64,000 nucleotides of DNA. It comes from Rufibacter ruber. Its GTDB lineage: Bacteria > Bacteroidota > Bacteroidia > Cytophagales > Hymenobacteraceae. Shown here one piece after another: positions 1 to 64,000 of the stretch. The position numbers and the translations under genes were made by a program. The notes beneath the pieces were generated by a model, which saw only the letters and a list, made by a program, of their open reading frames with translations, was not told the DNA's origin and searched no databases. The stretch lies in NCBI RefSeq assembly GCF_001647275.1, contig NZ_LRMM01000026.1:1-64000 (forward strand), read 5' to 3'. The first letter of the stretch is position 1; each line of letters begins with the position of its first letter.

Positions 1-26
1 TTTTTGGGGCTGTTTACTGAAAACAA
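1..26. repeat. 40-bp palindromic element, copy 1 (cut by window edge)
   Basis: Left-truncated copy of the dispersed palindrome: the TTTTTGGGGCTG arm is followed by GAAAACAACG. The outer left bases lie outside the window. It sits upstream of the YetF-like gene. Confidence 0.6.
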
Positions 27-138
27 CGCACAGAAGGACGTTCTTTTTCTGGCCCGCCCCGCCGCCTGAGTTCTTCTAAACCCGGGGCTCCTTTTCCCGT
101 CTTCTATAGAGGAACTTACTGCAAACCAGGGTATAGAT

Positions 139-657
139 ATGGAAGACATGTTTTTCAAGAACTGGGACGGGATACTACGGGTGGTGTTGATGTCATTGCT
201 GGCATACGTGTACCTGATAATTGTGCTTCGCGTTACCGGCAAGCGCACCCTCTCCAAAATGAACGCCTTTGATTTCATTGTGACGGTGGCCTTTGGGTCT
301 ACCCTGGCTACCATCATTCTCTCCAAAGACGTGACGCTGGCCGAAGGGGTGGTGGCGCTGACCATGCTGACCCTGCTGCAGTACATCATTACGTGGCTTT
401 CTGTGCGGTCTAAGGCAGTGTCTGAGCTGGTGAAGTCAGAGCCCCGGTTTCTGTACTACCAGGGCAAATTTCTGGAGAAGGCACTGCAGGAGGAACGGGT
501 AACCCAAGACGAGGTGCTGGCCGCCATGCGCAGCAGCGGTATTTCTGGCCTGGAACAGGTAGAGGCGGTAGTGCTGGAGACCAGCGGCAGTATGAGCGCC
601 CTTAAAAAGCAGGAAGGCACGGCCCCCACCGTACTGCACAATGTAAAAGAGGCATAA
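139..657 (+). CDS. DUF421 (YetF-family) membrane protein
   Basis: Inner-membrane protein of the DUF421/YetF family, whose biochemical role is not settled. Three hydrophobic helices are visible at about residues 13-33, 46-62 and 68-88. Between the first two lies the family signature VTGKRTLSKMNAFDF. The remainder is a soluble cytoplasmic domain with the hallmark EPRFLYYQGKFLEKAL near residues 100-116. The length of 172 residues fits the short form of the family. The ATG at 139 is the first in frame and gives a normal N-terminus; I see no clear Shine-Dalgarno sequence. The gene stands alone and converges on the GAF-domain gene across a 128-base gap in which I see nothing notable. Confidence 0.85.
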   Translation: MEDMFFKNWDGILRVVLMSLLAYVYLIIVLRVTGKRTLSKMNAFDFIVTVAFGSTLATIILSKDVTLAEGVVALTMLTLLQYIITWLSVRSKAVSELVKSEPRFLYYQGKFLEKALQEERVTQDEVLAAMRSSGISGLEQVEAVVLETSGSMSALKKQEGTAPTVLHNVKEA

Positions 658-785
658 TTCAGCTGGTTTCAGACGGGAGACGGCACGGGTGCAGCTCTTT
701 CTGAAGATACCCCAGTGGAAGACATTAGGAGGAGACGCTCTCCCGGGCTCTTAAATTTATGTGGCTGGTCCCGCAGGGCCAGGCG

Positions 786-1394
786 TTAGTTCAACGGAGG
801 GTTCTGGGAGTTCATGACTTTCTGCAACTGCGCCAGCTGTTGCTGGACCAGTGCCAGTTGCCCCTTTTCCCGTTCCCGCTCCAGCCTGATGCGCCTCAGC
901 TCAAAGTGCAGCATCACCTGCCTGGCCAGCACCTCCAGCGCCAGCCGCTGCTCCTGGGTGAGAATACGCGGCTGGGTGTCTATCACACAGAGGGAGCCAA
1001 GGGCATGGCCCTGCGGGGTCACCAGCGGCACGCCGGCGTAGAACTTGATATTGGGGTTACCCGTTACCAGGGCGTTGTCTTTAAACCGATGGTCTGTGGT
1101 GGCATCTTCTACCTCAAACAGCCCGTTGCCCTGAATGGCATGGTGGCAGAATGAAACAGACCGCGGCGTCTCTGAGATGGTCAGCCCCAGTTTTGACTTA
1201 AACCATTGCCGGTCTTTTGACAGCAGGGAAATAAGGGAGATGGGCACCCCGCACACCTGTGACGCCAGCTCCGTGAGTTCGTCCAGCTCCTCTTCTGCGG
1301 TAGTGTCTAAGAGTTCATATTCTGCCAACGCCTCTAAGCGCAGCTCCTCGTTTTGGGAAGGGGTGTTTCCTGGAGAAAACTCGGCTATGGGCAT
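786..1394 (-). CDS. GAF domain-containing protein
   Basis: Cytoplasmic sensory protein of 202 residues, almost all of it one GAF domain (about residues 15-165), as in light- or redox-sensing proteins. Recognisable stretches are RLEALAEYELLDT before the domain, VPISLISLLSKDRQWFKS, RSVSFCHHAIQ, and YAGVPLVTPQGHALGSLCV. A C-terminal Glu/Gln/Arg-rich helix (about 165-195) looks like a coiled coil. No kinase, cyclase or output domain is attached, so its output is unknown. The frame is open upstream to 1508, but a TACCTTTG promoter box lies at 1437-1430 on this strand, inside that extension. The ATG at 1394 is therefore the better start, with a leader of about 30 bases. Confidence 0.8.
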   Translation of the reverse strand: MPIAEFSPGNTPSQNEELRLEALAEYELLDTTAEEELDELTELASQVCGVPISLISLLSKDRQWFKSKLGLTISETPRSVSFCHHAIQGNGLFEVEDATTDHRFKDNALVTGNPNIKFYAGVPLVTPQGHALGSLCVIDTQPRILTQEQRLALEVLARQVMLHFELRRIRLEREREKGQLALVQQQLAQLQKVMNSQNPPLN

Positions 1395-1429
1395 TTCATT
1401 TGGCTTAGGGGTGGTCAAATTTCTTGTGG

Positions 1430-1437
1430 CAAAGGTA
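1430..1437 (-). promoter_or_regulatory. -7 promoter box TACCTTTG of the GAF gene
   Basis: Read on the minus strand this is TACCTTTG, matching the Bacteroidota -7 consensus TAnnTTTG. It lies 36 bases upstream of the ATG at 1394. The -33 TTTG partner is about 22 bases further up, which is a little far. Confidence 0.55.
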
Positions 1438-1542
1438 ATTGTCAACCCCGTGGCCGGACCAAAAAATCGATGAAATAGAAATATACCCCGTTGAAACTGA
1501 GCTTTCACTAGTTACTGACTAGGCTGATTTTCAGCAATTTCC

Positions 1543-1550
1543 TACTTTTG
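1543..1550 (+). promoter_or_regulatory. -7 promoter box TACTTTTG of the MFS gene
   Basis: TACTTTTG matches TAnnTTTG and ends 18 bases before the ATG at 1569. It rules out the upstream in-frame TTG at 1548, which is part of the box itself. I see no clear -33 element. Confidence 0.5.
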
Positions 1551-1568
1551 CGCGCTCAATTCGGCAAC

Positions 1569-2783
1569 ATGGTCAAAATTCTCACCCTCTACCGCAATGC
1601 CTTTGGCGGCCTTTCCCGGGAGGCCTGGCTGTTGGCGGCGGTGATGTTCATTAACCGGAGCGGGGCCATGGTGGTGCCGTTCCTAAGCGTGTACCTGACC
1701 GAGTCTCTGGGGTTCAGCGTGAGGGAAACGGGTATCTTGCTCAGCCTGTTTGGGGTGGGTTCTATGTGCGGCACTTTTCTGGGCGGCTGGCTCACTGACC
1801 GCATTGGCCATTTCAGGGTGCAGTTCTTCAGCCTGGTTCTGGGCGGAGGCTGGTTTTTTGTAATGGTGCAGCTACAGCGGTTTGAATTGTTTGCCGGGGG
1901 TATTTTCCTGCTCAGCCTGCTCACTGAAAGCCTCAGGCCGGCCAACGCCTCTTCGGTGAGCTCATATGCGCGCCCTGAGAATGTCACCCGCGCGTTCTCC
2001 CTTAACCGCATGGCCATCAACCTGGGCTTTTCCATTGGCCCGGCGCTGGGCGGTGTACTGGCCACCGTTTCCTACCAGTGGCTCTTCATGGCAGACGGAC
2101 TGACGTGTATCACTGCGGGGGCTATCTTCTACTTCTACTTTCGGCACCGCCAGGGCCACGCCCCACTGCCCAAACCGGCAGAGGCCGCTGCGCCTGCGGC
2201 CGCACCAGACCGCAACCCGTACCGTGACGGCCTGTTCCTGCTCTTTACGGTGCTGTGCTGCTTTTTTGCGGTGGCTTTCTTCCAGTTCTTCTCTACCATG
2301 CCGCTGTATTACCGGCAGGTGTACCAGCTCTCTGAGCTGCAGATTGGCGCCCTGCTGGCTTCTAACGGACTCATGGTGTTTCTGCTGGAGATGATCATTG
2401 TCTATCTGGTGGGGGACCGGTTCCCCCTCTGGAAGATGATTGTCACGGGTCTGCTGCTGCTGGCCATGGCGTTTGCGCTCCTGAACCTGGCCTATGGGTT
2501 TCTGGTGCTGTTGCTCTCGGTGCTGCTCATGAGCCTTTCTGAGATTCTGGCCATGCCGTTCATGAGCACGCTCACCGTGCACCGGTCGGGCCTGCGCAAC
2601 CGGGGTTCCTATATGGCGCTCTACAGCCTTGCCTACTCCGCGGCCCATATCATTGGCCCGTTTGTGGGCACCAGAACCATTGCCAGCTTCGGGTTTGACA
2701 CGTTGTGGTGGGCAGGCTGCGGGCTCTCTGTCTTTACGGCAGTCGGTTTCTACGTGGTGGTGCGCCGGTTACAGGCCGCCTAA
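1569..2783 (+). CDS. MFS transporter
   Basis: Major facilitator superfamily permease of 404 residues, resembling MdtH-like drug or metabolite exporters. Two six-helix halves are separated by a cytoplasmic Ala/Pro-rich linker near residues 195-220. The loop between helices 2 and 3 carries the MFS signature as GGWLTDRIGHFRV (compare G-x-x-x-D-R-x-G-R-R/K). The substrate cannot be told from sequence. The start is set at ATG 1569 because a promoter box covers the upstream TTG. It is divergent from the GAF gene, and copy 2 of the 40-bp palindrome begins 10 bases after its stop. Confidence 0.85.
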   Translation: MVKILTLYRNAFGGLSREAWLLAAVMFINRSGAMVVPFLSVYLTESLGFSVRETGILLSLFGVGSMCGTFLGGWLTDRIGHFRVQFFSLVLGGGWFFVMVQLQRFELFAGGIFLLSLLTESLRPANASSVSSYARPENVTRAFSLNRMAINLGFSIGPALGGVLATVSYQWLFMADGLTCITAGAIFYFYFRHRQGHAPLPKPAEAAAPAAAPDRNPYRDGLFLLFTVLCCFFAVAFFQFFSTMPLYYRQVYQLSELQIGALLASNGLMVFLLEMIIVYLVGDRFPLWKMIVTGLLLLAMAFALLNLAYGFLVLLLSVLLMSLSEILAMPFMSTLTVHRSGLRNRGSYMALYSLAYSAAHIIGPFVGTRTIASFGFDTLWWAGCGLSVFTAVGFYVVVRRLQAA

Positions 2784-2792
2784 GCCCTAGTT

Positions 2793-2831
2793 CTGTTTTT
2801 GCCTGTTTTCCTGAAAACAGGCCAAAAACAG
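2793..2831. repeat. 40-bp palindromic element, copy 2
   Basis: Arms CTGTTTTTGCCTG and CAGGCCAAAAACAG with inner T4/A4. It begins 10 bases after the MFS stop codon. Confidence 0.9.
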
Positions 2832-2892
2832 CCGTTTCTTTTTCTCTGTGCCCTCTTTTTTGCAACTTACCGAAAACCAACTCTCCCTGTCT

Positions 2893-4377
2893 GTGAAATC
2901 TCTGAATGCCTTAGTTCTATTGGTTGCCATAACCTTAGCCGCCTGTACCTCCGTTAAACAGATCCAAACCAATAAAGAAATGATGGTCTACGTAGGTACG
3001 TACGCAAAACCAGACGCCGAAAGCATCTTTGCCTTCCGGCTGAATGAACAAACCGGGGAACTGACCAGGGTGATCTCCGTGAAAGGCGGTGAGAACCCTT
3101 CTTTCCTGGCCCTGGACAAAGACCGCCAGCACTTATACGCCGTGAACGAGACCGCCCAGTTCCAGGGGCAGAAAGGCGGCGGGGTAAGTGCGTTTTCCAT
3201 AGATCAGCGCACCGGCAACCTCACCCTCCTGAACCAACAGCCTACCTTGGGCGGCGCCCCCTGCTATATCAGTCTGGATCATTCCGAGAAGGTAGCGCTG
3301 GTGGCCAATTATTCCGGCGGGAACGTCACGGCGTTCAGGATTGAGGCCGACGGGAAGCTGAGCGCGCCCACTGATTCTGATCAGCACGAAGGAAGCGGCC
3401 CCAGAAAAGAGCAGAAAACGGCGCACGCCCACTGCATTGTACCAGATCCCAAAAACGACTTCGCCCTGGCGGTAGATTTGGGCATAGACCAGATCATCGG
3501 CTACAAACTGGACAAAGCCAATGGCAAACTGGAGCGCCAGGCGCAGCCCGCGTTCACGGCCAAGCCGGGGGCCGGACCGCGCCACCTCACCTTCCACCCC
3601 AACAAGCGCTTTGCCTACGTGATCAGTGAGCTCAACTCCACCCTCACGGCCCTCACCTACAACGCCGCCACGGGCACGTTCACCGAGGTAGAAACCGTTT
3701 CCACGCTCCCGGCGGGCTTCACCGGCGAAAGCTTCTGCGCCGATGTGCACGTTTCTGAAGACGGCCGGTTTGTGTACGGCTCTAACCGCGGGCACAACAG
3801 CATAGTGGTGTTCGCCATTGACCAGACCAGCGGCAAACTTACCTTGGTGCAGCATGAGAATGTGCAGGGCAACTGGCCCCGCAATTTCGGGTTTTCGCCC
3901 TCAGGGAAAACGCTGTTGGTGGCCAACCAGCGCTCCAACAACATCACCACGTTTAAAGTAGACCCGCAGACAGGCAAGCTCACCTACACAGGTAAATCAG
4001 TGGAGTTAGAGTTTTGCCTTGCACGTTTGCGCGTCTACCACCGCAATGGCCACCATGTTGATGATGTCCCGCACAGAGGAGCCCAGCTGCAGAATGTGCA
4101 CCGGCTTGCGCATGCCCATCAGTACCGGGCCAATGGTTTCGGCCCCGCCAATCTCCTGCAGGAGTTTATAGGCAATGTTACCGGCGGCCAGCCCCGGGAA
4201 GATCAACGTGTTGGCTCCTTCATTGGCCAGCTCGCTAAACGGATAGTGCTCCCGCAGCAGATCTGTGTTTACTGCGGTATTGGCCTGCATTTCCCCGTCA
4301 ATGAGCAGGTCTGGGTACCGCTGCTTGGCCATACGGGTAGCCTCGCGGGTTTTGGTAGGTACCACGCCTGCGCTTGA
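2893..4377 (+). CDS. Lactonase-family (6-phosphogluconolactonase-like) lipoprotein with aberrant 3' end
   Basis: Seven-bladed beta-propeller of the lactonase/YbhE family (Pfam Lactonase), here an exported lipoprotein. From the GTG at 2893 the product begins with a hydrophobic segment ending in the lipobox LAAC. The propeller follows, with YVGTYAKPD, the repeated D..TG.L blade motifs, GAGPRHLTFHPN and GENPSFLAL. Homology ends at about base 4005 with [11 protein letters not shown]. The frame then continues 124 codons on the antisense of maeB to a stop at 4375-4377. The family normally has about ten more residues and a stop here. The maeB stop codon lies at 4006-4008, so no intergenic sequence is left. 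The tail is probably not functional; a deletion that removed the native C-terminus and stop is likely. A GTG at 2848 is a weaker start. Confidence 0.7.
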   Translation: MKSLNALVLLVAITLAACTSVKQIQTNKEMMVYVGTYAKPDAESIFAFRLNEQTGELTRVISVKGGENPSFLALDKDRQHLYAVNETAQFQGQKGGGVSAFSIDQRTGNLTLLNQQPTLGGAPCYISLDHSEKVALVANYSGGNVTAFRIEADGKLSAPTDSDQHEGSGPRKEQKTAHAHCIVPDPKNDFALAVDLGIDQIIGYKLDKANGKLERQAQPAFTAKPGAGPRHLTFHPNKRFAYVISELNSTLTALTYNAATGTFTEVETVSTLPAGFTGESFCADVHVSEDGRFVYGSNRGHNSIVVFAIDQTSGKLTLVQHENVQGNWPRNFGFSPSGKTLLVANQRSNNITTFKVDPQTGKLTYTGKSVELEFCLARLRVYHRNGHHVDDVPHRGAQLQNVHRLAHAHQYRANGFGPANLLQEFIGNVTGGQPREDQRVGSFIGQLAKRIVLPQQICVYCGIGLHFPVNEQVWVPLLGHTGSLAGFGRYHACA

Positions 4378-6276
4378 CCCAAAGTTGGAGTAGGACAGCA
4401 CCGCAATTCTTGGCACCCGGTCAAAGAACCGTACGTAGCGGGCAGTCAGGCCTATGATGTCTACCAGTTCCTCTGCGGTAGGCTGCAGGTTCACGGTGGT
4501 GTCTGAGAAGAAATAAGGCTCTTTTTTGTTCTGGATGATGTACATGCCGGCCACCTTGTTCACGCCTTCTTCCACGCCAATAACCTGCAGCGCGGGTTTA
4601 ATGGTAGAGGAGTAGTCACGGGTCAAGCCAGAGATGAGGGCATCGGCCTCGCCGGTCTCCACCATCATGCAGCCAAAGTAGTTCCTGATGCGCACCAGCT
4701 TGCGGCAGTCAAACAGGGTCATGCCTTTGCGTTTGCGCTTCTCGTAAAGCAGGTGGGCAAATTTCTCACACTTGGCGTCTTCCTCGCGGGGGTCAATAAT
4801 TTTCACCCCGTCCAGTTCTAAATGGAATTCCTCAATCAGTTCCTGAATGCGGGCTTTCTCCCCTAGCAGAATAGGGAAGGCCATGTTTTGCTCCAGCACC
4901 GTCTCTGCCGCCTTAAGGATCTTGTAGTTGTCTGCCTCGGCAAATACCACGGTCTTGGGGTTCTGGCGGGCCTGGGTAATCACCCGGTTCATCAGTTTCT
5001 GGTCTATCCCAATGCGGGCCTGCAGGTCATGGTGGTAGCGCTCCCAGTTTTTGATTGGGTTCTTCGCCACCCCGGTCTCCATGGCCGCTCTCGCCACGGC
5101 AGGGCTCACCGTAGTGATCAGGCGTGGGTCCAGGGGTTTGGGGATCAAATACGTGCGGCTGAAGGAGATGGTATTGTCACCGTAGGCCTTGTGTACAATG
5201 TCGGGCACCGGCTCTTTGGCCAGTTCTGCCAGGGCATACACGGCGGCCAGTTTCATAGCCTCGTTGATCTCAGTGGCACGCACGTCTAAAGCCCCCCTGA
5301 AAATGTAAGGGAACCCGAGTACGTTGTTCACCTGGTTAGGATGGTCTGAACGGCCGGTAGCCATGATCAGGTCATCACGGGTAGCCATGGCGGCCTCATA
5401 CGCAATTTCCGGGTCTGGATTGGCCAGGGCGAAAATGACAGGGTTGGCGGCCATCTTTTTCACCAGCTCTGGGTCCAGCACATTGCCGGCGCTCAGCCCC
5501 ACAAACACATCAGCGCCTTCCATGGCCTCTGCCAGGGTGGTGATCTTGCGCATGGTCACAAACTGGGCGCGGTAAATATCCAGATCATTGCGCTCCGGGT
5601 TGATGATGCCGTCTTTGTCAAACATGACAATGTTGTCAATGTTCACACCCAGGGCCAGGTAGAGCTTGGCGCAGGCAATGGCAGCGGCCCCGGCCCCATT
5701 GATCACCATCTGAATCTTCTTGATGTCTTTGCCCACCAGTTCAAGGGCGTTCAGCAAGGCGGCGCTGGAGATGATGGCGGTGCCGTGCTGGTCATCATGC
5801 ATGAGCGGAATGTTCATCTGCTCCCGCAACGCATTCTCAATCTTGAAGCTTTCAGGGGCTTTGATGTCTTCCAGGTTGATCCCCCCAAACGTAGGCTCCA
5901 GTGATTTTACAATCTGGATGAATTTGTCTGGGTCTGTTTCATTGATCTCAATGTCAAACACATCAATGCCGGCAAATTTCTTGAAAAGAACGCCTTTCCC
6001 TTCCATCACGGGTTTAGAGGCCTCCGGGCCAATATTCCCTAACCCAAGAACAGCGGTTCCGTTGGAAATCACGCCCACCAGGTTGCCTTTGGCGGTGTAT
6101 TTGTACACATCATCTTTGTTGGCGGCAATTTCTTTACAAGGCTCGGCCACGCCGGGGGAATACGCCAGGGCTAGATCCATCTGGGTGCTCACCATTTTAG
6201 TGGGAACCACCTCAATTTTACCCGGCTGTCCTTGGCTATGGTAGTTCAGCGCGTCTTTCTTGTTGATCTTGATCAT
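4006..6276 (-). CDS. maeB: NADP-dependent malic enzyme with phosphotransacetylase-like domain
   Basis: Oxidative decarboxylation of malate to pyruvate, supplying NADPH and pyruvate. The 756-residue product has the two-part MaeB layout. The malic enzyme portion (about 1-420) shows [11 protein letters not shown], the catalytic region [19 protein letters not shown], and the nucleotide-binding [16 protein letters not shown] phosphate acetyltransferase-like domain follows (about 430-750), ending in [16 protein letters not shown] and normally regulatory in this family. The ATG at 6276 is chosen because AGGAGA stands seven bases before it and it gives the usual [14 protein letters not shown]-terminus; the frame extends upstream to 6324. 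It converges on, and is overlapped by, the lactonase reading frame. Confidence 0.93.
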
Positions 6277-6396
6277 GTTTTCTCCTGTTGTTGTCAAATG
6301 GCCCATGGCCACCAGGGGCGGCAATGGGTAAGAATTTCAAGTTGGTAAGATTTTTCCTATTCAGCAAAGGGAACAGCGCCAGATGCGCCATGTGGT

Positions 6397-6440
6397 GCGT
6401 TTCTGGCCTGTTTTTCTTAAATGAACAGAAAAACAAAAAG
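6397..6440. repeat. 40-bp palindromic element, copy 3 (degenerate)
   Basis: The left half GCGTTTCTGGCCTG is intact. The right half has decayed to GAACAGAAAAACAAAAAG. It lies between the starts of maeB and the end of mltD. Confidence 0.65.
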
Positions 6441-6487
6441 CATCTCAGACGTTTGCCCGAGATGCCATTCATATAATAGGGGGGATA

Positions 6488-8035
6488 TCAGCCTACAATA
6501 AGCTTCATACCCGGTTTAAGTTCATCCCCTTTTAATTTATTCGCTTTTTTAAGCTGCTCTACGCTAATGTTGTTATAGCGCTTGGAGATGTTCCAGAGCG
6601 TGTCTCCAGGCTGCACATGGTGAATCGTCTGCGGGGTGGCAACCTCTGCTTTTCTGGCAGGTGCTCTTTTTACCGCCACAGAGGCTGTGGCCGCATTCTC
6701 TTTAGGGGTTGCCTCCGCATTAGGGCCTGCCACTTTTCCTTTAGCCGCGGCCGTTTCCTCGGCAGAGGCCAGCAAGGTTGCCTCTGCTGTTGGCGCTGGG
6801 GCTTTTTCTTCTTTGGCCTCTGCCGGAACAGGTTTAAAAACAACCAGTTTTTGGTGGGCAAGAAGCGCATTTCCTTTCAGGCTGTTCCATTCTTTCAATT
6901 GGGCAACCGTCACCTGGTGTTCCTGCGCAATCCTGGTCAGGTTGTCACCTCTCTGTACCACATACACCCCTTTTTTAGCCGAGTCTGAAGGTGCTGTTAC
7001 CGCCCTGGCAATCATAGTAGACGCCGCCGGCATGGTCATCTTCACCGGTACCCTATGGCGTGCCGAGTCCAGAATAGCCAGCCGGTTTTCCTCTAGCAGG
7101 GGCCTGCTGAAGGCCGGAATGCGCAACGGAAAGTTCTGCACCGTCTCTGGCAGGTACTGCTTTTTTACCGCCGGGTTCAGGTCAGCGATCTGGTTCTCTG
7201 GCAGGTTCAGCTGCTTGGCCAAGAGCTTCAGGTCCAGTGACTGGTTGATGAGCAGCGTGTCTGCCAGAATGGGCTGCTGTAAAGAATCAGGCCGAATGTT
7301 ATGGTCTGGGGCGTGGTTCATGGCGTAGACAATGGCCGTGAAAGAAGGCACATAGCTGCGGGTCTCGCGGGGCAGCCACGGGTAGATGCCCCAAAAAGTA
7401 GTTTTGCCGCCAGAGCGGGCAATGGCTTTCTTTACATTGCCCGGGCCGCAGTTATACGCTGCCAGCGCCATTTCCCAACTGCCAAACATGCGGTACAGCT
7501 GTTTCAGGAACTTGCAGGCGGCCTCAGTAGATTTCTCCGGGTCCATGCGCTCATCCAGATACGAGTTCTGCACCAGCTTGAAGTCATTGGCCGTTGGTGT
7601 CATAAACTGCCACAGCCCCACCGCTTTGGCCGACGAAACGGCTTTAGGCAGCAGCGCTGACTCTACCACGGCCAGGTACTTCAACTCATCTGGCATGTTG
7701 TGCTTGGCCAGGTACTTCTCAAAAAGAGGGAAGTACAGTGGCTGGCGGCTCAGTACACGCCGGGTGTAGTTACGGTTCCTGATGGTGAAATAATCAATCA
7801 ACCCTCTCACGTGCTTGTTGAACTCCAGCGGGATCTCCTGCTCCAGACAGCTCAGGCGGTCCTGAATGAGTTCATCGGTTTCCACGGGAATAAACTCCAC
7901 TGAGTCAACCAACACCTTGGTCGTGTCTTTGGGGGCAGCAGCCGCGTCTGGTAAGACGGTTGCCTGGCGGGCATGCACAGAAAGGCATAGACCCAGTGAA
8001 AGAACAAGGCCAGAGAGAAAGGTAGAAATGCGCAT
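6488..8035 (-). CDS. mltD: Membrane-bound lytic murein transglycosylase with LysM domains (MltD-like)
   Basis: Periplasmic peptidoglycan lytic transglycosylase of 515 residues. A signal peptide covers about residues 1-22 (ends SVHA-R). The SLT catalytic domain lies at about 95-235 with the catalytic glutamate in VVESALLPKAVSSA, then VGLWQFMTPTA and AAYNCGPGNVKKAI. Two LysM modules bind glycan: one near 355-400 (VYVVQRGDNLTRIAQEH) and one at the C-terminus (HHVQPGDTLWNISKRYN), joined by an Ala-rich linker. It is the last gene of the tatA-gatA-mltD unit; its ATG overlaps the gatA stop as TAATG, so the two are probably translationally coupled. Confidence 0.9.
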   Translation of the reverse strand: MRISTFLSGLVLSLGLCLSVHARQATVLPDAAAAPKDTTKVLVDSVEFIPVETDELIQDRLSCLEQEIPLEFNKHVRGLIDYFTIRNRNYTRRVLSRQPLYFPLFEKYLAKHNMPDELKYLAVVESALLPKAVSSAKAVGLWQFMTPTANDFKLVQNSYLDERMDPEKSTEAACKFLKQLYRMFGSWEMALAAYNCGPGNVKKAIARSGGKTTFWGIYPWLPRETRSYVPSFTAIVYAMNHAPDHNIRPDSLQQPILADTLLINQSLDLKLLAKQLNLPENQIADLNPAVKKQYLPETVQNFPLRIPAFSRPLLEENRLAILDSARHRVPVKMTMPAASTMIARAVTAPSDSAKKGVYVVQRGDNLTRIAQEHQVTVAQLKEWNSLKGNALLAHQKLVVFKPVPAEAKEEKAPAPTAEATLLASAEETAAAKGKVAGPNAEATPKENAATASVAVKRAPARKAEVATPQTIHHVQPGDTLWNISKRYNNISVEQLKKANKLKGDELKPGMKLIVG

Positions 8036-9471
8036 TAGACGGTTACTTGTGATTGATGGTTCATCAGTTGTCTGGAGAAGGCAAACAGCTGCTCCTCCCC
8101 AAAGGCTTTAGTCATCAGTTGCACCCCAATTGGCAGCCCTGCGGCATCTTGCCCAATTGGTAACGAAATAGCCGGAATGCCTGCCAGATTGGCCTGAACG
8201 GTGTAAATATCCTCCAGGTACATGGCCAGCGGGTCTTTGGTGTTCTCGCCAATCTTGAAAGCGGTGGTTGGCGTGGTGGGCAAGATCAGAAAATCATACT
8301 GCGCCAGCAAGTCATCTGTCTTTTCTTTGATGAGGCGGCGTACCTGCTGCGCCTTGGTGTAGTATGCGTCATAATAGTCGGCGCTCAAAACAAAGGTGCC
8401 CAGCATGATGCGGCGCTGTACCTCCTTGCCAAAGCCTTCGGCGCGGGTTTTCTTGTACATAGACGCCAGGTCTGTGGCATTCTCACTTCTGTAGCCATAG
8501 CGCACGCCGTCATAGCGGCCTAAATTGGAACTGGCCTCAGCAGTGGTGAGAATGTAATAGGTGGGCACTATGTAGTCCAGGAACGGGAATTCTACGGCCT
8601 CAACAGTATGTCCTTGGGCCTGCAGCCCCTCCAGTACCCGCTGTACGGCCTGCTTAACCTCTAGGTTAAGACCTGGGCTCTCAAAAGAATCTCTGATGAA
8701 CCCTATGCGGGCAGGCTGGTCAGGCACAGGTGCCTGGCTATAGGCGGGAACAGGGCGCTGGCTCACGGTGCTGTCATATTCATCGGCCCCGGCCATTACT
8801 TCTACCAGAAGGGCGGCGTCTTCCACGCTTTGCGTGATCACCCCAATCTGGTCAAAAGATGACGCATAGGCAATGAGCCCGTAGCGTGAGATGCGGGAGT
8901 AAGTAGGTTTCATGCCCACCACGCCGCAATACGCCGCCGGCTGACGCACAGAGCCGCCCGTGTCTGAGCCAATAGAGGCCAGGCACAAATCTGCCTGTAC
9001 GGCTACCGCCGAACCACCCGAGGAACCGCCCGGTACGCGGGTATTGTCAATGTCATTGAGCGATGGCCCAAAGGAGGAGTTCTCATTGGAGCCGCCCATG
9101 GCAAACTCATCACAGTTCTGGCGGCCAATAATGATGGCGTCTTCTGCGAGCAGGCGCTGCACAGCCGTAGCCGTGTACAGAGACTTGAAGCCGTTCAGGA
9201 TCTGGCTGGCGGCCTGCAGCGTGTGGCCCTCGTAGGCCAGTACGTCTTTGATCCCAATGACCATGCCCGCCAGTTTGCCGGCAGTGCCCGCCTGGAGTTT
9301 GGCATCCACTTTTTCCGCCTGTTGGCGGGCTTCGTCTTCAAATACCTCCAGAAATGCGTTGAGGTGACGTTTGTCTGCAATGTTCTGCAGGTAACGCTCC
9401 ACCAGTTGGCGGCATGAGAGCGAGCCTCGGCCTATCTCCTCCCGGATAGCGTCAAGGGATGTATAGCGCAT
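8035..9471 (-). CDS. gatA: Asp-tRNA(Asn)/Glu-tRNA(Gln) amidotransferase subunit A
   Basis: Glutaminase subunit of the GatCAB complex, which amidates mischarged Glu-tRNA(Gln) or Asp-tRNA(Asn). The 478-residue protein is a full amidase-signature enzyme. The Ser-cisSer-Lys triad is visible as the lysine in VIGIKDVLAYEG, the glycine/serine-rich PGGSSGGSAVAV, and the nucleophile region SIGSDTGGSVRQPAAYCG. The C-terminal half has LILPTTPTTAFKIG and the family ending LPIGVQLM. gatB and gatC are not in this window. It starts three bases downstream of the tatA stop and overlaps mltD by one base, so all three genes look co-transcribed. Confidence 0.95.
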   Translation of the reverse strand: MRYTSLDAIREEIGRGSLSCRQLVERYLQNIADKRHLNAFLEVFEDEARQQAEKVDAKLQAGTAGKLAGMVIGIKDVLAYEGHTLQAASQILNGFKSLYTATAVQRLLAEDAIIIGRQNCDEFAMGGSNENSSFGPSLNDIDNTRVPGGSSGGSAVAVQADLCLASIGSDTGGSVRQPAAYCGVVGMKPTYSRISRYGLIAYASSFDQIGVITQSVEDAALLVEVMAGADEYDSTVSQRPVPAYSQAPVPDQPARIGFIRDSFESPGLNLEVKQAVQRVLEGLQAQGHTVEAVEFPFLDYIVPTYYILTTAEASSNLGRYDGVRYGYRSENATDLASMYKKTRAEGFGKEVQRRIMLGTFVLSADYYDAYYTKAQQVRRLIKEKTDDLLAQYDFLILPTTPTTAFKIGENTKDPLAMYLEDIYTVQANLAGIPAISLPIGQDAAGLPIGVQLMTKAFGEEQLFAFSRQLMNHQSQVTV

Positions 9472-9474
9472 GAA

Positions 9475-9837
9475 TTAAACGTTGGGGTTATGAGGGGTAG
9501 TAGGGTTTACAACAGGCTCATTGTTGTTGTAAGGAGCGTTGTTAGGGTTGTTGTAACCTTGTGGCTGGTTGTAGCCGTTGGTGTTAGGGTTTGGGTTGTA
9601 AGGGCCGCCCTGGTTACGGTTTGCGGTATTGTGCGGGCGGTCATCATTGGCCGCGTTCTCAATATCGTGCTTGATCTCTTTGGTGGCGTCTTTGAACTCC
9701 CTGATGCCTTTGCCTAAGCCGCGGGCCAGGTCTGGAATGCGCTTGGCGCCAAAAAGCAACAGAACGATCAAAACTAAAACCACCATTTCCCCGGTGCCCA
9801 GGTTTCCAATGAACGCCAAAACATTTGAAAGCAACAT
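9475..9837 (-). CDS. tatA: Sec-independent protein translocase subunit TatA/TatE
   Basis: Pore-forming subunit of the twin-arginine translocase, which exports folded proteins across the inner membrane. It has one transmembrane helix at about residues 15-31 ([20 protein letters not shown]), the conserved [17 protein letters not shown] hinge, and an amphipathic helix to about residue 55. The last 55 residues are a low-complexity Asn/Pro/Tyr/Gly tail (N-P-N-T-N-G-Y-N-Q type), longer than in E. coli TatA and presumably disordered. A promoter box TATTTTTG lies at 9872-9865. It is the first gene of the tatA-gatA-mltD unit. Confidence 0.93.
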
Positions 9838-9864
9838 AGCTGTACTGTTAAAGTGTTAAGAATG

Positions 9865-9872
9865 CAAAAATA
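9865..9872 (-). promoter_or_regulatory. -7 promoter box TATTTTTG of tatA-gatA-mltD
   Basis: On the minus strand TATTTTTG matches TAnnTTTG and lies 27 bases before the tatA ATG. No good -33 element is seen. Confidence 0.45.
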
Positions 9873-9890
9873 ATGTTTAATTCCCGAAAT

Positions 9891-9908
9891 CTTGGCACAT
9901 CTGCCAAG
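9891..9908. promoter_or_regulatory. Perfect palindrome CTTGGCA-N4-TGCCAAG, operator candidate
   Basis: Seven-base perfect arms around a 4-base centre, located about 20 bases upstream of the tatA -7 box in the divergent tatA/EEP intergenic region. The position suits a regulator binding site; the regulator is unknown. Confidence 0.4.
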
Positions 9909-9962
9909 TTTAAAACGGAGCAACCGGTCAGGTATTTTCTGCGGCGGGAGAAAGCTCTGTCT

Positions 9963-10002
9963 CTGTTTTAAGCCTGTTTTTGAAAAAGTAGCCTTAAAAG
10001 CG
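9963..10002. repeat. 40-bp palindromic element, copy 4
   Basis: CTGTTTTAAGCCTG and GTAGCCTTAAAAGCG with inner T5/A5. The outer arms pair as TTTTAAG / CTTAAAA, a compensated variant. It lies between divergent tatA and the EEP gene. Confidence 0.75.
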
Positions 10003-10081
10003 CCTGAACCTACGTTTTTGTAAGAGCTTCCGGTTTTTTGTGTAGGTTTACTTCTTCAGTTAATTTTCTGCCTAGTGCATA

Positions 10082-11173
10082 ATGCTTAAGAAGTTCCTCT
10101 CCTTTCTCACCTCACTTTCAACCCTGTGGCTTTTGCTGGGCGTGCTGTGCCAGTACATACCGGCACAGCATTTCTGGCCGGCCGGGTTTATTGCCATGTC
10201 CCTGCCGGGGGCACTGGTTCTGAATATAGTGCTTGTGGTTTTCTGGCTGCTGCACCGCCCGCTGTGGGCGCTCTGGCCGGCGCTGTTGGTGGTGGTGTTC
10301 TGGGGGCAGCATACCCGCTACTTCACGCTCAACACCCCAGACGCCGCGCCAGACCCGGGGCAGCAGCGCATCAAGGTGTTGAATTACAATGTGCGCGTAT
10401 TCAATGTCTACAAGCACCTGCACGCCCAGGACCCCGAACTGCCGGAGCGGGAGATGCAGTGGGTGGCCCAGCACCCCGCAGATATTCTGTGCCTGCAGGA
10501 GTTCTACCACAATAAAAAAGAAAAAACCTACAACAGCCGCAAGCGGATAGGCAAAGAACAGGGCCGGGAGGTGTTTGTAGACAAGTTTCTGACCAACGGC
10601 GTGGGCGCTGAGTTTGGGCTGGCCATTTTTTCCAGGTTCCCTATCCTGGGCAAAGGGCGCGTTGATTTCGGCTTCCCCACTAAGAACCAGGTCATCTACG
10701 TAGACGTGCGCCTGCCCAACCAAGACACGCTCAGGGTGTACAACATGCACTTAGAGTCTATGGCCATAGAGGAAAAAAAAGTAGAGGCCGCTGTTGAAAG
10801 TGAGGAGGGCTTCAAGACCGAGGGCCGTAACATAGCCCGCCGGCTCAAGGGCGGTTTCATTGCCCGCAGCCGGCAGGTGCAGCGCCTGTTGGAGCACATT
10901 GAGGCTTGCCGCCACCCCGTGCTGCTCTGCGGCGACCTGAACGATGTGCCCAGTTCCTACACCTATCAGCAGCTTCGGCGTCACCTGAACAACGCCTTTG
11001 AAGCCGGCGGAAGCGGTTTTGGGTTCACCTACAACGGCAAGCTGCCCCTGCGCATTGACAACCACTTCTACAGCGACCAACTGGAACTGCTCCAGTTTGA
11101 CGTGCTCAACCAGATTACGTTCACAGACCATTTCCCCGTAGAGGCCACCTATGTGCTGAAAGAAACAGAATAG
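10082..11173 (+). CDS. Membrane-anchored endonuclease/exonuclease/phosphatase family protein
   Basis: 363-residue protein of the EEP (exonuclease III/DNase I-like) fold fused to an N-terminal membrane region. Three hydrophobic helices lie at about residues 7-27, 33-54 and 57-76. The EEP domain (about 95-360) shows the family metal and catalytic motifs: VLNYNVRVFNVY, ILCLQEFYH (metal-binding Glu), CGDLNDVPSSYTY (Asp/Asn), IDNHFYS and FTDHFPVEATYVL (catalytic His). The substrate could be a nucleic acid, phosphoinositide-like or other phosphodiester; sequence alone does not say. It is transcribed alone, and copy 5 of the 40-bp palindrome begins seven bases after its stop. Confidence 0.85.
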   Translation: MLKKFLSFLTSLSTLWLLLGVLCQYIPAQHFWPAGFIAMSLPGALVLNIVLVVFWLLHRPLWALWPALLVVVFWGQHTRYFTLNTPDAAPDPGQQRIKVLNYNVRVFNVYKHLHAQDPELPEREMQWVAQHPADILCLQEFYHNKKEKTYNSRKRIGKEQGREVFVDKFLTNGVGAEFGLAIFSRFPILGKGRVDFGFPTKNQVIYVDVRLPNQDTLRVYNMHLESMAIEEKKVEAAVESEEGFKTEGRNIARRLKGGFIARSRQVQRLLEHIEACRHPVLLCGDLNDVPSSYTYQQLRRHLNNAFEAGGSGFGFTYNGKLPLRIDNHFYSDQLELLQFDVLNQITFTDHFPVEATYVLKETE

Positions 11174-11179
11174 GCGCCC

Positions 11180-11219
11180 CTGTTTTGGGGCTATTTTTAG
11201 AAAAACAGGCCGAAAACAG
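11180..11219. repeat. 40-bp palindromic element, copy 5
   Basis: CTGTTTTGGGGCTA and AACAGGCCGAAAACAG, inner T5/A5, seven bases after the EEP stop codon. Confidence 0.85.
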
Positions 11220-11558
11220 AAATTGGCTCATACGCCCGCAAATCCATTACTACGGGGGCTGGTGGTAGTCCAGAGCCTTGAGTTGTGAGTTAAAAGTGTG
11301 ACTTTGTCTTGGTTTGGAAAAGCAACTTGCCATGCGTAAGAACCCACCTGCCCCTCCCGGGAAGGAAGTTGTCTGGCATGATGCGTGTGGCATATGCCGT
11401 GTGACCGTACCTCAGCAATGCGCGTCCTCCTGTGTAACATCCCCCTTCGCCCCTTCAAAGGGGGGAGTATTGGAGTGAGTTCTGAGTCCTGAGTCTTGAG
11501 TTCAGAGTCCTTTCTTTTCATCTTAGGGAATTCAGCCGGAATGAAGCAGCAATGCCTG

Positions 11559-11640
11559 GTTTCGCCGCCGCGCCGCGAGGGCAGCCAGAGACCGCCTGTC
11601 AGCTGTAGGCACGAGTCCGGAGACTCGCGCCAGCGAAGGA
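11559..11640. repeat. Dispersed composite repeat, family C, copy 1
   Basis: Begins GTTTCGCCGCCGCGCCGCGA and ends with CTGTAGGCACGAGT, a GAGTCCGGAGACTC palindrome and CTCGCGCCAGCGAAGGA. The same order of blocks recurs at 26458-26538. Confidence 0.65.
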
Positions 11641-11867
11641 AACTTGAACCAGAGAAAGCGGCAGGCAAGCAGCAAAAAGTAAACAAACAAAGAACAATGA
11701 ACAACCAACACTTCTGCTAATGGCACCTGGGTTAATTAGCACTTCTGCCCCCGGCTGATGTGCGCAGCACGGGCTCGCCACAGGCTAGCGGAACAGCAGT
11801 AGTTACCTGCAAAGGCAGACATAACAGCACAAGCAGTTACAGCAAAGGAACCTGAACCAGTCCTGGG

Positions 11868-11942
11868 GGTGAGCGCCTCTGTTAATACGGTGCCGCTCCA
11901 GCGGCAAGGCCGGAGGGCCTAGTTTTAACAGCAGTGCTCACC
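11868..11942. repeat. Inverted repeat with internal hairpins
   Basis: Arms GGTGAGCGCCTCTGTTAA and TTAACAGCAGTGCTCACC enclose smaller stems GCCGCTCCAGCGGC and GGCCGGAGGGCC. It is a fold-back structure of unknown role. Confidence 0.55.
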
Positions 11943-12215
11943 GGCAGGACGGGGCCCCGCGGCCGTGAGCGCTTACCGGAAAAGATGAAACAGTACAGCT
12001 ACTAAACCACCGCGTCAAGCGCCAAAGCCAGGGGAGTAGCAAACTACGCATTGCCCCTGCAGTAGCATGATTATGAGGCACCTCATCCAACAGCCCAGCC
12101 AAGGGAACAACAGACCACGCATTGCCACTGCAGCCGCAAAAAAAAGTCATGCTGACAAAGTAACCTCACAACACTAGCTTCCATGCTTCGTCCAAACTAA
12201 AAACAAGAACCCAAC

Positions 12216-12255
12216 CTGTTTTTGGGCTGTTTTTCAGAAAACAGGGCTAAAACAG
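12216..12255. repeat. 40-bp palindromic element, copy 6
   Basis: CTGTTTTTGGGCTG and CAGGGCTAAAACAG, inner T5/A4, upstream of cysS. Confidence 0.85.
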
Positions 12256-12307
12256 ACGCACTGGCCCCAGAACCTGGCCCCCATACCACAAGTACCAGTA
12301 AGTTTTA

Positions 12308-12315
12308 TAATTTTG
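12308..12315 (+). promoter_or_regulatory. -7 promoter box TAATTTTG of cysS
   Basis: TAATTTTG matches TAnnTTTG and lies 23 bases before the cysS ATG. No clear -33 TTTG is seen. Confidence 0.5.
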
Positions 12316-12338
12316 CCACAGAATTAGTTTAACCCCAC

Positions 12339-13832
12339 ATGGACCATTCCTTATACTTATATAACACCCTTTCCCGCACCAAAGAGCAGTTTGTGCCGCT
12401 GCACAGCCCGTTTGTGGGCCTGTACGTCTGCGGACCAACCGTTTACGGTGACGCCCATTTAGGCCATGCGCGCCCCTACATCACCTTTGATGTCATGCGG
12501 CGCTACCTGCAGCACCAGGGCTACAAGGTGCGCTACGTGCGCAACATCACAGACGTGGGGCACCTGCAGAATGACGCGGACCACGGCGAAGACAAAATCC
12601 AGAAACTGGCCAAAGCGGCGCAGCTGGAGCCCATGGAAGTGGTGGAGAAGTACACCAACAGCTTCCACCGCGACATGGAGCGCCTGAACGTGCTGCCGCC
12701 AGACATTGAGCCCCGTGCCTCTGGCCACATCATTGAGCAGATTGAGATGATCCAGGAGATTCTGGCCAACGGGCTGGCGTATGAGGTGAACGGCTCAGTA
12801 TACTTTGACGTGCCGGCCTACAACCAGCACCACCGCTACGGAAAGCTCTCCGGCCGTGTGATTGAAGACCTGCTGGCCAACACCCGCGAGTTGGAAGGGC
12901 AGGAGGAAAAGCGGTCGCCGCTGGATTTTGCGCTCTGGAAGAAAGCCTCGCCTACGCACATCATGCGCTGGCCTTCGCCGTGGAGTGACGGGTTTCCGGG
13001 GTGGCACCTGGAGTGCTCGGCCATGAGCCGGAAATACCTGGGGCAGCAGTTTGACATTCACGGCGGCGGACTAGACCTGATGTTCCCGCACCACGAGTGC
13101 GAAATTGCCCAGAGCCAGGCCAGCCACAACCACACCGATGCCGCCCGTTTTTGGGTGCACAACAACCTCATCACCATCAACGGCAAGAAGATGGGCAAAT
13201 CGTTGGGCAATTTCATCACGCTGGGCGAGTTCTTCACCGGCAGCCATGAGGTGCTGCAGCAGGCGTATTCGCCCATGACCGTGCGTTTCTTCATCTTGCA
13301 GGCCCACTACCGCAGCACGCTTGACTTCAGCAATGAAGGGCTCCAGGCAGCACGCAAAGGCTATCTGAAGGTGATGAACGGCTTAAAGATTCTGAACCAG
13401 CTGCAGTATCCGGCTTCAGCCGAAGGGGGCGTAGAGGCCAAAGCCGAAGAAGAGATCAAAAAGCTGACGGCAGACTTGTTCGCCCCGCTTCATGATGATT
13501 TAAATACCGCCAAGGCCATTGCCTCTTTGTTCAACCTGCTCAAAAAGGTGAACAGCATGCACACCGGCGCCTTGAGGCTGGAAACCATTTCGCAGGAAAC
13601 CTTTGAGCACATGCGCAGCCAGTACCGCACCCTGGTGACAGACGTGCTGGGGCTCAAAGAGGAGCAAACCGCAGATGCGCAGGCGCTGCTGGAGGTGGTG
13701 CTAGGGTTCTACAAAGAAGCCAAAGAGGCCAAAGATTACGGCAAGGTTGACCAGATCAGGGCGCAGCTCAAAGGGCAGGGCATTGTGATCAAAGACATGA
13801 AAACCGGGATTGACTGGGCCTATGAAGAATAA
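12339..13832 (+). CDS. cysS: Cysteine-tRNA ligase
   Basis: Class I aminoacyl-tRNA synthetase that charges tRNA(Cys). The 497-residue protein has the usual layout. The zinc-ligand cysteine and HIGH motif appear as [15 protein letters not shown] near residues 28-42. [14 protein letters not shown] and [12 protein letters not shown] supply further zinc ligands. The KMSKS loop is seen as [15 protein letters not shown] near residues 280-295, and a helical anticodon-binding region follows. The ATG at 12339 follows a promoter box at 12308. It is followed with a short overlap by the M28 peptidase gene, so the two are co-transcribed. Confidence 0.96.
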
Positions 13833-14838
13833 GATGAAACTGCTGGTGCTGGGTTTGCTGTTGGCCACGGGGCTTCCGGCCTGTGAGAACGGTAGAAAGC
13901 AGGAAACCGCCGGGGCTACTGAAACTCCCGCGGCACAGACCCCCGCGGCCAATGTGCCCACGTTCAATGCAGACTCAGCATTTGCGTTTGTGCAGAAGCA
14001 GGTGAGCTTTGGGCCACGGGTACCCAACACCGCTGCCCACCGGCAAACCGGAGATTACCTGATCAACCAGCTGAAAACGTACGGCGGCAAGGTGCAGGTG
14101 CAGGAGTTCACCGCCAAAGCCTACAACGGCAAGGTGCTGAACCTGCGCAACATCATGGCGCAGTACAATCCGGAGGCGGGTAAGCGTATTCTGCTGGCCG
14201 CCCACTGGGATACCCGCCACGTGGCTGACAAAGACAAGCAGAACCCGGAGAAACCCATTGACGGGGCCAATGATGGCGGCAGCGGCGTAGCGGTTCTTCT
14301 GGAAATTGCCCGCCAGTTAAAGGCTAACCCGCTGCAGGGCAACGTGGGGGTAGACCTGCTGCTGTTTGACGGCGAAGACTACGGCCAGCCAGACAGCAGC
14401 ACAGACCCCTACCAACCCGACAGCTGGTGCCTGGGGTCGCAGTACTGGAGCAAGAACCTGATGCCGGCGGGCTATACCGCGCAGTACGGCATTCTGCTGG
14501 ACATGGTGGGGGCTAAGAATTCCCGTTTCGCCAGAGAGGAAACCAGCCGGGTGTACGCCGGTGACGTGGTGGAGAAAATCTGGAAGACGGCGCACCAGAT
14601 TGGCTACTCAGACTATTTCCCGTTTCAGGACAGCCCCGGCATTACAGATGACCACACCTACGTGATCCAGAACACCAATATAAGAATGGCAGATATCATT
14701 GCCTATGACCCCACCAGTGAAGACGGCTACTTTGGCCCGTACCACCACCGCCATACAGATAACCTGGAGGTGATTGACAGGCGCACCCTGAAAGCGGTGG
14801 GGCAGACCGTACTGCACGTGGTCATGACCGAACAGTAG
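13822..14838 (+). CDS. M28-family peptidase / glutaminyl cyclase-like lipoprotein
   Basis: Exported zinc enzyme of the M28 fold, closest in layout to bacterial glutaminyl-peptide cyclotransferase-like proteins. The N-terminus [17 protein letters not shown] ends in the lipobox LPAC, so it is a lipoprotein. The metal-site motifs are [30 protein letters not shown] and [12 protein letters not shown], then [13 protein letters not shown] and [13 protein letters not shown]. An aminopeptidase and a cyclase cannot be separated with confidence. The start is either ATG 13822 (11-base overlap with cysS) or ATG 13834 (just after the cysS stop); I prefer the first because it adds lysines to the signal peptide. 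Confidence 0.85.
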
Positions 14839-14863
14839 AACACCTCATCGGCACAGCCGAAGT

Positions 14864-14903
14864 GCGTTTTGGAGCCGTTTTCTGGAAAAGAGCCAGGAAA
14901 CGG
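14864..14903. repeat. 40-bp palindromic element, copy 7
   Basis: GCGTTTTGGAGCCG and AGCCAGGAAACGG, inner T4/A4, 25 bases after the M28 stop codon. Confidence 0.75.
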
Positions 14904-14994
14904 CTTTTTGTTTAAGAGATGCGTGAGTACTAGACAGTCTGGATGTATCTCACGTAAAAAGTAGTATCATTGAGAAGGGAATTAACTATGACCT

Positions 14995-15228
14995 ATGGAG
15001 TGTCTAACAGATAGAATAACTCTAGATGAGAGAATCTGCAACGGGAAACCTTCCATTAGGGGGAAAAGGACAGCTGTGCAGACCATTCTTGGATTTTTGT
15101 GTGCAGGAGAAGCGGCAGAGGAAATACTTCACCAATATCCATCTCTGGAAAAGGAAGACATTACCGCGTGCCTTCAATTTGCGGCAGAATTAATGAACAG
15201 AAGCTATGTGCTGAGAACCGTAGCCTAA
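14995..15228 (+). CDS. DUF433 antitoxin-like protein
   Basis: 77-residue DUF433 protein (VapB-like winged-helix antitoxin family). The family core is visible: RITLDERICNGKPSIRGKR, then VQTILGFLCAGEAAEEILHQ and LEKEDITACLQFAAEL. Such proteins are usually encoded next to a DUF5615/PIN-like toxin, and that gene does follow here, five bases downstream and frameshifted. Expected role: neutralise the toxin and repress the pair's own promoter. The start is ATG 14995, preceded by an AT-rich leader. The pair is lower in GC than its neighbours, as is common for acquired toxin-antitoxin modules. Confidence 0.8.
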   Translation: MECLTDRITLDERICNGKPSIRGKRTAVQTILGFLCAGEAAEEILHQYPSLEKEDITACLQFAAELMNRSYVLRTVA

Positions 15229-15233
15229 CCAGT

Positions 15234-15574
15234 ATGCCAAAGTTCCTCATAGATGACATCTGCCATACTATTTCTCCCTTTAAAATTCACCAGACTACCT
15301 TCATCAACCGGACATTGATGATATTTGGAGAGATAAGCAGATCTGGAAGTTCGCGAAGGAGCAGCCATTAACCAGTATCTCAAAAGACAGCGATTTCTCA
15401 AACAGAATTTTGTTCAAAGAACCGCCTCCCAAAGTAATTCATATTCGGTTTGGCAACATGAAGATGCGGGAGTTCTTCTTAACCACTACACATGTGTGGG
15501 AGCAAGTGATCGCATTAAATAAGACACACAAGTTGGTCAACGTCTTTAAAGACAGGGTAGAGGCAATAGACTGA
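15234..15574 (+). pseudogene. DUF5615 (PIN-like) toxin gene broken by a frameshift
   Basis: The reading frame starts at ATG 15234 with MPKFLIDDI, the DUF5615 N-terminus, and runs to about codon 20. Homology then moves to another frame: DYLHQPDIDDIWRDKQIWKF begins near base 15293, followed by SISKDSDFSNRILFKEPPPK, VIHIRFGNMKMREFF and KLVNVFKDRVEAID, ending at TGA 15572-15574. The span of 341 bases is not a multiple of three, so about one base is missing near 15275-15295. In the starting frame translation ends at 15371. The acidic residues of the PIN-like active site remain (D7, SKDSDFS). No convincing slippery heptamer is in phase, so a pseudogene, or a sequencing error, is more likely than programmed frameshifting. 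Confidence 0.75.
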
Positions 15575-15581
15575 AGTTTAG

Positions 15582-15621
15582 CTGTTTTTAGGCTGTTTTT
15601 ACAAAAACAGCCTAAAAACAG
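15582..15621. repeat. 40-bp palindromic element, copy 8
   Basis: CTGTTTTTAGGCTG and CAGCCTAAAAACAG form a nearly perfect palindrome (AGGC pairs with GCCT). It fills the gap between the convergent toxin and LD-carboxypeptidase genes, three bases from the latter's stop. Confidence 0.92.
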
Positions 15622-15624
15622 GAA

Positions 15625-16521
15625 CTATAAAAATTCCAGCCTCGCACCTTCAGGAGTCACCTCCAGCGCAGCCTCTCTGCCTACTACCAGGGCCAGGTTC
15701 CTGGGCACATGCCCCACTGGGAAATTAAAGCAAATAGGGTAACCGTAGCCCGCGCAATGCTCCAGCACAATCTCCTCTACCGTCTTCCCAAACGGCACCG
15801 CGTTGTCCTGCATCTCAGTGAACTGGCCCACCACCAGACCCGCCAATTGGCTCAGGCGTCCCATGCGACGCAGGTGCACCAGCACGCGGTCTATGTTGTA
15901 GTAGTATTCGCCCACGTCTTCCAGAAACAGGATCTTGCCGTTGTAGTTCAGGTCTGAGGCGGTGTTGACAATGGTGTCCAGTAAGATCAGGTTGCCGCCT
16001 GCCACGGGGGCGGTGGCGGTGCCCAGTTGGTTTAGCGGATGTGCAGGAACGGTGTAAGAAATTGGCTCGCCGAACAGGGCTTTGCGCAGGCTCTCATCTG
16101 CGGCAGCGGTGTCTGGCTGGCCCATGAGCAACGGCATAGTGGCGTGCAGGCATTCAATTCCCAGATTCTGGAGGTGGCACAGGAGTGCGGTAATATCACT
16201 GAAGCCCACCACCCATTTGGGGTTCTGCTGCAAGCGGGAGAAGTCAATTTGATCCAGAATGCGGGTGGTGCCATAGCCGCCGCGGGCGGAAATCACGGCT
16301 TTGATCTCGGGGTTGTCCAGCATCTGCTGGAAATCAGCGGTGCGCAGTTCATCAGAGCCGCCAAACTGCCGGTCCTCAGCGCCTACGCTTTGGCCAATGA
16401 TGACCCGCAGGCCCCAGCTCTCCAGCAGTTGCACACCGGCCAAAATTTCATCTGGGCTCACTTTCTTGGCTAAGCAGACAATGCCCACGGCATCGCCTTT
16501 CTGGAGGGCGGGTAGGTTCAC
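15625..16521 (-). CDS. ldcA: LD-carboxypeptidase (S66 family)
   Basis: Murein tetrapeptide carboxypeptidase of peptidase family S66, cleaving the terminal D-Ala from L,D-linked peptidoglycan peptides during recycling. The 298-residue product has the family motifs GDAVGIVCLAKKVS at the N-terminus, ISARGGYGTTRILDQIDF, the nucleophile serine in VVGFSDITALLCHL, and the C-terminal catalytic histidine region FNFPVGHVPRNLALVVG. No signal peptide is seen, as expected for a cytoplasmic recycling enzyme. The GTG at 16521 is the only usable start near the conserved N-terminus; the frame stays open upstream without an ATG. Confidence 0.85.
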   Translation of the reverse strand: MNLPALQKGDAVGIVCLAKKVSPDEILAGVQLLESWGLRVIIGQSVGAEDRQFGGSDELRTADFQQMLDNPEIKAVISARGGYGTTRILDQIDFSRLQQNPKWVVGFSDITALLCHLQNLGIECLHATMPLLMGQPDTAAADESLRKALFGEPISYTVPAHPLNQLGTATAPVAGGNLILLDTIVNTASDLNYNGKILFLEDVGEYYYNIDRVLVHLRRMGRLSQLAGLVVGQFTEMQDNAVPFGKTVEEIVLEHCAGYGYPICFNFPVGHVPRNLALVVGREAALEVTPEGARLEFL

Positions 16522-16583
16522 GGGTACGCGTTGTTTGGTGATTGGGCTTCCAAAATAGGCATTTTTTCTGAGCAGCCCGCTTT

Positions 16584-16622
16584 CTGTTTTGGAGCTGTTT
16601 TTAGGAAAACAGCTCCAAAACG
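16584..16622. repeat. 40-bp palindromic element, copy 9
   Basis: CTGTTTTGGAGCTG and CAGCTCCAAAACG, with GGAGC compensated by GCTCC, inner T5/A4. It lies between divergent ldcA and the thioesterase gene. Confidence 0.9.
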
Positions 16623-16649
16623 CCCTTTCTAACTGTCTTTGCCGTATCT

Positions 16650-16700
16650 TCCATTCCTAATTCCTAATTCTTAATTCCCAATTCCCAATTCATAATTAAA
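16650..16700. repeat. AATTC-type simple repeat tract
   Basis: About six imperfect units of the type CCTAATT / CCCAATT in tandem, just upstream of the thioesterase GTG start. Confidence 0.7.
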
Positions 16701-16702
16701 AA

Positions 16703-17131
16703 GTGGCCCGCATCAAGATAGACCTCCCAGAGCATTTCTCCTTCCAGACCCAACTGCCCATCAGAATCACCGACCTCAACTACGGTGGCCACCTGGGCAA
16801 TGACGCCCTGCTGAGCCTGCTGCATGAGGCGCGGGTGCGGTTTCTGAAAGAGCACGGGTACTCAGAGCTGGATTTCGGTGGCGCCGGGCTGATCATGAGC
16901 GACGTGGGCATTGTCTACAAAGGCGAAGGCTTCTACGGCGATGTGCTCACCGTGCAGGTGCAGGCGGTTGAGTTCAGCAAGTACGGGTTTGATCTGGTGT
17001 ACCGCCTCACCAACCAGAACGGCAGGGAGATTGCCCACGCCAAGACCGGCATGCTCTGCTTTGACTACGGCGCCAGAAAGCTCCAGACAATTCCCGCCCA
17101 AGCCCGGGAGCGGCTGGAAACTAAACCGTAA
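16703..17131 (+). CDS. Hotdog-fold acyl-CoA thioesterase (4HBT family)
   Basis: 142-residue cytoplasmic protein of the 4HBT/YbgC-like hotdog family, expected to hydrolyse an acyl-CoA thioester; the chain length is unknown. Visible family features are RITDLNYGGHLGNDALLSLL (the catalytic-helix region, with an Asn-Tyr-Gly-Gly-His in place of the common D-x-x-G-H-x-N pattern), then EARVRFLKEHGY and FYGDVLTVQVQ. The start is a GTG at 16703, directly after an AATTC-type simple repeat tract (16650-16700). Its stop lies 21 bases before the rlmN start. Confidence 0.8.
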   Translation: MARIKIDLPEHFSFQTQLPIRITDLNYGGHLGNDALLSLLHEARVRFLKEHGYSELDFGGAGLIMSDVGIVYKGEGFYGDVLTVQVQAVEFSKYGFDLVYRLTNQNGREIAHAKTGMLCFDYGARKLQTIPAQARERLETKP

Positions 17132-17140
17132 GATATTTTG

Positions 17141-17148
17141 TACCTTTG
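17141..17148 (+). promoter_or_regulatory. -7 promoter box TACCTTTG of rlmN
   Basis: TACCTTTG, four bases before the ATG at 17153, suggests a leaderless or very short-leader transcript. It argues against the upstream in-frame TTG at 17138. Confidence 0.5.
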
Positions 17149-17152
17149 TGGT

Positions 17153-18235
17153 ATGAGCACTTTAGTTATCCCAGACATAGAGATTCTGAACCGGCAGGAC
17201 ATTAGAAAGCTGACCCTTGACCAGCTCAAGGCCTGGATGGTGGAGCAGGGCGAAAAGCCGTTCCGGGCCAAACAGGTCTATGAATGGATCTGGAAGCTCA
17301 CGGCCACCTCGTTTGCCGAGATGAACAACATTGCGCTGCCGCTGCGCGAAAAACTGGAGCGCCACTTCACCCTTAACACGGTAGAAGTGAACACCAGCCA
17401 GCTGAGCGAAGACTATACCATCAAATCTACCTTCAGGCTTTTTGACGGCAACATTGTGGAGGGCGTGCTCATTCCGCACCCCAAGCGCATGACCGCCTGC
17501 GTGAGTAGCCAGGTGGGTTGCTCCCTGACCTGCTCTTTCTGCGCCACCGGCAAGATGGACCGCATACGCAACCTCAACGCTGATGAGATCTATGACCAGG
17601 TGGTGCGCATCAAAGAACAGTCTGAGCAGAACTACAACCGCGCCCTCACCAACATTGTGTACATGGGCATGGGCGAGCCGCTCCTGAACTACGCCAACGT
17701 GATGAAGAGCATTGAGCGCATCACGGCGCCAGACGGCTTGAACATGGCTGCCCGCAGAATCACGGTGAGTACCGCCGGTATTGCCAAGATGATCAAGAAA
17801 ATGGCCGATGACGGCATCAAGGCTAACCTGGCCCTGAGCCTGCATGCCGCCAATGACACCAAGCGTAACGAGATCATGCCCATCAACGAGACCAACTCGC
17901 TGGAGGCATTGAAAGAGGCGCTGGTCTATTACCACCAGAAAACCGGCCGCAAGGTGACCTATGAGTACATCTTGCTCAGCCACTTCAATGACAACTTGGA
18001 AGACGCCAAAGAACTGCTGCAGTTCTCCAAGCTCATTCCCTGCAAGGTGAACATCATTGAGTACAACCCCATTGGCGACGGCCTGTTCCAGAAGTCAGGC
18101 GATGACCGCCTGGAGCCGTTTATGCGCTATCTGGCAGACAGAGGTGTGCAGGTGAACGTTCGGCGCAGCCGGGGCAAAGACATTGACGCAGCCTGTGGCC
18201 AGTTGGCCATCAAAGACCAGAAAGAAGAGGCGTAA
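17153..18235 (+). CDS. rlmN: 23S rRNA (adenine-2503-C2)- and tRNA (adenine-37-C2)-methyltransferase
   Basis: Radical-SAM methyltransferase acting on A2503 of 23S rRNA and A37 of some tRNAs. The 360-residue protein has an N-terminal helical domain with EKPFRAKQVYEWIWK, then the 4Fe-4S motif C-x3-C-x2-C as CSLTCSFCATGKMD, the SAM-binding YMGMGEPLLNYANV, and ITVSTAGIAKMI. The conserved methyl-carrying cysteine appears near the C-terminus in IDAACGQLA. The ATG at 17153 is preferred over a TTG at 17138 because a promoter box lies between them. A perfect 28-bp hairpin follows the stop. Confidence 0.95.
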   Translation: MSTLVIPDIEILNRQDIRKLTLDQLKAWMVEQGEKPFRAKQVYEWIWKLTATSFAEMNNIALPLREKLERHFTLNTVEVNTSQLSEDYTIKSTFRLFDGNIVEGVLIPHPKRMTACVSSQVGCSLTCSFCATGKMDRIRNLNADEIYDQVVRIKEQSEQNYNRALTNIVYMGMGEPLLNYANVMKSIERITAPDGLNMAARRITVSTAGIAKMIKKMADDGIKANLALSLHAANDTKRNEIMPINETNSLEALKEALVYYHQKTGRKVTYEYILLSHFNDNLEDAKELLQFSKLIPCKVNIIEYNPIGDGLFQKSGDDRLEPFMRYLADRGVQVNVRRSRGKDIDAACGQLAIKDQKEEA

Positions 18236-18243
18236 GCCTTGGT

Positions 18244-18305
18244 TCACCTTCTTTCAAACAGAAAAGCCACCACCTGCGGTGGCTTTTCTGTTTGAAAGAA
18301 GGTGA
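18244..18305. terminator. Perfect 28-bp hairpin between convergent rlmN and mscL
   Basis: Arms with zero mismatches by eye around a 6-base loop (ACCTGC). The inner stem AAAAGCCACC / GGTGGCTTTT has the A-stem-T layout of a bidirectional intrinsic terminator. The 28-bp arm is longer than termination needs. Copy 10 of the 40-bp palindrome follows 23 bases later. Confidence 0.85.
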
Positions 18306-18327
18306 GTACCGTGAGACAGGGGTGGGT

Positions 18328-18366
18328 GCGTTTTGGGGCTGTTTTTCAGAAAGCAGACCCAAAACG
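18328..18366. repeat. 40-bp palindromic element, copy 10
   Basis: GCGTTTTGGGGCTG and CAGACCCAAAACG, inner T5/A3, 17 bases from the mscL stop codon. Confidence 0.85.
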
Positions 18367-18382
18367 GGAACCGTGAAAACGG

Positions 18383-18805
18383 CTACCCCTTCCGCTGCTC
18401 CCTAAGGGCGTCTCTGATCTCAGTGAGCAGTACTTCTTCTTTGGTAGGGGCGGGTTGGGCGGTTGGGGCCGCCGCTTTTTCCCGCTTGAGTTTATTGATG
18501 AGCTTCACCAGGATAAATATGGCGAAGGCAATGATGATGAAATCCAGGATGTTCTGGAGAAAAGCGCCGTAGTTGAGCGTGACATCGGCTACTTTGCCGT
18601 CTGGGCCCATCACATCGCGGCGCAGCACCATTTTCAGGTTTTTGAAGTGGTCACCGCCCACCAGCAGGCCCAGCGGCGGCATGATCAGGTCATTGACCAG
18701 TGAGGTGACAATCTTCCCGAAGGCGGCGCCAATCACCACCCCCACGGCCAGGTCTACCACGTTGCCCCGCATGGCAAACTCTTTGAAATCTTTGAAAATA
18801 GCCAT
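18383..18805 (-). CDS. mscL: Large-conductance mechanosensitive channel
   Basis: Homopentameric inner-membrane channel that opens at high membrane tension to release solutes on hypo-osmotic shock. The 140-residue protein starts with the amphipathic [20 protein letters not shown]1 follows (about 16-45, including [20 protein letters not shown]), then a periplasmic loop, TM2 (about 75-102, [17 protein letters not shown]), and a C-terminal helical bundle with the Glu/Arg-rich [12 protein letters not shown]. All family elements are present. The next element upstream is a dispersed non-coding repeat (18846-18966). Confidence 0.95.
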
Positions 18806-18845
18806 ATTGAAAGGGTGCTAAATGTAGGTTTATATTTTTCTTTCG

Positions 18846-18966
18846 CGCTGCAAACGGATATCAAAAGAACCTGACTTCACCATTTTCTCGCACTGTAGCG
18901 CTGCCACGCCGCTCAAAAACGCTGTAGAAGGACCTTTCCTCCCATTTTTAACCGGCAAAACCAAAA
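18846..18966 (+). repeat. Dispersed 120-bp non-coding repeat, family E, copy A
   Basis: This stretch upstream of mscL matches the reverse complement of 50959-51084 at about three quarters of positions. Shared blocks include GCTGCAAACGG, ATCAAAAGAACCTGACTT, TTTTCTCGCAC, GCTCAAAAA and ACCTTTC-CTCCCA. No gene is apparent in it. Its role is unknown. Confidence 0.7.
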
Positions 18967-18992
18967 TGAAAGTAAGCTCTAGAAGGTTGGTT

Positions 18993-19031
18993 CTGTTTTT
19001 GACCTGTTTTTCTAAAAGTAAGCCGAAAACG
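18993..19031. repeat. 40-bp palindromic element, copy 11
   Basis: CTGTTTTTGACCTG and GTAAGCCGAAAACG, inner T5/A4. It abuts the amidase stop codon directly. Confidence 0.85.
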
Positions 19032-20576
19032 TTATTTTTTTCTTCTTTTGGTTTCCTTCAGAAACCGCTCCACGCCTTTTCTGATCTGTTGGGCCATGTC
19101 TTCCTGAAACGCTGGGTTAATGAGTTTCTGCTCATCCTGGGGGTTGGAGGAGAAGGCGGTTTCTACCAGTGCGTTGGGGAACTCAGTGAGCGCGTTGAGC
19201 GCGAAGTTGAAGCCGCCAATGTTGCCAAACTCTTTCAGCCCCAGTTCCAGCACCTCTTCATACAGCGCCTGTGACAGCGGCCGGAACGCCACGTGCCGGT
19301 AATAGGTACTGGTGCCCTGCACCTCTGGCCGCCCCGCCGAATTCACGTGCACGCTCACCAGCAGGTCTGGCTGGGCTTTTTTCAGAATACGCACGCGCTC
19401 AGAGTTGTCAACGGTTACATCTGCCTCACGGGTCATGATCACGTGGGCGCCTTTCTTCTGCAGTTCTCTTTTAAGCTGCTGGGCAATCTGGAGGGTGATT
19501 TCCTTCTCCGGAATGCCGGTTTTGCCAATGGTTCCTTTGTTGGTGCCGCCGTGCCCGGCATCTACCGCCACGGTCAGGTGCTTCAGCTTCAGTTTCTCAG
19601 GCTGCCGCTTTACCTTGATGACCAGTGAATTGCCTTGGTAGCCAATGCCGTAGCCCCACGCCTGCGGGTGCTTCAGGTCAATGATGACCCGGAACACATC
19701 TGAGGTGAGCTGCTGGTACTGCACGTTCTCCACTTCGCGCAGCGTGCGGTGCTGGGTGATCCAGTTGGAGTTGGAGACGGCCCCGTAAATATCAACCACT
19801 ATGCGGCTGGGGGCTACGTCCATAAAAGAAGTGTAGGGCAGGCGCTGGCCCACGGCCACCCGCACGTAATCGTATTTCCCTTTCTCGTCATCGCCGGTCA
19901 CGCTCCAGGAGCTGGTGAGGCTTTCGCCGGTAAGCGAAGAGGGGCCTCCTTCCAGCTGCACCTGCTGCACCGGCATGTAGGCGTTGAGCGTGTTAGACAG
20001 TTTAATGCGGTAATCGCGGCCAATTTTGCCCGTGATCTGCACCCGCACCAGCGAGTCCAGAAAACCCATTTTGGCACCGCCCAGGCGGTCTTCGCCCAAA
20101 CCATAGTTGAGGTAAGCGCTGGAGGTGTTGGTGAGGCCGTAAAGAGGCTGCGCGGGGTTGAGCAGGGTAACGTTGCTTTTGGTGCTGAAGACGGTAGCCG
20201 GGTACGCGTTGGTGGTGTCATCTACCAGCACCGGTACGTTCAAGCTGGGGAGTCTGTCGCCGGGCTGAAGGATGTACGTGCCCACGTACAAGCCTTTCTC
20301 TCCTTTGTTCTGTACCGCCGGAAGCTCCTGCAGCGAGTGCTGGTTCCAGAGGGTTACCTTCAGGCCAGATCTGGCCTTGACCCGCATCTGGAGCCGGTCG
20401 CCGGGCTGGAGCCACAGGTCGGCATCTGGCTGGGTGCGCACGTACTCCACTTGCAGGGAGTCAGGGGCGGCGGCGGGAGGGGTTGCCTTGGCGGCGGCTG
20501 GTTTGGTGGCTGGGTTCTGGGCCACGGCTGCCTCTAGGGCGAGGCAGGTGAAGAGGAGCAGGAAAAAGGGTTTCAT
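19032..20576 (-). CDS. N-acetylmuramoyl-L-alanine amidase with AMIN domain
   Basis: Periplasmic zinc amidase that cleaves the amide between MurNAc and L-Ala, normally in cell separation. Of 514 residues, about 1-20 are a signal peptide (LEAAVAQ), then an Ala/Pro-rich linker. A beta-rich region and an AMIN-like domain (about 215-310, with SRIVVDIYGAVSNSNW) probably direct it to peptidoglycan. The Amidase_3 catalytic domain (about 330-510) carries the zinc ligands in VAVDAGHGGTNKG, the Glu in GIPEKEITLQIAQ, the His in LLVSVHVNSAG, and the late catalytic Glu near ALVETAFSSNPQDE. The ATG at 20576 gives a clean signal peptide; an upstream start at 20600 is less likely. Confidence 0.9.
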   Translation of the reverse strand: MKPFFLLLFTCLALEAAVAQNPATKPAAAKATPPAAAPDSLQVEYVRTQPDADLWLQPGDRLQMRVKARSGLKVTLWNQHSLQELPAVQNKGEKGLYVGTYILQPGDRLPSLNVPVLVDDTTNAYPATVFSTKSNVTLLNPAQPLYGLTNTSSAYLNYGLGEDRLGGAKMGFLDSLVRVQITGKIGRDYRIKLSNTLNAYMPVQQVQLEGGPSSLTGESLTSSWSVTGDDEKGKYDYVRVAVGQRLPYTSFMDVAPSRIVVDIYGAVSNSNWITQHRTLREVENVQYQQLTSDVFRVIIDLKHPQAWGYGIGYQGNSLVIKVKRQPEKLKLKHLTVAVDAGHGGTNKGTIGKTGIPEKEITLQIAQQLKRELQKKGAHVIMTREADVTVDNSERVRILKKAQPDLLVSVHVNSAGRPEVQGTSTYYRHVAFRPLSQALYEEVLELGLKEFGNIGGFNFALNALTEFPNALVETAFSSNPQDEQKLINPAFQEDMAQQIRKGVERFLKETKRRKK

Positions 20577-20646
20577 GGGGTAGGTCTGTAAGAGTGCCAA
20601 TATAAAGCTTCTGCCCTACATGTGCCATGAATTAGAGGGGTGCCTT

Positions 20647-20686
20647 CTGTTTTTGGGCTGTTTTTTGAAAAACAGGCCCAAAACAG
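20647..20686. repeat. 40-bp palindromic element, copy 12
   Basis: CTGTTTTTGGGCTG and CAGGCCCAAAACAG, with GGGC/GCCC compensated, inner T6/A5. It ends four bases from the DUF3999 stop. Confidence 0.92.
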
Positions 20687-20689
20687 GAG

Positions 20690-21934
20690 TCACTTCTTCT
20701 TCTCCATCTCCCTCAGCAGTTTGATGCTCATGAGCCCCAGCCCTGCCGCCAGTACGGCAATGGCCACCCAGATGAGAATCTTGGAGCCTTTGGTCTTGCC
20801 TACTTTTATATCGGTTTTGAGCCGTTGCAGGGACTGCACGTGTACCAGCGGGAGCTCCCGCGGAATGCTGTCCTGGAAGTACATCAAATCATAGTCTGGG
20901 GCGTCCAGCTTTTCACTGCCAAACAGGAGGCTGTACTGCTGGTCAGGCGCCATCTCGGCTACCAGGTACCGGTTCAGCTGCAGCACCTGCAGGGAGTCAA
21001 TGCGCAGCGGCGGGCTGTCACCGTTGTCAATCTGTACCACCAGCTCCTCTACCCGCTGCCGCGGAAGGTGCAGCGTGGCCGGGGTGTTAGAACTCAGCAG
21101 CAGCGGCACCGTGGTTTGCTCTATCTGCTGGCGGCGTCTTTTCTTACGGACTCTGGCGGACGCTTCTTTTTTGCCCAAAACCACGCGTCCCGCACGGTGG
21201 TACAGGTGCGGGGCCGAAATATGGAACACCAACTGCTCTGGGTACACCGGCTGACCAAACCTGAGGCGCAGCAGCGTAGTCTTCGCGCTGTCAGTGCGGG
21301 AGAGGGTCTGCACCGGAATACGGGTGTACTTGCCCGCTTCAGAATAGGTGTCATAGTAGCCGGCCTTGAGAATGTTGAGCGGCGCACTGGCAGAGTCCTG
21401 GAGCTGCAGCCTAAAGTAGCGGTAGTTGCTGAGCGGGAAGTCCAGAAGCTTGACCTCGGTGGTTTTCTGGGTGTTCTCAATGGCGTACAGCACGTCCTGC
21501 TCCTTGAGCACAAACCAGTCCTGCTGGTTGTCACTGCCGCTAAGCGAGACGGTTTTACGGGTTTCGGCGTTGCCAATGAGGAGGCTGATGTTGTTGAGGG
21601 TGCGCTGTTCTGGATTGTGAATGAGCAGTTCAGACATGCCGCCGGGGCGGCGCTGGTACCGCAGAATCTCATATTCTTTGAACAGCGTCTGGTACTGCAC
21701 CGGCTGCTCCACGCGCAGCAGATAAGGAACCGCCTGCTTTTCCCGGTTTACCAGGCGTATGTCGGCCAGGCTTTCCTGCAGGTGCCCGGTTATCTGGGGG
21801 CTGAGCAGCACGCGGTAATACCCCGGCTGCGGCACCGGGGTAAGCTGCGCCTGCCATTTAAAATCCTGGGCAGAGGCAGACGCAAGGGGCAGCAGCAGGA
21901 GGAAGCAGAGGAGCAGGAACGGGTTACTTTTCAT
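20690..21934 (-). CDS. DUF3999 family exported membrane protein
   Basis: 414-residue protein of family DUF3999, function unknown. It has a signal peptide (about 1-22, ending SASAQ), a long beta-rich periplasmic portion (about 25-380), and one C-terminal transmembrane helix (about 383-405, ILIWVAIAVLAAGLGLMS) with a short Lys-rich cytoplasmic tail. The early YYRVLLSPQITGHLQ and later IRLVNREKQAVPYLL are typical of the family. It overlaps the DUF2339 gene by 11 bases. DUF3999 and DUF2339 genes commonly occur together, so the two products probably form one envelope complex. Confidence 0.85.
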   Translation of the reverse strand: MKSNPFLLLCFLLLLPLASASAQDFKWQAQLTPVPQPGYYRVLLSPQITGHLQESLADIRLVNREKQAVPYLLRVEQPVQYQTLFKEYEILRYQRRPGGMSELLIHNPEQRTLNNISLLIGNAETRKTVSLSGSDNQQDWFVLKEQDVLYAIENTQKTTEVKLLDFPLSNYRYFRLQLQDSASAPLNILKAGYYDTYSEAGKYTRIPVQTLSRTDSAKTTLLRLRFGQPVYPEQLVFHISAPHLYHRAGRVVLGKKEASARVRKKRRRQQIEQTTVPLLLSSNTPATLHLPRQRVEELVVQIDNGDSPPLRIDSLQVLQLNRYLVAEMAPDQQYSLLFGSEKLDAPDYDLMYFQDSIPRELPLVHVQSLQRLKTDIKVGKTKGSKILIWVAIAVLAAGLGLMSIKLLREMEKKK

Positions 21935-24392
21935 CAGGAAGGGGCGTCATGTTTTCCGCCGGGGCGGAATCATCAACCAAGATAAGGTTTTTCAACTTCT
22001 GGTACATAAACGAAATCACCAGCAGCAGCACCCCCAGGCAAATGAAGGCTGCAATTTTTCCGCCTTCAGACATATCCCGCAGGTCTAGCAGGAAGAGTTT
22101 GAGCAGCGTGAAGAAGAACAGCGTGAGGGAGATAATGCGCAGCGGTTTCAACTTACGGGACATGCCCAGCATCATCAAAAGAAACGAGCAGAGGCCCCAG
22201 AGAATTGGGAACCCAATGTTATGCACGTGGCGCAGGGTGTCATACTGGCCTTCGGCCGATGGCCGGGAAACCAGCAGCCACGTGTGCTCCAGCTCAGTGC
22301 TGGCCAGAAACACCGCCATGATGCTGATGAGCCACAGACTGACCTTGCCCCAGGCGCCTCCCCAGTCATACTGCCGCCGCACCTTCACCAGCGCCAGCAC
22401 CAGTACCGCCCCCAGCGCCCCCAGCGGAAGGTAATGGGTGGCATACGCCCCCAGGGTTTCAGTCTGGGGGAAGAGGTAGGCGTTTCTCAGGGACACGGTG
22501 GCAGGATTGAGATGGAGGGCGTATAGGATCGCCGCCAAAAGGGACAGCCCTAGCAGAAGGTTGTGATACCCCGGGTCACGCAGCCGTCTACTCCATAGCA
22601 ACAGGCCCAGCAGGAACACATACCGGTAGAAACCCAGCCAGAGTGTCTGGGTGTTTTCGCTCAGCGGGGAAAGGGGCAGTTGGTGGTGCAGTTCCAGCAA
22701 TGGCACCAGGTACAGGAACGCCACCAGCAGCAGCCCCACTATGGTGCGGTAGGTTCTTAAAAGCCGGCCTTGTGCCGGGGTGGGGGTTTCACGGCCCAGC
22801 AGCCACCAGCTGCCCGCCAGCGAGGCCACCGCCACCACGCCCGTCACAAACAGCTTGTTCAGGGCCGGCGGCAACGGCAGGCGGGTCACGGTGTATTCCA
22901 TCCAGTCCAGGCAGAGCGAGACCAGCATGAGCGGCAGCACCAGCACAGACGCGTACCTCATGAGCTGAATACCCGATTTCTGTGACAGCCACAGCAGCAG
23001 AACCGCCTCCAGCGCCCAGAACAGCGTGATGTAATTCCCCTCCAGTTGAATGGGGGCAGATAAACTCAGGAACGTGAGCACCAGGCCAATGAGCAGGTAC
23101 ACCAGGGTGCGGTCAACGCGCTGGCTGCGGTACAAGGCATAGGCGAAGACAAAATTGAACGCGCCCAGCGCAACGGTGAACAACCCCTGGTAACGGCCGC
23201 CGGTCACAAAATGGAGTACGTACAGCCCCGCTGAATAATACAGAAAGGTGTTGCTCACCAGCATCATGATCTCTGGGCCGCTGAACCGCTGCCGCTCTTT
23301 TACATTGTAGATGATGGTTATTAAAAAGAACACCAGGTAAAACAGCGTGGCAAACAGCAACGCCCCCAGATACGGCGCGTTGGGCGTGTCTACCACCCGG
23401 GTAAAGAGCCAGCCGCCGTACAGCACAATGGTGAAGACGTAGGCAATGAAGTTGAGCAGGTTCCACTTTTTGAAGTACGCCAGCACCAGAATACCTGCGT
23501 TCAGCAGCAGAATGAAGACGAAGAGCACCACGTAATTGCCTTCGCCGGTGCTCACCATAAACGGACTCCCGAAGCCGCCCACCAAAGCCAGCACCGCCAG
23601 CTCCATACGGTCATAGGCCATGCTCAGGAAGATGGTGAACCCCGTAATGGCCGCCATCAAGATAAACGCCACCGTCTGGCTGAAAATCTGGTACTCATGA
23701 AACGCAATGGCAATGGTGAAGTACAAAACCGCCATGCCGCCGCCAATCAGCACCGAGCTGAACGCCTTGTAGTTTTGACGCAGCCGGTGCGCCACGGCCA
23801 CCAACGCGCCGCCCGCCAGCAAGCCAATGGCCACGCGGCCTATCTCGTTTATCCAGTCCTGGTCAATGGCATACTTCACGAAGAACCCAATGCCCAGCAC
23901 CAGAATGGCAATCCCCAGCTTGTTGATCAGGTTTTCGCCAATGAATTTTTCCCAGTCAATCTTCTGTGAAAAGGAAAAGGGCTTCTCCGGCTCAGGGCCG
24001 GTGTAAGCAGGTTCTTCCGCCGCTGGCGCAAAGGCCGCCATGGGCGGTGCTGGAATAGGAGTGGGTGCTGGTCCTGGCTTTTCGGCCGCGGGCGGAAGAA
24101 TGGACGGTGGCGGAGTAAACTTTGGAGCCGGGGCAGCTGTCTCGGGCGCTTTGGGCGGGGCAGGCGCTTCTTGGGGTGCTGCCCGCACGGCCGCGCTGGC
24201 GTCTCTTTGGGCGGCGGCCGCGGCGGCATCAACAGGCGGTCTAACCACAGACCGGTTTACCTGCTCCCGCAGCCGCGCCAGTTCTTCACGCACCTCCTGC
24301 ATCTCTTGCCGGCTGGCCAGCAGATGCCTGGAGACGCTTTTCCCAAACCACAGCACCAAAATCACCAGCACCAAAAGCAGAAATACTTCCAT
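21924..24392 (-). CDS. DUF2339 family polytopic membrane protein
   Basis: 822-residue integral membrane protein of family DUF2339, function unknown. Residues 1-18 form a hydrophobic anchor. A short coiled coil (SRQEMQEVREELARLREQV) and a Pro/Ala-rich linker (about 55-140) follow. The rest consists of roughly two dozen hydrophobic helices. The family signature is visible as FSQKIDWEKFIGENLINKLG followed by IAILVLGIGFFVKYAIDQDW near residues 140-180. It overlaps and is co-transcribed with the DUF3999 gene. The pair suggests a cell-envelope role, but no substrate or activity can be named. Confidence 0.88.
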   Translation of the reverse strand: MEVFLLLVLVILVLWFGKSVSRHLLASRQEMQEVREELARLREQVNRSVVRPPVDAAAAAAQRDASAAVRAAPQEAPAPPKAPETAAPAPKFTPPPSILPPAAEKPGPAPTPIPAPPMAAFAPAAEEPAYTGPEPEKPFSFSQKIDWEKFIGENLINKLGIAILVLGIGFFVKYAIDQDWINEIGRVAIGLLAGGALVAVAHRLRQNYKAFSSVLIGGGMAVLYFTIAIAFHEYQIFSQTVAFILMAAITGFTIFLSMAYDRMELAVLALVGGFGSPFMVSTGEGNYVVLFVFILLLNAGILVLAYFKKWNLLNFIAYVFTIVLYGGWLFTRVVDTPNAPYLGALLFATLFYLVFFLITIIYNVKERQRFSGPEIMMLVSNTFLYYSAGLYVLHFVTGGRYQGLFTVALGAFNFVFAYALYRSQRVDRTLVYLLIGLVLTFLSLSAPIQLEGNYITLFWALEAVLLLWLSQKSGIQLMRYASVLVLPLMLVSLCLDWMEYTVTRLPLPPALNKLFVTGVVAVASLAGSWWLLGRETPTPAQGRLLRTYRTIVGLLLVAFLYLVPLLELHHQLPLSPLSENTQTLWLGFYRYVFLLGLLLWSRRLRDPGYHNLLLGLSLLAAILYALHLNPATVSLRNAYLFPQTETLGAYATHYLPLGALGAVLVLALVKVRRQYDWGGAWGKVSLWLISIMAVFLASTELEHTWLLVSRPSAEGQYDTLRHVHNIGFPILWGLCSFLLMMLGMSRKLKPLRIISLTLFFFTLLKLFLLDLRDMSEGGKIAAFICLGVLLLVISFMYQKLKNLILVDDSAPAENMTPLPDEK

Positions 24393-24489
24393 AGCAGCCT
24401 ATTAACGTCTAGGCACTATATTACAATATTATCCGGTAAAAAAGATACCTCTCCACTTCGGCTGCCGCCAATGCCGTGGGTGCCCGTTC

Positions 24490-24527
24490 CGTTTTTAGCC
24501 TGTTTTTCTGAAAACAGGTCAAAAACG
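24490..24527. repeat. 40-bp palindromic element, copy 13
   Basis: CGTTTTTAGCCTG and CAGGTCAAAAACG, inner T5/A4. It overlaps the last codons and the stop (24519-24521) of the oxidoreductase gene, so the element supplies coding sequence. Confidence 0.92.
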
Positions 24528-25427
24528 CTCTTCAATCAGTTCCTTGTTCATGGCCGCGCCCGCCATGGTGCCGGTGGCCACCGCAAACGAGACCGTTCTG
24601 AACATGGTCATGGCATCACCGGCGGCAAAAACGCCTGGTACATTGGTTTTCTGCATGGGGTCTACCTTCAAATGCCCGGTTTCAGTCAGTTCACACCCCA
24701 GGTCTATTCCTAGTTTACAGTGCTGTTCAAAAGCGGGGCGGGCAAACATGACGTTCAGGTGGTGGGAGGTGCCGTCTTTCATGTTTACCTGCCGCAGCTG
24801 GCCCTGCGCATGCGTGAGGGAGGCAATTTCCTGTTCAACAAGGGTGACATGGTGCTTCTCTAAAACCAGCCGCTGGTCTGGGGTGAGATCAGCTTTGCCG
24901 TTGGTGAAGACTGTAAGCTGCGGTGTCCAGTTCTGTAGTAGTTTCACCAGCTCCAGGGCCGTGTCGCCGTTGGCCAGAATGCCCCATTCCTGATGGGCCA
25001 CTTCATAGCCGTGGCAATAGGGGCAGTGCAGGATAGAGATGCCCCAGCACTCGGCGAAGCCGTGGATGGGCGGCATCAGGTCTTTCACGCCGGTGGCGAG
25101 CAGCAGTTTACTTCCTGTATAGACGTGGCCGGCCTCTGTGGTAATTTCAAATGCCTGGTTCTGCCTGGCCGCGGCTACTGCTTTTCCCGGTTGCAAGGTG
25201 ACGGTGGGGTAGGCCAGTACCTGTTCCCTGGCTTTCTGGGCAATGGCGGCCGGGGTTTCACCGTCCTGGGTCAGGAAGTTGTGGGAGTGCGGTGTCTGGC
25301 GGTTGCACGGCTGGCCGCTGTCCAGGACCAGCACGCGGCGCAGGGAACGCCCCAAACACATAGCGCCCGACAGGCCGGCATAGCTTCCCCCAATAACAAT
25401 GGCATCAAACTCTTCTCTCTCTATCAT
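24519..25427 (-). CDS. FAD-dependent thioredoxin-reductase-like oxidoreductase
   Basis: 302-residue NAD(P)H/FAD disulfide reductase of the thioredoxin reductase class. The N-terminal FAD-binding motif is AIVIGGSYAGLSGAMCLGRS, with VLVLDSGQPCNR. The redox-active disulfide C-x2-C is present as ILHCPYCHGYEV near residue 135. The NADPH-binding region around TALELVKLLQ and the C-terminal FAD motif VPGVFAAGDAMTMFRTVS follow. Given its size it may serve a dedicated partner rather than the main thioredoxin. It is divergent from a Fur-family regulator whose operator-like palindrome lies 130 bases upstream, so it may be under that regulator's control. Its last codons are supplied by copy 13 of the 40-bp palindrome. 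Confidence 0.88.
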   Translation of the reverse strand: MIEREEFDAIVIGGSYAGLSGAMCLGRSLRRVLVLDSGQPCNRQTPHSHNFLTQDGETPAAIAQKAREQVLAYPTVTLQPGKAVAAARQNQAFEITTEAGHVYTGSKLLLATGVKDLMPPIHGFAECWGISILHCPYCHGYEVAHQEWGILANGDTALELVKLLQNWTPQLTVFTNGKADLTPDQRLVLEKHHVTLVEQEIASLTHAQGQLRQVNMKDGTSHHLNVMFARPAFEQHCKLGIDLGCELTETGHLKVDPMQKTNVPGVFAAGDAMTMFRTVSFAVATGTMAGAAMNKELIEERF

Positions 25428-25439
25428 GGCTGTTGCAGA

Positions 25440-25520
25440 TTAGGCAGTCCCCTTTAGCACCAGATGGCGGTAGATGCCATGCGTTTCTTTTTCAGAGCGG
25501 CTCTTCTGGCGGGGGGGCAT
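25440..25520 (-). CDS. Possible 26-residue leader peptide or small protein
   Basis: ATG to TAA on the minus strand between the divergent oxidoreductase and Fur-family genes. The product would be a basic 26-residue peptide beginning MPPRQKSRSEKETHGIY. It ends 12 bases before the oxidoreductase ATG, so it could be a leader peptide. No homology is claimed and chance is a real alternative. Confidence 0.25.
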   Translation of the reverse strand: MPPRQKSRSEKETHGIYRHLVLKGTA

Positions 25521-25556
25521 GGTAAATTATTTTTGGCAAATGTAGCCGAATTTTCT

Positions 25557-25581
25557 ATTATTGCAACAGTGTTGCAATAAT
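25557..25581. promoter_or_regulatory. Perfect 11-bp inverted repeat, Fur/Zur-type operator
   Basis: ATTATTGCAAC-AGT-GTTGCAATAAT, two perfect 11-base arms around a 3-base centre. It overlaps the ATG (25580) of the Fur-family gene. Spacing and symmetry are those of a Fur-family box, suggesting autoregulation and possible control of the divergent oxidoreductase. Confidence 0.7.
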
Positions 25582-25963
25582 GAAGATGAAAAGACGAACC
25601 ACCCCTGCCCAGCAAGCTATTTTATCCCTGCTCAAATCCTCAGATTCGGCGATGAGCCAGGACATGCTGGAGCAGCAGCTGCAGGGCACAGCAGATAGAG
25701 TTACCATTTACCGCGTGCTGAACCGGTTTAGTGAAGACGGGATTACCCACCGCATTGTCTCTGAGGAAGGCAAATCTTACTTCGCGCTCTGCAAAGGCTG
25801 CGAGAAGCACCACCATGCCCATGACCATTTCCACTTCCGGTGCCTCGCCTGCCAGCGGGTAGAATGCCTGCCGGAACAGGTGAGGGTGGCGCTGCCCCCC
25901 GCGTACCAGGTGGCACAGGTGAACTGCTGGGTGTCTGGGTACTGTGCGGGGTGCAAGGCGTGA
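25580..25963 (+). CDS. Fur-family metal-responsive transcriptional regulator
   Basis: 127-residue repressor of the Fur/Zur/PerR family. The N-terminal winged helix (about 5-80) contains RTTPAQQAILSLL and the recognition helix DRVTIYRVLNRFSEDGI. The C-terminal part is rich in metal ligands: a His cluster CEKHHHAHDHFHF, the C-x2-C pair CLACQ and a second pair CAGCKA at the end, consistent with a structural zinc site. The His-rich stretch favours a zinc-responsive (Zur-like) role, but that is inference. A perfect 25-bp palindrome overlaps its start codon, so autoregulation is likely. An alternative ATG lies at 25586. Confidence 0.88.
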   Translation: MKMKRRTTPAQQAILSLLKSSDSAMSQDMLEQQLQGTADRVTIYRVLNRFSEDGITHRIVSEEGKSYFALCKGCEKHHHAHDHFHFRCLACQRVECLPEQVRVALPPAYQVAQVNCWVSGYCAGCKA

Positions 25964-25970
25964 GAAGAAT

Positions 25971-26007
25971 GTTTTGGGGCTGTTTTAGAAAAAGTAGGCC
26001 GGAAACG
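25971..26007. repeat. 40-bp palindromic element, copy 14
   Basis: GTTTTGGGGCTG and GTAGGCCGGAAACG, inner T4/A5, eight bases after the Fur-family stop codon. Confidence 0.8.
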
Positions 26008-26047
26008 GAGTTAGGAATTTGCTTTCGTGATATTGCTTATTACAGGT

Positions 26048-26216
26048 GATTCTCCTCTTGAGGGGAGATAAAGAGGGATGTTAACACTTGCTGATTAAGC
26101 ATTGCTGATGAAATGCTTTCTTTAACTGAATAGGTAATACAAGTCTTTTTCTGAAATGCGTGCTCTCCTGTGTAAACACCCCTCTTCGCTCCCTCAAGGG
26201 GAGAATCTGCGTTAAG
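26048..26216. repeat. Family D inverted repeat, copy 1
   Basis: Left arm contains GATTCTCCTCTTGAGGGGAG and AAAGAGGGATGTT; right arm contains AACACCCCTCTTC and CCTCAAGGGGAGAATC. The same arms recur at 43131-43333. A half copy is at about 11405-11470, and shorter CCCTTCAAAGGGG relatives occur near 34070 and 53312. Confidence 0.7.
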
Positions 26217-26277
26217 TGAAGGGGATTGCAATTATTACACTTTTGCTGTTCCAGATTTGAAAATCCCAAGCTTTGCT

Positions 26278-26390
26278 CTTCCGGATTTGCAATCCGGAAG
26301 TAGGTAATAGGGGATTTGTAATCCCCGTTTCACTTCATGAGAGGGGATTACAAATCCCCAGATATATGGTTCGGGATTGCAAATCCCGAA
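26278..26390. repeat. Cluster of four short palindromes
   Basis: Four perfect palindromes stand side by side: 26278-26300, 26310-26326, 26343-26359 and 26370-26390. All share a GGATT-GCAA-ATCC-like core. The arrangement resembles REP clusters; no transposase lies nearby. Confidence 0.75.
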
Positions 26391-26457
26391 CAGCGGAATC
26401 AGCAGATTACAGCAGAGAGATAGAAATTTATTAAACCATTTGGCCTTAGCAAAAGAA

Positions 26458-26538
26458 GTTTCGCTGCGGGGCAGCGAGGGTAGTTGCAAACTACCCATCA
26501 TCTGTAGGCACTAGTTGCAAGCTCGCGCCAGCGAAGGA
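26458..26538. repeat. Dispersed composite repeat, family C, copy 2
   Basis: GTTTCGCTGCGGGGCAGCGA, then CTGTAGGCACTAGT and CTCGCGCCAGCGAAGGA, matching 11559-11640 block for block with a different central palindrome. Confidence 0.65.
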
Positions 26539-26574
26539 ATAGTGGGAAAATATCTCAACCAGCAACTAATTTTC

Positions 26575-26612
26575 CGTTTTTGACCTCTTTTCGCCAAAAC
26601 AGGTCAAAAACG
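26575..26612. repeat. 40-bp palindromic element, copy 15
   Basis: CGTTTTTGACCTC and CAGGTCAAAAACG, with GACC/GGTC compensated, inner T4/A4. Confidence 0.9.
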
Positions 26613-26631
26613 CACTTCAAATGTCAGCCAT

Positions 26632-26671
26632 AAAAAAAAGGGCCCCGCCTTTTACAGCGAAGCCCTTTTAG
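26632..26671 (-). terminator. Intrinsic terminator of sod
   Basis: On the minus strand AAAAGGGCTTCGC pairs with GGGGCCCTTTT and runs into about eight T. It lies 23 bases after the sod stop codon. Confidence 0.8.
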
Positions 26672-26694
26672 GGAGCCTATGCAAGGCTAAAGAA

Positions 26695-27306
26695 TTAACG
26701 GTTTGCTTCCGCGTAGCGACGGTTTACTTCGTCCCAGTTAATGAGGTTGTAGAACGAGGCGATATAGTCTGGGCGGCGGTTCTGGTATTTCAGGTAGTAG
26801 GCGTGCTCCCACACGTCAAGGCCTAAAATTGGAACGCCGCCGCAGGTGTCAACGCCTTCCATCAAAGGGTTGTCCTGGTTGGCGGTAGAGCAGATCTGCA
26901 CTCCGCCGCCTTCTACGGCGCACAGCCAGGCCCAGCCAGAACCGAAACGGGTGGTGGCGGCTTTGGTGAACTCTTCTTTGAACGCGTCATAAGACCCAAA
27001 CGCTTTGTCAATGGCCTCAGCCACGGCTCCGGTGGGGGCGCCGCCGCCGTTCGGGCTCAGGATGGTCCAGAACAGGTTGTGGTTGTAGTACCCGCCACCG
27101 TTGTTTCTGATGGCCGGGGTCTTGGCCGCATCACGCAGGATCTCCTCAATAGACTGGCCTTCTTTCTCAGTGCCGGCAATGGCATTGTTCAGGTTGGTGG
27201 TGTAGGCCTGGTGGTGCTTGGTATGGTGGATTTCCATGGTCTGACGGTCAAAGTGCGGCTCAAGCGCATCATACGCATACGGAAGTTGCGGAAGTTCAAA
27301 TGCCAT
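26695..27306 (-). CDS. sod: Superoxide dismutase, Fe/Mn family
   Basis: 203-residue cytoplasmic superoxide dismutase converting superoxide to oxygen and peroxide. Metal ligands and signatures are complete: [32 protein letters not shown] and the family signature [13 protein letters not shown]. The STANQDNPL stretch, with the Gln next to the metal site, leans towards Mn-type or cambialistic use. A TAACTTTG box at 27380-27373 gives a leader of about 60 bases. A good intrinsic terminator follows at 26671-26632. Confidence 0.95.
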
Positions 27307-27372
27307 AGTTTTATCTGGTTTATGGTTAGAAATACAATTGATGTTCCTACAAGTATACTAGTGGGAACGCGC

Positions 27373-27380
27373 CAAAGTTA
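27373..27380 (-). promoter_or_regulatory. -7 promoter box TAACTTTG of sod
   Basis: On the minus strand TAACTTTG matches TAnnTTTG, about 66 bases before the sod ATG and just after the tadA stop. The -33 region is only T-rich. Confidence 0.45.
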
Positions 27381-27383
27381 AGA

Positions 27384-27830
27384 TTAAATTCTTTTCGCCC
27401 TGAAAAAGTCAGTCATCAATTGCGCGCACTCGCTGGCCAGGATCCCGGTTACCAGTTCGGTCTTGGGGTGGAGCAGGTTTACGCCCGTTCGGCGGTAGCC
27501 GCGCTTCTCATCACCAGTGGCGTAGACCACCCGTTTCAGCTGGGACCAGTAGCTGGCGCCGGCGCACATCACGCAGGGTTCTACGGTGACGTACAGGGTG
27601 CAGTCATGCAGGTATTTGTTGCCTAGGTGGTTGGCGGCGGCGGTGAAGGCGAGCATTTCTGCGTGCGCGGTCACGTCATTCAGTTTCTCCGTCTGGTTAT
27701 AGGCGCGGGCAATGATCTTGTTCTGGCAGACCACCACGGCCCCAATGGGAATCTCACCCTCCTCCAGGGCATATTGCGCTTGCTTATAGGCTTCACGCAT
27801 GAAATGTTCGTCTGAGTGTATGCTGAGCAC
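27384..27830 (-). CDS. tadA: Nucleoside deaminase, tRNA-adenosine deaminase type
   Basis: 148-residue zinc deaminase of the cytidine/deoxycytidylate deaminase fold, best matched to TadA, which converts A34 of tRNA(Arg) to inosine. The zinc motifs are THAEMLAFTAA (His and catalytic Glu) and VEPCVMCAGASYWSQ (two Cys). The N-terminal MREAYKQAQYALEEGEIPIG and the ending TDFFRAKR are characteristic of the family. Guanine deaminase is a close relative and cannot be fully excluded. The stop lies 77 bases upstream of sod, but sod has its own promoter. Confidence 0.88.
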   Translation of the reverse strand: MLSIHSDEHFMREAYKQAQYALEEGEIPIGAVVVCQNKIIARAYNQTEKLNDVTAHAEMLAFTAAANHLGNKYLHDCTLYVTVEPCVMCAGASYWSQLKRVVYATGDEKRGYRRTGVNLLHPKTELVTGILASECAQLMTDFFRAKRI

Positions 27831-27899
27831 GGGCGGGTTGGGTTAAATGGAAACGGGTGGCTTTTTCTACTGCCACCCGCTGTGCTATGTTTCAAATGA

Positions 27900-28033
27900 C
27901 CTCACCCCCAGCCCCTCTCCCACGGAGAGGGGGGCTTTCTCACTAAACTGTTTTTAACCTCTTTTCCAGAAAACGGATCAAAAACACAATCATATTGTCT
28001 CCCCTCTCCGTGGGAGAGGGGCTGGGGGTGAGG
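27900..28033. repeat. Nested palindrome: perfect 33-bp outer arms enclosing a 40-bp element
   Basis: Outer arms at 27900-27932 and 28001-28033 are perfect reverse complements (start CCTCACCCCCAGCCCC, contain CTCTCCCACGGAGAGG). They enclose copy 16 of the 40-bp palindrome. The right arm is identical to 37633-37665. The whole lies between tadA and the exported unknown protein. Confidence 0.9.
27948..27987. repeat. 40-bp palindromic element, copy 16
   Basis: CTGTTTTTAACCTC and CGGATCAAAAACAC, inner T4/A4. It is the core of the 27900-28033 nested palindrome. Confidence 0.85.
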
Positions 28034-28035
28034 CT

Positions 28036-28584
28036 TTACTTGACACTGGCTGTGGCCATTACCGCTCTGGCGGTTTCCTGCCATTGGTTCTGCAGCTGCG
28101 CCGGGGCGTTGAAGCTGAAGATGACCATCTGGCCTTTCAGGAAGGTGTACTGAATGAGGGTGTATTTTCTTACCGGGGCCAGGCTGCGGGTGCTGCGCTC
28201 ATCACGTACGGTAGAGACAAACTCGTAGACCAGGAAGTCGCGGCCGTTGATCTTCTGCTTCTCCTCTTTGAGGAACTGCACCTCAGTGAACATGCGCTGG
28301 ATAGACGCCTTGTAGAACGGCAGCAGCATGTCCAGGTCGTTGGCCGGGAACGTGCTTTCGCGCTGGTTCACGCTGATGTCAATCTGGCCGTCTGGGCTGG
28401 TGTAGACGCCCAGCGGTTTGCGGGCCGCCGGGTATTCGCGGGCAATGCCGTCATCTGGCATCACCTCAAAGTTCTGCGGTATGGAAAGCGCCACATTTTT
28501 GGCGACCGTCACTTTCTTGAGTTTAGGCGGCGCAAAGGCGAAGAGAAAAGGTACTAAAAGGGCTATTAAATACGTTCTGTTCAT
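28036..28584 (-). CDS. Exported protein of unknown function
   Basis: I do not recognise this 182-residue protein. It has an N-terminal hydrophobic segment (about 1-17, LIALLVPFLFAFA) that looks like a signal peptide. The mature part has an alternating pattern typical of a small alpha/beta fold: VALSIPQNFEVMPDD, DGQIDISVNQRES, FLVYEFVSTVRD and YTLIQYTFLKGQMVIFSFNA. This pattern recalls PsbP/DcrB-like proteins, but that is only a resemblance. The stop lies three bases from the 27900-28033 nested palindrome. A promoter box is at 28663-28656. Confidence 0.7.
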   Translation of the reverse strand: MNRTYLIALLVPFLFAFAPPKLKKVTVAKNVALSIPQNFEVMPDDGIAREYPAARKPLGVYTSPDGQIDISVNQRESTFPANDLDMLLPFYKASIQRMFTEVQFLKEEKQKINGRDFLVYEFVSTVRDERSTRSLAPVRKYTLIQYTFLKGQMVIFSFNAPAQLQNQWQETARAVMATASVK

Positions 28585-28655
28585 AATTGATCATGAAGGT
28601 TTCAGCATTACCGCCAAAAGCAAATACCGCGCCGTATTGTTCTGCGGGCGCGCTG

Positions 28656-28663
28656 CAAAGGTA
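28656..28663 (-). promoter_or_regulatory. -7 promoter box TACCTTTG of the exported unknown protein
   Basis: On the minus strand TACCTTTG has a TTTG about 21 bases upstream, close to the Bacteroidota promoter pattern. The leader is about 70 bases. Confidence 0.55.
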
Positions 28664-28704
28664 ATCCAGAAATACACACCAGCACAAACAGAGGGGGAGG
28701 CACA

Positions 28705-28736
28705 GAAAAAGCCCAGCTAAAATAACCGGGCTTTTA
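28705..28736. terminator. Hairpin AAAAGCCC / GGGCTTTT
   Basis: An eight-base stem with A on one side and T on the other around a 15-base loop, resembling a weak bidirectional terminator. No gene reads into it from the plus side within 800 bases, so its role is unclear. Confidence 0.4.
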
Positions 28737-28996
28737 TCTAGGTTCTGAAGAAAACTTATAAATAAAACAGAGATACATGAAGACTGGAAGGAGGGGCAGC
28801 CATGCCTTGATGTATCCATGAGTAAGGATTTCTATTGATAAGTAGTCAAGTTTACAGATTTATTACAGAAGGAGCTAACTTTTTTTTAAATTTTCAATTA
28901 ACAAGGGTTAGTTATTAGGTATTTTAGAAAATGTTCAGAACGCTCGTTTGTTTGTTATTGAGAAGGATTCTACATAAGAGTCATTCTGGTTTTTGC

Positions 28997-29027
28997 TTTG
29001 AAACTTTAGTATTCCTGTCTAATTTTG
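28997..29027 (+). promoter_or_regulatory. Promoter of the nuo operon
   Basis: TTTG at 28997-29000, exactly 19 bases, then TAATTTTG at 29020-29027. This is an ideal Bacteroidota sigma-A promoter, 20 bases before the nuoA ATG. Confidence 0.8.
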
Positions 29028-29046
29028 CGCGAATTTGATTTTATAT

Positions 29047-29430
29047 ATGGAACCTACACCCACTGCACAATATGTACCCGGCGACTGGCTGCCCATCGTG
29101 ATTCAGTTTGCGGCGGCCCTGGGCTTCGTGGTTTTCGCCATGGTGGTGACCCATCTCATTGGTCCCAAGCGCCAGAGCAAGGTGAAAAACGCCTCCTGGG
29201 AATGCGGGATTGAGTCGAAAGGCGATGCCCGTACCCCTATTTCCATCAAGTATTTCCTGATTGCCATTCTGTTTGTACTTTTTGACGTGGAAATCATCTT
29301 CCTCTATCCGTGGGCGGTGAATTTCAGGGCTATGGGTCTGGACGGCTTTATCTGGATGCTGCTGTTTATGGCGCTGCTTTTGATCGGGTTCTACTATGTA
29401 ATCCGCAAGGGCGTGCTCAAGTGGGAATAG
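29047..29430 (+). CDS. nuoA: NADH-quinone oxidoreductase subunit A
   Basis: Membrane subunit of complex I, which couples NADH oxidation to proton translocation. The 127-residue protein has three transmembrane helices (about 12-36, 66-86, 96-117). The conserved loop KVKNASWECGIESKGDAR contains the family cysteine. FLIAILFVLFDVEIIFLYPW is in TM2. The ATG at 29047 is preferred to the TTG at 29035 because it lies 20 bases below the promoter box. It is the first gene of nuoA-N. Unusually, the gap to nuoB is 102 bases and is occupied by a 40-bp palindrome. Confidence 0.95.
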   Translation: MEPTPTAQYVPGDWLPIVIQFAAALGFVVFAMVVTHLIGPKRQSKVKNASWECGIESKGDARTPISIKYFLIAILFVLFDVEIIFLYPWAVNFRAMGLDGFIWMLLFMALLLIGFYYVIRKGVLKWE

Positions 29431-29491
29431 AATAATACTTTTCCGCGGTGCGCGGCAAACTTTTATATGCGGGCTTTTGTTCAGGAAGAAG

Positions 29492-29531
29492 GCGTTTCTG
29501 GCCTGTTTTTCTGAAAACTAAGCGAAAACAA
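29492..29531. repeat. 40-bp palindromic element, copy 17 (inside nuo operon)
   Basis: GCGTTTCTGGCCTG and AACTAAGCGAAAACA, inner T5/A4. It ends one base before the nuoB ATG, so it occupies the ribosome-binding region. Confidence 0.88.
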
Positions 29532-29532
29532 C

Positions 29533-30087
29533 ATGAGCGATAACAAAACTGATATAACCATGGTGGGTACCCCTGAGGGGGTGGAGGGAGCCGGTTTCTT
29601 TGCCACTTCCTTTGAGAAAGTAGTAGGCCTGGCCCGCAAGCACTCGCTGTGGCCGTTGCCGTTTGCCACTTCCTGCTGCGGTATTGAGTACATGGCCACC
29701 ATGGGCGCGCACTATGATATCTCCCGTTTCGGGTCTGAACGTCCTAGCTTCTCGCCCCGTCAGGCCGATTTGCTGATGGTGATGGGCACCATTGCCAAGA
29801 AAATGGGTCCGGTGGTGAAACAGGTGTATGAGCAGATGGCCGAGCCGCGTTGGGTAATTGCCGTAGGCGCCTGCGCTACTTCTGGCGGCATTTTTGACTC
29901 CTACAGCGTGCTGCAAGGCATTGACCGCATTGTGCCCGTTGACGTGTACGTGCCGGGTTGCCCGCCGCGCCCTGAGCAGATTCTGGATGGCCTCATGCGC
30001 ATTCAGGATTTGGCTGAGAACGAGTCACTGCGCCGCCGCAACTCACCAGAGTACCAAGAACTTTTAGCCTCTTACAATATTAAATAA
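29533..30087 (+). CDS. nuoB: NADH-quinone oxidoreductase subunit B
   Basis: Peripheral-arm subunit carrying cluster N2, the last iron-sulfur centre before quinone. The 184-residue protein shows the conserved ligands in [12 protein letters not shown] (tandem Cys), [11 protein letters not shown] written here as [18 protein letters not shown], and [18 protein letters not shown]. The start at ATG 29533 directly follows copy 17 of the 40-bp palindrome, leaving no Shine-Dalgarno sequence other than the palindrome's GCGAAAAC arm. Folding of the element in mRNA could mask or expose the start. nuoC follows after three bases. Confidence 0.95.
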
Positions 30088-30090
30088 GGC

Positions 30091-30597
30091 ATGGCCGAAA
30101 TAACCAACGAACAGCTGATTGCCCGGCTTCAGGAGAAGTTCGGAGACCAGGTGTTTGATATTCAGGAGCCGTACGGGCTTGTCACCGTGACCACCACCCG
30201 GGAAAACATTATTCCCATGCTGCAGGCGCTGTATGACGATGAGGTGCTGCAGATGCAGTTCCTGACCACCATGTGCGGCATGCACTTCCCAGATAACAAG
30301 GGGCAGGAGCTAGGCGTGGTGTACCATGTGCACAGCTTGCAGAACAACATCAGGCTGCGCATTAAAATCTTTTTCCCAGAAGATGATGCGGTGGTGCCAA
30401 CGGCCACCAACCTGTACGCTACGGCCAACTGGATGGAGCGCGAGGCGTGGGATTTCTACGGAATCAGGTTTGAAGGGCACCCCAACCTCATTCGCATTCT
30501 CAATGTGGAGGAGATGGAGGTGTTCCCAATGCGCAAGGAGTTCCCGCTGGAAGACCAGACCCGCGAAGACAAGATTAATACCTTCTTCGGAAGATAA
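30091..30597 (+). CDS. nuoC: NADH-quinone oxidoreductase subunit C
   Basis: 30-kDa subunit of the peripheral arm, 168 residues. The family signature appears as ATANWMEREAWDFYGIRFEG, with HPNLIRILN and the C-terminal FPLEDQTREDKI. NuoC and NuoD are separate genes here, unlike the fused NuoCD of enterobacteria. The start at ATG 30091 lies three bases after the nuoB stop, suggesting coupled translation. Confidence 0.95.
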   Translation: MAEITNEQLIARLQEKFGDQVFDIQEPYGLVTVTTTRENIIPMLQALYDDEVLQMQFLTTMCGMHFPDNKGQELGVVYHVHSLQNNIRLRIKIFFPEDDAVVPTATNLYATANWMEREAWDFYGIRFEGHPNLIRILNVEEMEVFPMRKEFPLEDQTREDKINTFFGR

Positions 30598-30665
30598 AAC
30601 AAGAGAGACCCCTACGGCTTTTGCAAAACAAGCCGCCGGGGTTTCTGCTTATACTAACAGCCACC

Positions 30666-31880
30666 ATGGAGTTAGCCAAACAGAATACTGAACTAAACAC
30701 TACCGATACCTTTATTCAGGATTTAACCACCCTGAACTTAGGGCCTACGCACCCCGCCACGCACGGCATCTTCCAGAACATCCTGCAAATGGATGGGGAG
30801 AAGATTGTGTCCGGTGTGCCCACCATCGGGTACATACACCGCGCGTTTGAGAAGATTGCCGAGCGCCGCAACTTCTACCAGATTACCCCGCTTACTGACC
30901 GCATGAACTACTGCTCCTCGCCCATCAACAACATGGGCTGGTGGATGACGGTAGAGAAGCTGCTGGGGGTGACGGTGCCAAAACGCGCCGAATACATCCG
31001 TGTAATCGTAATGGAGCTGGCGCGTATTGCCGACCACTTAATCTGTAACTCAATTCTTGGGGTGGACACGGGAGCCTTCTCTGGGTTCTTGTACGTGTTC
31101 CAGGAGCGGGAGAAAATCTACGAAATCTACGAGGAAATCTGCGGTGCCCGCTTAACGACCAACATGGGTAGAGTAGGCGGCATGGAGCGCGATTTGTCTC
31201 CGGTGGCCATTCAGAAAATTAGAGACTTTTTGCGTGACTTCCCGAAGGTGATGCAGGAGTTCGAGACCATGTTCAACCGCAACCGCATCTTTGTGGACCG
31301 CGTGGAAGGCGTGGGTCCTATCACTGCTGAGCGTGCGTTGAACTACGGTTTTACCGGCCCTAACCTGCGGGCTGCGGGCGTTGACTATGACGTGCGCGTG
31401 ATGAACCCTTATTCTTCTTACCAGGATTTCGAGTTTGAAATTCCGGTAGGAACCAAGGGTGACACCTATGACCGCTTCATGGTGCGCAACGAGGAAATCT
31501 GGCAGAGCCTGCGCATTATTCAGCAGGCCATGGACAACCTGCCCGAAGGACCTTTCCACGCAGATGCCCCAGAGTACTACCTGCCGCCAAAGCAGGACGT
31601 TTACCGCAACATGGAAGCGTTAATTTACCACTTCAAGATTGTGATGGGTGAAATTGACGCACCGGCCGGCGAAGTGTACCACTCAGTGGAAGGCGGAAAC
31701 GGAGAGTTAGGGTTCTACCTGGTGTCTGACGGAGGCCGCACGCCGTACCGTTTGCACTTCAGAAGACCTTGCTTCATCTATTATCAGGCTTATCCAGAGA
31801 TGGTGGTGGGCACGCAACTGTCAGATGCCATTGTGATTCTGTCCAGCATGAACGTGATTGCCGGAGAGCTTGACGCTTAA
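30666..31880 (+). CDS. nuoD: NADH-quinone oxidoreductase subunit D
   Basis: 49-kDa subunit lining the quinone pocket, 404 residues. The signature motifs are present: LGPTHPATHGIFQNI, GYIHRAFEKIAERR, TDRMNYCSSPINNMGW and the ending YPEMVVGTQLSDAIVILSS. A tyrosine and histidines of the quinone site are within the first two motifs. The ATG at 30666 is preferred to the in-frame codon at 30621, as the 15 added residues are not family-like. A 68-base gap separates it from nuoC. Confidence 0.95.
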   Translation: MELAKQNTELNTTDTFIQDLTTLNLGPTHPATHGIFQNILQMDGEKIVSGVPTIGYIHRAFEKIAERRNFYQITPLTDRMNYCSSPINNMGWWMTVEKLLGVTVPKRAEYIRVIVMELARIADHLICNSILGVDTGAFSGFLYVFQEREKIYEIYEEICGARLTTNMGRVGGMERDLSPVAIQKIRDFLRDFPKVMQEFETMFNRNRIFVDRVEGVGPITAERALNYGFTGPNLRAAGVDYDVRVMNPYSSYQDFEFEIPVGTKGDTYDRFMVRNEEIWQSLRIIQQAMDNLPEGPFHADAPEYYLPPKQDVYRNMEALIYHFKIVMGEIDAPAGEVYHSVEGGNGELGFYLVSDGGRTPYRLHFRRPCFIYYQAYPEMVVGTQLSDAIVILSSMNVIAGELDA

Positions 31881-31950
31881 GCTGGTAGATTAGAAACGAT
31901 TTTTCCCAAGCCTGCCGCAGGGCAGCTTTTACATACCTGCCATTGACCAA

Positions 31951-32490
31951 ATGGAGCAAACAGTAGAAAATAAAAAAGTAGAGTTCTCAGAAGGTGCCAT
32001 GGCCGAGATTCGGCGCTACATTTCCCACTATCCTGAGGGTCGTCAGAAATCAGCGATTCTGCCTATCCTGCACATCGCGCAAGCGGAATTTGGCGGCTGG
32101 GTAAGCCCGGAGGTGATGGACAAAGTGGCCGAGATTCTGGATATTCAGCCTATTGAGGTGTATGAGGTAGCCACCTTCTATACCATGTTCAACCTGAAGC
32201 CGGTAGGCAAGCACGTGTTGGAGGTTTGCCGCACAGGCCCTTGCATGCTGCGTGGCTCTGACCAACTGATTGAGCATCTGGAGAACCGTTTGGGCTGCAA
32301 AGTAGGTGAAACCTCTGCCGACGGCAACTTCACCTTGAAAACTGTGGAATGCCTGGCCTCTTGCGGAACCGGCCCTATGCTGCAGGTACGTGAGAAATTC
32401 TACGAGAACCTAGACCCCGCCAGCGCTGACCAGATGCTGGAAGACCTGAAAGCCTTAACCGTAAGGAAACCATGGGAAGAAAATTATTAA
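31951..32490 (+). CDS. nuoE: NADH-quinone oxidoreductase subunit E
   Basis: 24-kDa [2Fe-2S] (cluster N1a) subunit of the NADH-input module, 179 residues. The four cysteine ligands are in EVCRTGPCMLRG and ECLASCGTGP. PIEVYEVATFYTMFNLKPVG is the typical thioredoxin-fold core. The gene overlaps the start of nuoF by 19 bases. A hairpin-like GCCTGCCGCAGGGC occurs in the 70-base gap upstream. Confidence 0.95.
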   Translation: MEQTVENKKVEFSEGAMAEIRRYISHYPEGRQKSAILPILHIAQAEFGGWVSPEVMDKVAEILDIQPIEVYEVATFYTMFNLKPVGKHVLEVCRTGPCMLRGSDQLIEHLENRLGCKVGETSADGNFTLKTVECLASCGTGPMLQVREKFYENLDPASADQMLEDLKALTVRKPWEENY

Positions 32491-33815
32491 CTGAACATAT
32501 TAACGTTGAAGGCATCCACACCTTTGACGTATACCGCAAGCATGGCGGCTACGCCTCGGTAGAGAAAGCTTTGAAAACCATGACCCCCGAGGAAGTGGTG
32601 GAAGAGGTGAAAGCATCTGGCCTGCGTGGCCGGGGTGGTGCTGGTTTCCCTACCGGAATGAAGTGGAGCTTCTTGGCCAAACCAGAAGGAAAGCCGCGCT
32701 ATTTAGTTTGCAACGCCGATGAGTCAGAGCCGGGTACTTTCAAAGACCGGTACCTGATGGAGAAACTGCCGCACCTGTTGATTGAAGGAATGATTACATC
32801 TTCTTTCGCGCTGGGTGCTCGCACGTCTTATATCTATATCAGAGGCGAGTTGTTGTATGTGCTTCGCATTTTGGAGAAAGCCATTGCTGAGGCCTATGCC
32901 AACGGGTTCTTAGGTGAAAACATCTTAGGAAGCGGTTACTCTTTGGATTTGCACGTGCACCCAGGCGGTGGCGCGTACATCTGCGGTGAGGAAACGGCGT
33001 TGTTGGAATCTCTGGAAGGAAAACGCGGTAACCCACGTAACAAACCACCTTTCCCAGCGGTTTGGGGCCTTTACGGTTGCCCAACCGTGGTGAACAACGT
33101 GGAGTCTATTGCCACTGTTCCTTGGATTGTGAACAACACCGCTGCTGAATACGCTAAGATTGGCGTTGGCCGCAGTGCTGGTACCAAACTGATTTCTGCC
33201 GGTGGTAACATCAACAAGCCAGGCGTGTACGAGATTGAGCTGGGTGTTCCGGTAGAGGAATTCATCTACTCAGACGAATATTGCGGCGGTATCTGGAAAG
33301 GCCGTGACATGAAAGCAGTGATTGCCGGAGGTTCTTCGGTTCCAATTCTTCCCAAAGACCTGATTCTGAAAACAGCCAACGGCGAAGACCGCTTAATGAC
33401 TTATGAGTCTTTGTCTGACGGAGGTTTCGCGACGGGTACCATGTTGGGTTCCGGTGGTTTCTTCGTGATGGACGACCAAACGTGTATTGTACGTCATACC
33501 TGGACCCTCGCTCGTTTCTATCACCATGAGTCTTGCGGACAGTGCAGCCCGTGCCGTGAGGGAACCGGCTGGATGGAGAAAGTATTACACCGCATTGAGC
33601 ACGGCCACGGCCACATGCATGACATTGACCTGCTGGTGAGCGTTGCCAAACAAATTGAAGGAAATACCATCTGTCCATTGGGTGATGCTGCTGCCTGGCC
33701 AGTTGCCGCTGCCATCCGTCACTTCAGAGACGAGTTTGAGTGGCACGTGAAACACCCACAGGCAGCTACTGCTCCAGGCGCGGTGTTTAACAAAGCAGAG
33801 TCTGTTTTAGCATAA
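32472..33815 (+). CDS. nuoF: NADH-quinone oxidoreductase subunit F
   Basis: 51-kDa subunit that binds NADH, FMN and cluster N3; 447 residues. The FMN/NADH glycine-rich motifs are SGLRGRGGAGFPTGMKW and the LHVHPGGGAYICGEETALLE region. The 4Fe-4S ligands are ESCGQCSPCREGTGW with a later C in GNTICPLGDAAAW. The coding sequence of nuoE-F is visibly richer in TTG, TTA and GTT codons than the flanking genes. The 419-base gap to nuoG that follows is exceptional for a nuo operon. Confidence 0.95.
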   Translation: MGRKLLTEHINVEGIHTFDVYRKHGGYASVEKALKTMTPEEVVEEVKASGLRGRGGAGFPTGMKWSFLAKPEGKPRYLVCNADESEPGTFKDRYLMEKLPHLLIEGMITSSFALGARTSYIYIRGELLYVLRILEKAIAEAYANGFLGENILGSGYSLDLHVHPGGGAYICGEETALLESLEGKRGNPRNKPPFPAVWGLYGCPTVVNNVESIATVPWIVNNTAAEYAKIGVGRSAGTKLISAGGNINKPGVYEIELGVPVEEFIYSDEYCGGIWKGRDMKAVIAGGSSVPILPKDLILKTANGEDRLMTYESLSDGGFATGTMLGSGGFFVMDDQTCIVRHTWTLARFYHHESCGQCSPCREGTGWMEKVLHRIEHGHGHMHDIDLLVSVAKQIEGNTICPLGDAAAWPVAAAIRHFRDEFEWHVKHPQAATAPGAVFNKAESVLA

Positions 33816-33820
33816 GCATC

Positions 33821-33859
33821 CTGTTTTCAGGCTGTTTTTCAGAAAACAGCCCGAAAACG
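33821..33859. repeat. 40-bp palindromic element, copy 18
   Basis: CTGTTTTCAGGCTG and CAGCCCGAAAACG, inner T5/A4, six bases after the nuoF stop. Confidence 0.92.
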
Positions 33860-33926
33860 CAAGAATAGAAGAGCCGCTTCTAATAAATTCTTTTGAAAGC
33901 ATCTGTTCCTTTTATAAACTTTTCTC

Positions 33927-34022
33927 TTTTGTCATCCTGAAAGGAACTTGTGAGAAAGCTAGAAAAGCAGAAGAGCAAAAGCTACTACCGTTCGCCCACA
34001 AGATTCTTCCAGAATGACAAAA
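33927..34022. repeat. Imperfect inverted repeat, GTCATCCTGAAAGG type
   Basis: 26-base arms at 33927-33952 and 33997-34022 pair with about five mismatches and enclose 44 bases. This resembles a small fold-back element. Confidence 0.65.
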
Positions 34023-34126
34023 GGAAGGGTGAAAGGAATGGAAAGAGTTGAGTATGCCTGATATGTCCCCTTCAAAGGGGGACGAAATGCGTGAAGCAGC
34101 TTTGAATAAGAACAAACAAAGAATGC

Positions 34127-34165
34127 CGTTTTTGACCTGTTTTTCTTAAAACAGGCCGAAAACAG
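34127..34165. repeat. 40-bp palindromic element, copy 19
   Basis: CGTTTTTGACCTG and CAGGCCGAAAACAG, inner T5/A4, 70 bases before nuoG. Confidence 0.9.
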
Positions 34166-34234
34166 AAATACAATTTAATAGCCATTTGCTTATGGTTTAC
34201 ACAAATAGCCAGCAGCAATCAACAATAATTTGAA

Positions 34235-35239
34235 ATGGTAAAAATTACGTTTGATGGCATAGAGGTGGAGGTAGAGGAAGGAACTACTATCCTCAACGCA
34301 GCCCGCAAAATTGGCGGTGAGGTGGTGCCCCCTGCCATGTGTTACTATACGCCTTTGAAAGGCAGCGGCGGCAAGTGCCGCGCGTGCCTGGTAAAGGTGG
34401 CGGCCGGTTCGGCAAAAGACCCGCGCCCCATGCCGAAGTTGGTGGCAAGTTGCGTGACGCCGGTGCAGGACGGTATGGTGGTGGAAAACACGACTAACCC
34501 AGATGTGCTGGCGACCCGCAAAGGCGTGGTGGAAATGCTGTTAATTAACCACCCGCTGGATTGCCCCATCTGCGACCAGGCGGGAGAGTGTGATTTGCAG
34601 AACTTTGCCTATGAGCACGGTACTTCGGGTACCCGCTACGAGGAAGAGCGCCGCACGTTTGAAAAAGTAGACATCGGGCCGTTGGTGCAGCTGCACATGA
34701 CGCGCTGTATCCTGTGCTACCGCTGCGTGTACACTGCCAACCAGATTACCGATAAGCGGGTGCATGGCGTGTTAGGCCGCGGTGATGCCGCTGAGATTGG
34801 AACCTACATTGAGAACGTCATTGACAACGATTTCTCCGGAAACGTGATTGACGTGTGTCCGGTAGGTGCCTTGACCGACAAGACGTTCCGCTTTAAGAAC
34901 CGTGTGTGGTTCACCAAACCGGTAGATGCGCACCGTGACTGCCCTAAATGCTCTGGTAAAACCGTGCTCTGGATGCGTGGCAATGATGTGCTACGGGTAA
35001 CGGCCCGCAAAGACCAGTACAATGAGGTGCAGGAGTTCATCTGCAACGAGTGCCGCTTTGACCACAAAGACCCGAACGACTGGACCATTGAAGGACCACG
35101 CAAGATTGACCGGGCCTCGGTGATTTCTGCCAATCATTATGAGTTGCCGGTATTGAACGTGCCGGTGGTGCCTAACTTACCAGGCTCCACTGAAGAAGAC
35201 TTAGAATCCACTCCTTTCAACCTAGGAAGACACGTATAA
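34235..35239 (+). CDS. nuoG: NADH-quinone oxidoreductase subunit G, short form
   Basis: Iron-sulfur subunit of the peripheral arm, 334 residues. The [2Fe-2S] N1b ligands are in CYYTPLKGSGGKCRACLV. The N5 region is DCPICDQAGECDLQNFAYEH, followed by ferredoxin-like clusters in RCILCYRCV and VIDVCPVGALTDKTF, then DCPKCSGKTVLWMRGND. The protein ends soon after the last cluster. The large molybdopterin-oxidoreductase-like domain of a classical NuoG (roughly 700-900 residues) is missing. I believe this short form is usual in Bacteroidota; it is not a local truncation, because nuoH follows immediately with a TAATG overlap. Confidence 0.92.
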   Translation: MVKITFDGIEVEVEEGTTILNAARKIGGEVVPPAMCYYTPLKGSGGKCRACLVKVAAGSAKDPRPMPKLVASCVTPVQDGMVVENTTNPDVLATRKGVVEMLLINHPLDCPICDQAGECDLQNFAYEHGTSGTRYEEERRTFEKVDIGPLVQLHMTRCILCYRCVYTANQITDKRVHGVLGRGDAAEIGTYIENVIDNDFSGNVIDVCPVGALTDKTFRFKNRVWFTKPVDAHRDCPKCSGKTVLWMRGNDVLRVTARKDQYNEVQEFICNECRFDHKDPNDWTIEGPRKIDRASVISANHYELPVLNVPVVPNLPGSTEEDLESTPFNLGRHV

Positions 35240-36297
35240 TGGAGCTATCCGTATTATTAATCAAAGCGCTTATCATTGTGGCCGTTTTTGGGGTCACGTT
35301 GCTGATTGCCACCTACTCCACGTATGCTGAGCGCAAAGTAGCCGCGTTCATTCAGGACCGTGTGGGCCCTAACCGGGCTGGTCCCATGGGCTTGCTGCAG
35401 CCGCTGGCTGATGCCGTGAAACTGTTCTTCAAAGAAGAATTCGTGCCGGCCAATGCGAACAAGTTCCTGTTTATTGCGGGTCCGTCATTGGCGATGTTGA
35501 CCGCCTGTATGTCCAGCGCGGTGATTCCTTTCGGGAACACGCTGTACATTAACGGCGAGTATATTCCGGTGCAGGCCATTGAGGTGAACATTGGCATTCT
35601 CTACATCTTCGGCGTAGTGGCGCTGGGCGTGTACGGCATCATGATTGGAGGCTGGGCGTCTAACAATAAATTCTCTTTATTGGGGGCTATCCGCGCGGCG
35701 TCTCAGAACATCAGCTACGAGCTGGCCATGGGTATGTCTATCATCGCTCTGTTGGTGTTGTCTGGTTCACTTTCATTACGCGTGATGGCCGAGCAGCAGG
35801 GGCAGGATTTATTCGGGATTTCTGGTATGAACTGGAACATCTTCTACCAGCCGCTGGGCTTCCTGATTTTCCTGGTGTGTGCCTTCGCAGAGACCAACCG
35901 AGTACCGTTTGACTTACCAGAGTGCGAGACTGAGCTAGTGGGCGGTTACCACACCGAGTACAGCTCTATGGGCATGGGCTTGTACCTGTTCGCGGAGTAC
36001 GTGAATATCTTCGTGGCCTCGGCTGTGATGGCAACGCTTTACTTTGGCGGCTACAATTTCCCGTTCATGTATGACCTCGGCTTGCCGCACAATGTGGTGA
36101 CCATTTTGGGTACCGTGGTGCTGTTCGTGAAAATCCTGTTGTTCATTTTCTTCTTCATGTGGGTACGCTGGACCTTACCGCGCTTCCGCTATGACCAATT
36201 GATGAACCTGGGCTGGAAAATCTTGATTCCGTTGTCTATCCTGAACGTGGTGTTGACAGCCGGTGCAATTCTGCTGAAAGACGAATTCTTCAAATAG
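35239..36297 (+). CDS. nuoH: NADH-quinone oxidoreductase subunit H
   Basis: Membrane subunit forming the quinone-entry chamber and the first proton path, 352 residues with about eight helices. Conserved stretches are STYAERKVAAFIQDRVGPNR near the N-terminus and the loop ETNRVPFDLPECETELVGGY. RWTLPRFRYDQLMNLGWK is near the C-terminus. Its ATG shares a base with the nuoG stop. Confidence 0.96.
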   Translation: MELSVLLIKALIIVAVFGVTLLIATYSTYAERKVAAFIQDRVGPNRAGPMGLLQPLADAVKLFFKEEFVPANANKFLFIAGPSLAMLTACMSSAVIPFGNTLYINGEYIPVQAIEVNIGILYIFGVVALGVYGIMIGGWASNNKFSLLGAIRAASQNISYELAMGMSIIALLVLSGSLSLRVMAEQQGQDLFGISGMNWNIFYQPLGFLIFLVCAFAETNRVPFDLPECETELVGGYHTEYSSMGMGLYLFAEYVNIFVASAVMATLYFGGYNFPFMYDLGLPHNVVTILGTVVLFVKILLFIFFFMWVRWTLPRFRYDQLMNLGWKILIPLSILNVVLTAGAILLKDEFFK

Positions 36298-36351
36298 CAG
36301 ACGGAAGGCTTCATTTATAGAAGCCTGACAACCTTTTAACGACTGAATGAG

Positions 36352-36876
36352 ATGCAATCATTAAGTAATAGAGCAAAGAAACTGGAGAAAAAGCCCATGA
36401 ACCTGTCTGAGAGAATGTATCTCCCAGCCATTTTCCAAGGCTTGACCATTACCATGCGTCACTTTTTCAAGAAGAAGGCGACCATTAAATACCCGGAGGA
36501 AACCCGCCCCATGAGTGCGGTGTGGCGTGGTTTGCACGTGCTGAAGCGTGATGAGAAGGGGAGAGAGCGTTGCACGGCCTGTGGTTTGTGTGCGGTGGCC
36601 TGTCCGGCCGAAGCCATTACCATGGTGTCTGGTGAGCGTAAGCGGGGCGAAGAGCACTTGTACCGTGAGGAGAAATACGCGGTAAGCTACGAGATTAACA
36701 TGTTGCGCTGCATTTTCTGCGGTTTGTGTGAGGAGGCGTGCCCTAAAGCAGCCATCTTCCTGCAGAACGACAAAGTGGCGCCGGCCCGCTATGAGCGCGA
36801 TGAGTTCATCTACGGCAAAGACCGTTTAGTAGAGCCGCTTCCTATTGAATTAACGGCACCAGCCCCTACTCGCTAA
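36352..36876 (+). CDS. nuoI: NADH-quinone oxidoreductase subunit I
   Basis: Ferredoxin-like subunit with two 4Fe-4S clusters (N6a, N6b), 174 residues. The ligands are CTACGLCAVACPAEAI near residues 80-95 and CIFCGLCEEACPKAAI near 120-135. The start at ATG 36352 gives a short basic extension; the ATG at 36397 (MNLSERMYLPAIFQ) is a possible alternative. It lies 54 bases after nuoH. Confidence 0.95.
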   Translation: MQSLSNRAKKLEKKPMNLSERMYLPAIFQGLTITMRHFFKKKATIKYPEETRPMSAVWRGLHVLKRDEKGRERCTACGLCAVACPAEAITMVSGERKRGEEHLYREEKYAVSYEINMLRCIFCGLCEEACPKAAIFLQNDKVAPARYERDEFIYGKDRLVEPLPIELTAPAPTR

Positions 36877-36891
36877 TCACCTAGAAAAACT

Positions 36892-37407
36892 ATGACGGGT
36901 AATATTTTTTACTTCCTGACCTTCCTGACCCTGATTGCCGCTGTAGGCGTGGTGGTTTCTAAGAACCCTGTGTACAGCGTTCTTTTCATGATTCTGACCT
37001 TCTTCGCACTGACTGGGCACTACATTCTGTTAAACGCCCAGTTTGTGGCGGCTGTGAATTTCATAGTGTACATGGGGGCCATCATGGTGTTGTTCCTCTT
37101 CGTGATTATGTTCCTGAACATGCGCGAAGACACCGAACAGCACAAACCCATGCTCAGCAAAATTGCGGCGGCTATTGCCGGTGGTATGCTGTTTGTCATC
37201 ATCATTGCCGCCTTGAAGGACGTGGACACCAACGTGTACCACCCGGCGGTGTTTGACTCACAGATTGGTCTGGTGGAGAACCTGGGTATTGTCTTGTTCA
37301 GAGATTACCTGTTGCCGTTTGAGTTGGCGTCTATCTTGTTGCTGGCGGCTATGGCCGGTGCGGTAATGTTAGGTAAACGCGAGCCGGGCGAGCGAAATAG
37401 ATTCTAA
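36892..37407 (+). CDS. nuoJ: NADH-quinone oxidoreductase subunit J
   Basis: Membrane subunit of 171 residues with five helices. Typical sequence is VVVSKNPVYSVLFMILTF and FIVYMGAIMVLFLFVIMFL. It follows nuoI after 15 bases. A 352-base gap containing a terminator-like hairpin and two 40-bp palindromes separates it from nuoK. Confidence 0.94.
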   Translation: MTGNIFYFLTFLTLIAAVGVVVSKNPVYSVLFMILTFFALTGHYILLNAQFVAAVNFIVYMGAIMVLFLFVIMFLNMREDTEQHKPMLSKIAAAIAGGMLFVIIIAALKDVDTNVYHPAVFDSQIGLVENLGIVLFRDYLLPFELASILLLAAMAGAVMLGKREPGERNRF

Positions 37408-37424
37408 GGGTTCTGTAGAACCCC

Positions 37425-37457
37425 TAAAAAGGACAGCTTTATTTGTTGTCCTTTTTT
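37425..37457 (+). terminator. Terminator-like hairpin after nuoJ
   Basis: AAAAAGGACA and TGTCCTTTTTT around a loop of about 12 bases, 18 bases after the nuoJ stop. It has the form of an intrinsic terminator in mid-operon. Confidence 0.65.
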
Positions 37458-37491
37458 CATGCCGCTTTGGGTGGTATAAAATAGTAACTGC

Positions 37492-37529
37492 CGTTTTCGG
37501 GCTGTTTTTTGAAAAAGAGGCCAGAAACG
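37492..37529. repeat. 40-bp palindromic element, copy 20
   Basis: CGTTTTCGGGCTG and GAGGCCAGAAACG, inner T6/A5. Confidence 0.85.
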
Positions 37530-37536
37530 CAAGCAA

Positions 37537-37665
37537 CCTCACCCTAAATCCCTCTCCCGCGGAGAGGGACTTTTCCGCTGAGGCTTTTGAGGCTGTTTTT
37601 CAGAAAACAGCCTCAAAACGCAAAAGAGTACTCCCCTCTCCGTGGGAGAGGGGCTGGGGGTGAGG
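37537..37665. repeat. Nested palindrome, second copy of the 27900-28033 type
   Basis: The right arm 37633-37665 is identical to 28001-28033. The left arm 37537-37568 (CCTCACCCTAAATCCCTCTC start) is a diverged partner. The core is copy 21 of the 40-bp palindrome. A left-arm-only relative lies at 56265-56296, next to copy 33. Confidence 0.88.
37583..37621. repeat. 40-bp palindromic element, copy 21
   Basis: GCTTTTGAGGCTG and CAGCCTCAAAACGC, with GAGGC/GCCTC compensated, inner T5/A4. Core of the 37537-37665 nested palindrome. Confidence 0.92.
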
Positions 37666-37759
37666 TCATATTTTATTGTGGATTTACCAAAAAATGGAAA
37701 TAACTTTGGCCCCTGTTGCAAGGCAGGGCCAACCCCGTTTCTAAGAACGAATAGTAGAC

Positions 37760-38089
37760 ATGAACGAAATTCCTGAGGTCATTAGAACCATTCCGCTGAA
37801 CTTGTATCTGTATTTCAGCACCGCCTTGTTCATTATTGGAGTCATTGGGGTTCTGACCCGCCGCAACGCCATCATTATCTTTATGTGTGTGGAGCTCATG
37901 CTCAACTCCGTCAATCTGTTGCTTACGGCTTTTTCAGCGTACCGTTCTGACCCCAACGGGCAGATATTCGTGTTTTTCATCATGGCGGTGGCTGCCGCTG
38001 AGGTGGCCGTTGGGTTGGCTATTATTGTGATGATTTACCGCAACCTGCGCACCACAGACATCAATTTCCTGAACAAACTGAAATGGTAA
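37760..38089 (+). CDS. nuoK: NADH-quinone oxidoreductase subunit K
   Basis: Small membrane subunit of 109 residues with three helices. The buried glutamates of the proton path are seen in [18 protein letters not shown] and the third-helix [20 protein letters not shown]. nuoL follows after 59 bases. Confidence 0.95.
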
Positions 38090-38148
38090 GGCGGTTTAAC
38101 CGCAGAGCTATATCTATAAAGAGTACCGTTCCATTTACGCTTTAACAA

Positions 38149-40101
38149 ATGCAAGAATTTATTTTGCCAGCAAACAACGCTGAGATGACTTGGGTCTGTT
38201 TGCTGATTCCGCTCCTGCCGTTCATCGGGTTTCTGATTAACGGCCTGGGTAACCGGAAATTGCCGAAAGGGCTGGCGGGTCTGGTGGGTTGTGCCACCGT
38301 CATCGGGTCGTTTGCGCTGTCTTTGTTCCTGTTCTTCGGGTTTGAAGGCTACGGCAACCGCCCCTACACCACCGACATCTTCAACTGGATTAACGTGGCG
38401 GGGCTGAGAATTCCGTTCTCGTTCCAGATTGACCAGCTGTCTTTGATTATGTTGCTGCTGGTAACGGGCGTGGGTTCGGTGATTCACATTTACTCTGCGG
38501 GCTACATGCATGATGACGAGAACTTCGGGAAGTTCTTTGCTTTCCTGAACCTGTTCGTGTTCTCGATGCTCCTGCTGGTGATGGGCTCAAACTACGTGAT
38601 GATGTTCGTGGGCTGGGAAGGCGTAGGGCTCTGCTCGTACCTCCTGATTGGCTTCTGGAACAAAGTCACTCCCTATAACAACGCCGCTAAAAAAGCATTC
38701 ATCATCAACCGGATTGGTGATTTGGGCTTCTTGCTGGGTATCTTCTTAATTTTCATCACCTACGGAAGCGTGAGCTACGGCGAGGTGTTCAACCAGGCTT
38801 CTCAACTGAATGAAGTGAACGATGGCATAGTGGTAGCTATTACCCTTCTGTTGTTTGTTGGTGCTATGGGTAAATCAGCGCAGTTGCCACTTTACACTTG
38901 GTTACCAGACGCGATGGCGGGCCCAACCCCGGTTTCTGCCCTCATTCACGCAGCTACCATGGTGACCGCCGGTATTTACATGGTGATTCGTTCTAACGTG
39001 TTGTATACGCTGGCACCAGATACGCTGGAAATTGTAGCCATCATTGGTTTAGCCACGGCGCTGTTTGCTGCTACCATCGGTCTTTTCCAGAACGACATCA
39101 AAAAAGTATTGGCGTACTCTACGGTGAGTCAGTTGGGCTATATGTTCCTCGCCCTAGGCGTGATGGCGTATTCATCGTCACTGTTCCACGTATTGACGCA
39201 CGCGTTCTTTAAAGCGTTGCTGTTCTTGGGTGCGGGTAGCGTGATTCACGCCATGTCTGGTGAGCAGGATTTACGCCGCATGGGCGGATTGAGAAAAGCT
39301 TTGCCAATTACTTTCCTTACTTTCTTGATTGGAACGCTGGCTATCTCTGGTATTCCGCCGTTTGCGGGTTTCTTCTCTAAAGACGAATTACTGGCGCACG
39401 TGTTCCAGCACAGCAAAGTGATGTGGGCATTCGGTCTGTTGACCTCTTTCATGACCGCGTTCTACATGTTCCGTCTACTGTACCTGGCCTTCTTCGGAAG
39501 TTTCAGAGGCACCGAGGCGCAGCGCCACCACCTGCACGAGTCTCCAGCGGTAATGACCATTCCGTTGATTATTCTGGCAATTCTTTCCACCGTGGGTGGA
39601 TTCATGGGTTTGCCGCCAGTATTCAGTGAAAACCACATGCTGGCCAACTTCTTATCTCCGGTATATGAATTGGCTAGAAGAGCGGTGCCGAGTGCGTTTG
39701 AGACGCATCACCTGTCGCATGAACTGGAATACACCTTGATGGCGGTGTCTGTGGCCGTGGCAATTGTTGCTATCATTCTGGCGTACGTGATTTACGGAAA
39801 GAAAAGAGCCGTTCCCGCCGAGGAAGGCACTGCCACTGGCCTGCACAAGCTGGTGTACAACAAATACTATGTAGATGAACTCTACAATGCCCTGTTCGTG
39901 AAACCCATCATGGGTTTATCTGTGGGCTTGTACCGTTTTGTGGAACGCGGCATCATTGACCCAATTGTAAACGGATTGGGAAAAGGCGTACTGGGCGGCG
40001 GACGTTCACTTCGTCTGGTGCAGAGCGGGGCCATTGGGTCTTATATCCTGATTATGGTGCTGGGCATCGCATTAATCTTATTGCTGAACTTTATTATCTG
40101 A
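38149..40101 (+). CDS. nuoL: NADH-quinone oxidoreductase subunit L
   Basis: Antiporter-like proton-pumping subunit, 650 residues, about 16 helices. The conserved antiporter region is MFVGWEGVGLCSYLLIGFW (with the key Glu) and GKSAQLPLYTWLPDAMAGPT (with the key Lys), then ALIHAATMVTAGIYM. A long lateral helix and final anchor lie in the C-terminal 150 residues. Codon use from here to nuoN is richer in GTG and TTG than in the housekeeping genes nearby. nuoM starts ten bases after its stop. Confidence 0.96.
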   Translation: MQEFILPANNAEMTWVCLLIPLLPFIGFLINGLGNRKLPKGLAGLVGCATVIGSFALSLFLFFGFEGYGNRPYTTDIFNWINVAGLRIPFSFQIDQLSLIMLLLVTGVGSVIHIYSAGYMHDDENFGKFFAFLNLFVFSMLLLVMGSNYVMMFVGWEGVGLCSYLLIGFWNKVTPYNNAAKKAFIINRIGDLGFLLGIFLIFITYGSVSYGEVFNQASQLNEVNDGIVVAITLLLFVGAMGKSAQLPLYTWLPDAMAGPTPVSALIHAATMVTAGIYMVIRSNVLYTLAPDTLEIVAIIGLATALFAATIGLFQNDIKKVLAYSTVSQLGYMFLALGVMAYSSSLFHVLTHAFFKALLFLGAGSVIHAMSGEQDLRRMGGLRKALPITFLTFLIGTLAISGIPPFAGFFSKDELLAHVFQHSKVMWAFGLLTSFMTAFYMFRLLYLAFFGSFRGTEAQRHHLHESPAVMTIPLIILAILSTVGGFMGLPPVFSENHMLANFLSPVYELARRAVPSAFETHHLSHELEYTLMAVSVAVAIVAIILAYVIYGKKRAVPAEEGTATGLHKLVYNKYYVDELYNALFVKPIMGLSVGLYRFVERGIIDPIVNGLGKGVLGGGRSLRLVQSGAIGSYILIMVLGIALILLLNFII

Positions 40102-40111
40102 TAGGCCAAAC

Positions 40112-41563
40112 ATGTTAACCGCATTCTTAATCTTATGGCCTGCGCTGGCGGCGTTGCTGGTACTGTTGGTAAAAGGCCAGAGCGCCAAGAAAGTCGCGTT
40201 TGGCGCGGCGTTGTTGGAACTGGTGGTAGGCGTATGGGCTTGGATTAACTTTAATCCTACGCTCTCTAGTCCGCAGTTTTTATTGAATGAACCATGGGTG
40301 GCCTCAGCGGGCATCGCCTTTAAAGTAGGCATGGACGGCATCAGTTTGTTGATGGTGCTGTTGACCGTGTTCCTGGTTCCGTTGATTATCCTGGCCTCTT
40401 TCAAAAATGACTACGAGAAACCGTCTTCGTTCTTCGCCCTGATTCTGTTCATGCAGACCGGTTTGGTTGGCGTATTCACCGCCTTAGACGCGTTCCTGTT
40501 CTATTTCTTCTGGGAAGTGGCGTTGATTCCTATCTACTTCATCGCCGCATTGTGGGGCGGTGCCGATAGAATCAGGGTCACGTTCAAGTTCTTCATCTAC
40601 ACCGTATTTGGCTCGCTGTTCATGCTGGCTGCGTTTGTGTATCTGTATTTCCAGACGCCGGGCACGCATAGTTCAGAGGAAGTAGCCTTCTACCAACTGG
40701 TATTAGATTCTGGCACGCAAAGCTGGCTGTTCTGGTTCCTGTTCATTGCCTTCGCCATTAAAATGCCGGTGTTCCCATTCCACACGTGGCAACCTGACAC
40801 CTATACTGAGGCCCCTGCTGCCGGTACTATGCTGTTGTCTGGTATCATGCTGAAGATGGGTATCTACGGAGCGCTGCGTTGGTTGCTGCCCGTGGTGCCG
40901 TTGGGCGTGAGCCAGTGGGCTGATGTAGCGTTGGTGTTGGCCATCATTGGTATTATCTACGGCGCTATCATTGCCATCCGTCAGCATGACATGAAGCGGG
41001 TGGTGGCGTTCTCGTCTATTTCACACGTAGGACTAATTGCCGCTGGTTTGTTCACCCTGAATGAGCAAGGCTTGCAAGGCGTGATGATTCAAATGCTGAG
41101 CCACGGCGTAAACGTGGTGGGATTGTTCTTCATCATTGACATTATCCAGCGTCGCCTTGGTACCCGGGAGATTGCCGCCATGGGCGGAATCACGCAGAAC
41201 GCACCGTTCATGACCGTGTGCTTTATGGTCTTGATGCTGGGCGCGGTGGCGTTGCCATTGACCAACGGGTTTGTGGGCGAGTTCCTGCTCTTGATGGGCG
41301 TGTTCCGGTACGAAGCCTGGATGGGCGCGGTAGCCGGTATCACCATTATTTTAGGAGCCGTGTACATGCTACGCATGTTCCAGCGCGTGATGTTTGGCGA
41401 GAAGAATGAAATCACCCAGGCTTTTACAGATCTTACTTTCACGGAGAAAGCCGTCTTGGTGCCGTTGGTGGTGATGGTGTTCTGGATTGGTTTGCACCCT
41501 AACACGTTCCTGAGCATTTCTGAACCAGCCATTCTGAACTTGCTGGAAGTAATCAAGCGCTAA
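40112..41563 (+). CDS. nuoM: NADH-quinone oxidoreductase subunit M
   Basis: Antiporter-like proton-pumping subunit, 483 residues. The conserved FYFFWEVALIPIYFIAALW (key Glu), AIKMPVFPFHTWQPDTYTEA (key Lys) and SISHVGLIAAGLFTL are present. nuoN follows after 33 bases. Confidence 0.96.
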   Translation: MLTAFLILWPALAALLVLLVKGQSAKKVAFGAALLELVVGVWAWINFNPTLSSPQFLLNEPWVASAGIAFKVGMDGISLLMVLLTVFLVPLIILASFKNDYEKPSSFFALILFMQTGLVGVFTALDAFLFYFFWEVALIPIYFIAALWGGADRIRVTFKFFIYTVFGSLFMLAAFVYLYFQTPGTHSSEEVAFYQLVLDSGTQSWLFWFLFIAFAIKMPVFPFHTWQPDTYTEAPAAGTMLLSGIMLKMGIYGALRWLLPVVPLGVSQWADVALVLAIIGIIYGAIIAIRQHDMKRVVAFSSISHVGLIAAGLFTLNEQGLQGVMIQMLSHGVNVVGLFFIIDIIQRRLGTREIAAMGGITQNAPFMTVCFMVLMLGAVALPLTNGFVGEFLLLMGVFRYEAWMGAVAGITIILGAVYMLRMFQRVMFGEKNEITQAFTDLTFTEKAVLVPLVVMVFWIGLHPNTFLSISEPAILNLLEVIKR

Positions 41564-41596
41564 GAATTTAAGACATACAGGAGAAATCACCTGCAC

Positions 41597-42973
41597 ATGA
41601 CATCTATTATACTACTTTCTGTTTTCGGGATTCTGAATCTCTTTCTGGGGTTCATGAAGTCTAAAAAAGCGTTGCTCCCGCTGGTGCTGCTGTTCTTGCT
41701 GGTGGTGCTGGGCGCAACCGTGTATGACTGGGGCCAGAACAAGACCTTCTTCAACAACATGCTGGCTGTAGACAACTACACCGTTGGGTTCACGGCGGTG
41801 ATGGTGTTGTCAACTATTTTTATTCTGCCGTTCTCCCGCCGCTACGTGGTAGGCGAAGAAGCCAACTTGGCTGAGTATTATTCACTGCTTATTTTCTCAT
41901 TAGTAGGCGGTGTGATGATGGTGGGCTATGAGAACCTGCTCATGCTGTTCCTGGGCATTGAAATCATGTCCATTCCTATGTATGTATTGGCGGGGGCAGA
42001 CAAACGCAACATCTTGTCTAATGAGGCGGCCATGAAGTACTTCCTGATGGGGTCGTTCTTCACCGGCGTGATTCTGTTTGGCATGGCCTTGATTTACGGG
42101 GCCACCGGTCACTTCTATTTAGTAGACATTGCCAACGTTGCCAACAACATTGACCCCAACATGGCCCCGTTGCTCCTGATGGGCATTCTGCTGGTGCTGA
42201 TTGGCATTACCTTTAAGATTGGGGCTGCCCCATTCCATTTCTGGACTCCTGACGTGTACGAAGGTACGCCAACCCTCTTCACCGGCTACATGTCTACCGT
42301 GGTGAAAACCGCTGGTATTGCGGCCTTCTACAAACTGATGAACGTGGCGTTCCCGGCGGTGTACCAGGAGTGGTTCCCCACGGTGGTGGCCATTACCGTG
42401 CTGACGTTGCTGGTAGGTAACATTGGGGCTGTGGCACAAACCAGCATGAAGCGGATGCTGGCTTACTCCAGTATCTCACACGCGGGCTATCTGATGATTG
42501 CCTTGACCGCGTTCAACGACCGTTCTGAAAACGCCATCCTGTTCTACTCACTGGCCTACGGCGTAGCAACTATCGCGGCGTTTGGCGTGCTGAAATACGT
42601 AGCCGATGAGCGGGGTTCAGATGACTATTCTTCGTTCAACGGCCTGGGTAAGACCAACCCGTTGCTGGCGTTTGTCATGACTGTTTCCATGCTGTCACTG
42701 GCGGGAATTCCTTTAACGGGTGGTTTCTTCGGAAAGCTGTTCCTGTTCTCTGCCGCTTTAGAAAAAGACATGCTTTGGCTGATTGTGGTGGCGGTGTTGA
42801 TGTCTGCGGTAGGGATTTACTACTACTTCCGGGTGATTATTGCCATGTACATGCGGGAACCGGTGGGTGCGCGTGTAGCCGTTGACCCGTTTGCTGCCTT
42901 TACGTTGATTTCTCTGGTGGTCTTGACCGTGCTGATGGGTGTGGTGCCTGGCTTGTTCAGTGATTTGCTGTAA
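41597..42973 (+). CDS. nuoN: NADH-quinone oxidoreductase subunit N
   Basis: Third antiporter-like subunit, 458 residues. The conserved stretches are MLFLGIEIMSIPMYVLAGAD, FKIGAAPFHFWTPDVYEG and MLAYSSISHAGYLMIALTAF. This completes a full set nuoA-B-C-D-E-F-G-H-I-J-K-L-M-N. A perfect 20-bp hairpin starting 17 bases after the stop is the probable operon terminator. Confidence 0.96.
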   Translation: MTSIILLSVFGILNLFLGFMKSKKALLPLVLLFLLVVLGATVYDWGQNKTFFNNMLAVDNYTVGFTAVMVLSTIFILPFSRRYVVGEEANLAEYYSLLIFSLVGGVMMVGYENLLMLFLGIEIMSIPMYVLAGADKRNILSNEAAMKYFLMGSFFTGVILFGMALIYGATGHFYLVDIANVANNIDPNMAPLLLMGILLVLIGITFKIGAAPFHFWTPDVYEGTPTLFTGYMSTVVKTAGIAAFYKLMNVAFPAVYQEWFPTVVAITVLTLLVGNIGAVAQTSMKRMLAYSSISHAGYLMIALTAFNDRSENAILFYSLAYGVATIAAFGVLKYVADERGSDDYSSFNGLGKTNPLLAFVMTVSMLSLAGIPLTGGFFGKLFLFSAALEKDMLWLIVVAVLMSAVGIYYYFRVIIAMYMREPVGARVAVDPFAAFTLISLVVLTVLMGVVPGLFSDLL

Positions 42974-42989
42974 GGCTTACCATTTTTAG

Positions 42990-43031
42990 ATAAAAGAGAA
43001 GAGGCGCCCTTGGGCGCCTCTTCTCTTTTAT
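42990..43031. terminator. Perfect 20-bp hairpin ending the nuo operon
   Basis: Arms ATAAAAGAGAAGAGGCGCCC and its exact complement around TT. The A-rich flank and T-rich flank make it bidirectional, between convergent nuoN and the LytTR gene. Copy 22 of the 40-bp palindrome begins directly after it. Confidence 0.85.
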
Positions 43032-43071
43032 GCGTTTTTGGACTGTTTTTCAGAAACCAGGCCAAAAACGG
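43032..43071. repeat. 40-bp palindromic element, copy 22
   Basis: GCGTTTTTGGACTG and CAGGCCAAAAACG, inner T5/A3. Outer left layer of the 400-bp fold-back. Confidence 0.9.
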
Positions 43072-43389
43072 GAATTTGATTGCTGATTGCAACTGCCCGA
43101 TTGTTTCAAATAATAGCGCAAGCTAAGTGTAGATTCTCCCCTTGAGGGGAGATAAAGAGGGGTGTTGCACAGGAGAGCACACATTGTTAGGCGTACTTAT
43201 TTTTCTATGGCGCGGAGGTTACTTCTGTGCCTAACTAGGAAAGTCACGGAAGTAACTTCCGCACCATAGTTGGGAATGCCATGACCGGCAGGTGTAAACA
43301 CCCCACTAGCTCCCCTCAAGGGGAGAATCTGCGCTTAGCTTGCGCTATTATTTGAAACAATCGGGAAGTTGCAATCAGCAATCAAATTT

Positions 43390-43430
43390 CCGTTTTCGGC
43401 CTACTTTTCGCAAGACAGGACAAAAATGGA
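43390..43430. repeat. 40-bp palindromic element, copy 23
   Basis: CCGTTTTCGGCCTAC and GACAGGACAAAAATGG, diverged, inner T4/A2. It ends two bases from the LytTR gene stop and is the outer right layer of the 400-bp fold-back. Confidence 0.75.
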
Positions 43431-43432
43431 AA

Positions 43433-44149
43433 TTACAAACTCATCAGCTCCTTGAAAACCTGGCTTTGCCGGCGGCTCACCTCCACTTCCTCACCACCTT
43501 TCAGTTGAATCTTGATGCTGCCGCTAAACCACGGGTTAATCTGTTCAATGTAATTCACGTTGATAATCTGCTGGCGGTTGGCCCGGAAGAACACCTTCGG
43601 GTCCAGTCGGTTTTCTAAGTAGTTCAGGCTTTTTAAGATGCAGGGGCGCTCCTGGTCAAAGTGCAGGAAAGCGTAGTTGCCGTTAGATTCTATCAGGCGC
43701 ACCTGCTTGAGAGCCACAAACCAGCAGCGCTCGCCGTCTTTCACAAACACGCGGTCTTCCTCGCTGAGTTGAGCAGGAGCGATGGTGGGTTTGGAACCCT
43801 CCTGCTTGTGTAGCGCTTTCTCCACGGCCTGCCGCAGACGGGGCTCCTCAATAGGTTTCAGTAGATAGTCCAGCGCGTTCTGTTCAAAGGCTTTGAGGGC
43901 GTACTGGTCATAGGCGGTGGTGAAGATGACCTGCGGGGTGTACTCCAGCGCCTCCAGCAGCTCAAAACCGTTTTTCTGGGGCAGGTGAATGTCCAGGAAC
44001 AGCAAATCAGGCCGAAGTTCCTCAATCAAAGCAATGCCTTCCTCGGCGTTTTCGGCTTCACCTGCTAATTCCAGCTCCGGGAATTTGCCTAACAGGTGCT
44101 TCAGTTCCAGGCGGGCCAGCCGCGAGTCTTCAATGATGCAGATTCTCAT
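43433..44149 (-). CDS. LytTR-family response regulator
   Basis: 238-residue two-component regulator. The receiver domain (about 1-120) has the acidic pair in CIIEDSRLARLELK, the phospho-acceptor Asp in LLFLDIHLPQKNGFE, the Thr in VIFTTAYDQYAL and the Lys in LLKPIEEPRLRQ. The C-terminal LytTR DNA-binding domain (about 135-238) shows RLIESNGNYAFLHF, FFRANRQQIINVNYIEQI and EVEVSRRQSQVFKELM. It overlaps the upstream kinase gene by 20 bases and is its partner. Targets are unknown; many such Bacteroidota pairs respond to envelope conditions. Confidence 0.92.
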   Translation of the reverse strand: MRICIIEDSRLARLELKHLLGKFPELELAGEAENAEEGIALIEELRPDLLFLDIHLPQKNGFELLEALEYTPQVIFTTAYDQYALKAFEQNALDYLLKPIEEPRLRQAVEKALHKQEGSKPTIAPAQLSEEDRVFVKDGERCWFVALKQVRLIESNGNYAFLHFDQERPCILKSLNYLENRLDPKVFFRANRQQIINVNYIEQINPWFSGSIKIQLKGGEEVEVSRRQSQVFKELMSL

Positions 44150-45188
44150 ATTCTCTGTAGGGAAGGGTGAGGGTGGCGGTCACGTGGTGCTCTGACGTTT
44201 GCGCCAGGACAAATGTCCCCGGCTGCTCCAGCGAATGGCCCACGCGCTCCAGCAGCCGTTCTATGCCAATGCCCGCCGGGGTCAAGGCAGTTGGCAACGT
44301 TCCGGTATTCTCTACCTGTACCTGCAGATGCCCGTTCTGCCGGTGCAGGGAAAGGTGAATGCGGCCTCCGTCCAGCTGCGTGCCAATGCCGTGCTTGATG
44401 GCGTTCTCCACCAGCAGTTGAATGCCCAGCGGCGGAATGGCGGCCTGTTTCACAGCGGCATCTACCTGAGAGGAAAACTGCAGCTTCTCTTCAAAATGAA
44501 TCTTCTCCAAGGCCACGTAATTGTCCAGAAATTCCAGTTCTTCGGCCACGGGCACCAGGTTGTTTCTATTGTAACCAATCACGTACCGCATCATGGCAGA
44601 GAGGCGGGTAATCATCTCCCGCGCCTTGCCCTGGTCTTCCAGCACCAATGACCGGATGTTGTTGAGGCTGTTGAACAGAAAATGCGGGTTCAGTTGTGAC
44701 CGTATGGCCTGCAGCTCGGCTTCCTTCAAAGAAGCCTGCAGTTTCCAGGCTTCCACTTCCTTTTCCTTCCACCGTCTTATTGCCTGAAACGCGAAGTAGA
44801 TGGTGGACCAGAAGCTTAGAATCACCAGCCCGTTGGCCGCATACATAACCAGGTAACCGAAGCTGAATTCCTGCCACGTGAACAGGCCAATGCTCAGCAT
44901 GAACACGCACACCAGCAGCTGGCAGATAATAGAGGCCAGCGCATTGTACGCCAGCACCAGCAGCGCCAGTCTACCCAGGGGCAAATCAAGCCAGCGGTAT
45001 TGGTGGCTCAGGTGCCGTTGTAAATGCGTGAGCACCAGAAAAATACCCGTTCCCACAAACTGCACCGCGTACATGCCCGGCTGCTTTTTAAACCACAGGA
45101 CACTCATCAGGAGGCCTATGCACAGGTAAAAGGTCCAACCAATTGCCTGGCAGACCCAGTACCATTTTTGTTGACGGGAAGTGGTCAT
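44130..45188 (-). CDS. LytS/YehU-type sensor histidine kinase
   Basis: 352-residue inner-membrane histidine kinase of the His_kinase (LytS-like) family. Four hydrophobic helices occupy about residues 10-150 (for example LCIGLLMSVLWF and ALIVLAYNALASIICQ-like segments). A coiled coil WKLQASLKEAELQAIRSQ then leads to the phospho-acceptor region LNPHFLFNSLNNIRSLV. The ATP-binding part contains PPLGIQLLVENAIKHGIG (N box) and AGIGIERLLERVGH. No periplasmic sensor domain is attached, so it probably senses through the membrane. It overlaps the LytTR regulator gene. Confidence 0.92.
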   Translation of the reverse strand: MTTSRQQKWYWVCQAIGWTFYLCIGLLMSVLWFKKQPGMYAVQFVGTGIFLVLTHLQRHLSHQYRWLDLPLGRLALLVLAYNALASIICQLLVCVFMLSIGLFTWQEFSFGYLVMYAANGLVILSFWSTIYFAFQAIRRWKEKEVEAWKLQASLKEAELQAIRSQLNPHFLFNSLNNIRSLVLEDQGKAREMITRLSAMMRYVIGYNRNNLVPVAEELEFLDNYVALEKIHFEEKLQFSSQVDAAVKQAAIPPLGIQLLVENAIKHGIGTQLDGGRIHLSLHRQNGHLQVQVENTGTLPTALTPAGIGIERLLERVGHSLEQPGTFVLAQTSEHHVTATLTLPYREYENLHH

Positions 45189-45202
45189 CTAAAACTTTGG
45201 AA

Positions 45203-46069
45203 TTACTTTTTCAGGAAAGCGTCTATCTGCGCAAACATCCAGGCGGGTTCGTCATACATGATGAAGTGGCGGGCGGTGTCGGCAATTTTGACTTCAGCCG
45301 AAGGCAATTTAGCGAATTGCGCGGTATACATGGTAGTGGTCATGTCTTTGGTCACGCCGTACCCTTTGTAGCCGTACCAGGCGCCCAGCACCAACACAGG
45401 GGCTTTAATGGTGGCAATGTCTGCGCGCAGGTCTGTGGTGTACATCTCATACATGGCCTGGCCGGTGGTTTGGTAAGCTGATTTTCTGCCCCACTCTATG
45501 ATCTTCTTAATATGCGCTGAGTCTTTGGCCATAGTGGTGCCGTAGCTGGCTTCCTGCTGCTTTTGCATCTGCGGGCTGGGTGTAGCCATAGATTTGCGGA
45601 ACTGCTCAGCCATGGGCTTGATGGTCTCTACCGTGGCACCGGGATTTTGGGCGGCCCCAATGAATGGCAAACCATCTACCACCACTGTTTTCCCAAACAG
45701 CTCCGGCGCTTTTACATTCAAGGCCAGCACCAAATAACCGCCTAAGCTGTGCCCCACCAGCACCGGTTTCTTCAGTTTGTTCTCCTGCACGTAGGCAATG
45801 ATTTCATCGCGCATGGTGTTCAGGAAAGGATCAGCTTTGATGGCCGGTTGGCCCGCAAACCCTGGCAGGGTGAGTACATAGCAGGTGTAGTTTTTTTGAT
45901 AGTGTTGCACGGTTTCATCCCAGACCTCACCCGCAGAGTTCAGGCCCGGGATCAAAATCATGGCGGGGCCTTTGCCCGTCTTCACCACTTTGAAAGAAGG
46001 AGTTTTAGCTTGAGCCGTTAAGGTGAGGCACAACAACAGCGCCAGGAGAGAGGTAAGTTTTGCTTTCAT
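45203..46069 (-). CDS. Secreted alpha/beta-fold hydrolase
   Basis: 288-residue alpha/beta hydrolase with a signal peptide (about 1-21, ending LTAQA). The oxyanion region is MILIPGLNSAGEVWDET. The nucleophile elbow is LVGHSLGGYLVLAL (Ser near residue 108). The likely catalytic His is in ADTARHFIMYDEP, close to the C-terminus. The substrate is unknown; esters or lactones are typical. It lies 14 bases upstream of the kinase gene on the same strand, so it may be co-transcribed with the two-component pair. Confidence 0.88.
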   Translation of the reverse strand: MKAKLTSLLALLLCLTLTAQAKTPSFKVVKTGKGPAMILIPGLNSAGEVWDETVQHYQKNYTCYVLTLPGFAGQPAIKADPFLNTMRDEIIAYVQENKLKKPVLVGHSLGGYLVLALNVKAPELFGKTVVVDGLPFIGAAQNPGATVETIKPMAEQFRKSMATPSPQMQKQQEASYGTTMAKDSAHIKKIIEWGRKSAYQTTGQAMYEMYTTDLRADIATIKAPVLVLGAWYGYKGYGVTKDMTTTMYTAQFAKLPSAEVKIADTARHFIMYDEPAWMFAQIDAFLKK

Positions 46070-46224
46070 GTTTTTATGGGTTAAAGGTTTTTAGTGCGAT
46101 TGATGGTCACAAAGGTGCACCGCAACCAGGCACATGAGAAGCAAAATATGATGAGCGGTAATTGCAAAGGGTGAGCGGTGAAGGGGTAATTTGTTGGTGG
46201 TGGCTGTTGGAAAGGGGAATGTTC

Positions 46225-46262
46225 CGTTTTCGGGCTGTTTTGGGAAAAGTAGGCCAAAAACG
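46225..46262. repeat. 40-bp palindromic element, copy 24
   Basis: CGTTTTCGGGCTG and GTAGGCCAAAAACG, inner T4/A4. Confidence 0.85.
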
Positions 46263-46380
46263 GCTTTTGCCACAGACGCTCGCACGTCCTCCTGACGCTA
46301 CGAGGTCAGAATTAGATTTTCAAGTTTCAAGGAAGATGCCGATAACTCTCTACACTTATATATCCCACGCAGCCCCACGC

Positions 46381-46515
46381 TGGCGCGAGACTAAAGTCTC
46401 GTGACATGGGATGAAGCGAGTCTCCAGACTCGCCGGGAGCCAGCGGCTAAAAAAGTAAAAATGGAGTCTGGAGACTCCACTCACAGTGCGGCACGAGTCT
46501 GAAGACTCGCGCCAG
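46381..46515. repeat. Composite palindromic repeat, family B, copy 1
   Basis: Order of blocks: TGGCGCGAGACT, GGATGAAGCGAG, CGAGTCTCCAGACTCG palindrome, GGAGTCTGGAGACTCC palindrome, CGAGTCTGAAGACTCG palindrome ending GCGCCAG. The same order occurs at 56365-56493. Confidence 0.8.
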
Positions 46516-46591
46516 ATTCTTCAGCCATTCAATAAGCCGCCTTGCACAAAAGACCTCGTAGCGTCCGGAGGACCTGCGAGCGTCTCTGTGC

Positions 46592-46631
46592 CGTTTGCGT
46601 GGCCTACTTTTCCTAAAACAGGCCAAAAACG
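46592..46631. repeat. 40-bp palindromic element, copy 25
   Basis: CGTTTGCGTGGCCTAC and CAGGCCAAAAACG, inner T4/A4, about 65 bases beyond the aspS stop. Confidence 0.75.
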
Positions 46632-46697
46632 CAAAGCGGGTGAAGCCTACAGACCTCACCCGTTTCAAAAGAATAACGAACAACTAATAACGAATAA

Positions 46698-48452
46698 CTA
46701 TCCGCGCAAGCGGACGTCAATCTGCAGCTCATCTAACTGCGCCTGCGCGATAGGAGAAGGAGCATCAATCATGACATCACGGCCACTGTTATTCTTAGGG
46801 AACGCAATGAAGTCGCGGATAGAATCTGCCCCGCCAAAGAGCGAGCACAGACGGTCAAACCCGAAGGCGATACCCCCGTGCGGAGGCGCACCGTACTCAA
46901 AGGCATCCAGCAGGAACCCGAACTGCGCTTGCGCTTCCTCGGGCGTGAAGCCCAACAGGTTAAACATGCGGCTTTGCACGCCACGGTCATGTATCCGGAT
47001 GGAGCCACCACCCACTTCCACACCGTTGATGACCATGTCATAGGCATTGGCGCGCACGGCGCCGGGGTTGGTGTCAATCAGGTCCATGTCCTCGGGCTTG
47101 GGTGAGGTGAACGGGTGGTGCATGGCGTGGTAGCGGTTGCTTTCCTCGTCCCACTCCAGGAGCGGGAAGTCCAGTACCCATAGGGTAGAGAACGTGTCTT
47201 TGTCACGCAGGCCTAAACGACTGCCCATCTCCAGACGCAGTTCATTTAAAGCTTTACGGGTTTTATCAGCGCCGCCGGCCAACACCAACAGCAAATCACC
47301 TGGCTGGGCGTTGAAGGCCTGCGCCCACTGCGCTAAATCTTCTGGAGAGTAGAATTTGTCAACGCTTGATTTTACGCTGCCGTCTTCCTGCACGCGGGCG
47401 TACACCAAACCGGTGGCACCCACTTGCGGACGCTTCACAAAATCTGTGAGCTCATCTAGTTGCTTGCGGGTGAAATGGGCGCTGCCGCTGGCGTTAATGC
47501 CTACTACTAACTCGGCGTCATCAAACACTTTGAAGCCTTTGTTCTTCACCAGGTCATTCAGCTCCACAAATTGCATGGCAAAACGGGTGTCTGGTTTGTC
47601 TGAGCCGTAGAGGCGCATAGCATCAGCGTACGTCATGCGGGGGAAGTCTCCCAGTTCAATGCCTTTCACGGCCTTGAACAGGTGCTTCACTAAACCTTCA
47701 AAGGTGTTCAGGATGTCTTCCTGCGTCACGAAAGACATCTCGCAGTCAATCTGGGTGAACTCCGGTTGGCGGTCGGCGCGCAGGTCCTCATCTCTAAAGC
47801 ATTTCACAATCTGGAAGTACTTGTCAAACCCAGATACCATCAAGAGCTGCTTGAACGTCTGCGGAGACTGTGGCAGGGCGTAGAACTCGCCGGGATTCAT
47901 GCGGCTGGGCACCACAAAGTCGCGGGCGCCTTCAGGCGTAGATTTAATCAAGACCGGCGTCTCTACCTCAATAAAGCCCTGGCCGTCCAGGTAAGAGCGG
48001 GTTTGCTGGCCCATGCAGTGGCGCAATTCCAGGCTTTTGCGCACGGGGGAGCGGCGCAGATCCAGATAACGGTATTTCATGCGCAGGTCGTCGCCGCCGT
48101 CGGTGTCGTCTTCAATCAGGAAGGGCGGCAGTTTGGCGGGGTTCAGGATTTCCAGCGCGGTTACTTTTATCTCAATCTCGCCGGTGGCGATTTTATCATT
48201 CTTAGACTCGCGCTCAATCACGGTACCGGTGGCTTTGACCACAAATTCGCGGCCCAGGGTGCGGGCAGTGGCCAGCACCGAGGCCTCAGAAACGCCTTCC
48301 TCCAGGCTTAGCTGCGTAATGCCGTAGCGGTCGCGCAGGTCAACCCAAAGCATGCCGCCTTTGTCGCGTGATTTCTGTACCCATCCGGTCAGGGTCACTT
48401 CCTGACCAACATTCTCCAGGCGTAATTCGCCGCAGGTGTGTGAACGAAGCAT
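46698..48452 (-). CDS. aspS: Aspartate-tRNA ligase
   Basis: Class II aminoacyl-tRNA synthetase charging tRNA(Asp), 584 residues, bacterial type. An N-terminal OB-fold (about 1-110, [20 protein letters not shown]) binds the anticodon. The catalytic core has [16 protein letters not shown], motif 2 [18 protein letters not shown], the bacterial GAD insertion (about 285-420), and motif 3 [13 protein letters not shown] near the C-terminus. The ATG at 48452 follows a TACCTTTG promoter box at 48486-48479. Confidence 0.96.
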
Positions 48453-48478
48453 TGTGTCTCTTCTTTAGAACTAAGCTG

Positions 48479-48486
48479 CAAAGGTA
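48479..48486 (-). promoter_or_regulatory. -7 promoter box TACCTTTG of aspS
   Basis: On the minus strand TACCTTTG, 26 bases before the ATG. No clear -33 TTTG. Confidence 0.5.
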
Positions 48487-48727
48487 CGCATTGTTTTGGG
48501 AGTTGATAACAGCGGGCCGGAGAAGGTTGTAGATCTGGCGCAGGCTTGTCTATTCCCTTCTTTTAATTTAATAAAATAAAGAATATTATAAATTTAATAT
48601 ATCCTGATAAGAATAGTTTGAATTTATTTGTGGAGCCAAAAGTTCTGGTTTGATTGTTTGCTAACTTTATGCAGAAATGTAGCGCCCCCATACATTAAAA
48701 TACATTTAAGTTAGAGGAGGGCATTTT

Positions 48728-49411
48728 ATGAAACTTCAGGTAGTGCAGGCAGTTCGCTCTTGGTTCTTGCTTTTTCATTCAAAAAAGAAACATTCAGCTA
48801 TCTACTACTCAAGTTCAAACTTTTTTGAAAAATATGGTTTTGCTGAGACGTTAACACAGTTGCAAAACCTATTGTCTGTTCAACATAGACCTGCCTATCA
48901 GGTAGAGAGCAGTATTTTCTTTCAAGCCATTCCCTTTGGGGCCACCGTAAGAGAGGTTGTGAAAAAACTGGGGGAGCCGGTTCATACTATGGCCTCTTCT
49001 GCAACTGTAGAAGGGCACAGTGCTTTAATCTTCAGGAGAAAAGTAGGAGCGATAGGTGTCACTTCCTGCGTCCATTTTTATGAAGGCAGATTTTTCCTTG
49101 CCCAGGAAGTGGTGAGGTATCCTACTGTGATGCAGGCAGACTTCTGTATTGTTTCGGCGGTAAAGGACCTGGCAAGGGTTTGCCTGGAGAGCCTGGGGGC
49201 CTCTTCTGTGGTGAGGGGGGCTTGTGGAGCCAGCGTGTCAATAGACCGTTCTGTGTATCTGCGCATTGATTATATCACTGGTGACCGGCTGGTTTGGCAG
49301 AAGCTAACGGGGCAAAGGCAGAAGGAGGCCGGAAAGAGCTTATTCAAAAGCATGGAGTTTTGGGGCAGTCAGCTAATCAAGCAGAGAAGTGAGGTTCCTT
49401 TGGGGGAGTAA
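48728..49411 (+). CDS. Unknown protein, paralogue of the 49881 gene
   Basis: I do not recognise this 227-residue protein. It shares a core with the next gene: FFEKYGFAETLTQL, IPFGATVREVVKKLGEP, EGHSALIFRRKVGAIGVTSC, then HFYEGRFFLAQEVVRYP. The G-x-x-x-x-E-V-x-x-x-L-G-x-P pattern recalls the motif of BamE/SmpA-type folds, which is a weak hint only. No signal peptide or membrane helix is convincing. The C-terminal 60 residues are not shared. AAACTTTTT and TTT codons are frequent early on, and the upstream 150 bases are very AT-rich, unlike the neighbours, suggesting acquisition. The ATG at 48728 is preceded by GAGGAGGG, a good Shine-Dalgarno sequence. Confidence 0.7.
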   Translation: MKLQVVQAVRSWFLLFHSKKKHSAIYYSSSNFFEKYGFAETLTQLQNLLSVQHRPAYQVESSIFFQAIPFGATVREVVKKLGEPVHTMASSATVEGHSALIFRRKVGAIGVTSCVHFYEGRFFLAQEVVRYPTVMQADFCIVSAVKDLARVCLESLGASSVVRGACGASVSIDRSVYLRIDYITGDRLVWQKLTGQRQKEAGKSLFKSMEFWGSQLIKQRSEVPLGE

Positions 49412-49578
49412 CTTTCCCCCTGGCCTGAACGGGTAACGTGCATACCGTTGCCGTGCTGGCTGAGATAGCTCAAACAGCGCCCCTGCGCCAGGTGTAGAAC
49501 AGTCTGCTTCCAGGTAACGAATAGTGAAGCAACAGGAGATTGGTTCAGTTGAAGGAGCCCCTGATGGGGAGACAAACG

Positions 49579-49617
49579 GCGTTTAAGAGCTGTTTTTTAT
49601 AAATCAGACCAAAACAG
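49579..49617. repeat. 40-bp palindromic element, copy 26 (diverged)
   Basis: GCGTTTAAGAGCTG and TCAGACCAAAACAG, inner T6/A3. Confidence 0.65.
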
Positions 49618-49771
49618 AGTACTGGAGAGGACAGTGCAACTATGCCGCGTGCCAGTAAACAACCAAGGGAAGAATAGATGTAATAAATCCGGTTGAGGTT
49701 TTGCACTTTACCGTTGGTAAAATAATTGTTAGGTATTTAAACAAGTATTTACCGGTACTATTTTTATAATA

Positions 49772-49803
49772 TTTGATTTAGCTGCCAGCTCTGAATATAT
49801 TTG
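49772..49803 (+). promoter_or_regulatory. Promoter of the second unknown paralogue
   Basis: TTTG at 49772-49775, 20 bases, then TATATTTG at 49796-49803: a good Bacteroidota promoter. The leader to ATG 49881 is about 70 bases. Confidence 0.65.
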
Positions 49804-49880
49804 TCTATTGCCTTAAAAAAGTTTCTTTCAGATATCCTGCATTTTTCAAACCAACCATAAAGCACCAGAGGACGTAGCAC

Positions 49881-50492
49881 ATGCATCAGTTTTTTACTCT
49901 AGTTTTCCAGAAAAACCTTCCATTCCTGAAAGGCAGAAAACGGATGTATTCTGCCAGTTTCACCAAGGACGATTATTTTGAACGGTACAGCTTTGCCGGC
50001 ACCTTAAACCAACTTCTTAAGGTGCTGCAAGCAACGCCGTCTCCTGTACTGCTTACGCAAGAGAAGGTTTGTTTTCAGAACATTCCCTTTGGCACTTCTT
50101 TGAAGGAGGTGGTGAAAGTGATGGGGAAGCCGCAGCATGAGGTATCTGCCCAGGCCGAGGTGCCCGGGCACAAGGCGTTTATTTTTAAAAGGAAAGTGGG
50201 CCCCATTGGCGTCACCTCTTGTCTGCATTTCCTGCACGGAAAGTTATTCCTGGCCCAGTGTGTGGTACGGCACCCTTCACCAGAGGAAGTGGCCTATATG
50301 GCTTCTGTATTACAGGAGAAGTTTCCGCCCGTGCTCCCGCAGGAGGTGAAAACATCTTTTGCGATCTGTGATGGGCTTGGAAACCAGGTGGTACTGGATC
50401 AGACCTCGTACTTACGAATCAATTATATCTGGGCTGATGAAGGAGTAAGGTATGCCCTGCATGCGCTAGCCCGCAGGCAAAAGGTTTCTTAA
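49881..50492 (+). CDS. Unknown protein, paralogue of the 48728 gene
   Basis: 203-residue protein of the same unrecognised family as its neighbour 470 bases upstream. Shared core: YFERYSFAGTLNQLLKVL, IPFGTSLKEVVKVMGKP, GHKAFIFKRKVGPIGVTSC, HFLHGKLFLAQCVVRHP, then a weaker pair near the C-terminus, DQTSYLRINYIW against DRSVYLRIDYIT. Identity is near 45 percent over the core by eye, so this is an old duplication. The first 20 residues are not shared, and the ATG at 49945 (MYSASFTKD) is an alternative start. It has its own promoter, so the two copies can be regulated separately. Confidence 0.7.
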   Translation: MHQFFTLVFQKNLPFLKGRKRMYSASFTKDDYFERYSFAGTLNQLLKVLQATPSPVLLTQEKVCFQNIPFGTSLKEVVKVMGKPQHEVSAQAEVPGHKAFIFKRKVGPIGVTSCLHFLHGKLFLAQCVVRHPSPEEVAYMASVLQEKFPPVLPQEVKTSFAICDGLGNQVVLDQTSYLRINYIWADEGVRYALHALARRQKVS

Positions 50493-50836
50493 GCCAGGTG
50501 TGGCGGGGCAATTTGTTCCCCTGCTACGCATGTCTCTTCCTGAAAGGACTATGCAATGACGTTGTGTAGTCCTTTTGCTTTTAGAACCATCCATTCCTGG
50601 CGTATGGGCTGCAGAGTATCCTGCCAACACCGAAGCGGTTTCCTGTTTTTTGTAGCGCTGTTACAAGGTTCTAAACCGCATAGGCAGCACCCTGCTCTGG
50701 CCAGTGGGGCTTCCAATTCAAATAACCACTAAGTAAGCCGTACCTGCTCTCTGTTTTAGGGCTTGAGCCTGTTTAGTGTTTTCTGATCATAGGCGCAAGT
50801 TTCTGCTTTTTGGTAGTCTTTTGAAACTATTTGCTT

Positions 50837-50876
50837 CTGTTTCTGGCCTGTTTTCGCAAAAGAAGAGCCAAAACAG
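50837..50876. repeat. 40-bp palindromic element, copy 27
   Basis: CTGTTTCTGGCCTG and AGAGCCAAAACAG, inner T4/A4. Confidence 0.8.
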
Positions 50877-50958
50877 CGACACAAGCGGGTGCTGGCGCCA
50901 GTACAGAAGCTATCTAAAGCTCATTTTGGGAAATGCTAAACAGGCTCCTTGTTTAAAT

Positions 50959-51084
50959 TTTGATTTTGCGAGCGAAAATTGGGAGCGAAAGGTTCTGGCG
51001 AAGCGTTTTTTGAGCAGCATACGCCCCACTATGGTGCGAGAAAAAGGCAAAGTCAGGTTCTTTTGATGCCCGTTTGCAGCACAA
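50959..51084 (-). repeat. Dispersed 120-bp non-coding repeat, family E, copy B
   Basis: On the minus strand this reads GCTGCAAACGGGCATC, AAAAGAACCTGACTT, TTTCTCGCACCATAG, GCTGCTCAAAAA and AGAACCTTTCGCTCCC. It matches 18846-18966 on the plus strand across its length. Both copies have a 40-bp palindrome within 30 bases. Confidence 0.7.
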
Positions 51085-51102
51085 AAGGCAAATTTAAACA
51101 TG

Positions 51103-51140
51103 CTCTTAGGGCTGTTTTTCTGAAAACAGGCTGAAAACAG
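51103..51140. repeat. 40-bp palindromic element, copy 28
   Basis: CTCTTAGGGCTG and CAGGCTGAAAACAG, inner T5/A4; the left outer arm has decayed. Confidence 0.75.
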
Positions 51141-51605
51141 ATTTTTCTCGGGTGCAGCTACCCCAGGCCGAAACTGAGTAAATTTTACGCTACCTGGCTA
51201 ATGCCTTCTCTCGCAGAAGCTGTAGAGCTCTGGATCACAAAACCTGTAGCCGTAAGCAGGCCTTAAAATTCTCCTACAGCTTTCTTGAAATCCTCTAAGC
51301 AGGTGGGGAGAGGCTAACCAATGAACCATGTGGGCCTGCAGTTAATACTTGTTCTAAAATGAGAGGAAAAAATTTTGGCTCATTTTAATAAAAAATTTAA
51401 CTGGTTTTGCCGGGTTTTGTAGTATGTTAGCAAAATATTGCATCATAAGAGTGGCTTTCAAGGGCAAAGCCAAAAAATGGAGAAATAGATTTGCGCATTC
51501 GTCGGGGTAAAAATGATTTTCAACGGATAAAACGGGGTGATTAACGTCTTTTCAAGTTGATTGAGCCAATTCACGGAATTTTACAGCACTATTTTATGAA
51601 AACCA

Positions 51606-51637
51606 TTGCACTTAACTAAAGAATCTCCTTATATTTG
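51606..51637 (+). promoter_or_regulatory. Promoter of the TPR gene
   Basis: TTG at 51606-51608 and TATATTTG at 51630-51637, 21 bases apart. The leader is about 105 bases. Confidence 0.5.
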
Positions 51638-51748
51638 TGTCATTCTTGTAACTAGTTGTAATTTTTAGGAGTATAAAAGACTCCTGATTCGCTGGTTAGA
51701 GGATTCCCCCGCAGAAGATTGGTTAGAAAAGTCAATAAAAATATCAAG

Positions 51749-52381
51749 ATGATTCAAAATATCAGAATTGTGTTGGCGCTCGTGTGCTTTGCAGCTGTTT
51801 CCTTTACTTCAGTTGCTGGCGGTGGCGGAGGAGATGTGGCTAAATCTATGGCCGCCTCAAAAATGCGGGTGAAAGAAATCACCCAGGTGCTGAAGCAAAA
51901 CCCACAAAATGCTCAGGCATACGCAGACCGTGCGGCTGCTAAGTTGGAGTTGGGCGATGCGTTTGGTGCCATCAAAGATTTTAACGCGGCCGTTGCCATC
52001 GCCCCTGAGAATGTTAATTTCCTGCAGGCCCGTGGTAATGCTTTCATCATGGTAGAGGCCTTCAAAGAAGCCTTGAATGATTTCAACGTGGCTCTTTTGA
52101 ACAACCAATCTGTTGAGCTGATCTATGACCGCGCCGTTGCCAAGTTTCATTTAGAAGATTATGAAGGTGCTTTGAGTGACCTTGACCAAGTGGTTGCCGC
52201 GGCGCCAACGCATGACAAAGCCCTTTACAACCGTGCCGTTGTGAAAATGGACATGAAACAGACAGAAGGTGCCATTGCTGACCTGAACGTATTCTTACAG
52301 CAGAACCCTAACCATGAGCAAGCCCTCTTTACGTTAGAGCTGGCCAAATCTCAGCTGGAGAAAAAAATAGCGAAGCGATAA
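51749..52381 (+). CDS. Exported tetratricopeptide-repeat protein
   Basis: 210-residue protein with a signal peptide (about 1-23, LVCFAAVSFTSVA) and then a run of TPR units covering about residues 35-200. Successive units show the A-x-x-x-G/D-x-x-x-A-I/L-x-D-x-x-x-A pattern: GDAFGAIKDFNAAVAIAPEN, EAFKEALNDFNVALL, EDYEGALSDLDQVVAAAP and TEGAIADLNVFLQQNPNHEQ. It is a periplasmic protein-interaction scaffold with no enzymatic domain. The ATG at 51749 gives the signal peptide; an upstream TTG at 51719 is less likely. A perfect 21-bp hairpin follows the stop. Confidence 0.85.
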   Translation: MIQNIRIVLALVCFAAVSFTSVAGGGGGDVAKSMAASKMRVKEITQVLKQNPQNAQAYADRAAAKLELGDAFGAIKDFNAAVAIAPENVNFLQARGNAFIMVEAFKEALNDFNVALLNNQSVELIYDRAVAKFHLEDYEGALSDLDQVVAAAPTHDKALYNRAVVKMDMKQTEGAIADLNVFLQQNPNHEQALFTLELAKSQLEKKIAKR

Positions 52382-52394
52382 TTCCATACTTTAT

Positions 52395-52440
52395 ATAAAA
52401 GCAGAAAGGCGAGATGAAAATCTCGCCTTTCTGCTTTTAT
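52395..52440. terminator. Perfect 21-bp hairpin between convergent TPR and trmH-like genes
   Basis: Exact arms (ATAAAAGCAGAAAGGCGAGA start) around a GAAA loop, 13 bases after the TPR stop. It is a bidirectional intrinsic terminator. Copy 29 of the 40-bp palindrome follows 33 bases later. Confidence 0.85.
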
Positions 52441-52473
52441 GGGCGTAGCTAAATGAGTTGGGCAAAGCATTGG

Positions 52474-52512
52474 CTGTTTTTGGCCTGTTTTTCTGAAAAC
52501 AGGCAAAAACAG
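52474..52512. repeat. 40-bp palindromic element, copy 29
   Basis: CTGTTTTTGGCCTG and CAGGCAAAAACAG, inner T5/A4. Confidence 0.92.
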
Positions 52513-52566
52513 AGATTGGCAGGCTTGACTCTGCAACCGAACACCTCAGCGGCCCTACGTGCCACT

Positions 52567-53106
52567 CTAGAGCGTAGGAGCCAGAAGTTTACTCAGCACA
52601 TCCCACACCACCACGCCCACGGTCACAGACACGTTCAACGAATGCTTGGTGCCAAACTGCGGAATCTCCAGCACCCCATCAGCGGCCTCTATCACCTCGT
52701 CTTCTACCCCAAAGACTTCATTCCCGAACACAAAGGCGTATTTCCCGTCGGCCGCGGGCTGGAAGTGGGGGAGCTCTATGCTGCCCTCAGCCTGCTCAAC
52801 GGCCCAAACAGCATAGCCTTGCTGCTTCAACCCCTGCACGGCCTCCAGCGTGGTGGGCACGTGGGCCCACTCCACTGATTCGGTGGCGCCCAGCGCTGTC
52901 TTGTGAATCTCCTTGTTGGGCGGCGTGCCGGTAATCCCGCAGAGGTAGATCTTTTCCACGGCAAAGGCATCTGCGGTTCTGAAGGTGGAGCCCACGTTGT
53001 GCAGGCTGCGCACGTTGTCTAAAACCAGCACCAACGGATTTTTTTGCTTATTTTTGAAGTCCTCCACCGAGTCCCGCTGGAGTTCTTCCATGCTTAATTT
53101 GCGCAT
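52567..53106 (-). CDS. SpoU/TrmH-family RNA 2'-O-methyltransferase
   Basis: 179-residue SPOUT-class methyltransferase that uses SAM to methylate a ribose 2'-OH in tRNA or rRNA; the target position is not clear from sequence. Motif 1 is NVRSLHNVGSTFRTADAF, motif 2 FVFGNEVFGVEDEVIEAAD and motif 3 IPQFGTKHSLNVSVTVGVVV, which forms the trefoil knot. No extra RNA-binding domain is present. The ATG at 53106 lies about 40 bases below a TACCTTTG box (53153-53146), which excludes the longer start at 53157. Confidence 0.9.
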   Translation of the reverse strand: MRKLSMEELQRDSVEDFKNKQKNPLVLVLDNVRSLHNVGSTFRTADAFAVEKIYLCGITGTPPNKEIHKTALGATESVEWAHVPTTLEAVQGLKQQGYAVWAVEQAEGSIELPHFQPAADGKYAFVFGNEVFGVEDEVIEAADGVLEIPQFGTKHSLNVSVTVGVVVWDVLSKLLAPTL

Positions 53107-53145
53107 AGTCAAAGGTGTTTTTCGGCGTAGCCGAAGAATGGAGTG

Positions 53146-53153
53146 CAAAGGTA
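53146..53153 (-). promoter_or_regulatory. -7 promoter box TACCTTTG of the SpoU-type gene
   Basis: On the minus strand TACCTTTG; a small hairpin TTCGGCGTAGCCGAA lies between it and the start codon. Confidence 0.5.
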
Positions 53154-53173
53154 ACACATTGGGAGGACAGACG

Positions 53174-53209
53174 CGTTTTTGGCCTGTTTTTCAGAAATGA
53201 GACCAAAAC
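53174..53209. repeat. 40-bp palindromic element, copy 30
   Basis: CGTTTTTGGCCTG and TGAGACCAAAAC, inner T5/A3. Confidence 0.85.
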
Positions 53210-53240
53210 CAGCGGCAGGCAAAGGAAGAAACGGGAGAGC

Positions 53241-53279
53241 CGTTATTGGCCTGTTTTTCTGAAAACAGGCCAAAAACAG
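53241..53279. repeat. 40-bp palindromic element, copy 31
   Basis: CGTTATTGGCCTG and CAGGCCAAAAACAG, inner T5/A4: very close to the consensus, 31 bases after copy 30. Confidence 0.93.
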
Positions 53280-53501
53280 GAAATAGGAAGAGGAAATTCT
53301 GACGCGCATTCCGTGCCCCTTTGAAGGGGGTGGGGGGATGACCAAGGCCGTTGAGAGGTGAAAAGCATTAGTTTTACGCCAAAACAGCTGGCAGAAAAGC
53401 CAACAGGAACGCCTTTGTCTGCACAAGAAATCAGGCCCCTGCCCCCGTCAAAGGCGGACTGGAGGCGTGATTTTTTCAGAAAGAGCAAAACCAGGCAAAG
53501 C

Positions 53502-53539
53502 CGTTTTTGGCCTGTTTTCTGTAAAACAGGCAAAAAACG
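53502..53539. repeat. 40-bp palindromic element, copy 32
   Basis: CGTTTTTGGCCTG and CAGGCAAAAAACG, inner T4/A4. Confidence 0.92.
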
Positions 53540-53639
53540 CATTAGAAAGAAAAATAAAGAGGTGTCTGATGGGCTAAACCAGGAGCAGAAATTCCAAACG
53601 AGCACATCAGTACCTTAAAAATATTAGCACATTACCACC

Positions 53640-56261
53640 TTGAGTAAATCTGCAGAGTTCAGCGCCACGCCGCTGATGAAACAATACAATGCCATCAAGG
53701 CCAAACACCCGGGCGCGCTCCTGCTGTTCCGGGTGGGAGATTTTTACGAGACCTTCGGTGAAGATGCCATCAAGGCCAGCAAAATTCTGGGCATCATGCT
53801 CACCAAGCGCGGCAACGGCAGCGCGGCTGAGACGGCCCTGGCCGGTTTTCCGCACCACTCTATGGACACGTACCTGCCCAAGCTGGTGCGGGCGGGGGAG
53901 CGGGTGGCCATCTGTGACCAGCTGGAAGACCCTAAAACCGTGAAAGGCATTGTGAAGCGCGGCGTGACCGAGCTGGTGACCCCGGGCGTGTCGTTCAATG
54001 ACCAGGTGCTGGACCAGAAACGCAACAACTACCTGGCGTCATTGCACTTCGGGAAGGAGCTGATTGGCATAGCGCTGCTGGATGCCTCTACCGGTGATTT
54101 CATGCTGGCGCAGGGCGATGCGGGCTACGTGGCGAAGCTGCTCCAGAATTTCGGCCCCGCCGAGGTGTTGTTCTGCAAAGGCAAGAAAGAGACGTTCTTC
54201 CAGAGCTTCGGGCCGGATTTTTGCCATTACGGGCTGGACGAGTGGGTGTATAGCTATGACTTTGCGCTGGAGACGCTCACCAAACAGTTCAATACCCAGA
54301 GTCTGAAAGGTTACGGGGTGGAAGGTCTCACCGAGGGCATTACCGCTGCGGGCGCCGTGCTGCACTACCTGGCAGAGACCCAGCACCATGACCTGCGCCA
54401 CATTTCGGCCGTGGGCCGATTGGAGGAAGACCAATACGTGTGGCTGGACCGCTTCACGGTGCGCAACCTGGAGCTGATTTATCCGCAGCACCCGGAGGGC
54501 GTGCCCTTGATTGACGTGCTGGACAATACTATTACGCCCATGGGTGCGCGCCTGCTGCGCCGATGGCTGGTGCTGCCCTTGAAAGACGCGGCGCAAATAA
54601 GAAGAAGGTTAGACACTGTGGAAGGGTTGCAGGAACGCCCCGAGCTGCTGCAGGACATCAGCCATTACCTGAAGCAGATCAGTGACCTGGAGCGCCTCAT
54701 TTCTAAGGTGGCCGTGCGCCGCGTGAACCCGCGGGAGCTGCTGCAGTTGGCGCGGGCGCTGGAGGCCACGCTGCCCATCAAAGAACTGCTGGCGGTGAGC
54801 GGCGTGCCCGCCCTGCAGAAACTGGCCGACCAACTTTTGCCGTGTGAACGCATCAGGGACGAAATCAAAGCCATTCTCAAACCAGACGCGCCCGTGCTCA
54901 CCAACCAAGGAAACCTGGTGAATGACGGCATTGACGCCGAGCTGGACGAACTGCGGGCCATTGCGTTTTCGGGCAAGGATTACCTGCTGCAGCTTCAGCA
55001 GCGCGAGGTGCAGAACACGGGCATTTCATCGTTGAAGATTGCCTATAACAAGGTGTTCGGGTATTACCTGGAGGTGACGCACGCGCACAAAGACAAGGTG
55101 CCCAGCTCCTGGATCAGGAAACAGACGCTGGTCAATGCCGAGCGCTACATCACCGAGGAACTCAAAACCTACGAGGAGAAGATTCTGCACGCCGAGGACC
55201 GCCTGTATGTGATTGAGCAGCGCATTTTCAACGAACTGGTCTTGAGTACCGCCGAGTTTGTGCCCCAGATTCAGCAGAACGCCAAGGCGCTGGCCGTGCT
55301 GGACTGTCTGGCCAACTTCGCGCAGCTGGCGCAGCAGAACAACTATGTGAAGCCAGAGGTGGATGAGAGCACAGTGCTGAATATTACCCAAGGCCGTCAC
55401 CCGGTGATTGAGAAACAACTGCCGCCCGGTGAGCGCTACGTGCCCAATGATATCAGGCTGGATAATGACGAGCAGCAGATCATCATCATCACGGGGCCCA
55501 ACATGGCGGGTAAAAGTGCCTTGCTGCGACAGACGGCCTTGATTGTGCTCATGGCGCAGATTGGCTGTTTTGTGCCCGCCGAGGCCGCGCAGTTGGGCGT
55601 GATTGACAAAATCTTCACCCGCGTGGGCGCCTCAGACAACCTGAGCCGGGGCGAAAGTACGTTCATGGTGGAGATGACCGAGACAGCCAGCATCCTGAAC
55701 AACCTCTCTGACCGCAGCCTGGTTTTGATGGACGAGATTGGCCGCGGCACCAGCACCTATGACGGGATTTCCATTGCCTGGGCCATTGTAGAGCATTTGC
55801 ACAACGCTCCCAAAGGTCGGGCCAAAACCTTGTTCGCTACGCATTACCATGAACTGAACCAGCTCACCGAAGATTTCCCCCGCGTGCGGAACTACAACGT
55901 AAGCGTGAAAGAAAGCAACGGCAAGATTTTGTTCATGCGCAAACTGGTGGAAGGGGGCAGCGCCCACAGCTTCGGGATACAGGTGGCCCAGATGGCGGGC
56001 ATGCCCAACAGCGTGGTCATACGCGCCAGCGAAATCATGCACCACCTGGAGCAGGAGAAGATCAGCCATCCGCACCAAGACCCGCAGGAAACCCTAAAAA
56101 GCCTGCCCAAGCAGCCGTACCAGCTCAGCATGTTTGAACTCAACGACCCGCAACTGGTGCGCATCAAAGAAGTGTTTGAGAAGCTGGACATTAACACCAT
56201 TACGCCGGTTGAGGCGCTGCTCAAGCTCAACGAGCTGAAAATGCTGGTAGACAAGAAATAG
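53640..56261 (+). CDS. mutS: DNA mismatch repair protein MutS
   Basis: ATPase that recognises mismatches and starts methyl-independent or strand-directed repair, 873 residues. The mismatch-reading motif F-x-E is in [16 protein letters not shown]. Connector, lever and clamp regions fill about 130-560. The ATPase has Walker [14 protein letters not shown], the signature region [13 protein letters not shown] and Walker [17 protein letters not shown], then [13 protein letters not shown]. The C-terminus ends in a helix-turn-helix-like dimer region. The start is a TTG at 53640, as no ATG exists upstream in frame and the residues after it fit other MutS N-termini. Confidence 0.95.
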
Positions 56262-56264
56262 GGG

Positions 56265-56296
56265 CCTCGCCCTGGTCCCTCTCCCGCAGAGAGGGG
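56265..56296. repeat. Unpaired left arm of the CCTCACCC nested-palindrome family
   Basis: CCTCGCCCTGGTCCCTCTCC and CCGCAGAGAGGGG, three bases after the mutS stop and followed 12 bases later by copy 33. No matching right arm is found downstream. Confidence 0.6.
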
Positions 56297-56308
56297 AGCG
56301 TGCTTTTC

Positions 56309-56346
56309 CGTTTTTCGCCTGTTTTGGCGAAAACAGGCCAAAAACG
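56309..56346. repeat. 40-bp palindromic element, copy 33
   Basis: CGTTTTTCGCCTG and CAGGCCAAAAACG, inner T4/A4. Confidence 0.92.
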
Positions 56347-56364
56347 GCATTTACGGGTCCTTTC

Positions 56365-56493
56365 TGGCGCGAATCTTCAGACTCGTGGCAAAGGATGAAG
56401 CGGGTCTCCAGACTCGCCGGGAGGCACTGAAAGAAAACACGGAGTCTGGAGACTCCAACCATCTTTCGGCGCGAGTCCGGAGACTCGCGCCAG
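56365..56493. repeat. Composite palindromic repeat, family B, copy 2
   Basis: TGGCGCGAATCTTCAGACTC, GGATGAAGCGGG, TCTCCAGACTCGCCGGGAG, GGAGTCTGGAGACTCC and GCGAGTCCGGAGACTCGCGC, in the same order as at 46381-46515. Confidence 0.8.
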
Positions 56494-56516
56494 CGTAGCC
56501 TAAAAAGGAAACCTTA

Positions 56517-56552
56517 TTTCTGGGCTGTTTTCAGGAAAACAGCCCAGAAACG
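56517..56552. repeat. 40-bp palindromic element, copy 34
   Basis: TTTCTGGGCTG and CAGCCCAGAAACG, with TGGGC/GCCCA compensated, inner T4/A4. Confidence 0.9.
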
Positions 56553-56637
56553 CGTGAGGGTAAGAAAAGACTGAAAAATTTTCTGCCTGATTTTCAGAAA
56601 GAAATGCGTTTGGTGAAGATTTTTTTGTGGGCACCTC

Positions 56638-56667
56638 TTGACTTTAGAGAAAAAGCGCCTACCTTTG
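56638..56667 (+). promoter_or_regulatory. Promoter of the tRNA-Gly/tRNA-Leu unit
   Basis: TTG at 56638-56640, exactly 19 bases, then TACCTTTG at 56660-56667, about 33 bases before tRNA-Gly. It is one of the best promoters in the window. Confidence 0.75.
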
Positions 56668-56700
56668 TATCACTAATTCAAACAGCGAGTTAGTAAAAAC

Positions 56701-56776
56701 GCGAAAGTAGCTCAGTTGGTAGAGCGCGACCTTGCCAAGGTCGAGGTCGCGGGTTCGAACCCCGTCTTTCGCTCCA
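56701..56776 (+). tRNA. tRNA-Gly (GCC)
   Basis: Full cloverleaf: acceptor stem GCGAAAG/CTTTCGC, D loop AGCTCAGTTGGTAGAGC, anticodon arm GACCTTGCCAAGGTC with anticodon GCC, T arm GCGGGTTCGAACCCCGT. The discriminator T and an encoded CCA end it at 56776. It reads GGC and GGT codons. Confidence 0.97.
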
Positions 56777-56814
56777 GATAAAAGACGTTGCTTCGGTAAC
56801 GTCTTTTGTTTATC
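56777..56814 (+). terminator. Hairpin between the two tRNA genes
   Basis: AAAAGACGTT and AACGTCTTTT around GCTTCGGT (UUCG-type loop). It resembles a weak terminator, but may instead guide processing of a joint tRNA transcript. Confidence 0.5.
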
Positions 56815-56846
56815 TACCTACTCCGTTTCTCCTGTAGGAACGGGAT

Positions 56847-56930
56847 GCCGGGATGGTGGAACTGGTAGACACGCAAGACTTAAAATCTTGTTTCCATTAG
56901 GAAGTGCGGGTTCGATTCCCGCTCCTGGTA
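56847..56930 (+). tRNA. tRNA-Leu (TAA)
   Basis: 84-base class II tRNA: acceptor GCCGGGA/TCCTGGT (a G-U closes position 1-72), D arm with TGGAACTGGTAGACAC, anticodon arm CAAGACTTAAAATCTTG with anticodon TAA, a long variable arm GTTTCCATTAGGAAG, and T arm GCGGGTTCGATTCCCGC. The discriminator is A and CCA is not encoded, unlike the tRNA-Gly next to it. Confidence 0.95.
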
Positions 56931-56935
56931 CTTGA

Positions 56936-56970
56936 AAGCCCTGAATCAGCAATGGTTCAGGGCTTTTTTG
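56936..56970 (+). terminator. Intrinsic terminator after tRNA-Leu
   Basis: AAGCCCTGAA and TTCAGGGCTT around a 10-base loop, followed by six T. Six bases after the tRNA. Confidence 0.85.
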
Positions 56971-57042
56971 TTTTCTTGCTAAAGTATTCTGGTTTCTGCA
57001 TTAGAGGGCTAAAACGCGGGTGTAAGCGGACGCTTGCGCCCA

Positions 57043-57081
57043 CGTTTTTGGCTTATTTTTACAAAAAAAGCCTAGTAACAG
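57043..57081. repeat. 40-bp palindromic element, copy 35 (diverged)
   Basis: CGTTTTTGGCTTA and AAAGCCTAGTAACAG, inner T5/A7. Confidence 0.65.
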
Positions 57082-57320
57082 AAGCTTACTTTTTAAAAGG
57101 CACATGCAGACGCTTGTGCCAGGGCCAGAAAGAAAACTCTAAAACATCTTCCTTAGCTATTCAGTGTTTTCCATCAACTTTCTCAAATTATTTGGAAGCC
57201 TATAGTTTTTATGAGGTGGTCAGTTAAGAACTAGTTGGGAACAATGGGGAAGTAATAAAAAGTTGGGCTGACGGTCCCGAGGATGGCCGTTTCCTAAGAC
57301 CGGAAATCAAATGAATAGTG

Positions 57321-59753
57321 TTACGGCGTTTCTAAGTCAATGGACAGGGAAACCACGTAATTGCGGCCGGGTTCGGGCAAGTTCAGAATGCGGTAGCGGC
57401 TCAGGTGGTTGAGGTATTTCCCATTCAGCAGGTTCTGCACCTGAAAGCCCAGCTGCCCCCACTTCTGCTGGCCCAAATGTATTCCGGTAGTCAGGCTCAC
57501 TAAAGAATACGCGTCTGTTTCCAGTTCATTGCGCTCCACGCGGTGCTGCGCCGCATAATACCCGTAGTTGACTTTGAAGTAACCATTTTGCAGGTAAGTG
57601 GTTAGGCGGGGCAGGTTGTACTCGGCATCGGCCTGCAGTGCGAAGGGAGGGGTGAAGGGCAGGGGAAGCTGCGTGGTGCGGTTCTGAGCCCATACGTATT
57701 CGGCCGTGAGGCCGAAAGTCAAGGTCTGCAAGAGAAAATATTTGGCCGTGGCCTCGGCCCCCGTGTGCAGCGCCCGGGTCTGCCGGAAGCGGTACAATTG
57801 CCCCGCCTCAGCCACAGGGTACAGGCTCCCGTCAATGTTCACCGTGGGAAAAATGCCCGACGGGCTCAGGTAAATGTAGTTCTGGAACAGGTTGAAAAAC
57901 GGCGTAACCGACAGCTGCAGCCGCTCATTGTCATAGCTCACGGCCACATCCAACTGGTATCCTTGCTCGGGTTTCAACGTAGCATCGCCTTGTTCATACC
58001 TAAACGTGCCGTGGTGCATGCCGTTGGCGGTGAGTTCGGCGGCCGCCGGAATCCGGAACGTTTTCCCGAAGTTGGCTTTGAGCCCCCAGCGCTCCGTGGG
58101 GTTGCAGGCCACACCCAAAGACCCGCTCCAGCCCCAGAAATCCCGGTTCACGCGCGGGCTCTGCTGAATGGTGGCAAGGTAGCGGTTCTCATAGTAGAAA
58201 GTCCGCTGTTCCTCCTCGGCCGAAAGATGGCCATAATCCACCCGCAGGCCGCCGTTGGCGATCCATTTCTTGTGCAGGCGGTATTTGGAGAGGGCGAAGA
58301 AACCAACCTGCTGGCTTTTGAAATGAGGAAGCAAAAACTCAAAACCGGCCTGTCGGTTTTTCTGAGCCTGTGCCTGTAAGCCGAAAGTGGGTTCCAGTTT
58401 TCCGCTGAAATGCGGAAAGTAGCGGATATTCGCCGTAGCGGTCTGCAGGTCCAGCTGGGTAGCCAGATGGTTGCTGTCTTCTGACGGAGCCCCGTGTGCG
58501 TGCGGTGCTGAAAGTTCTTTACGGTGGTTGCGCTGATACCCTAAATCTGCCTCCAGCCAGTTTTTGCCCAGTTGAATGTTGCTGTTGGAGATGATTTTGA
58601 AATGGTTAATGTCCTGGCTAGGGAAGGCAATGTTGCGGCGGCTTCCGTCTGGTGTGAGCATATACGCCCGTGGTATACCCATGGCCCCGCTGAAAATGCC
58701 CACCTGCTGGTTGTAGTTGGAGACAGTCAAATGTGTATAGCCCCAGTTCTTGTTCACGCCCACCGTACCTGAAAAGTGGTTTTCCCGACCGGCCGTGTTC
58801 TTGAGCCTCCCGTCATAAATGGGCAGCACGAAGCGGTTGTAGGTAAAGGTCTCAGCGGGTACTTTGTAATCCGCGTAGCGGAGGTGGGTGGCCCTTACCC
58901 GGAAAGTGAGGCCGCGGTGGTTCCCTGCGGTGGCGACCGTGGTGCCGTAGGTGTCATTGTTGGAGCGGTAGATGCCGCGTACACTGGCCGTGTAGTGCCC
59001 TTCCTGCACTGCCACCGGGTGCGAGATGCGCACCACACCGCCCAAAGCATCAGAACCGTGCATTAAACTGGCCGAGCCTTTCACTATCTCCACCTGCTCC
59101 ACATTGAACTGGTCAATCTCCAGGCCGTGGTCTGAACCCCATTGCTGCCCCTCCTGCTTAATGCCGCTATCGGTGACCAATACGCGGTTGAAGCTCAGGC
59201 CCCGGATGACGGGTTTAGAAATGCCTACGCCCATGTTGATGGCGCTTACCCCCGGCAGTTTCTCCAACGTTCCCATAAGCGAGGCGCCAGCATTTTGATT
59301 GATATAGGTTTCATCTGCGGTTTGGGTGAGCACCGAGCTTTCCTGCTGGTTCAGCTGCGCCCCATGGCTCTGCACCACCACCTCCTGCAGTTGCTGGTTA
59401 GAGGGCTGCAACGTTAAAGAAACCGAAACAGGTTCCTGCGCCACGGTGACTGATTTGGTGAGGGTGGCATAGCCCACCATGGAAACCTGCAGCCAGTAAT
59501 GGCCTGGCCTCACCTGGTTCAACTGAAATCTGCCCTGCACATCGGTCTGGGTGCCTTGCAGCGTCTCCTGCAAGTGCACTGAGGCTCCAATTAGTGGCTG
59601 GCCCTGCACGTCCTGCACCTGGCCCTTAATGCTTTGCACCGCCTGCGCCGATGCCTTCTGCGGGAAAAAAGCCAGTCCGCATAGCGCTGTGAACAAGGCC
59701 AGCAAGATGACCGCTTTTCTCACCCAAGTAGGCTTTTGGTTTATTAAATTCAT
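57321..59753 (-). CDS. TonB-dependent outer-membrane receptor
   Basis: 810-residue outer-membrane receptor that imports a ligand using TonB/ExbB/ExbD energy. It has a signal peptide (about 1-36, ending KASAQA), then a carboxypeptidase-like regulatory domain (about 38-125, GQPLIGASVHLQETLQGTQT). The plug (about 135-250) includes GVGISKPVIRGLSFNRVLV and ASLMHGSDALGGVVRI. A beta barrel runs to the terminal LPEPGRNYVVSLSIDLETP. A His-rich segment near residues 416-429 (APHAHGAPSEDSNH) is like those of zinc or other metal receptors. It is the last gene of the operon with the DUF4625 and T9SS genes, which points to metal uptake; heme or another ligand remains possible. Confidence 0.88.
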   Translation of the reverse strand: MNLINQKPTWVRKAVILLALFTALCGLAFFPQKASAQAVQSIKGQVQDVQGQPLIGASVHLQETLQGTQTDVQGRFQLNQVRPGHYWLQVSMVGYATLTKSVTVAQEPVSVSLTLQPSNQQLQEVVVQSHGAQLNQQESSVLTQTADETYINQNAGASLMGTLEKLPGVSAINMGVGISKPVIRGLSFNRVLVTDSGIKQEGQQWGSDHGLEIDQFNVEQVEIVKGSASLMHGSDALGGVVRISHPVAVQEGHYTASVRGIYRSNNDTYGTTVATAGNHRGLTFRVRATHLRYADYKVPAETFTYNRFVLPIYDGRLKNTAGRENHFSGTVGVNKNWGYTHLTVSNYNQQVGIFSGAMGIPRAYMLTPDGSRRNIAFPSQDINHFKIISNSNIQLGKNWLEADLGYQRNHRKELSAPHAHGAPSEDSNHLATQLDLQTATANIRYFPHFSGKLEPTFGLQAQAQKNRQAGFEFLLPHFKSQQVGFFALSKYRLHKKWIANGGLRVDYGHLSAEEEQRTFYYENRYLATIQQSPRVNRDFWGWSGSLGVACNPTERWGLKANFGKTFRIPAAAELTANGMHHGTFRYEQGDATLKPEQGYQLDVAVSYDNERLQLSVTPFFNLFQNYIYLSPSGIFPTVNIDGSLYPVAEAGQLYRFRQTRALHTGAEATAKYFLLQTLTFGLTAEYVWAQNRTTQLPLPFTPPFALQADAEYNLPRLTTYLQNGYFKVNYGYYAAQHRVERNELETDAYSLVSLTTGIHLGQQKWGQLGFQVQNLLNGKYLNHLSRYRILNLPEPGRNYVVSLSIDLETP

Positions 59754-59777
59754 AGAAGGTGAATCAAAATTTGTGTG

Positions 59778-59815
59778 CGTTTTTCGGTGTTTTTTTAAAA
59801 ACAGCCCGAAAACAG
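59778..59815. repeat. 40-bp palindromic element, copy 36
   Basis: CGTTTTTCGGTG and CAGCCCGAAAACAG, inner T7/A5. It lies in the 81-base gap between DUF4625 and the TonB receptor, inside the operon. Confidence 0.8.
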
Positions 59816-59834
59816 AAGGCGGGTTGAAAGCGGT

Positions 59835-60647
59835 TTAGGGCTTCACCACTACTTTCAGTTTTTTTGTGACTTTGTTGTTTTTGGTATCAAACACCTCCAC
59901 CGTGAACTTGTATTCGCCCGTGGGCATGTAAGTCGCAAAAGTGAAAGGAATGCTGAAAGTGGCCTGGGTGCCCGCTGTGGCTGGGAAAAACTGTTGGTCC
60001 ACGGTAAAAGGCTGGTTGGCCGGGTCGGAGTAGCTGATTTCCACTCGGCCCTCGTTCAACGAAACTGCATCAGTGACGGTGCCGCTGAAGGGAACGGTGC
60101 TGCCGCGCTTTACGGTTACGGTTTCTGCCGTGGGGCTGGTCATGGTCAACTGCGGAGGGGTGGTGTCGGTGGGGTTAGAGACATGCACGCTGTAAACCTG
60201 AGGAACCGCCTCAGTGCCGGCTTTGTCGGTGGCGTAAAGGAGCAGGTGGTAGTTGCCGGGGGTGGCGTCTGCTGGTACCTCCAGTTCTTCCACCACTTTG
60301 TAATCTTTGCCAGTGGCCTCTTTGATGCGCACCACAAACCAGGGCGTGCCCCGGCGTAAGCCGCTGCGGTGGCCGTGGCAGTCAAAGTTGTTGTGCACGT
60401 CAATTTTGTACTGTGAGAGCGCCACATCATCAGTGAAGTTAAAGTGCAAGGTGAGCTTGCCGCCTGTGGTCACAGAAAAAACACGGTCCTCAGTATGGCC
60501 GCAAACGGTGCCTTTGCCATACTGGGGGGCGCTTTGGATGAGGGTAATGACTGGTTTCTCCGTATCGGGTTTTTCTTGTTCGGGTGCTTCATCGCCACAG
60601 GAGGAAAACAGCACAATGCTTAAGAGGAGGAAGGCGAAGTTTTTCAT
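59835..60647 (-). CDS. DUF4625 lipoprotein
   Basis: 270-residue surface or periplasmic lipoprotein. The signal ends at the lipobox LFSSC (Cys17), followed by an acidic linker GDEAPEQEKPDTEKP. Two Ig-like beta domains follow. The first (about 30-150) is the DUF4625 domain with VALSQYKIDVHNNFDCHGH near residues 77-95, a His/Cys motif that could bind a metal. The second (about 155-270) has TVPFSGTVTDAVSLNEG and KFTVEVFDTKNNKVTKKLK. Its start overlaps the stop of the preceding T9SS gene by four bases (ATGA). It lies directly upstream of the TonB receptor and probably acts with it. Confidence 0.82.
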   Translation of the reverse strand: MKNFAFLLLSIVLFSSCGDEAPEQEKPDTEKPVITLIQSAPQYGKGTVCGHTEDRVFSVTTGGKLTLHFNFTDDVALSQYKIDVHNNFDCHGHRSGLRRGTPWFVVRIKEATGKDYKVVEELEVPADATPGNYHLLLYATDKAGTEAVPQVYSVHVSNPTDTTPPQLTMTSPTAETVTVKRGSTVPFSGTVTDAVSLNEGRVEISYSDPANQPFTVDQQFFPATAGTQATFSIPFTFATYMPTGEYKFTVEVFDTKNNKVTKKLKVVVKP

Positions 60648-61600
60648 TTGATAACTAGGATTTTAGTGGCTATTGAAATGGCATCAGACTGCAACAGGCA
60701 GAGGTAGGTACCTGCGGCCAATTGGGCCGAGGGAAAGTGGGCAACATGCTCACCCACAGTTTGGCGTTTTGGCATCAGTTCCAGAAGAGCGTTGCCCTGA
60801 AGGTCTAACAGCGTGAGGCTCACCGTGGATGGGCTTGCCAGGGCATAGCGGAGCTGAATGTCCTGACCGCTCTGAATGGGGTTGGGAGAAGGCGGGTACA
60901 GCGTGAGTTGCTCTTTCTGCACAAATTCGTCTTTGATGCCCGTCACGGTCATTTCCACAATGGGAAACAGCGCGAAATGCGTGGCGATGTTGGTGAAGTT
61001 CTGGGTTCTGAAATCCACCCATTTCTCATAAGCGTGCTCATGTTGCTGCACCGCGTTGCGCCCGAAGTTCTCAAAATCAGCGCTGGGGCGGCTACCGTTG
61101 ATGCCGCTGTAGAGGCCGATGGTGTCACCGTCGTAGCCGCCATGGGCGTAATCATGCAGGTCAAAGGTCACGAAGAACGAATCTTGCACGGCAATGGGTG
61201 CGTCAAAGGTGGTGGTCATGGCAGCACCGTTCAGCCGCAAATCAGCGTATCGCACGTCTTTGCTGGCCAGCCGGGCGTGGGGCAGTTTATTGGTACCCAC
61301 GCTGTACACCCTGAAGGAGGCTAGGTTATTAGCATGGGCATACTTACCGCCGTGGTGACTAATGATGCCTATTACTTTGGCGTTTCCACTCACATAATAT
61401 TTCTCGGCGTATTGTTGGTTAAACCGGTAGTTCTGGCCGAGCCAATAGCCCCAAGTGCCCGAGTTAGTGTATTTGCGCAGCTCCTGGGGGTGCTGAGGCA
61501 GAAGGTTCCTGAGGGTGCGGGTGGTGGTTTGGGCAAGGGTGATGGTGGAAGCCAGTAAGAGGAGTGCTGATAGAAACCACCATTTATATTTTTTCTTCAT
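60644..61600 (-). CDS. T9SS-exported protein with an unrecognised domain (short form)
   Basis: 318-residue protein with a signal peptide (about 1-23, ASTITLAQ) and a C-terminal type IX secretion sorting domain (about 235-318: LYPPSPNPIQSGQDIQLRYA, then LTLLDLQGNALLEL and AAGTYLCLLQSD). The middle (about 45-225) is a domain I do not recognise. It is shared with the C-terminal part of the next gene: KVIGIISHHGGKY, RLASKDVRYADL, ATTFDAPI-like MTTTFDAPIAVQDSFFVTF, and LHDYAHGGYDGD, then RNAVQQHEHAYEKW. Its His/Asp content would suit metal binding. It overlaps the DUF4625 gene by four bases. Confidence 0.8.
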   Translation of the reverse strand: MKKKYKWWFLSALLLLASTITLAQTTTRTLRNLLPQHPQELRKYTNSGTWGYWLGQNYRFNQQYAEKYYVSGNAKVIGIISHHGGKYAHANNLASFRVYSVGTNKLPHARLASKDVRYADLRLNGAAMTTTFDAPIAVQDSFFVTFDLHDYAHGGYDGDTIGLYSGINGSRPSADFENFGRNAVQQHEHAYEKWVDFRTQNFTNIATHFALFPIVEMTVTGIKDEFVQKEQLTLYPPSPNPIQSGQDIQLRYALASPSTVSLTLLDLQGNALLELMPKRQTVGEHVAHFPSAQLAAGTYLCLLQSDAISIATKILVIK

Positions 61601-61662
61601 GGGCTGAAAATGGTAAGATTCCCCACTGCCAATCAGTGGGGAATCAGGTGAATAAGTAAGTT

Positions 61663-64000
61663 TTATTGAATAACCATGCGGCTAGCCATGCGTTGGTCAC
61701 CAGCTTGCACGAGTAAGATGTAAAGGCCTTTGGCGTTCTGGGGAAGCTGTAGCTCAGTAGCGTGCTCCCCTGTGTTTTTACGGCCCAGCGATTGCTGCAG
61801 CACGGTTCTGCCGCTCATGTCCACCAGACGCACCTCCACCTCGGCGGTAACCGCCACCCCGAATTTCACCTGCACTTTGTCTTGGGCTGGGTTAGGGTAT
61901 GGGGCGTATAGCTTGAGCGAGCCATTGCTTACGTAGTGATCTTTGATACCCGTCACGTTTGAGAACTGCACCACTGGGAACATACCCAGATAGCCACTGT
62001 AGTTGAAGCCTGTGCGCATATCATGCCAGACACGGCCCGAGTGGGTATGCGCCCTCACTGCATTACGGATTACCTCATGGTCACTGGTAGGTCTGGTGTT
62101 GTTGCTGGTATGTAGCAGTGCAAAGTTATCTCCTTCAAAACCGCCATGGGCGTAGTCTGTAAAGTTGAGCGACAGGTAAAAGGCATTCTCTACGGGCACC
62201 GGGGCATTGAACGTGGTGGACATGGAGGTTTTATCCACCTTTACCTCTTTGTACCACACGTCTTTTCGGCCCAGTTTACGGCTGGGCAGTCCATCAGCTC
62301 CTATGTCAAACACATTGAACTCGGCCACGTTGGGCGACTGGCTGTTCACCTCTCCTGTGTGGTAGCTCACCACGCCTACTACCGCTGCCTTGCCCGAGAC
62401 CTCAAACCGCTCCGCAAATTCCTCAATGTAGCTGTTTCCCATTCCGGTGAACTGGTAATCAGTCTCCCACCACTCTTTGGCTTTCACCACCGAGTCTTGC
62501 AGGGCAATGGTAGAAGCAAAGTTGCGGAGGGTATGCTGCTCAGGTTGTAAGGTGAGGGTGAAAGGGGCTGGACTCTGGTCATTGGCACCCGTGGCATTGT
62601 CTGTGAAGCGGTAAACAGCGCCGTTGCGGCCCACGGCCCACCCGTGGTTCAGGTCAGTAAAGGAATGCGCGTACGTGCGGTTGTCTACCTCGGTTTCAGT
62701 CCAGGTGTGACCGCCATCGGTGGTAGAGAGAATGGTGCCGTGGCTGTCTCTGCGACCAGTTACCCAACCGCGGTGCGGGCTGGTGAAATGCACGTCAAAG
62801 AAATGCGAGACAAAGGCAGGCGGAATGATTTGCAGCCTCCAGGTCTGGCCTCCGTCTATGGTTTTCAGCACGTAATCATGGTCACCCACCGCCCAGCCGT
62901 GTTGGGCATCTGTGAAGTGTACTGCGTTCAGGGGTCTGAGGGTGCCGCTGGGTTGGCGGGTCCAGGTCTGGCCGCCATCAATAGATTTGGCAATCACGCC
63001 GTTCCGGCCTACGGCCCAACCTGTTGTTTCATTCAAAAAGAAAACACCGTTGTACAGCATGCCCGCTATCCCAAGCGTTTCTGTATGGGCGCGCCAGGTG
63101 GTACCGTCATAGCGAAGAATGGTGCCAGCGCTCCCCACCGCCCAGCCTTTGGGCGGAGAAGTACTGCCTGCCGCCCGCTTTAAAAAGAAGACATGGTGTA
63201 GGCTGTACTCAGTGCCCTGCGGGTGTGCGGGAAGGGTTTGGGTTTGCCAATTCTGGCCGCCGTCTGCGGTAGCCAGAAGCGCATTGGGGTTTGAAGCCAC
63301 CACCCAGCCGTGCTGGTCATCGGCGAAGGCAACTTTTTTGAAATTGGCTTTGTCCAGAGGGGCAGGCAGGTTAATGTTTTCCCATGTCTCGCCGCCGTTC
63401 TGGGTCCGGATGAGGGTGCCCGCGTCACCCACAGCCCAACCGTGGGTCTGGCTCAGGAAGGTTACCCCCATGAGGTTGTGGTAAAGAAAAGCCTGCCGTT
63501 TGTTCTGCCAGGTATCGCCGCCGTCTGTGCTTACATACACGGTGTTGGGCGTCATGATGGACAAGGCGATGACCGTTCGGCCATCGGGGGAGACGTCTAA
63601 GTATTGGAGATGCTGACCAGGCTGGTCCAGCACTTTGGCCCAGGTTTGGCCGCCGTTGGTGGTTTTGTAAATGTACTGCTGTGCGTCTACCAGAAACCCT
63701 ACCGTGGCACTTTGAAACTGCATCTGCGTGAAGTTCAGGTTAGGGTTTTGGAGAATATCTTCCGGTAGGGCTGTGATGGTCCAGGTTTGGCCGCCATTGG
63801 TGGTGTGCAGAAGCGCCTTGTTGTCGTGGTCCAGTACCCATCCGGTTACGGCATCAATGAAGCTGACGTGGTAGAAGCCGTTACTGCCAGAGGCGTGAAC
63901 GGGATAGGTAAGGTTTTGCCAGGTGCGGCCACCGTCTACTGTTTTCATGATGGAATTGAGCCCCACCAGATAACCCGTTTGCCCCGCCATGACCAGATCG
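61663..64000 (-). CDS. T9SS-exported YCF48/BNR-repeat protein (5' end outside the window)
   Basis: At least 775 residues, open at the window edge. The first visible ATG (63990) has no signal peptide, so the true start lies beyond. The N-terminal 470 residues hold about ten YCF48/BNR-like repeats, each with GWAVG-type and DGGxTW-type motifs, forming a beta-propeller. A domain shared with the preceding gene follows at about 480-690: AAVVGVVSYHTGEV, RKLGRKDVWYKEVKVDK, MSTTFNAPVPVENAFYL, NFTDYAHGGFEGDNF, RNAVRAHTHSGRVW and GMFPVVQFSNVTGIKD. The last 80 residues are a T9SS sorting domain (YAPYPNPAQDKVQVKFG to GLYILLVQAGDQRMASRMV). Likely a surface-anchored adhesin or ligand-binding protein of the downstream TonB system. 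Confidence 0.85.
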   Translation of the reverse strand, partial: DLVMAGQTGYLVGLNSIMKTVDGGRTWQNLTYPVHASGSNGFYHVSFIDAVTGWVLDHDNKALLHTTNGGQTWTITALPEDILQNPNLNFTQMQFQSATVGFLVDAQQYIYKTTNGGQTWAKVLDQPGQHLQYLDVSPDGRTVIALSIMTPNTVYVSTDGGDTWQNKRQAFLYHNLMGVTFLSQTHGWAVGDAGTLIRTQNGGETWENINLPAPLDKANFKKVAFADDQHGWVVASNPNALLATADGGQNWQTQTLPAHPQGTEYSLHHVFFLKRAAGSTSPPKGWAVGSAGTILRYDGTTWRAHTETLGIAGMLYNGVFFLNETTGWAVGRNGVIAKSIDGGQTWTRQPSGTLRPLNAVHFTDAQHGWAVGDHDYVLKTIDGGQTWRLQIIPPAFVSHFFDVHFTSPHRGWVTGRRDSHGTILSTTDGGHTWTETEVDNRTYAHSFTDLNHGWAVGRNGAVYRFTDNATGANDQSPAPFTLTLQPEQHTLRNFASTIALQDSVVKAKEWWETDYQFTGMGNSYIEEFAERFEVSGKAAVVGVVSYHTGEVNSQSPNVAEFNVFDIGADGLPSRKLGRKDVWYKEVKVDKTSMSTTFNAPVPVENAFYLSLNFTDYAHGGFEGDNFALLHTSNNTRPTSDHEVIRNAVRAHTHSGRVWHDMRTGFNYSGYLGMFPVVQFSNVTGIKDHYVSNGSLKLYAPYPNPAQDKVQVKFGVAVTAEVEVRLVDMSGRTVLQQSLGRKNTGEHATELQLPQNAKGLYILLVQAGDQRMASRMVIQ

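Follow-up and report, generated by a model that had tools for sequence, protein, structure and literature searches.

A palindromic intergenic element in Rufibacter: a candidate DNA mark of transcription-unit boundaries

The intergenic regions of Rufibacter genomes harbour a rigid, near-symmetric 40-bp site, a palindrome composed of two inverted half-sites 4 bases apart. This element lies downstream of one transcription unit's terminator and ahead of the promoter of the unit that follows; its place and core are largely kept between species, and the rest of its arms takes a species-specific spelling. It resembles a punctuation mark in the DNA more than it does an RNA hairpin or any mobile repeat already known, and our preferred reading, held with slightly less than even confidence, is that of a genus-specific chromosomal DNA element marking transcription-unit boundaries in Rufibacter. 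Short palindromes between genes are commonly attributed to mobile REPs or to RNA hairpins. For the Rufibacter element the RNA reading fails the tests run, and the REP reading is left without two of its defining marks.

Abundance and architecture of the palindrome

In the 64,000-nucleotide stretch of Rufibacter ruber DNA analysed here (the window), a weight matrix of 46 columns, derived from the sequence itself, finds 35 copies of the palindrome between positions 2789 and 59818, i.e. one per 1.83 kb. The first-pass annotation had described the same dense repeat, with 36 copies counted by eye; the repeat stands, and the count becomes 35. The copies are listed by coordinates and weight-matrix score, with no strand assigned:

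Copy 1: 2789..2834, 49.4 bits
Copy 2: 6394..6439, degenerate, 30.2 bits
Copy 3: 9960..10005, GTAG variant, 34.7 bits
Copy 4: 11177..11222, 59.0 bits
Copy 5: 12213..12258, 57.3 bits
Copy 6: 14861..14906, 39.1 bits
Copy 7: 15579..15624, 19-nt arms 100% complementary, 59.3 bits
Copy 8: 16581..16626, 56.9 bits
Copy 9: 18325..18370, adjoins canonical hairpin 18244-18305, 49.3 bits
Copy 10: 18990..19035, 41.1 bits
Copy 11: 20644..20689, top score in the window, 65.3 bits
Copy 12: 24486..24531, 9-base overlap at the stop codon of gene 24519-25427 (-), 54.7 bits
Copy 13: 25966..26011, GTAG variant, 36.9 bits
Copy 14: 26571..26616, 50.2 bits
Copy 15: 27945..27990, same gap holds one or two elements in 16/16 species, 40.3 bits
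Copy 16: 29489..29534, degenerate, abuts start at 29533, 34.9 bits
Copy 17: 33818..33863, adjoins nuoF stop, counterpart in 16/16 species, 59.6 bits
Copy 18: 34123..34168, upstream of nuoG, 60.8 bits
Copy 19: 37488..37533, nuoJ-nuoK gap, 54.4 bits
Copy 20: 37579..37624, nuoJ-nuoK gap, 45.1 bits
Copy 21: 43029..43074, after hairpin 42990-43031 downstream of nuoN, 51.4 bits
Copy 22: 43387..43432, adjoins stop of gene 43433-44149 (-), 36.3 bits
Copy 23: 46221..46266, GTAG variant, 49.1 bits
Copy 24: 46590..46635, CTAC variant, 25.6 bits
Copy 25: 49576..49621, degenerate, 27.1 bits
Copy 26: 50834..50879, 36.5 bits
Copy 27: 51098..51143, 39.8 bits
Copy 28: 52471..52516, after canonical hairpin 52395-52440, 51.5 bits
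Copy 29: 53170..53215, 40.1 bits
Copy 30: 53237..53282, 57.1 bits
Copy 31: 53498..53543, 54.8 bits
Copy 32: 56305..56350, 57.3 bits
Copy 33: 56511..56556, upstream of tRNA genes at 56701 and 56847, 45.4 bits
Copy 34: 57039..57084, degenerate, after tRNA-Leu, 27.3 bits
Copy 35: 59773..59818, 37.4 bits

With up to 3 mismatches, the core CTGTTTTNNNNAAAACAG matches 42 times in the window, where 4.48 matches are expected and none of 100 shuffles reaches 42. Its exact form occurs 1063 times in the 5.5 Mb genome, and the reversed control not at all. Across 402,529 bases of the source genome the weight matrix finds 213 copies (204 of them at 24 bits or more), against 0 in the single first-order Markov resampling that served as control. 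The sampled density implies about 2900 copies genome-wide, and the two most-sampled genomes have about 2100-2900 copies each. The palindrome is thus neither rare beyond the window nor at the level of chance, and the earlier expectation of thousands of copies per genome is borne out. Genomes are denoted by labels (G000, G006 etc.), G000 supplying the larger sample beyond the window, and genes were called with a simple home-made hexamer scorer. In G001 and G006 the nuo stretch overlaps the C1:1-80000 stretch of the same genome, and about 9 and 8 copies, respectively, count double in the matrices, the covariation, the pooled G.U and the near-identical-pair counts; these copies were left out of the terminator and promoter gap counts and of the Y1-locus counts, and G006 was redone without the overlap. 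Score thresholds differ slightly between the per-species matrix survey and the Y1-locus survey.

The consensus in the source genome is YGTTTTnGGSCTGTTTTYnnRAAAACAGSCCnAAAACR, slightly looser than the consensus proposed earlier. Each half-site carries GTTT on its outer and TTT on its inner side, with a mid-arm that is usually G/C-rich; the C of the mid-arm is not part of the core common to all species, as the G004 matrix does not bear it out. The centre measures exactly 4 bases in 192/197 paired half-sites of G000 and 182/187 of G006, as well as in 48/50 and 36/37 of two further species, in which 1/51 and 4/41 strong half-sites have no partner (27/224 in G000, 18/205 in G006). Arm length varies by one or more bases in some copies, with matches of 40-44 nt. 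Columns outside the palindrome carry no more than 0.05 bit, so that there is no conserved foot tag, and consensus and flanks alike confirm that a one-sided U-tract is missing. Most of the 143 occupied gaps have a single copy (92); two copies are present in 44 and three in 7. At the gathering score, Rfam 15 yields two tRNAs and no other family in the window; nor did we find a description of the palindrome among the matches listed from the open-licence PMC literature, in agreement with the earlier remark that no described family is known to have this sequence.

Position between transcription units and among species

The earlier observation that the copies are intergenic, one of them reaching into a stop codon, is confirmed in the window, where copy 12 alone touches a called gene. 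Copies lying fully inside called genes number 2/209 in the larger G000 sample and 13/213 in G006, and 84 of the 771 pooled copies fall inside genes as called by the home-made scorer. The distances to the stop codon have two modes, of which the nearer, at ten bases or less, corresponds to the position reported earlier and the other lies at 60-70 bases. The copies noted inside the nuo operon are indeed present, in the nuoF-nuoG and nuoJ-nuoK gaps. An element occupies 114/135 convergent gaps of at least 46 nt, and tandem gaps in 1/167 cases below 46 nt, 95/161 at 100-199 nt and 195/250 at 200 nt or more. Divergent gaps also carry a copy (42-49%), which counts against the boundary reading, because plain termination does not need copies there.

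The order of signals was read from the 309 tandem gaps that bear an element. Canonical terminators occur at 3.53/kb from stop to element vs 0.63/kb from element to next start, and TAnnTTTG boxes at 1.50/kb after the element vs 0.45/kb before it. Antisense terminator-like hairpins are likewise frequent before the element (1.99/kb), a further count against the boundary reading. Orientation of the element is unrelated to gene strand, which favours a role as DNA over one as RNA. A dependence on the replication strand was considered (20 vs 4 in the window) and rejected, as 250 kb of contig C1 gave 40 vs 44; by eye, GC skew shows no relation to orientation in 21 segments of the G006 chromosome either.

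Between sister species with a third-codon-position identity of 0.695, 55 of 68 mapped intergenic copies have a match within 25 nt, as opposed to 4 of 345 control places. In 16/16 species the last nuoF codon and the element are 9-12 nt apart (stop codon included), and the nuoG start lies 70-73 nt from the end of the nearest element. The identity of orthologous copies is 0.871 at core positions, a value biased upward by the demand that each partner score as a matrix hit; the variable arms stand at 0.641 and the loop at 0.536. We abandoned the idea that elements undergo replacement more quickly than neutral DNA, since the divergence of variable arms and loop is about that of the outer positions.

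The first-pass annotation had proposed a covariance-model scan of Hymenobacteraceae. Such a model (R1), built from copies of these same genomes and therefore with rough E-values, detects the element in all 16 Rufibacter genomes, the best 150 or 108 candidates per genome being scored, which gives presence and not number. Among 46 other genomes of the family, with the best candidates scored under stricter filters, it found no match in 44 and two in 2. In 20 stretches sampled from the family and order (19 genomes, one stretch all N) we saw ordinary terminators and, by eye, no common palindrome family. Within its family, the element clearly marks a single genus. In a scan of IMG/VR, the exact element occurred on a single contig.

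Each species has its own spelling: the 16 per-species matrices differ in consensus and carry 26-50 bits, far above the roughly 11 bits needed for about 2900 sites in 5.5 Mb, which points to copying combined with selection. The dialects can be regarded as 16 replicates provided by nature, each with thousands of sites respelled in concert.

Readings of the element

According to our preferred reading, the element would act as double-stranded DNA, bound by a putative dimeric (or tetrameric) protein that would read both half-sites. Once bound, it would insulate the units on either side, as a two-way roadblock backing intrinsic termination or as an anchor separating supercoils. Dialects would emerge as the specificity of the protein drifts and the sites follow, possibly helped by site-to-site copying in species with tight dialects. 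A broader proposition, which we consider possible but doubtful, is that of a new chromosome punctuation, with 40-bp palindromes in their thousands at most unit boundaries and a putative Rufibacter protein, reading them as double-stranded DNA, as genome-wide insulator, whose code would change while the sites stay and genomes are respelled in step. Because the dialects constitute 16 replicates, it can be tested whether one protein reads all sites and whether it insulates transcription units. The covariation of the arms is uneven, clear in some species and absent in 9/16; within copies it reaches z 7.3 in G006, and z 5.7, 6.0 and 3.6 at positions 9-11 of the pool. It exceeds the prediction for a dimer of single specificity, which counts against the preferred reading.

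The element could instead be a non-autonomous mobile repeat similar to REPs, or a relic of one, spread by a hairpin-DNA transposase and tolerated at gene ends, a view that we judge unlikely. REPs are characterized in passages of PMC3733652 as 20-40 bp palindromes of high copy number, intergenic and near 3' ends in tandem or convergent gaps, and in these respects the Rufibacter element agrees with them. Y1 transposase genes are present in 15/16 genomes, the tight dialects hold more information than recognition needs, near-identical pairs (at most 2 differences) exceed half-site shuffling in G000 (39 vs 14.8) and G014 (18 vs 3.6), and GTAG or CTAC occurs within one arm in 24/209 copies, with three inverted pairs. 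Within 450 nt, 19/20 Y1 loci have an element vs 768/1088 called genes; within 200 nt, however, it is no commoner at Y1 loci (9/20) than at genes in general (697/1088), and 4/20 Y1 loci, vs 6/1088 genes, have another palindrome, CGGATT-AATCCG, at 450 nt or less. RAYT/REP membership was set aside because the foot tag (GTAG/GTGG or CGTC) is absent and the complete genome G012, which has no Y1 match at E <= 0.001, yet contains 17 elements in 60 kb. The places kept at the nuo locus across 16 species and in the sister pair likewise speak against mobility, as does the missing excess of sense-strand G.U pairs; for REP stems, by contrast, the relevant passage of PMC3733652 notes that GT pairs are frequent and cites them in support of an RNA function. 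The REP/BIME type suggested earlier has weaker support than the genome-wide palindrome itself; the size of 20-40 bp, the high copy number and the extragenic location agree with it.

A transcribed hairpin, serving as two-way terminator, mRNA-end stabiliser or processing site, has an even smaller probability. Three well-matched copies among the five tried fold as RNA at -18.8 to -22.2 kcal/mol (z -4.8 to -5.95), most convergent gaps are occupied, many copies follow a stop codon by 0-10 nt, and several short convergent gaps have no other hairpin apparent by eye. The ortholog alignment after nuoF shows paired changes, which in part follow from symmetric dialects and are thus no proof of a hairpin by themselves. 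Nevertheless, sense-strand G.U pairs do not exceed A.C pairs in the pooled elements (475 vs 573) or in G006 (147 vs 160), an excess that is present in the canonical terminators of this DNA (68 vs 23), and this, together with the fixed 4-base centre, argues against a selected RNA hairpin. The stem is followed by no U-tract, canonical terminators are already in place after the stop codon and ahead of the element, and copies occur in the nuoF-G, nuoJ-K and divergent gaps. As best reading, an RNA-selected hairpin was consequently ruled out by strand asymmetry, spacing and missing U-tract, even though single copies fold well; the RNA structure that had been proposed for mapping finds no support in the strand test.

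It is very improbable that the palindrome is merely maintained by mutation, i.e. that template-switch correction at the replication fork matches the arms and spreads spellings with little function. Near-perfect palindromes are in excess in several species (e.g. 6 vs 0.8 in G002), and the within-copy covariation of G006 would fit. Such upkeep leaves the kept places, the order at boundaries and the conserved core unexplained, and between sister species the 37 compensated pairs (147 are broken) are not above the arm shuffle (32.8, sd 4.5). Least credible of all is that biased uptake maintains the palindrome as a signal for DNA uptake or recognition. In copy number, and in having species dialects about a small common core, it resembles the DUS of Neisseriaceae as described in passages of PMC3630211; a DUS, however, is a short word that is common within genes and becomes palindromic through inverted pairs alone, whereas the Rufibacter element is 40 bp long, symmetric and in 2/209 copies fully intragenic.

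Comparison with known systems

With REP/PU/BIME elements the Rufibacter palindrome shares length (20-40 bp), high copy number, intergenic location and proximity to 3' ends in tandem and convergent gaps; unlike them, it has no foot tag, no sense G.U signal and a fixed 4-base centre, its places are kept across the genus and each species uses one dialect. For REP/BIME of E. coli, roles as binding sites of gyrase, IHF or Pol I at the 3' ends of units have been proposed, and a protein-bound DNA role at such ends, here putative, would be a common trait; the two differ in sequence, GTAG tag and asymmetry. Bidirectional intrinsic terminators are similar in forming a stem-loop near stop codons, most commonly in convergent gaps, but the Rufibacter element has reversed T/A tracts, no U-tract and canonical terminators upstream. 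The HIP1 palindrome of cyanobacteria is also clade-limited and very frequent, yet it comprises 8 bases and often lies in coding DNA, in contrast to the 40 bp and intergenic location seen here. Finally, the DUS of Neisseriaceae, as portrayed in passages of PMC3630211, likewise occur in thousands of copies with dialects that follow phylogeny around a small core, and differ from the Rufibacter element, which is a 40-bp symmetric intergenic site.

Copy number, dialects and limit to the genus

The intergenic, near-symmetric 40-bp palindrome, with two inverted half-sites around a four-base centre, is a DNA element that is specific to Rufibacter, conserved in position and situated at transcription-unit boundaries. 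It is undescribed within the open-licence literature covered, where no earlier description was found among the matches listed. Its number, genus limit, dialects (species-specific spellings), kept places, order and rigid geometry are established by the observations below. In the window a weight matrix locates 35 copies (2789-59818), and the core, CTGTTTTNNNNAAAACAG, has 42 matches with at most three mismatches against 4.48 expected. The R. ruber genome (G000; 5,502,314 bases, 166 contigs) holds 1063 exact cores and none of the pattern read backwards. The matrix recognises 213 copies in 402,529 of its bases, 204 of them at 24 bits or more, compared with 0 in one first-order resampling; extrapolation from this density gives about 2900 copies per genome. 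A sample of a second species, G006 (the first 80 kb plus 20 stretches of 20 kb spread over its single contig), contained 213 copies in 480 kb, or ~2140 per genome, with 6-12 in every 20-kb stretch.

Per-species matrices reveal a separate consensus in each of the 16 species, with an information content of 26 to 50 bits. All dialects share GTTT, TTT, four free bases, AAA and AAAC; GTTT is weak at single bases in some species, and the mid-arm is G/C-rich in most. In a tree of nine nuo genes, G014 is sister to G000, and G005 pairs with G010.

Element dialects in three Rufibacter genomes
G000 (R. ruber): YGTTTTnGGSCTGTTTTY
G003: GTTTaggGgCtSTTTTt
G014: tcCGTTTTYGGScTCaTTTcY

NuoH encoded in the window shares 87-89% identity with its counterparts in Rufibacter latericius, R. 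glacialis and R. roseus, but at most 75% with the other 77 loci among the matches listed. A covariance model built from 46 element copies matches all 16 genus genomes, accepting 111-150 of the best 150 candidates scored in each; of 46 genomes from elsewhere in the family (best 108 candidates each, under stricter filters), 44 give no match and two give two matches each. With a cutoff of 14 bits, the G000 matrix has no hit in 1.92 Mb of other genera, and no such palindrome lies in the nuoF-nuoG gap of eight Adhaeribacter, Pontibacter and Hymenobacter loci. A sample of 291 genomes from across the order includes four of Rufibacter; 1-3 exact cores occur in 42 of the 287 non-genus genomes, the backward control giving 0-2 per genome. 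Exact cores number 3 to 316 in the other 15 genus genomes; low counts here are a dialect effect and not absence: G014 has 3 exact cores yet 54 elements in 100 kb. In a scan of IMG/VR, one viral contig, L251 (IMGVR_UViG_2839759663_000002), carries an exact element (1275-1310), and it may be Rufibacter prophage or host DNA.

Order among gene signals and conserved places

Intergenic gaps with a copy
G000, gaps of at least 46 nt: convergent 38/41, tandem 84/143, divergent 21/43
16 species pooled: convergent 118/137, tandem 329/576, divergent 64/145
G006: convergent 39/50, tandem 113/201, divergent 20/48

Occupancy of tandem gaps is 1/167 below 46 nt, 23/142 at 46-99 nt and 115/147 at 200-399 nt. 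The distance from stop codon to element is bimodal (0-10 and 60-70 nt), and an element of the first kind leaves no room for a terminator ahead of it. Across 309 element-bearing tandem gaps, canonical terminators occur between stop and element at 3.53 per kb in sense and 1.99 in antisense orientation, and at 0.63 per kb in the stretch from element to start. The -7 box of Bacteroidota has the consensus TAnnTTTG; in the same gaps its density from element to next start is 1.50 per kb in sense and 0.20 in antisense, against 0.45 before the element. The usual layout is stop, terminator, element, promoter, start. By eye, canonical terminator hairpins often adjoin or merge into the element (window 42990-43031 and 52395-52440; loci L036-L055), and in some relatives the terminator T-tract (CTGTTTT) doubles as its outer arm.

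At the nuo locus, compared in all 16 species, the last codon of nuoF and the following element are separated by 9-12 nt, stop codon included, and the element closest to nuoG ends 70-73 nt ahead of its start, both in 16/16. The spacer between paired elements ranges from zero, i.e. a single shared element, as after nuoF in G004, G008, G009, G012 and G015, to ~2 kb. An element lies 61-75 nt past nuoN in 14 of the 16 species (none found in G007 and G011). Near the 3' end of the facing gene, one is present at a distance of 6-13 nt in 12 species; it is absent there in G001 and G010, and the facing gene was not found within the G008 and G015 stretches.

The sister species G005 and G010 have a third-codon-position identity of 0.695. 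Over 142 kb aligned, a partner occurs at most 25 nt from the mapped place for 55 of the 68 intergenic elements mapped, compared with 4/345 random intergenic places that are over 60 nt away from any element and 50/355 of all random intergenic places. Identity between orthologs versus random partners is 0.641 versus 0.496 in the variable arms, 0.536 versus 0.315 in the loop and 0.871 versus 0.839 in the core, the last being inflated by the requirement that partners pass the matrix; 55/68 is the fairer measure. Place and core are largely conserved and the remainder drifts.

A degenerate copy (window 29489-29534) ends 3-6 nt ahead of the start of gene 29533 in 12/16 species; its right half, around CTGAAAACnAAGCGAAAAC, is alike in most species, and it looks as if co-opted as a ribosome-binding region. 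The nuoJ-nuoK gap, judged from tblastn ends, spans 1.4-2.6 kb in seven of eight Pontibacter loci (L102-L109; L106 not measurable), versus 0.24-0.91 kb in three named Rufibacter loci.

DNA site or RNA hairpin

A transcribed hairpin under selection should show more sense-strand G.U pairs than mirror-image A.C mismatches. Canonical terminators in the same DNA do so (68 versus 23 in 108 hairpins); the element lacks this RNA strand signature, with no G.U excess in 423 tandem copies (475 G.U, 573 A.C) or in G006 (147 and 160). Loop orientation is related neither to gene strand nor, by eye, to GC skew. In four species the centre spacing is exactly 4 in 192/197, 182/187, 48/50 and 36/37 paired half-sites, and strong half-sites without a partner number 27/224, 18/205, 1/51 and 4/41, respectively.

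Covariation of the arms is uneven. In the pool, positions 9-11 reach z 5.7, 6.0 and 3.6, and no other position exceeds 1.4; by species, z is 2.3-3.8 in six, 0.8 in one and zero or negative in nine, and 7.3 in the larger G006 sample. In an alignment of the copy after nuoF from 15 of the 16 species, 8 of the 18 pairs have changed on both sides, and covariation is 0.302 versus 0.149 when shuffled, although symmetric dialects alone would account for part of this. Between sister species, compensated changes do not exceed an arm shuffle. When five copies were folded as RNA, three well-matched ones gave -18.8 to -22.2 kcal/mol, one was strong in a different register and one, degenerate, was no better than shuffles. 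A putative protein may bind the element, which would insulate neighbouring units, and the specificity of this protein would drift.

Other repeats and comparison with REP systems

Y1 transposases, whose genes are tied to REPs (repetitive extragenic palindromes), have matches in 15 of the 16 genus genomes; the exception is G012, a complete genome that nonetheless carries 17 elements in 60 kb. The element lies within 450 nt of 19/20 Y1 loci versus 768/1088 genes in general, a mild excess, and within 200 nt of 9/20 versus 697/1088, no excess. By comparison, 4/20 Y1 loci versus 6/1088 genes have a CGGATT-AATCCG palindrome no more than 450 nt away, and similar paired palindromes occupy window 26275-26394; this repeat is a better candidate than the element for the one linked to RAYT genes in the genus. 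A further repeat, paired GAGTCTGGAGACTC-type hairpins, stands between two elements at window 46380-46515 and 56364-56493; the G000 sample of 402 kb has 8 such hairpins, and the samples of the other species have 0-2.

The element is without a REP tag, no conserved tag having been found at its foot. GTAG (or CTAC) occurs within one inner arm in 24/209 copies and never in both. Such copies form three inverted pairs around a spacer, and three GTAG/CTAC copies have a nearly identical stretch in common.

GTAG/CTAC inverted pairs
Window: 46221/46590
G000, contig C1: 12064/12259
G000, contig C1: 174044/174553

REPs, as portrayed in the relevant portions of PMC3733652, carry GTAG or CGTC tags, lie near 3' ends in tandem and convergent gaps, and may act as RNA; GT pairing among stem residues is also mentioned there. 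Hymenobacter and Pontibacter are not mentioned in its main text. Passages of PMC6006769 treat a Bacteroidetes TnpA-REP subclass with atypical structures, and dialects are described for DUS in passages of PMC3630211.
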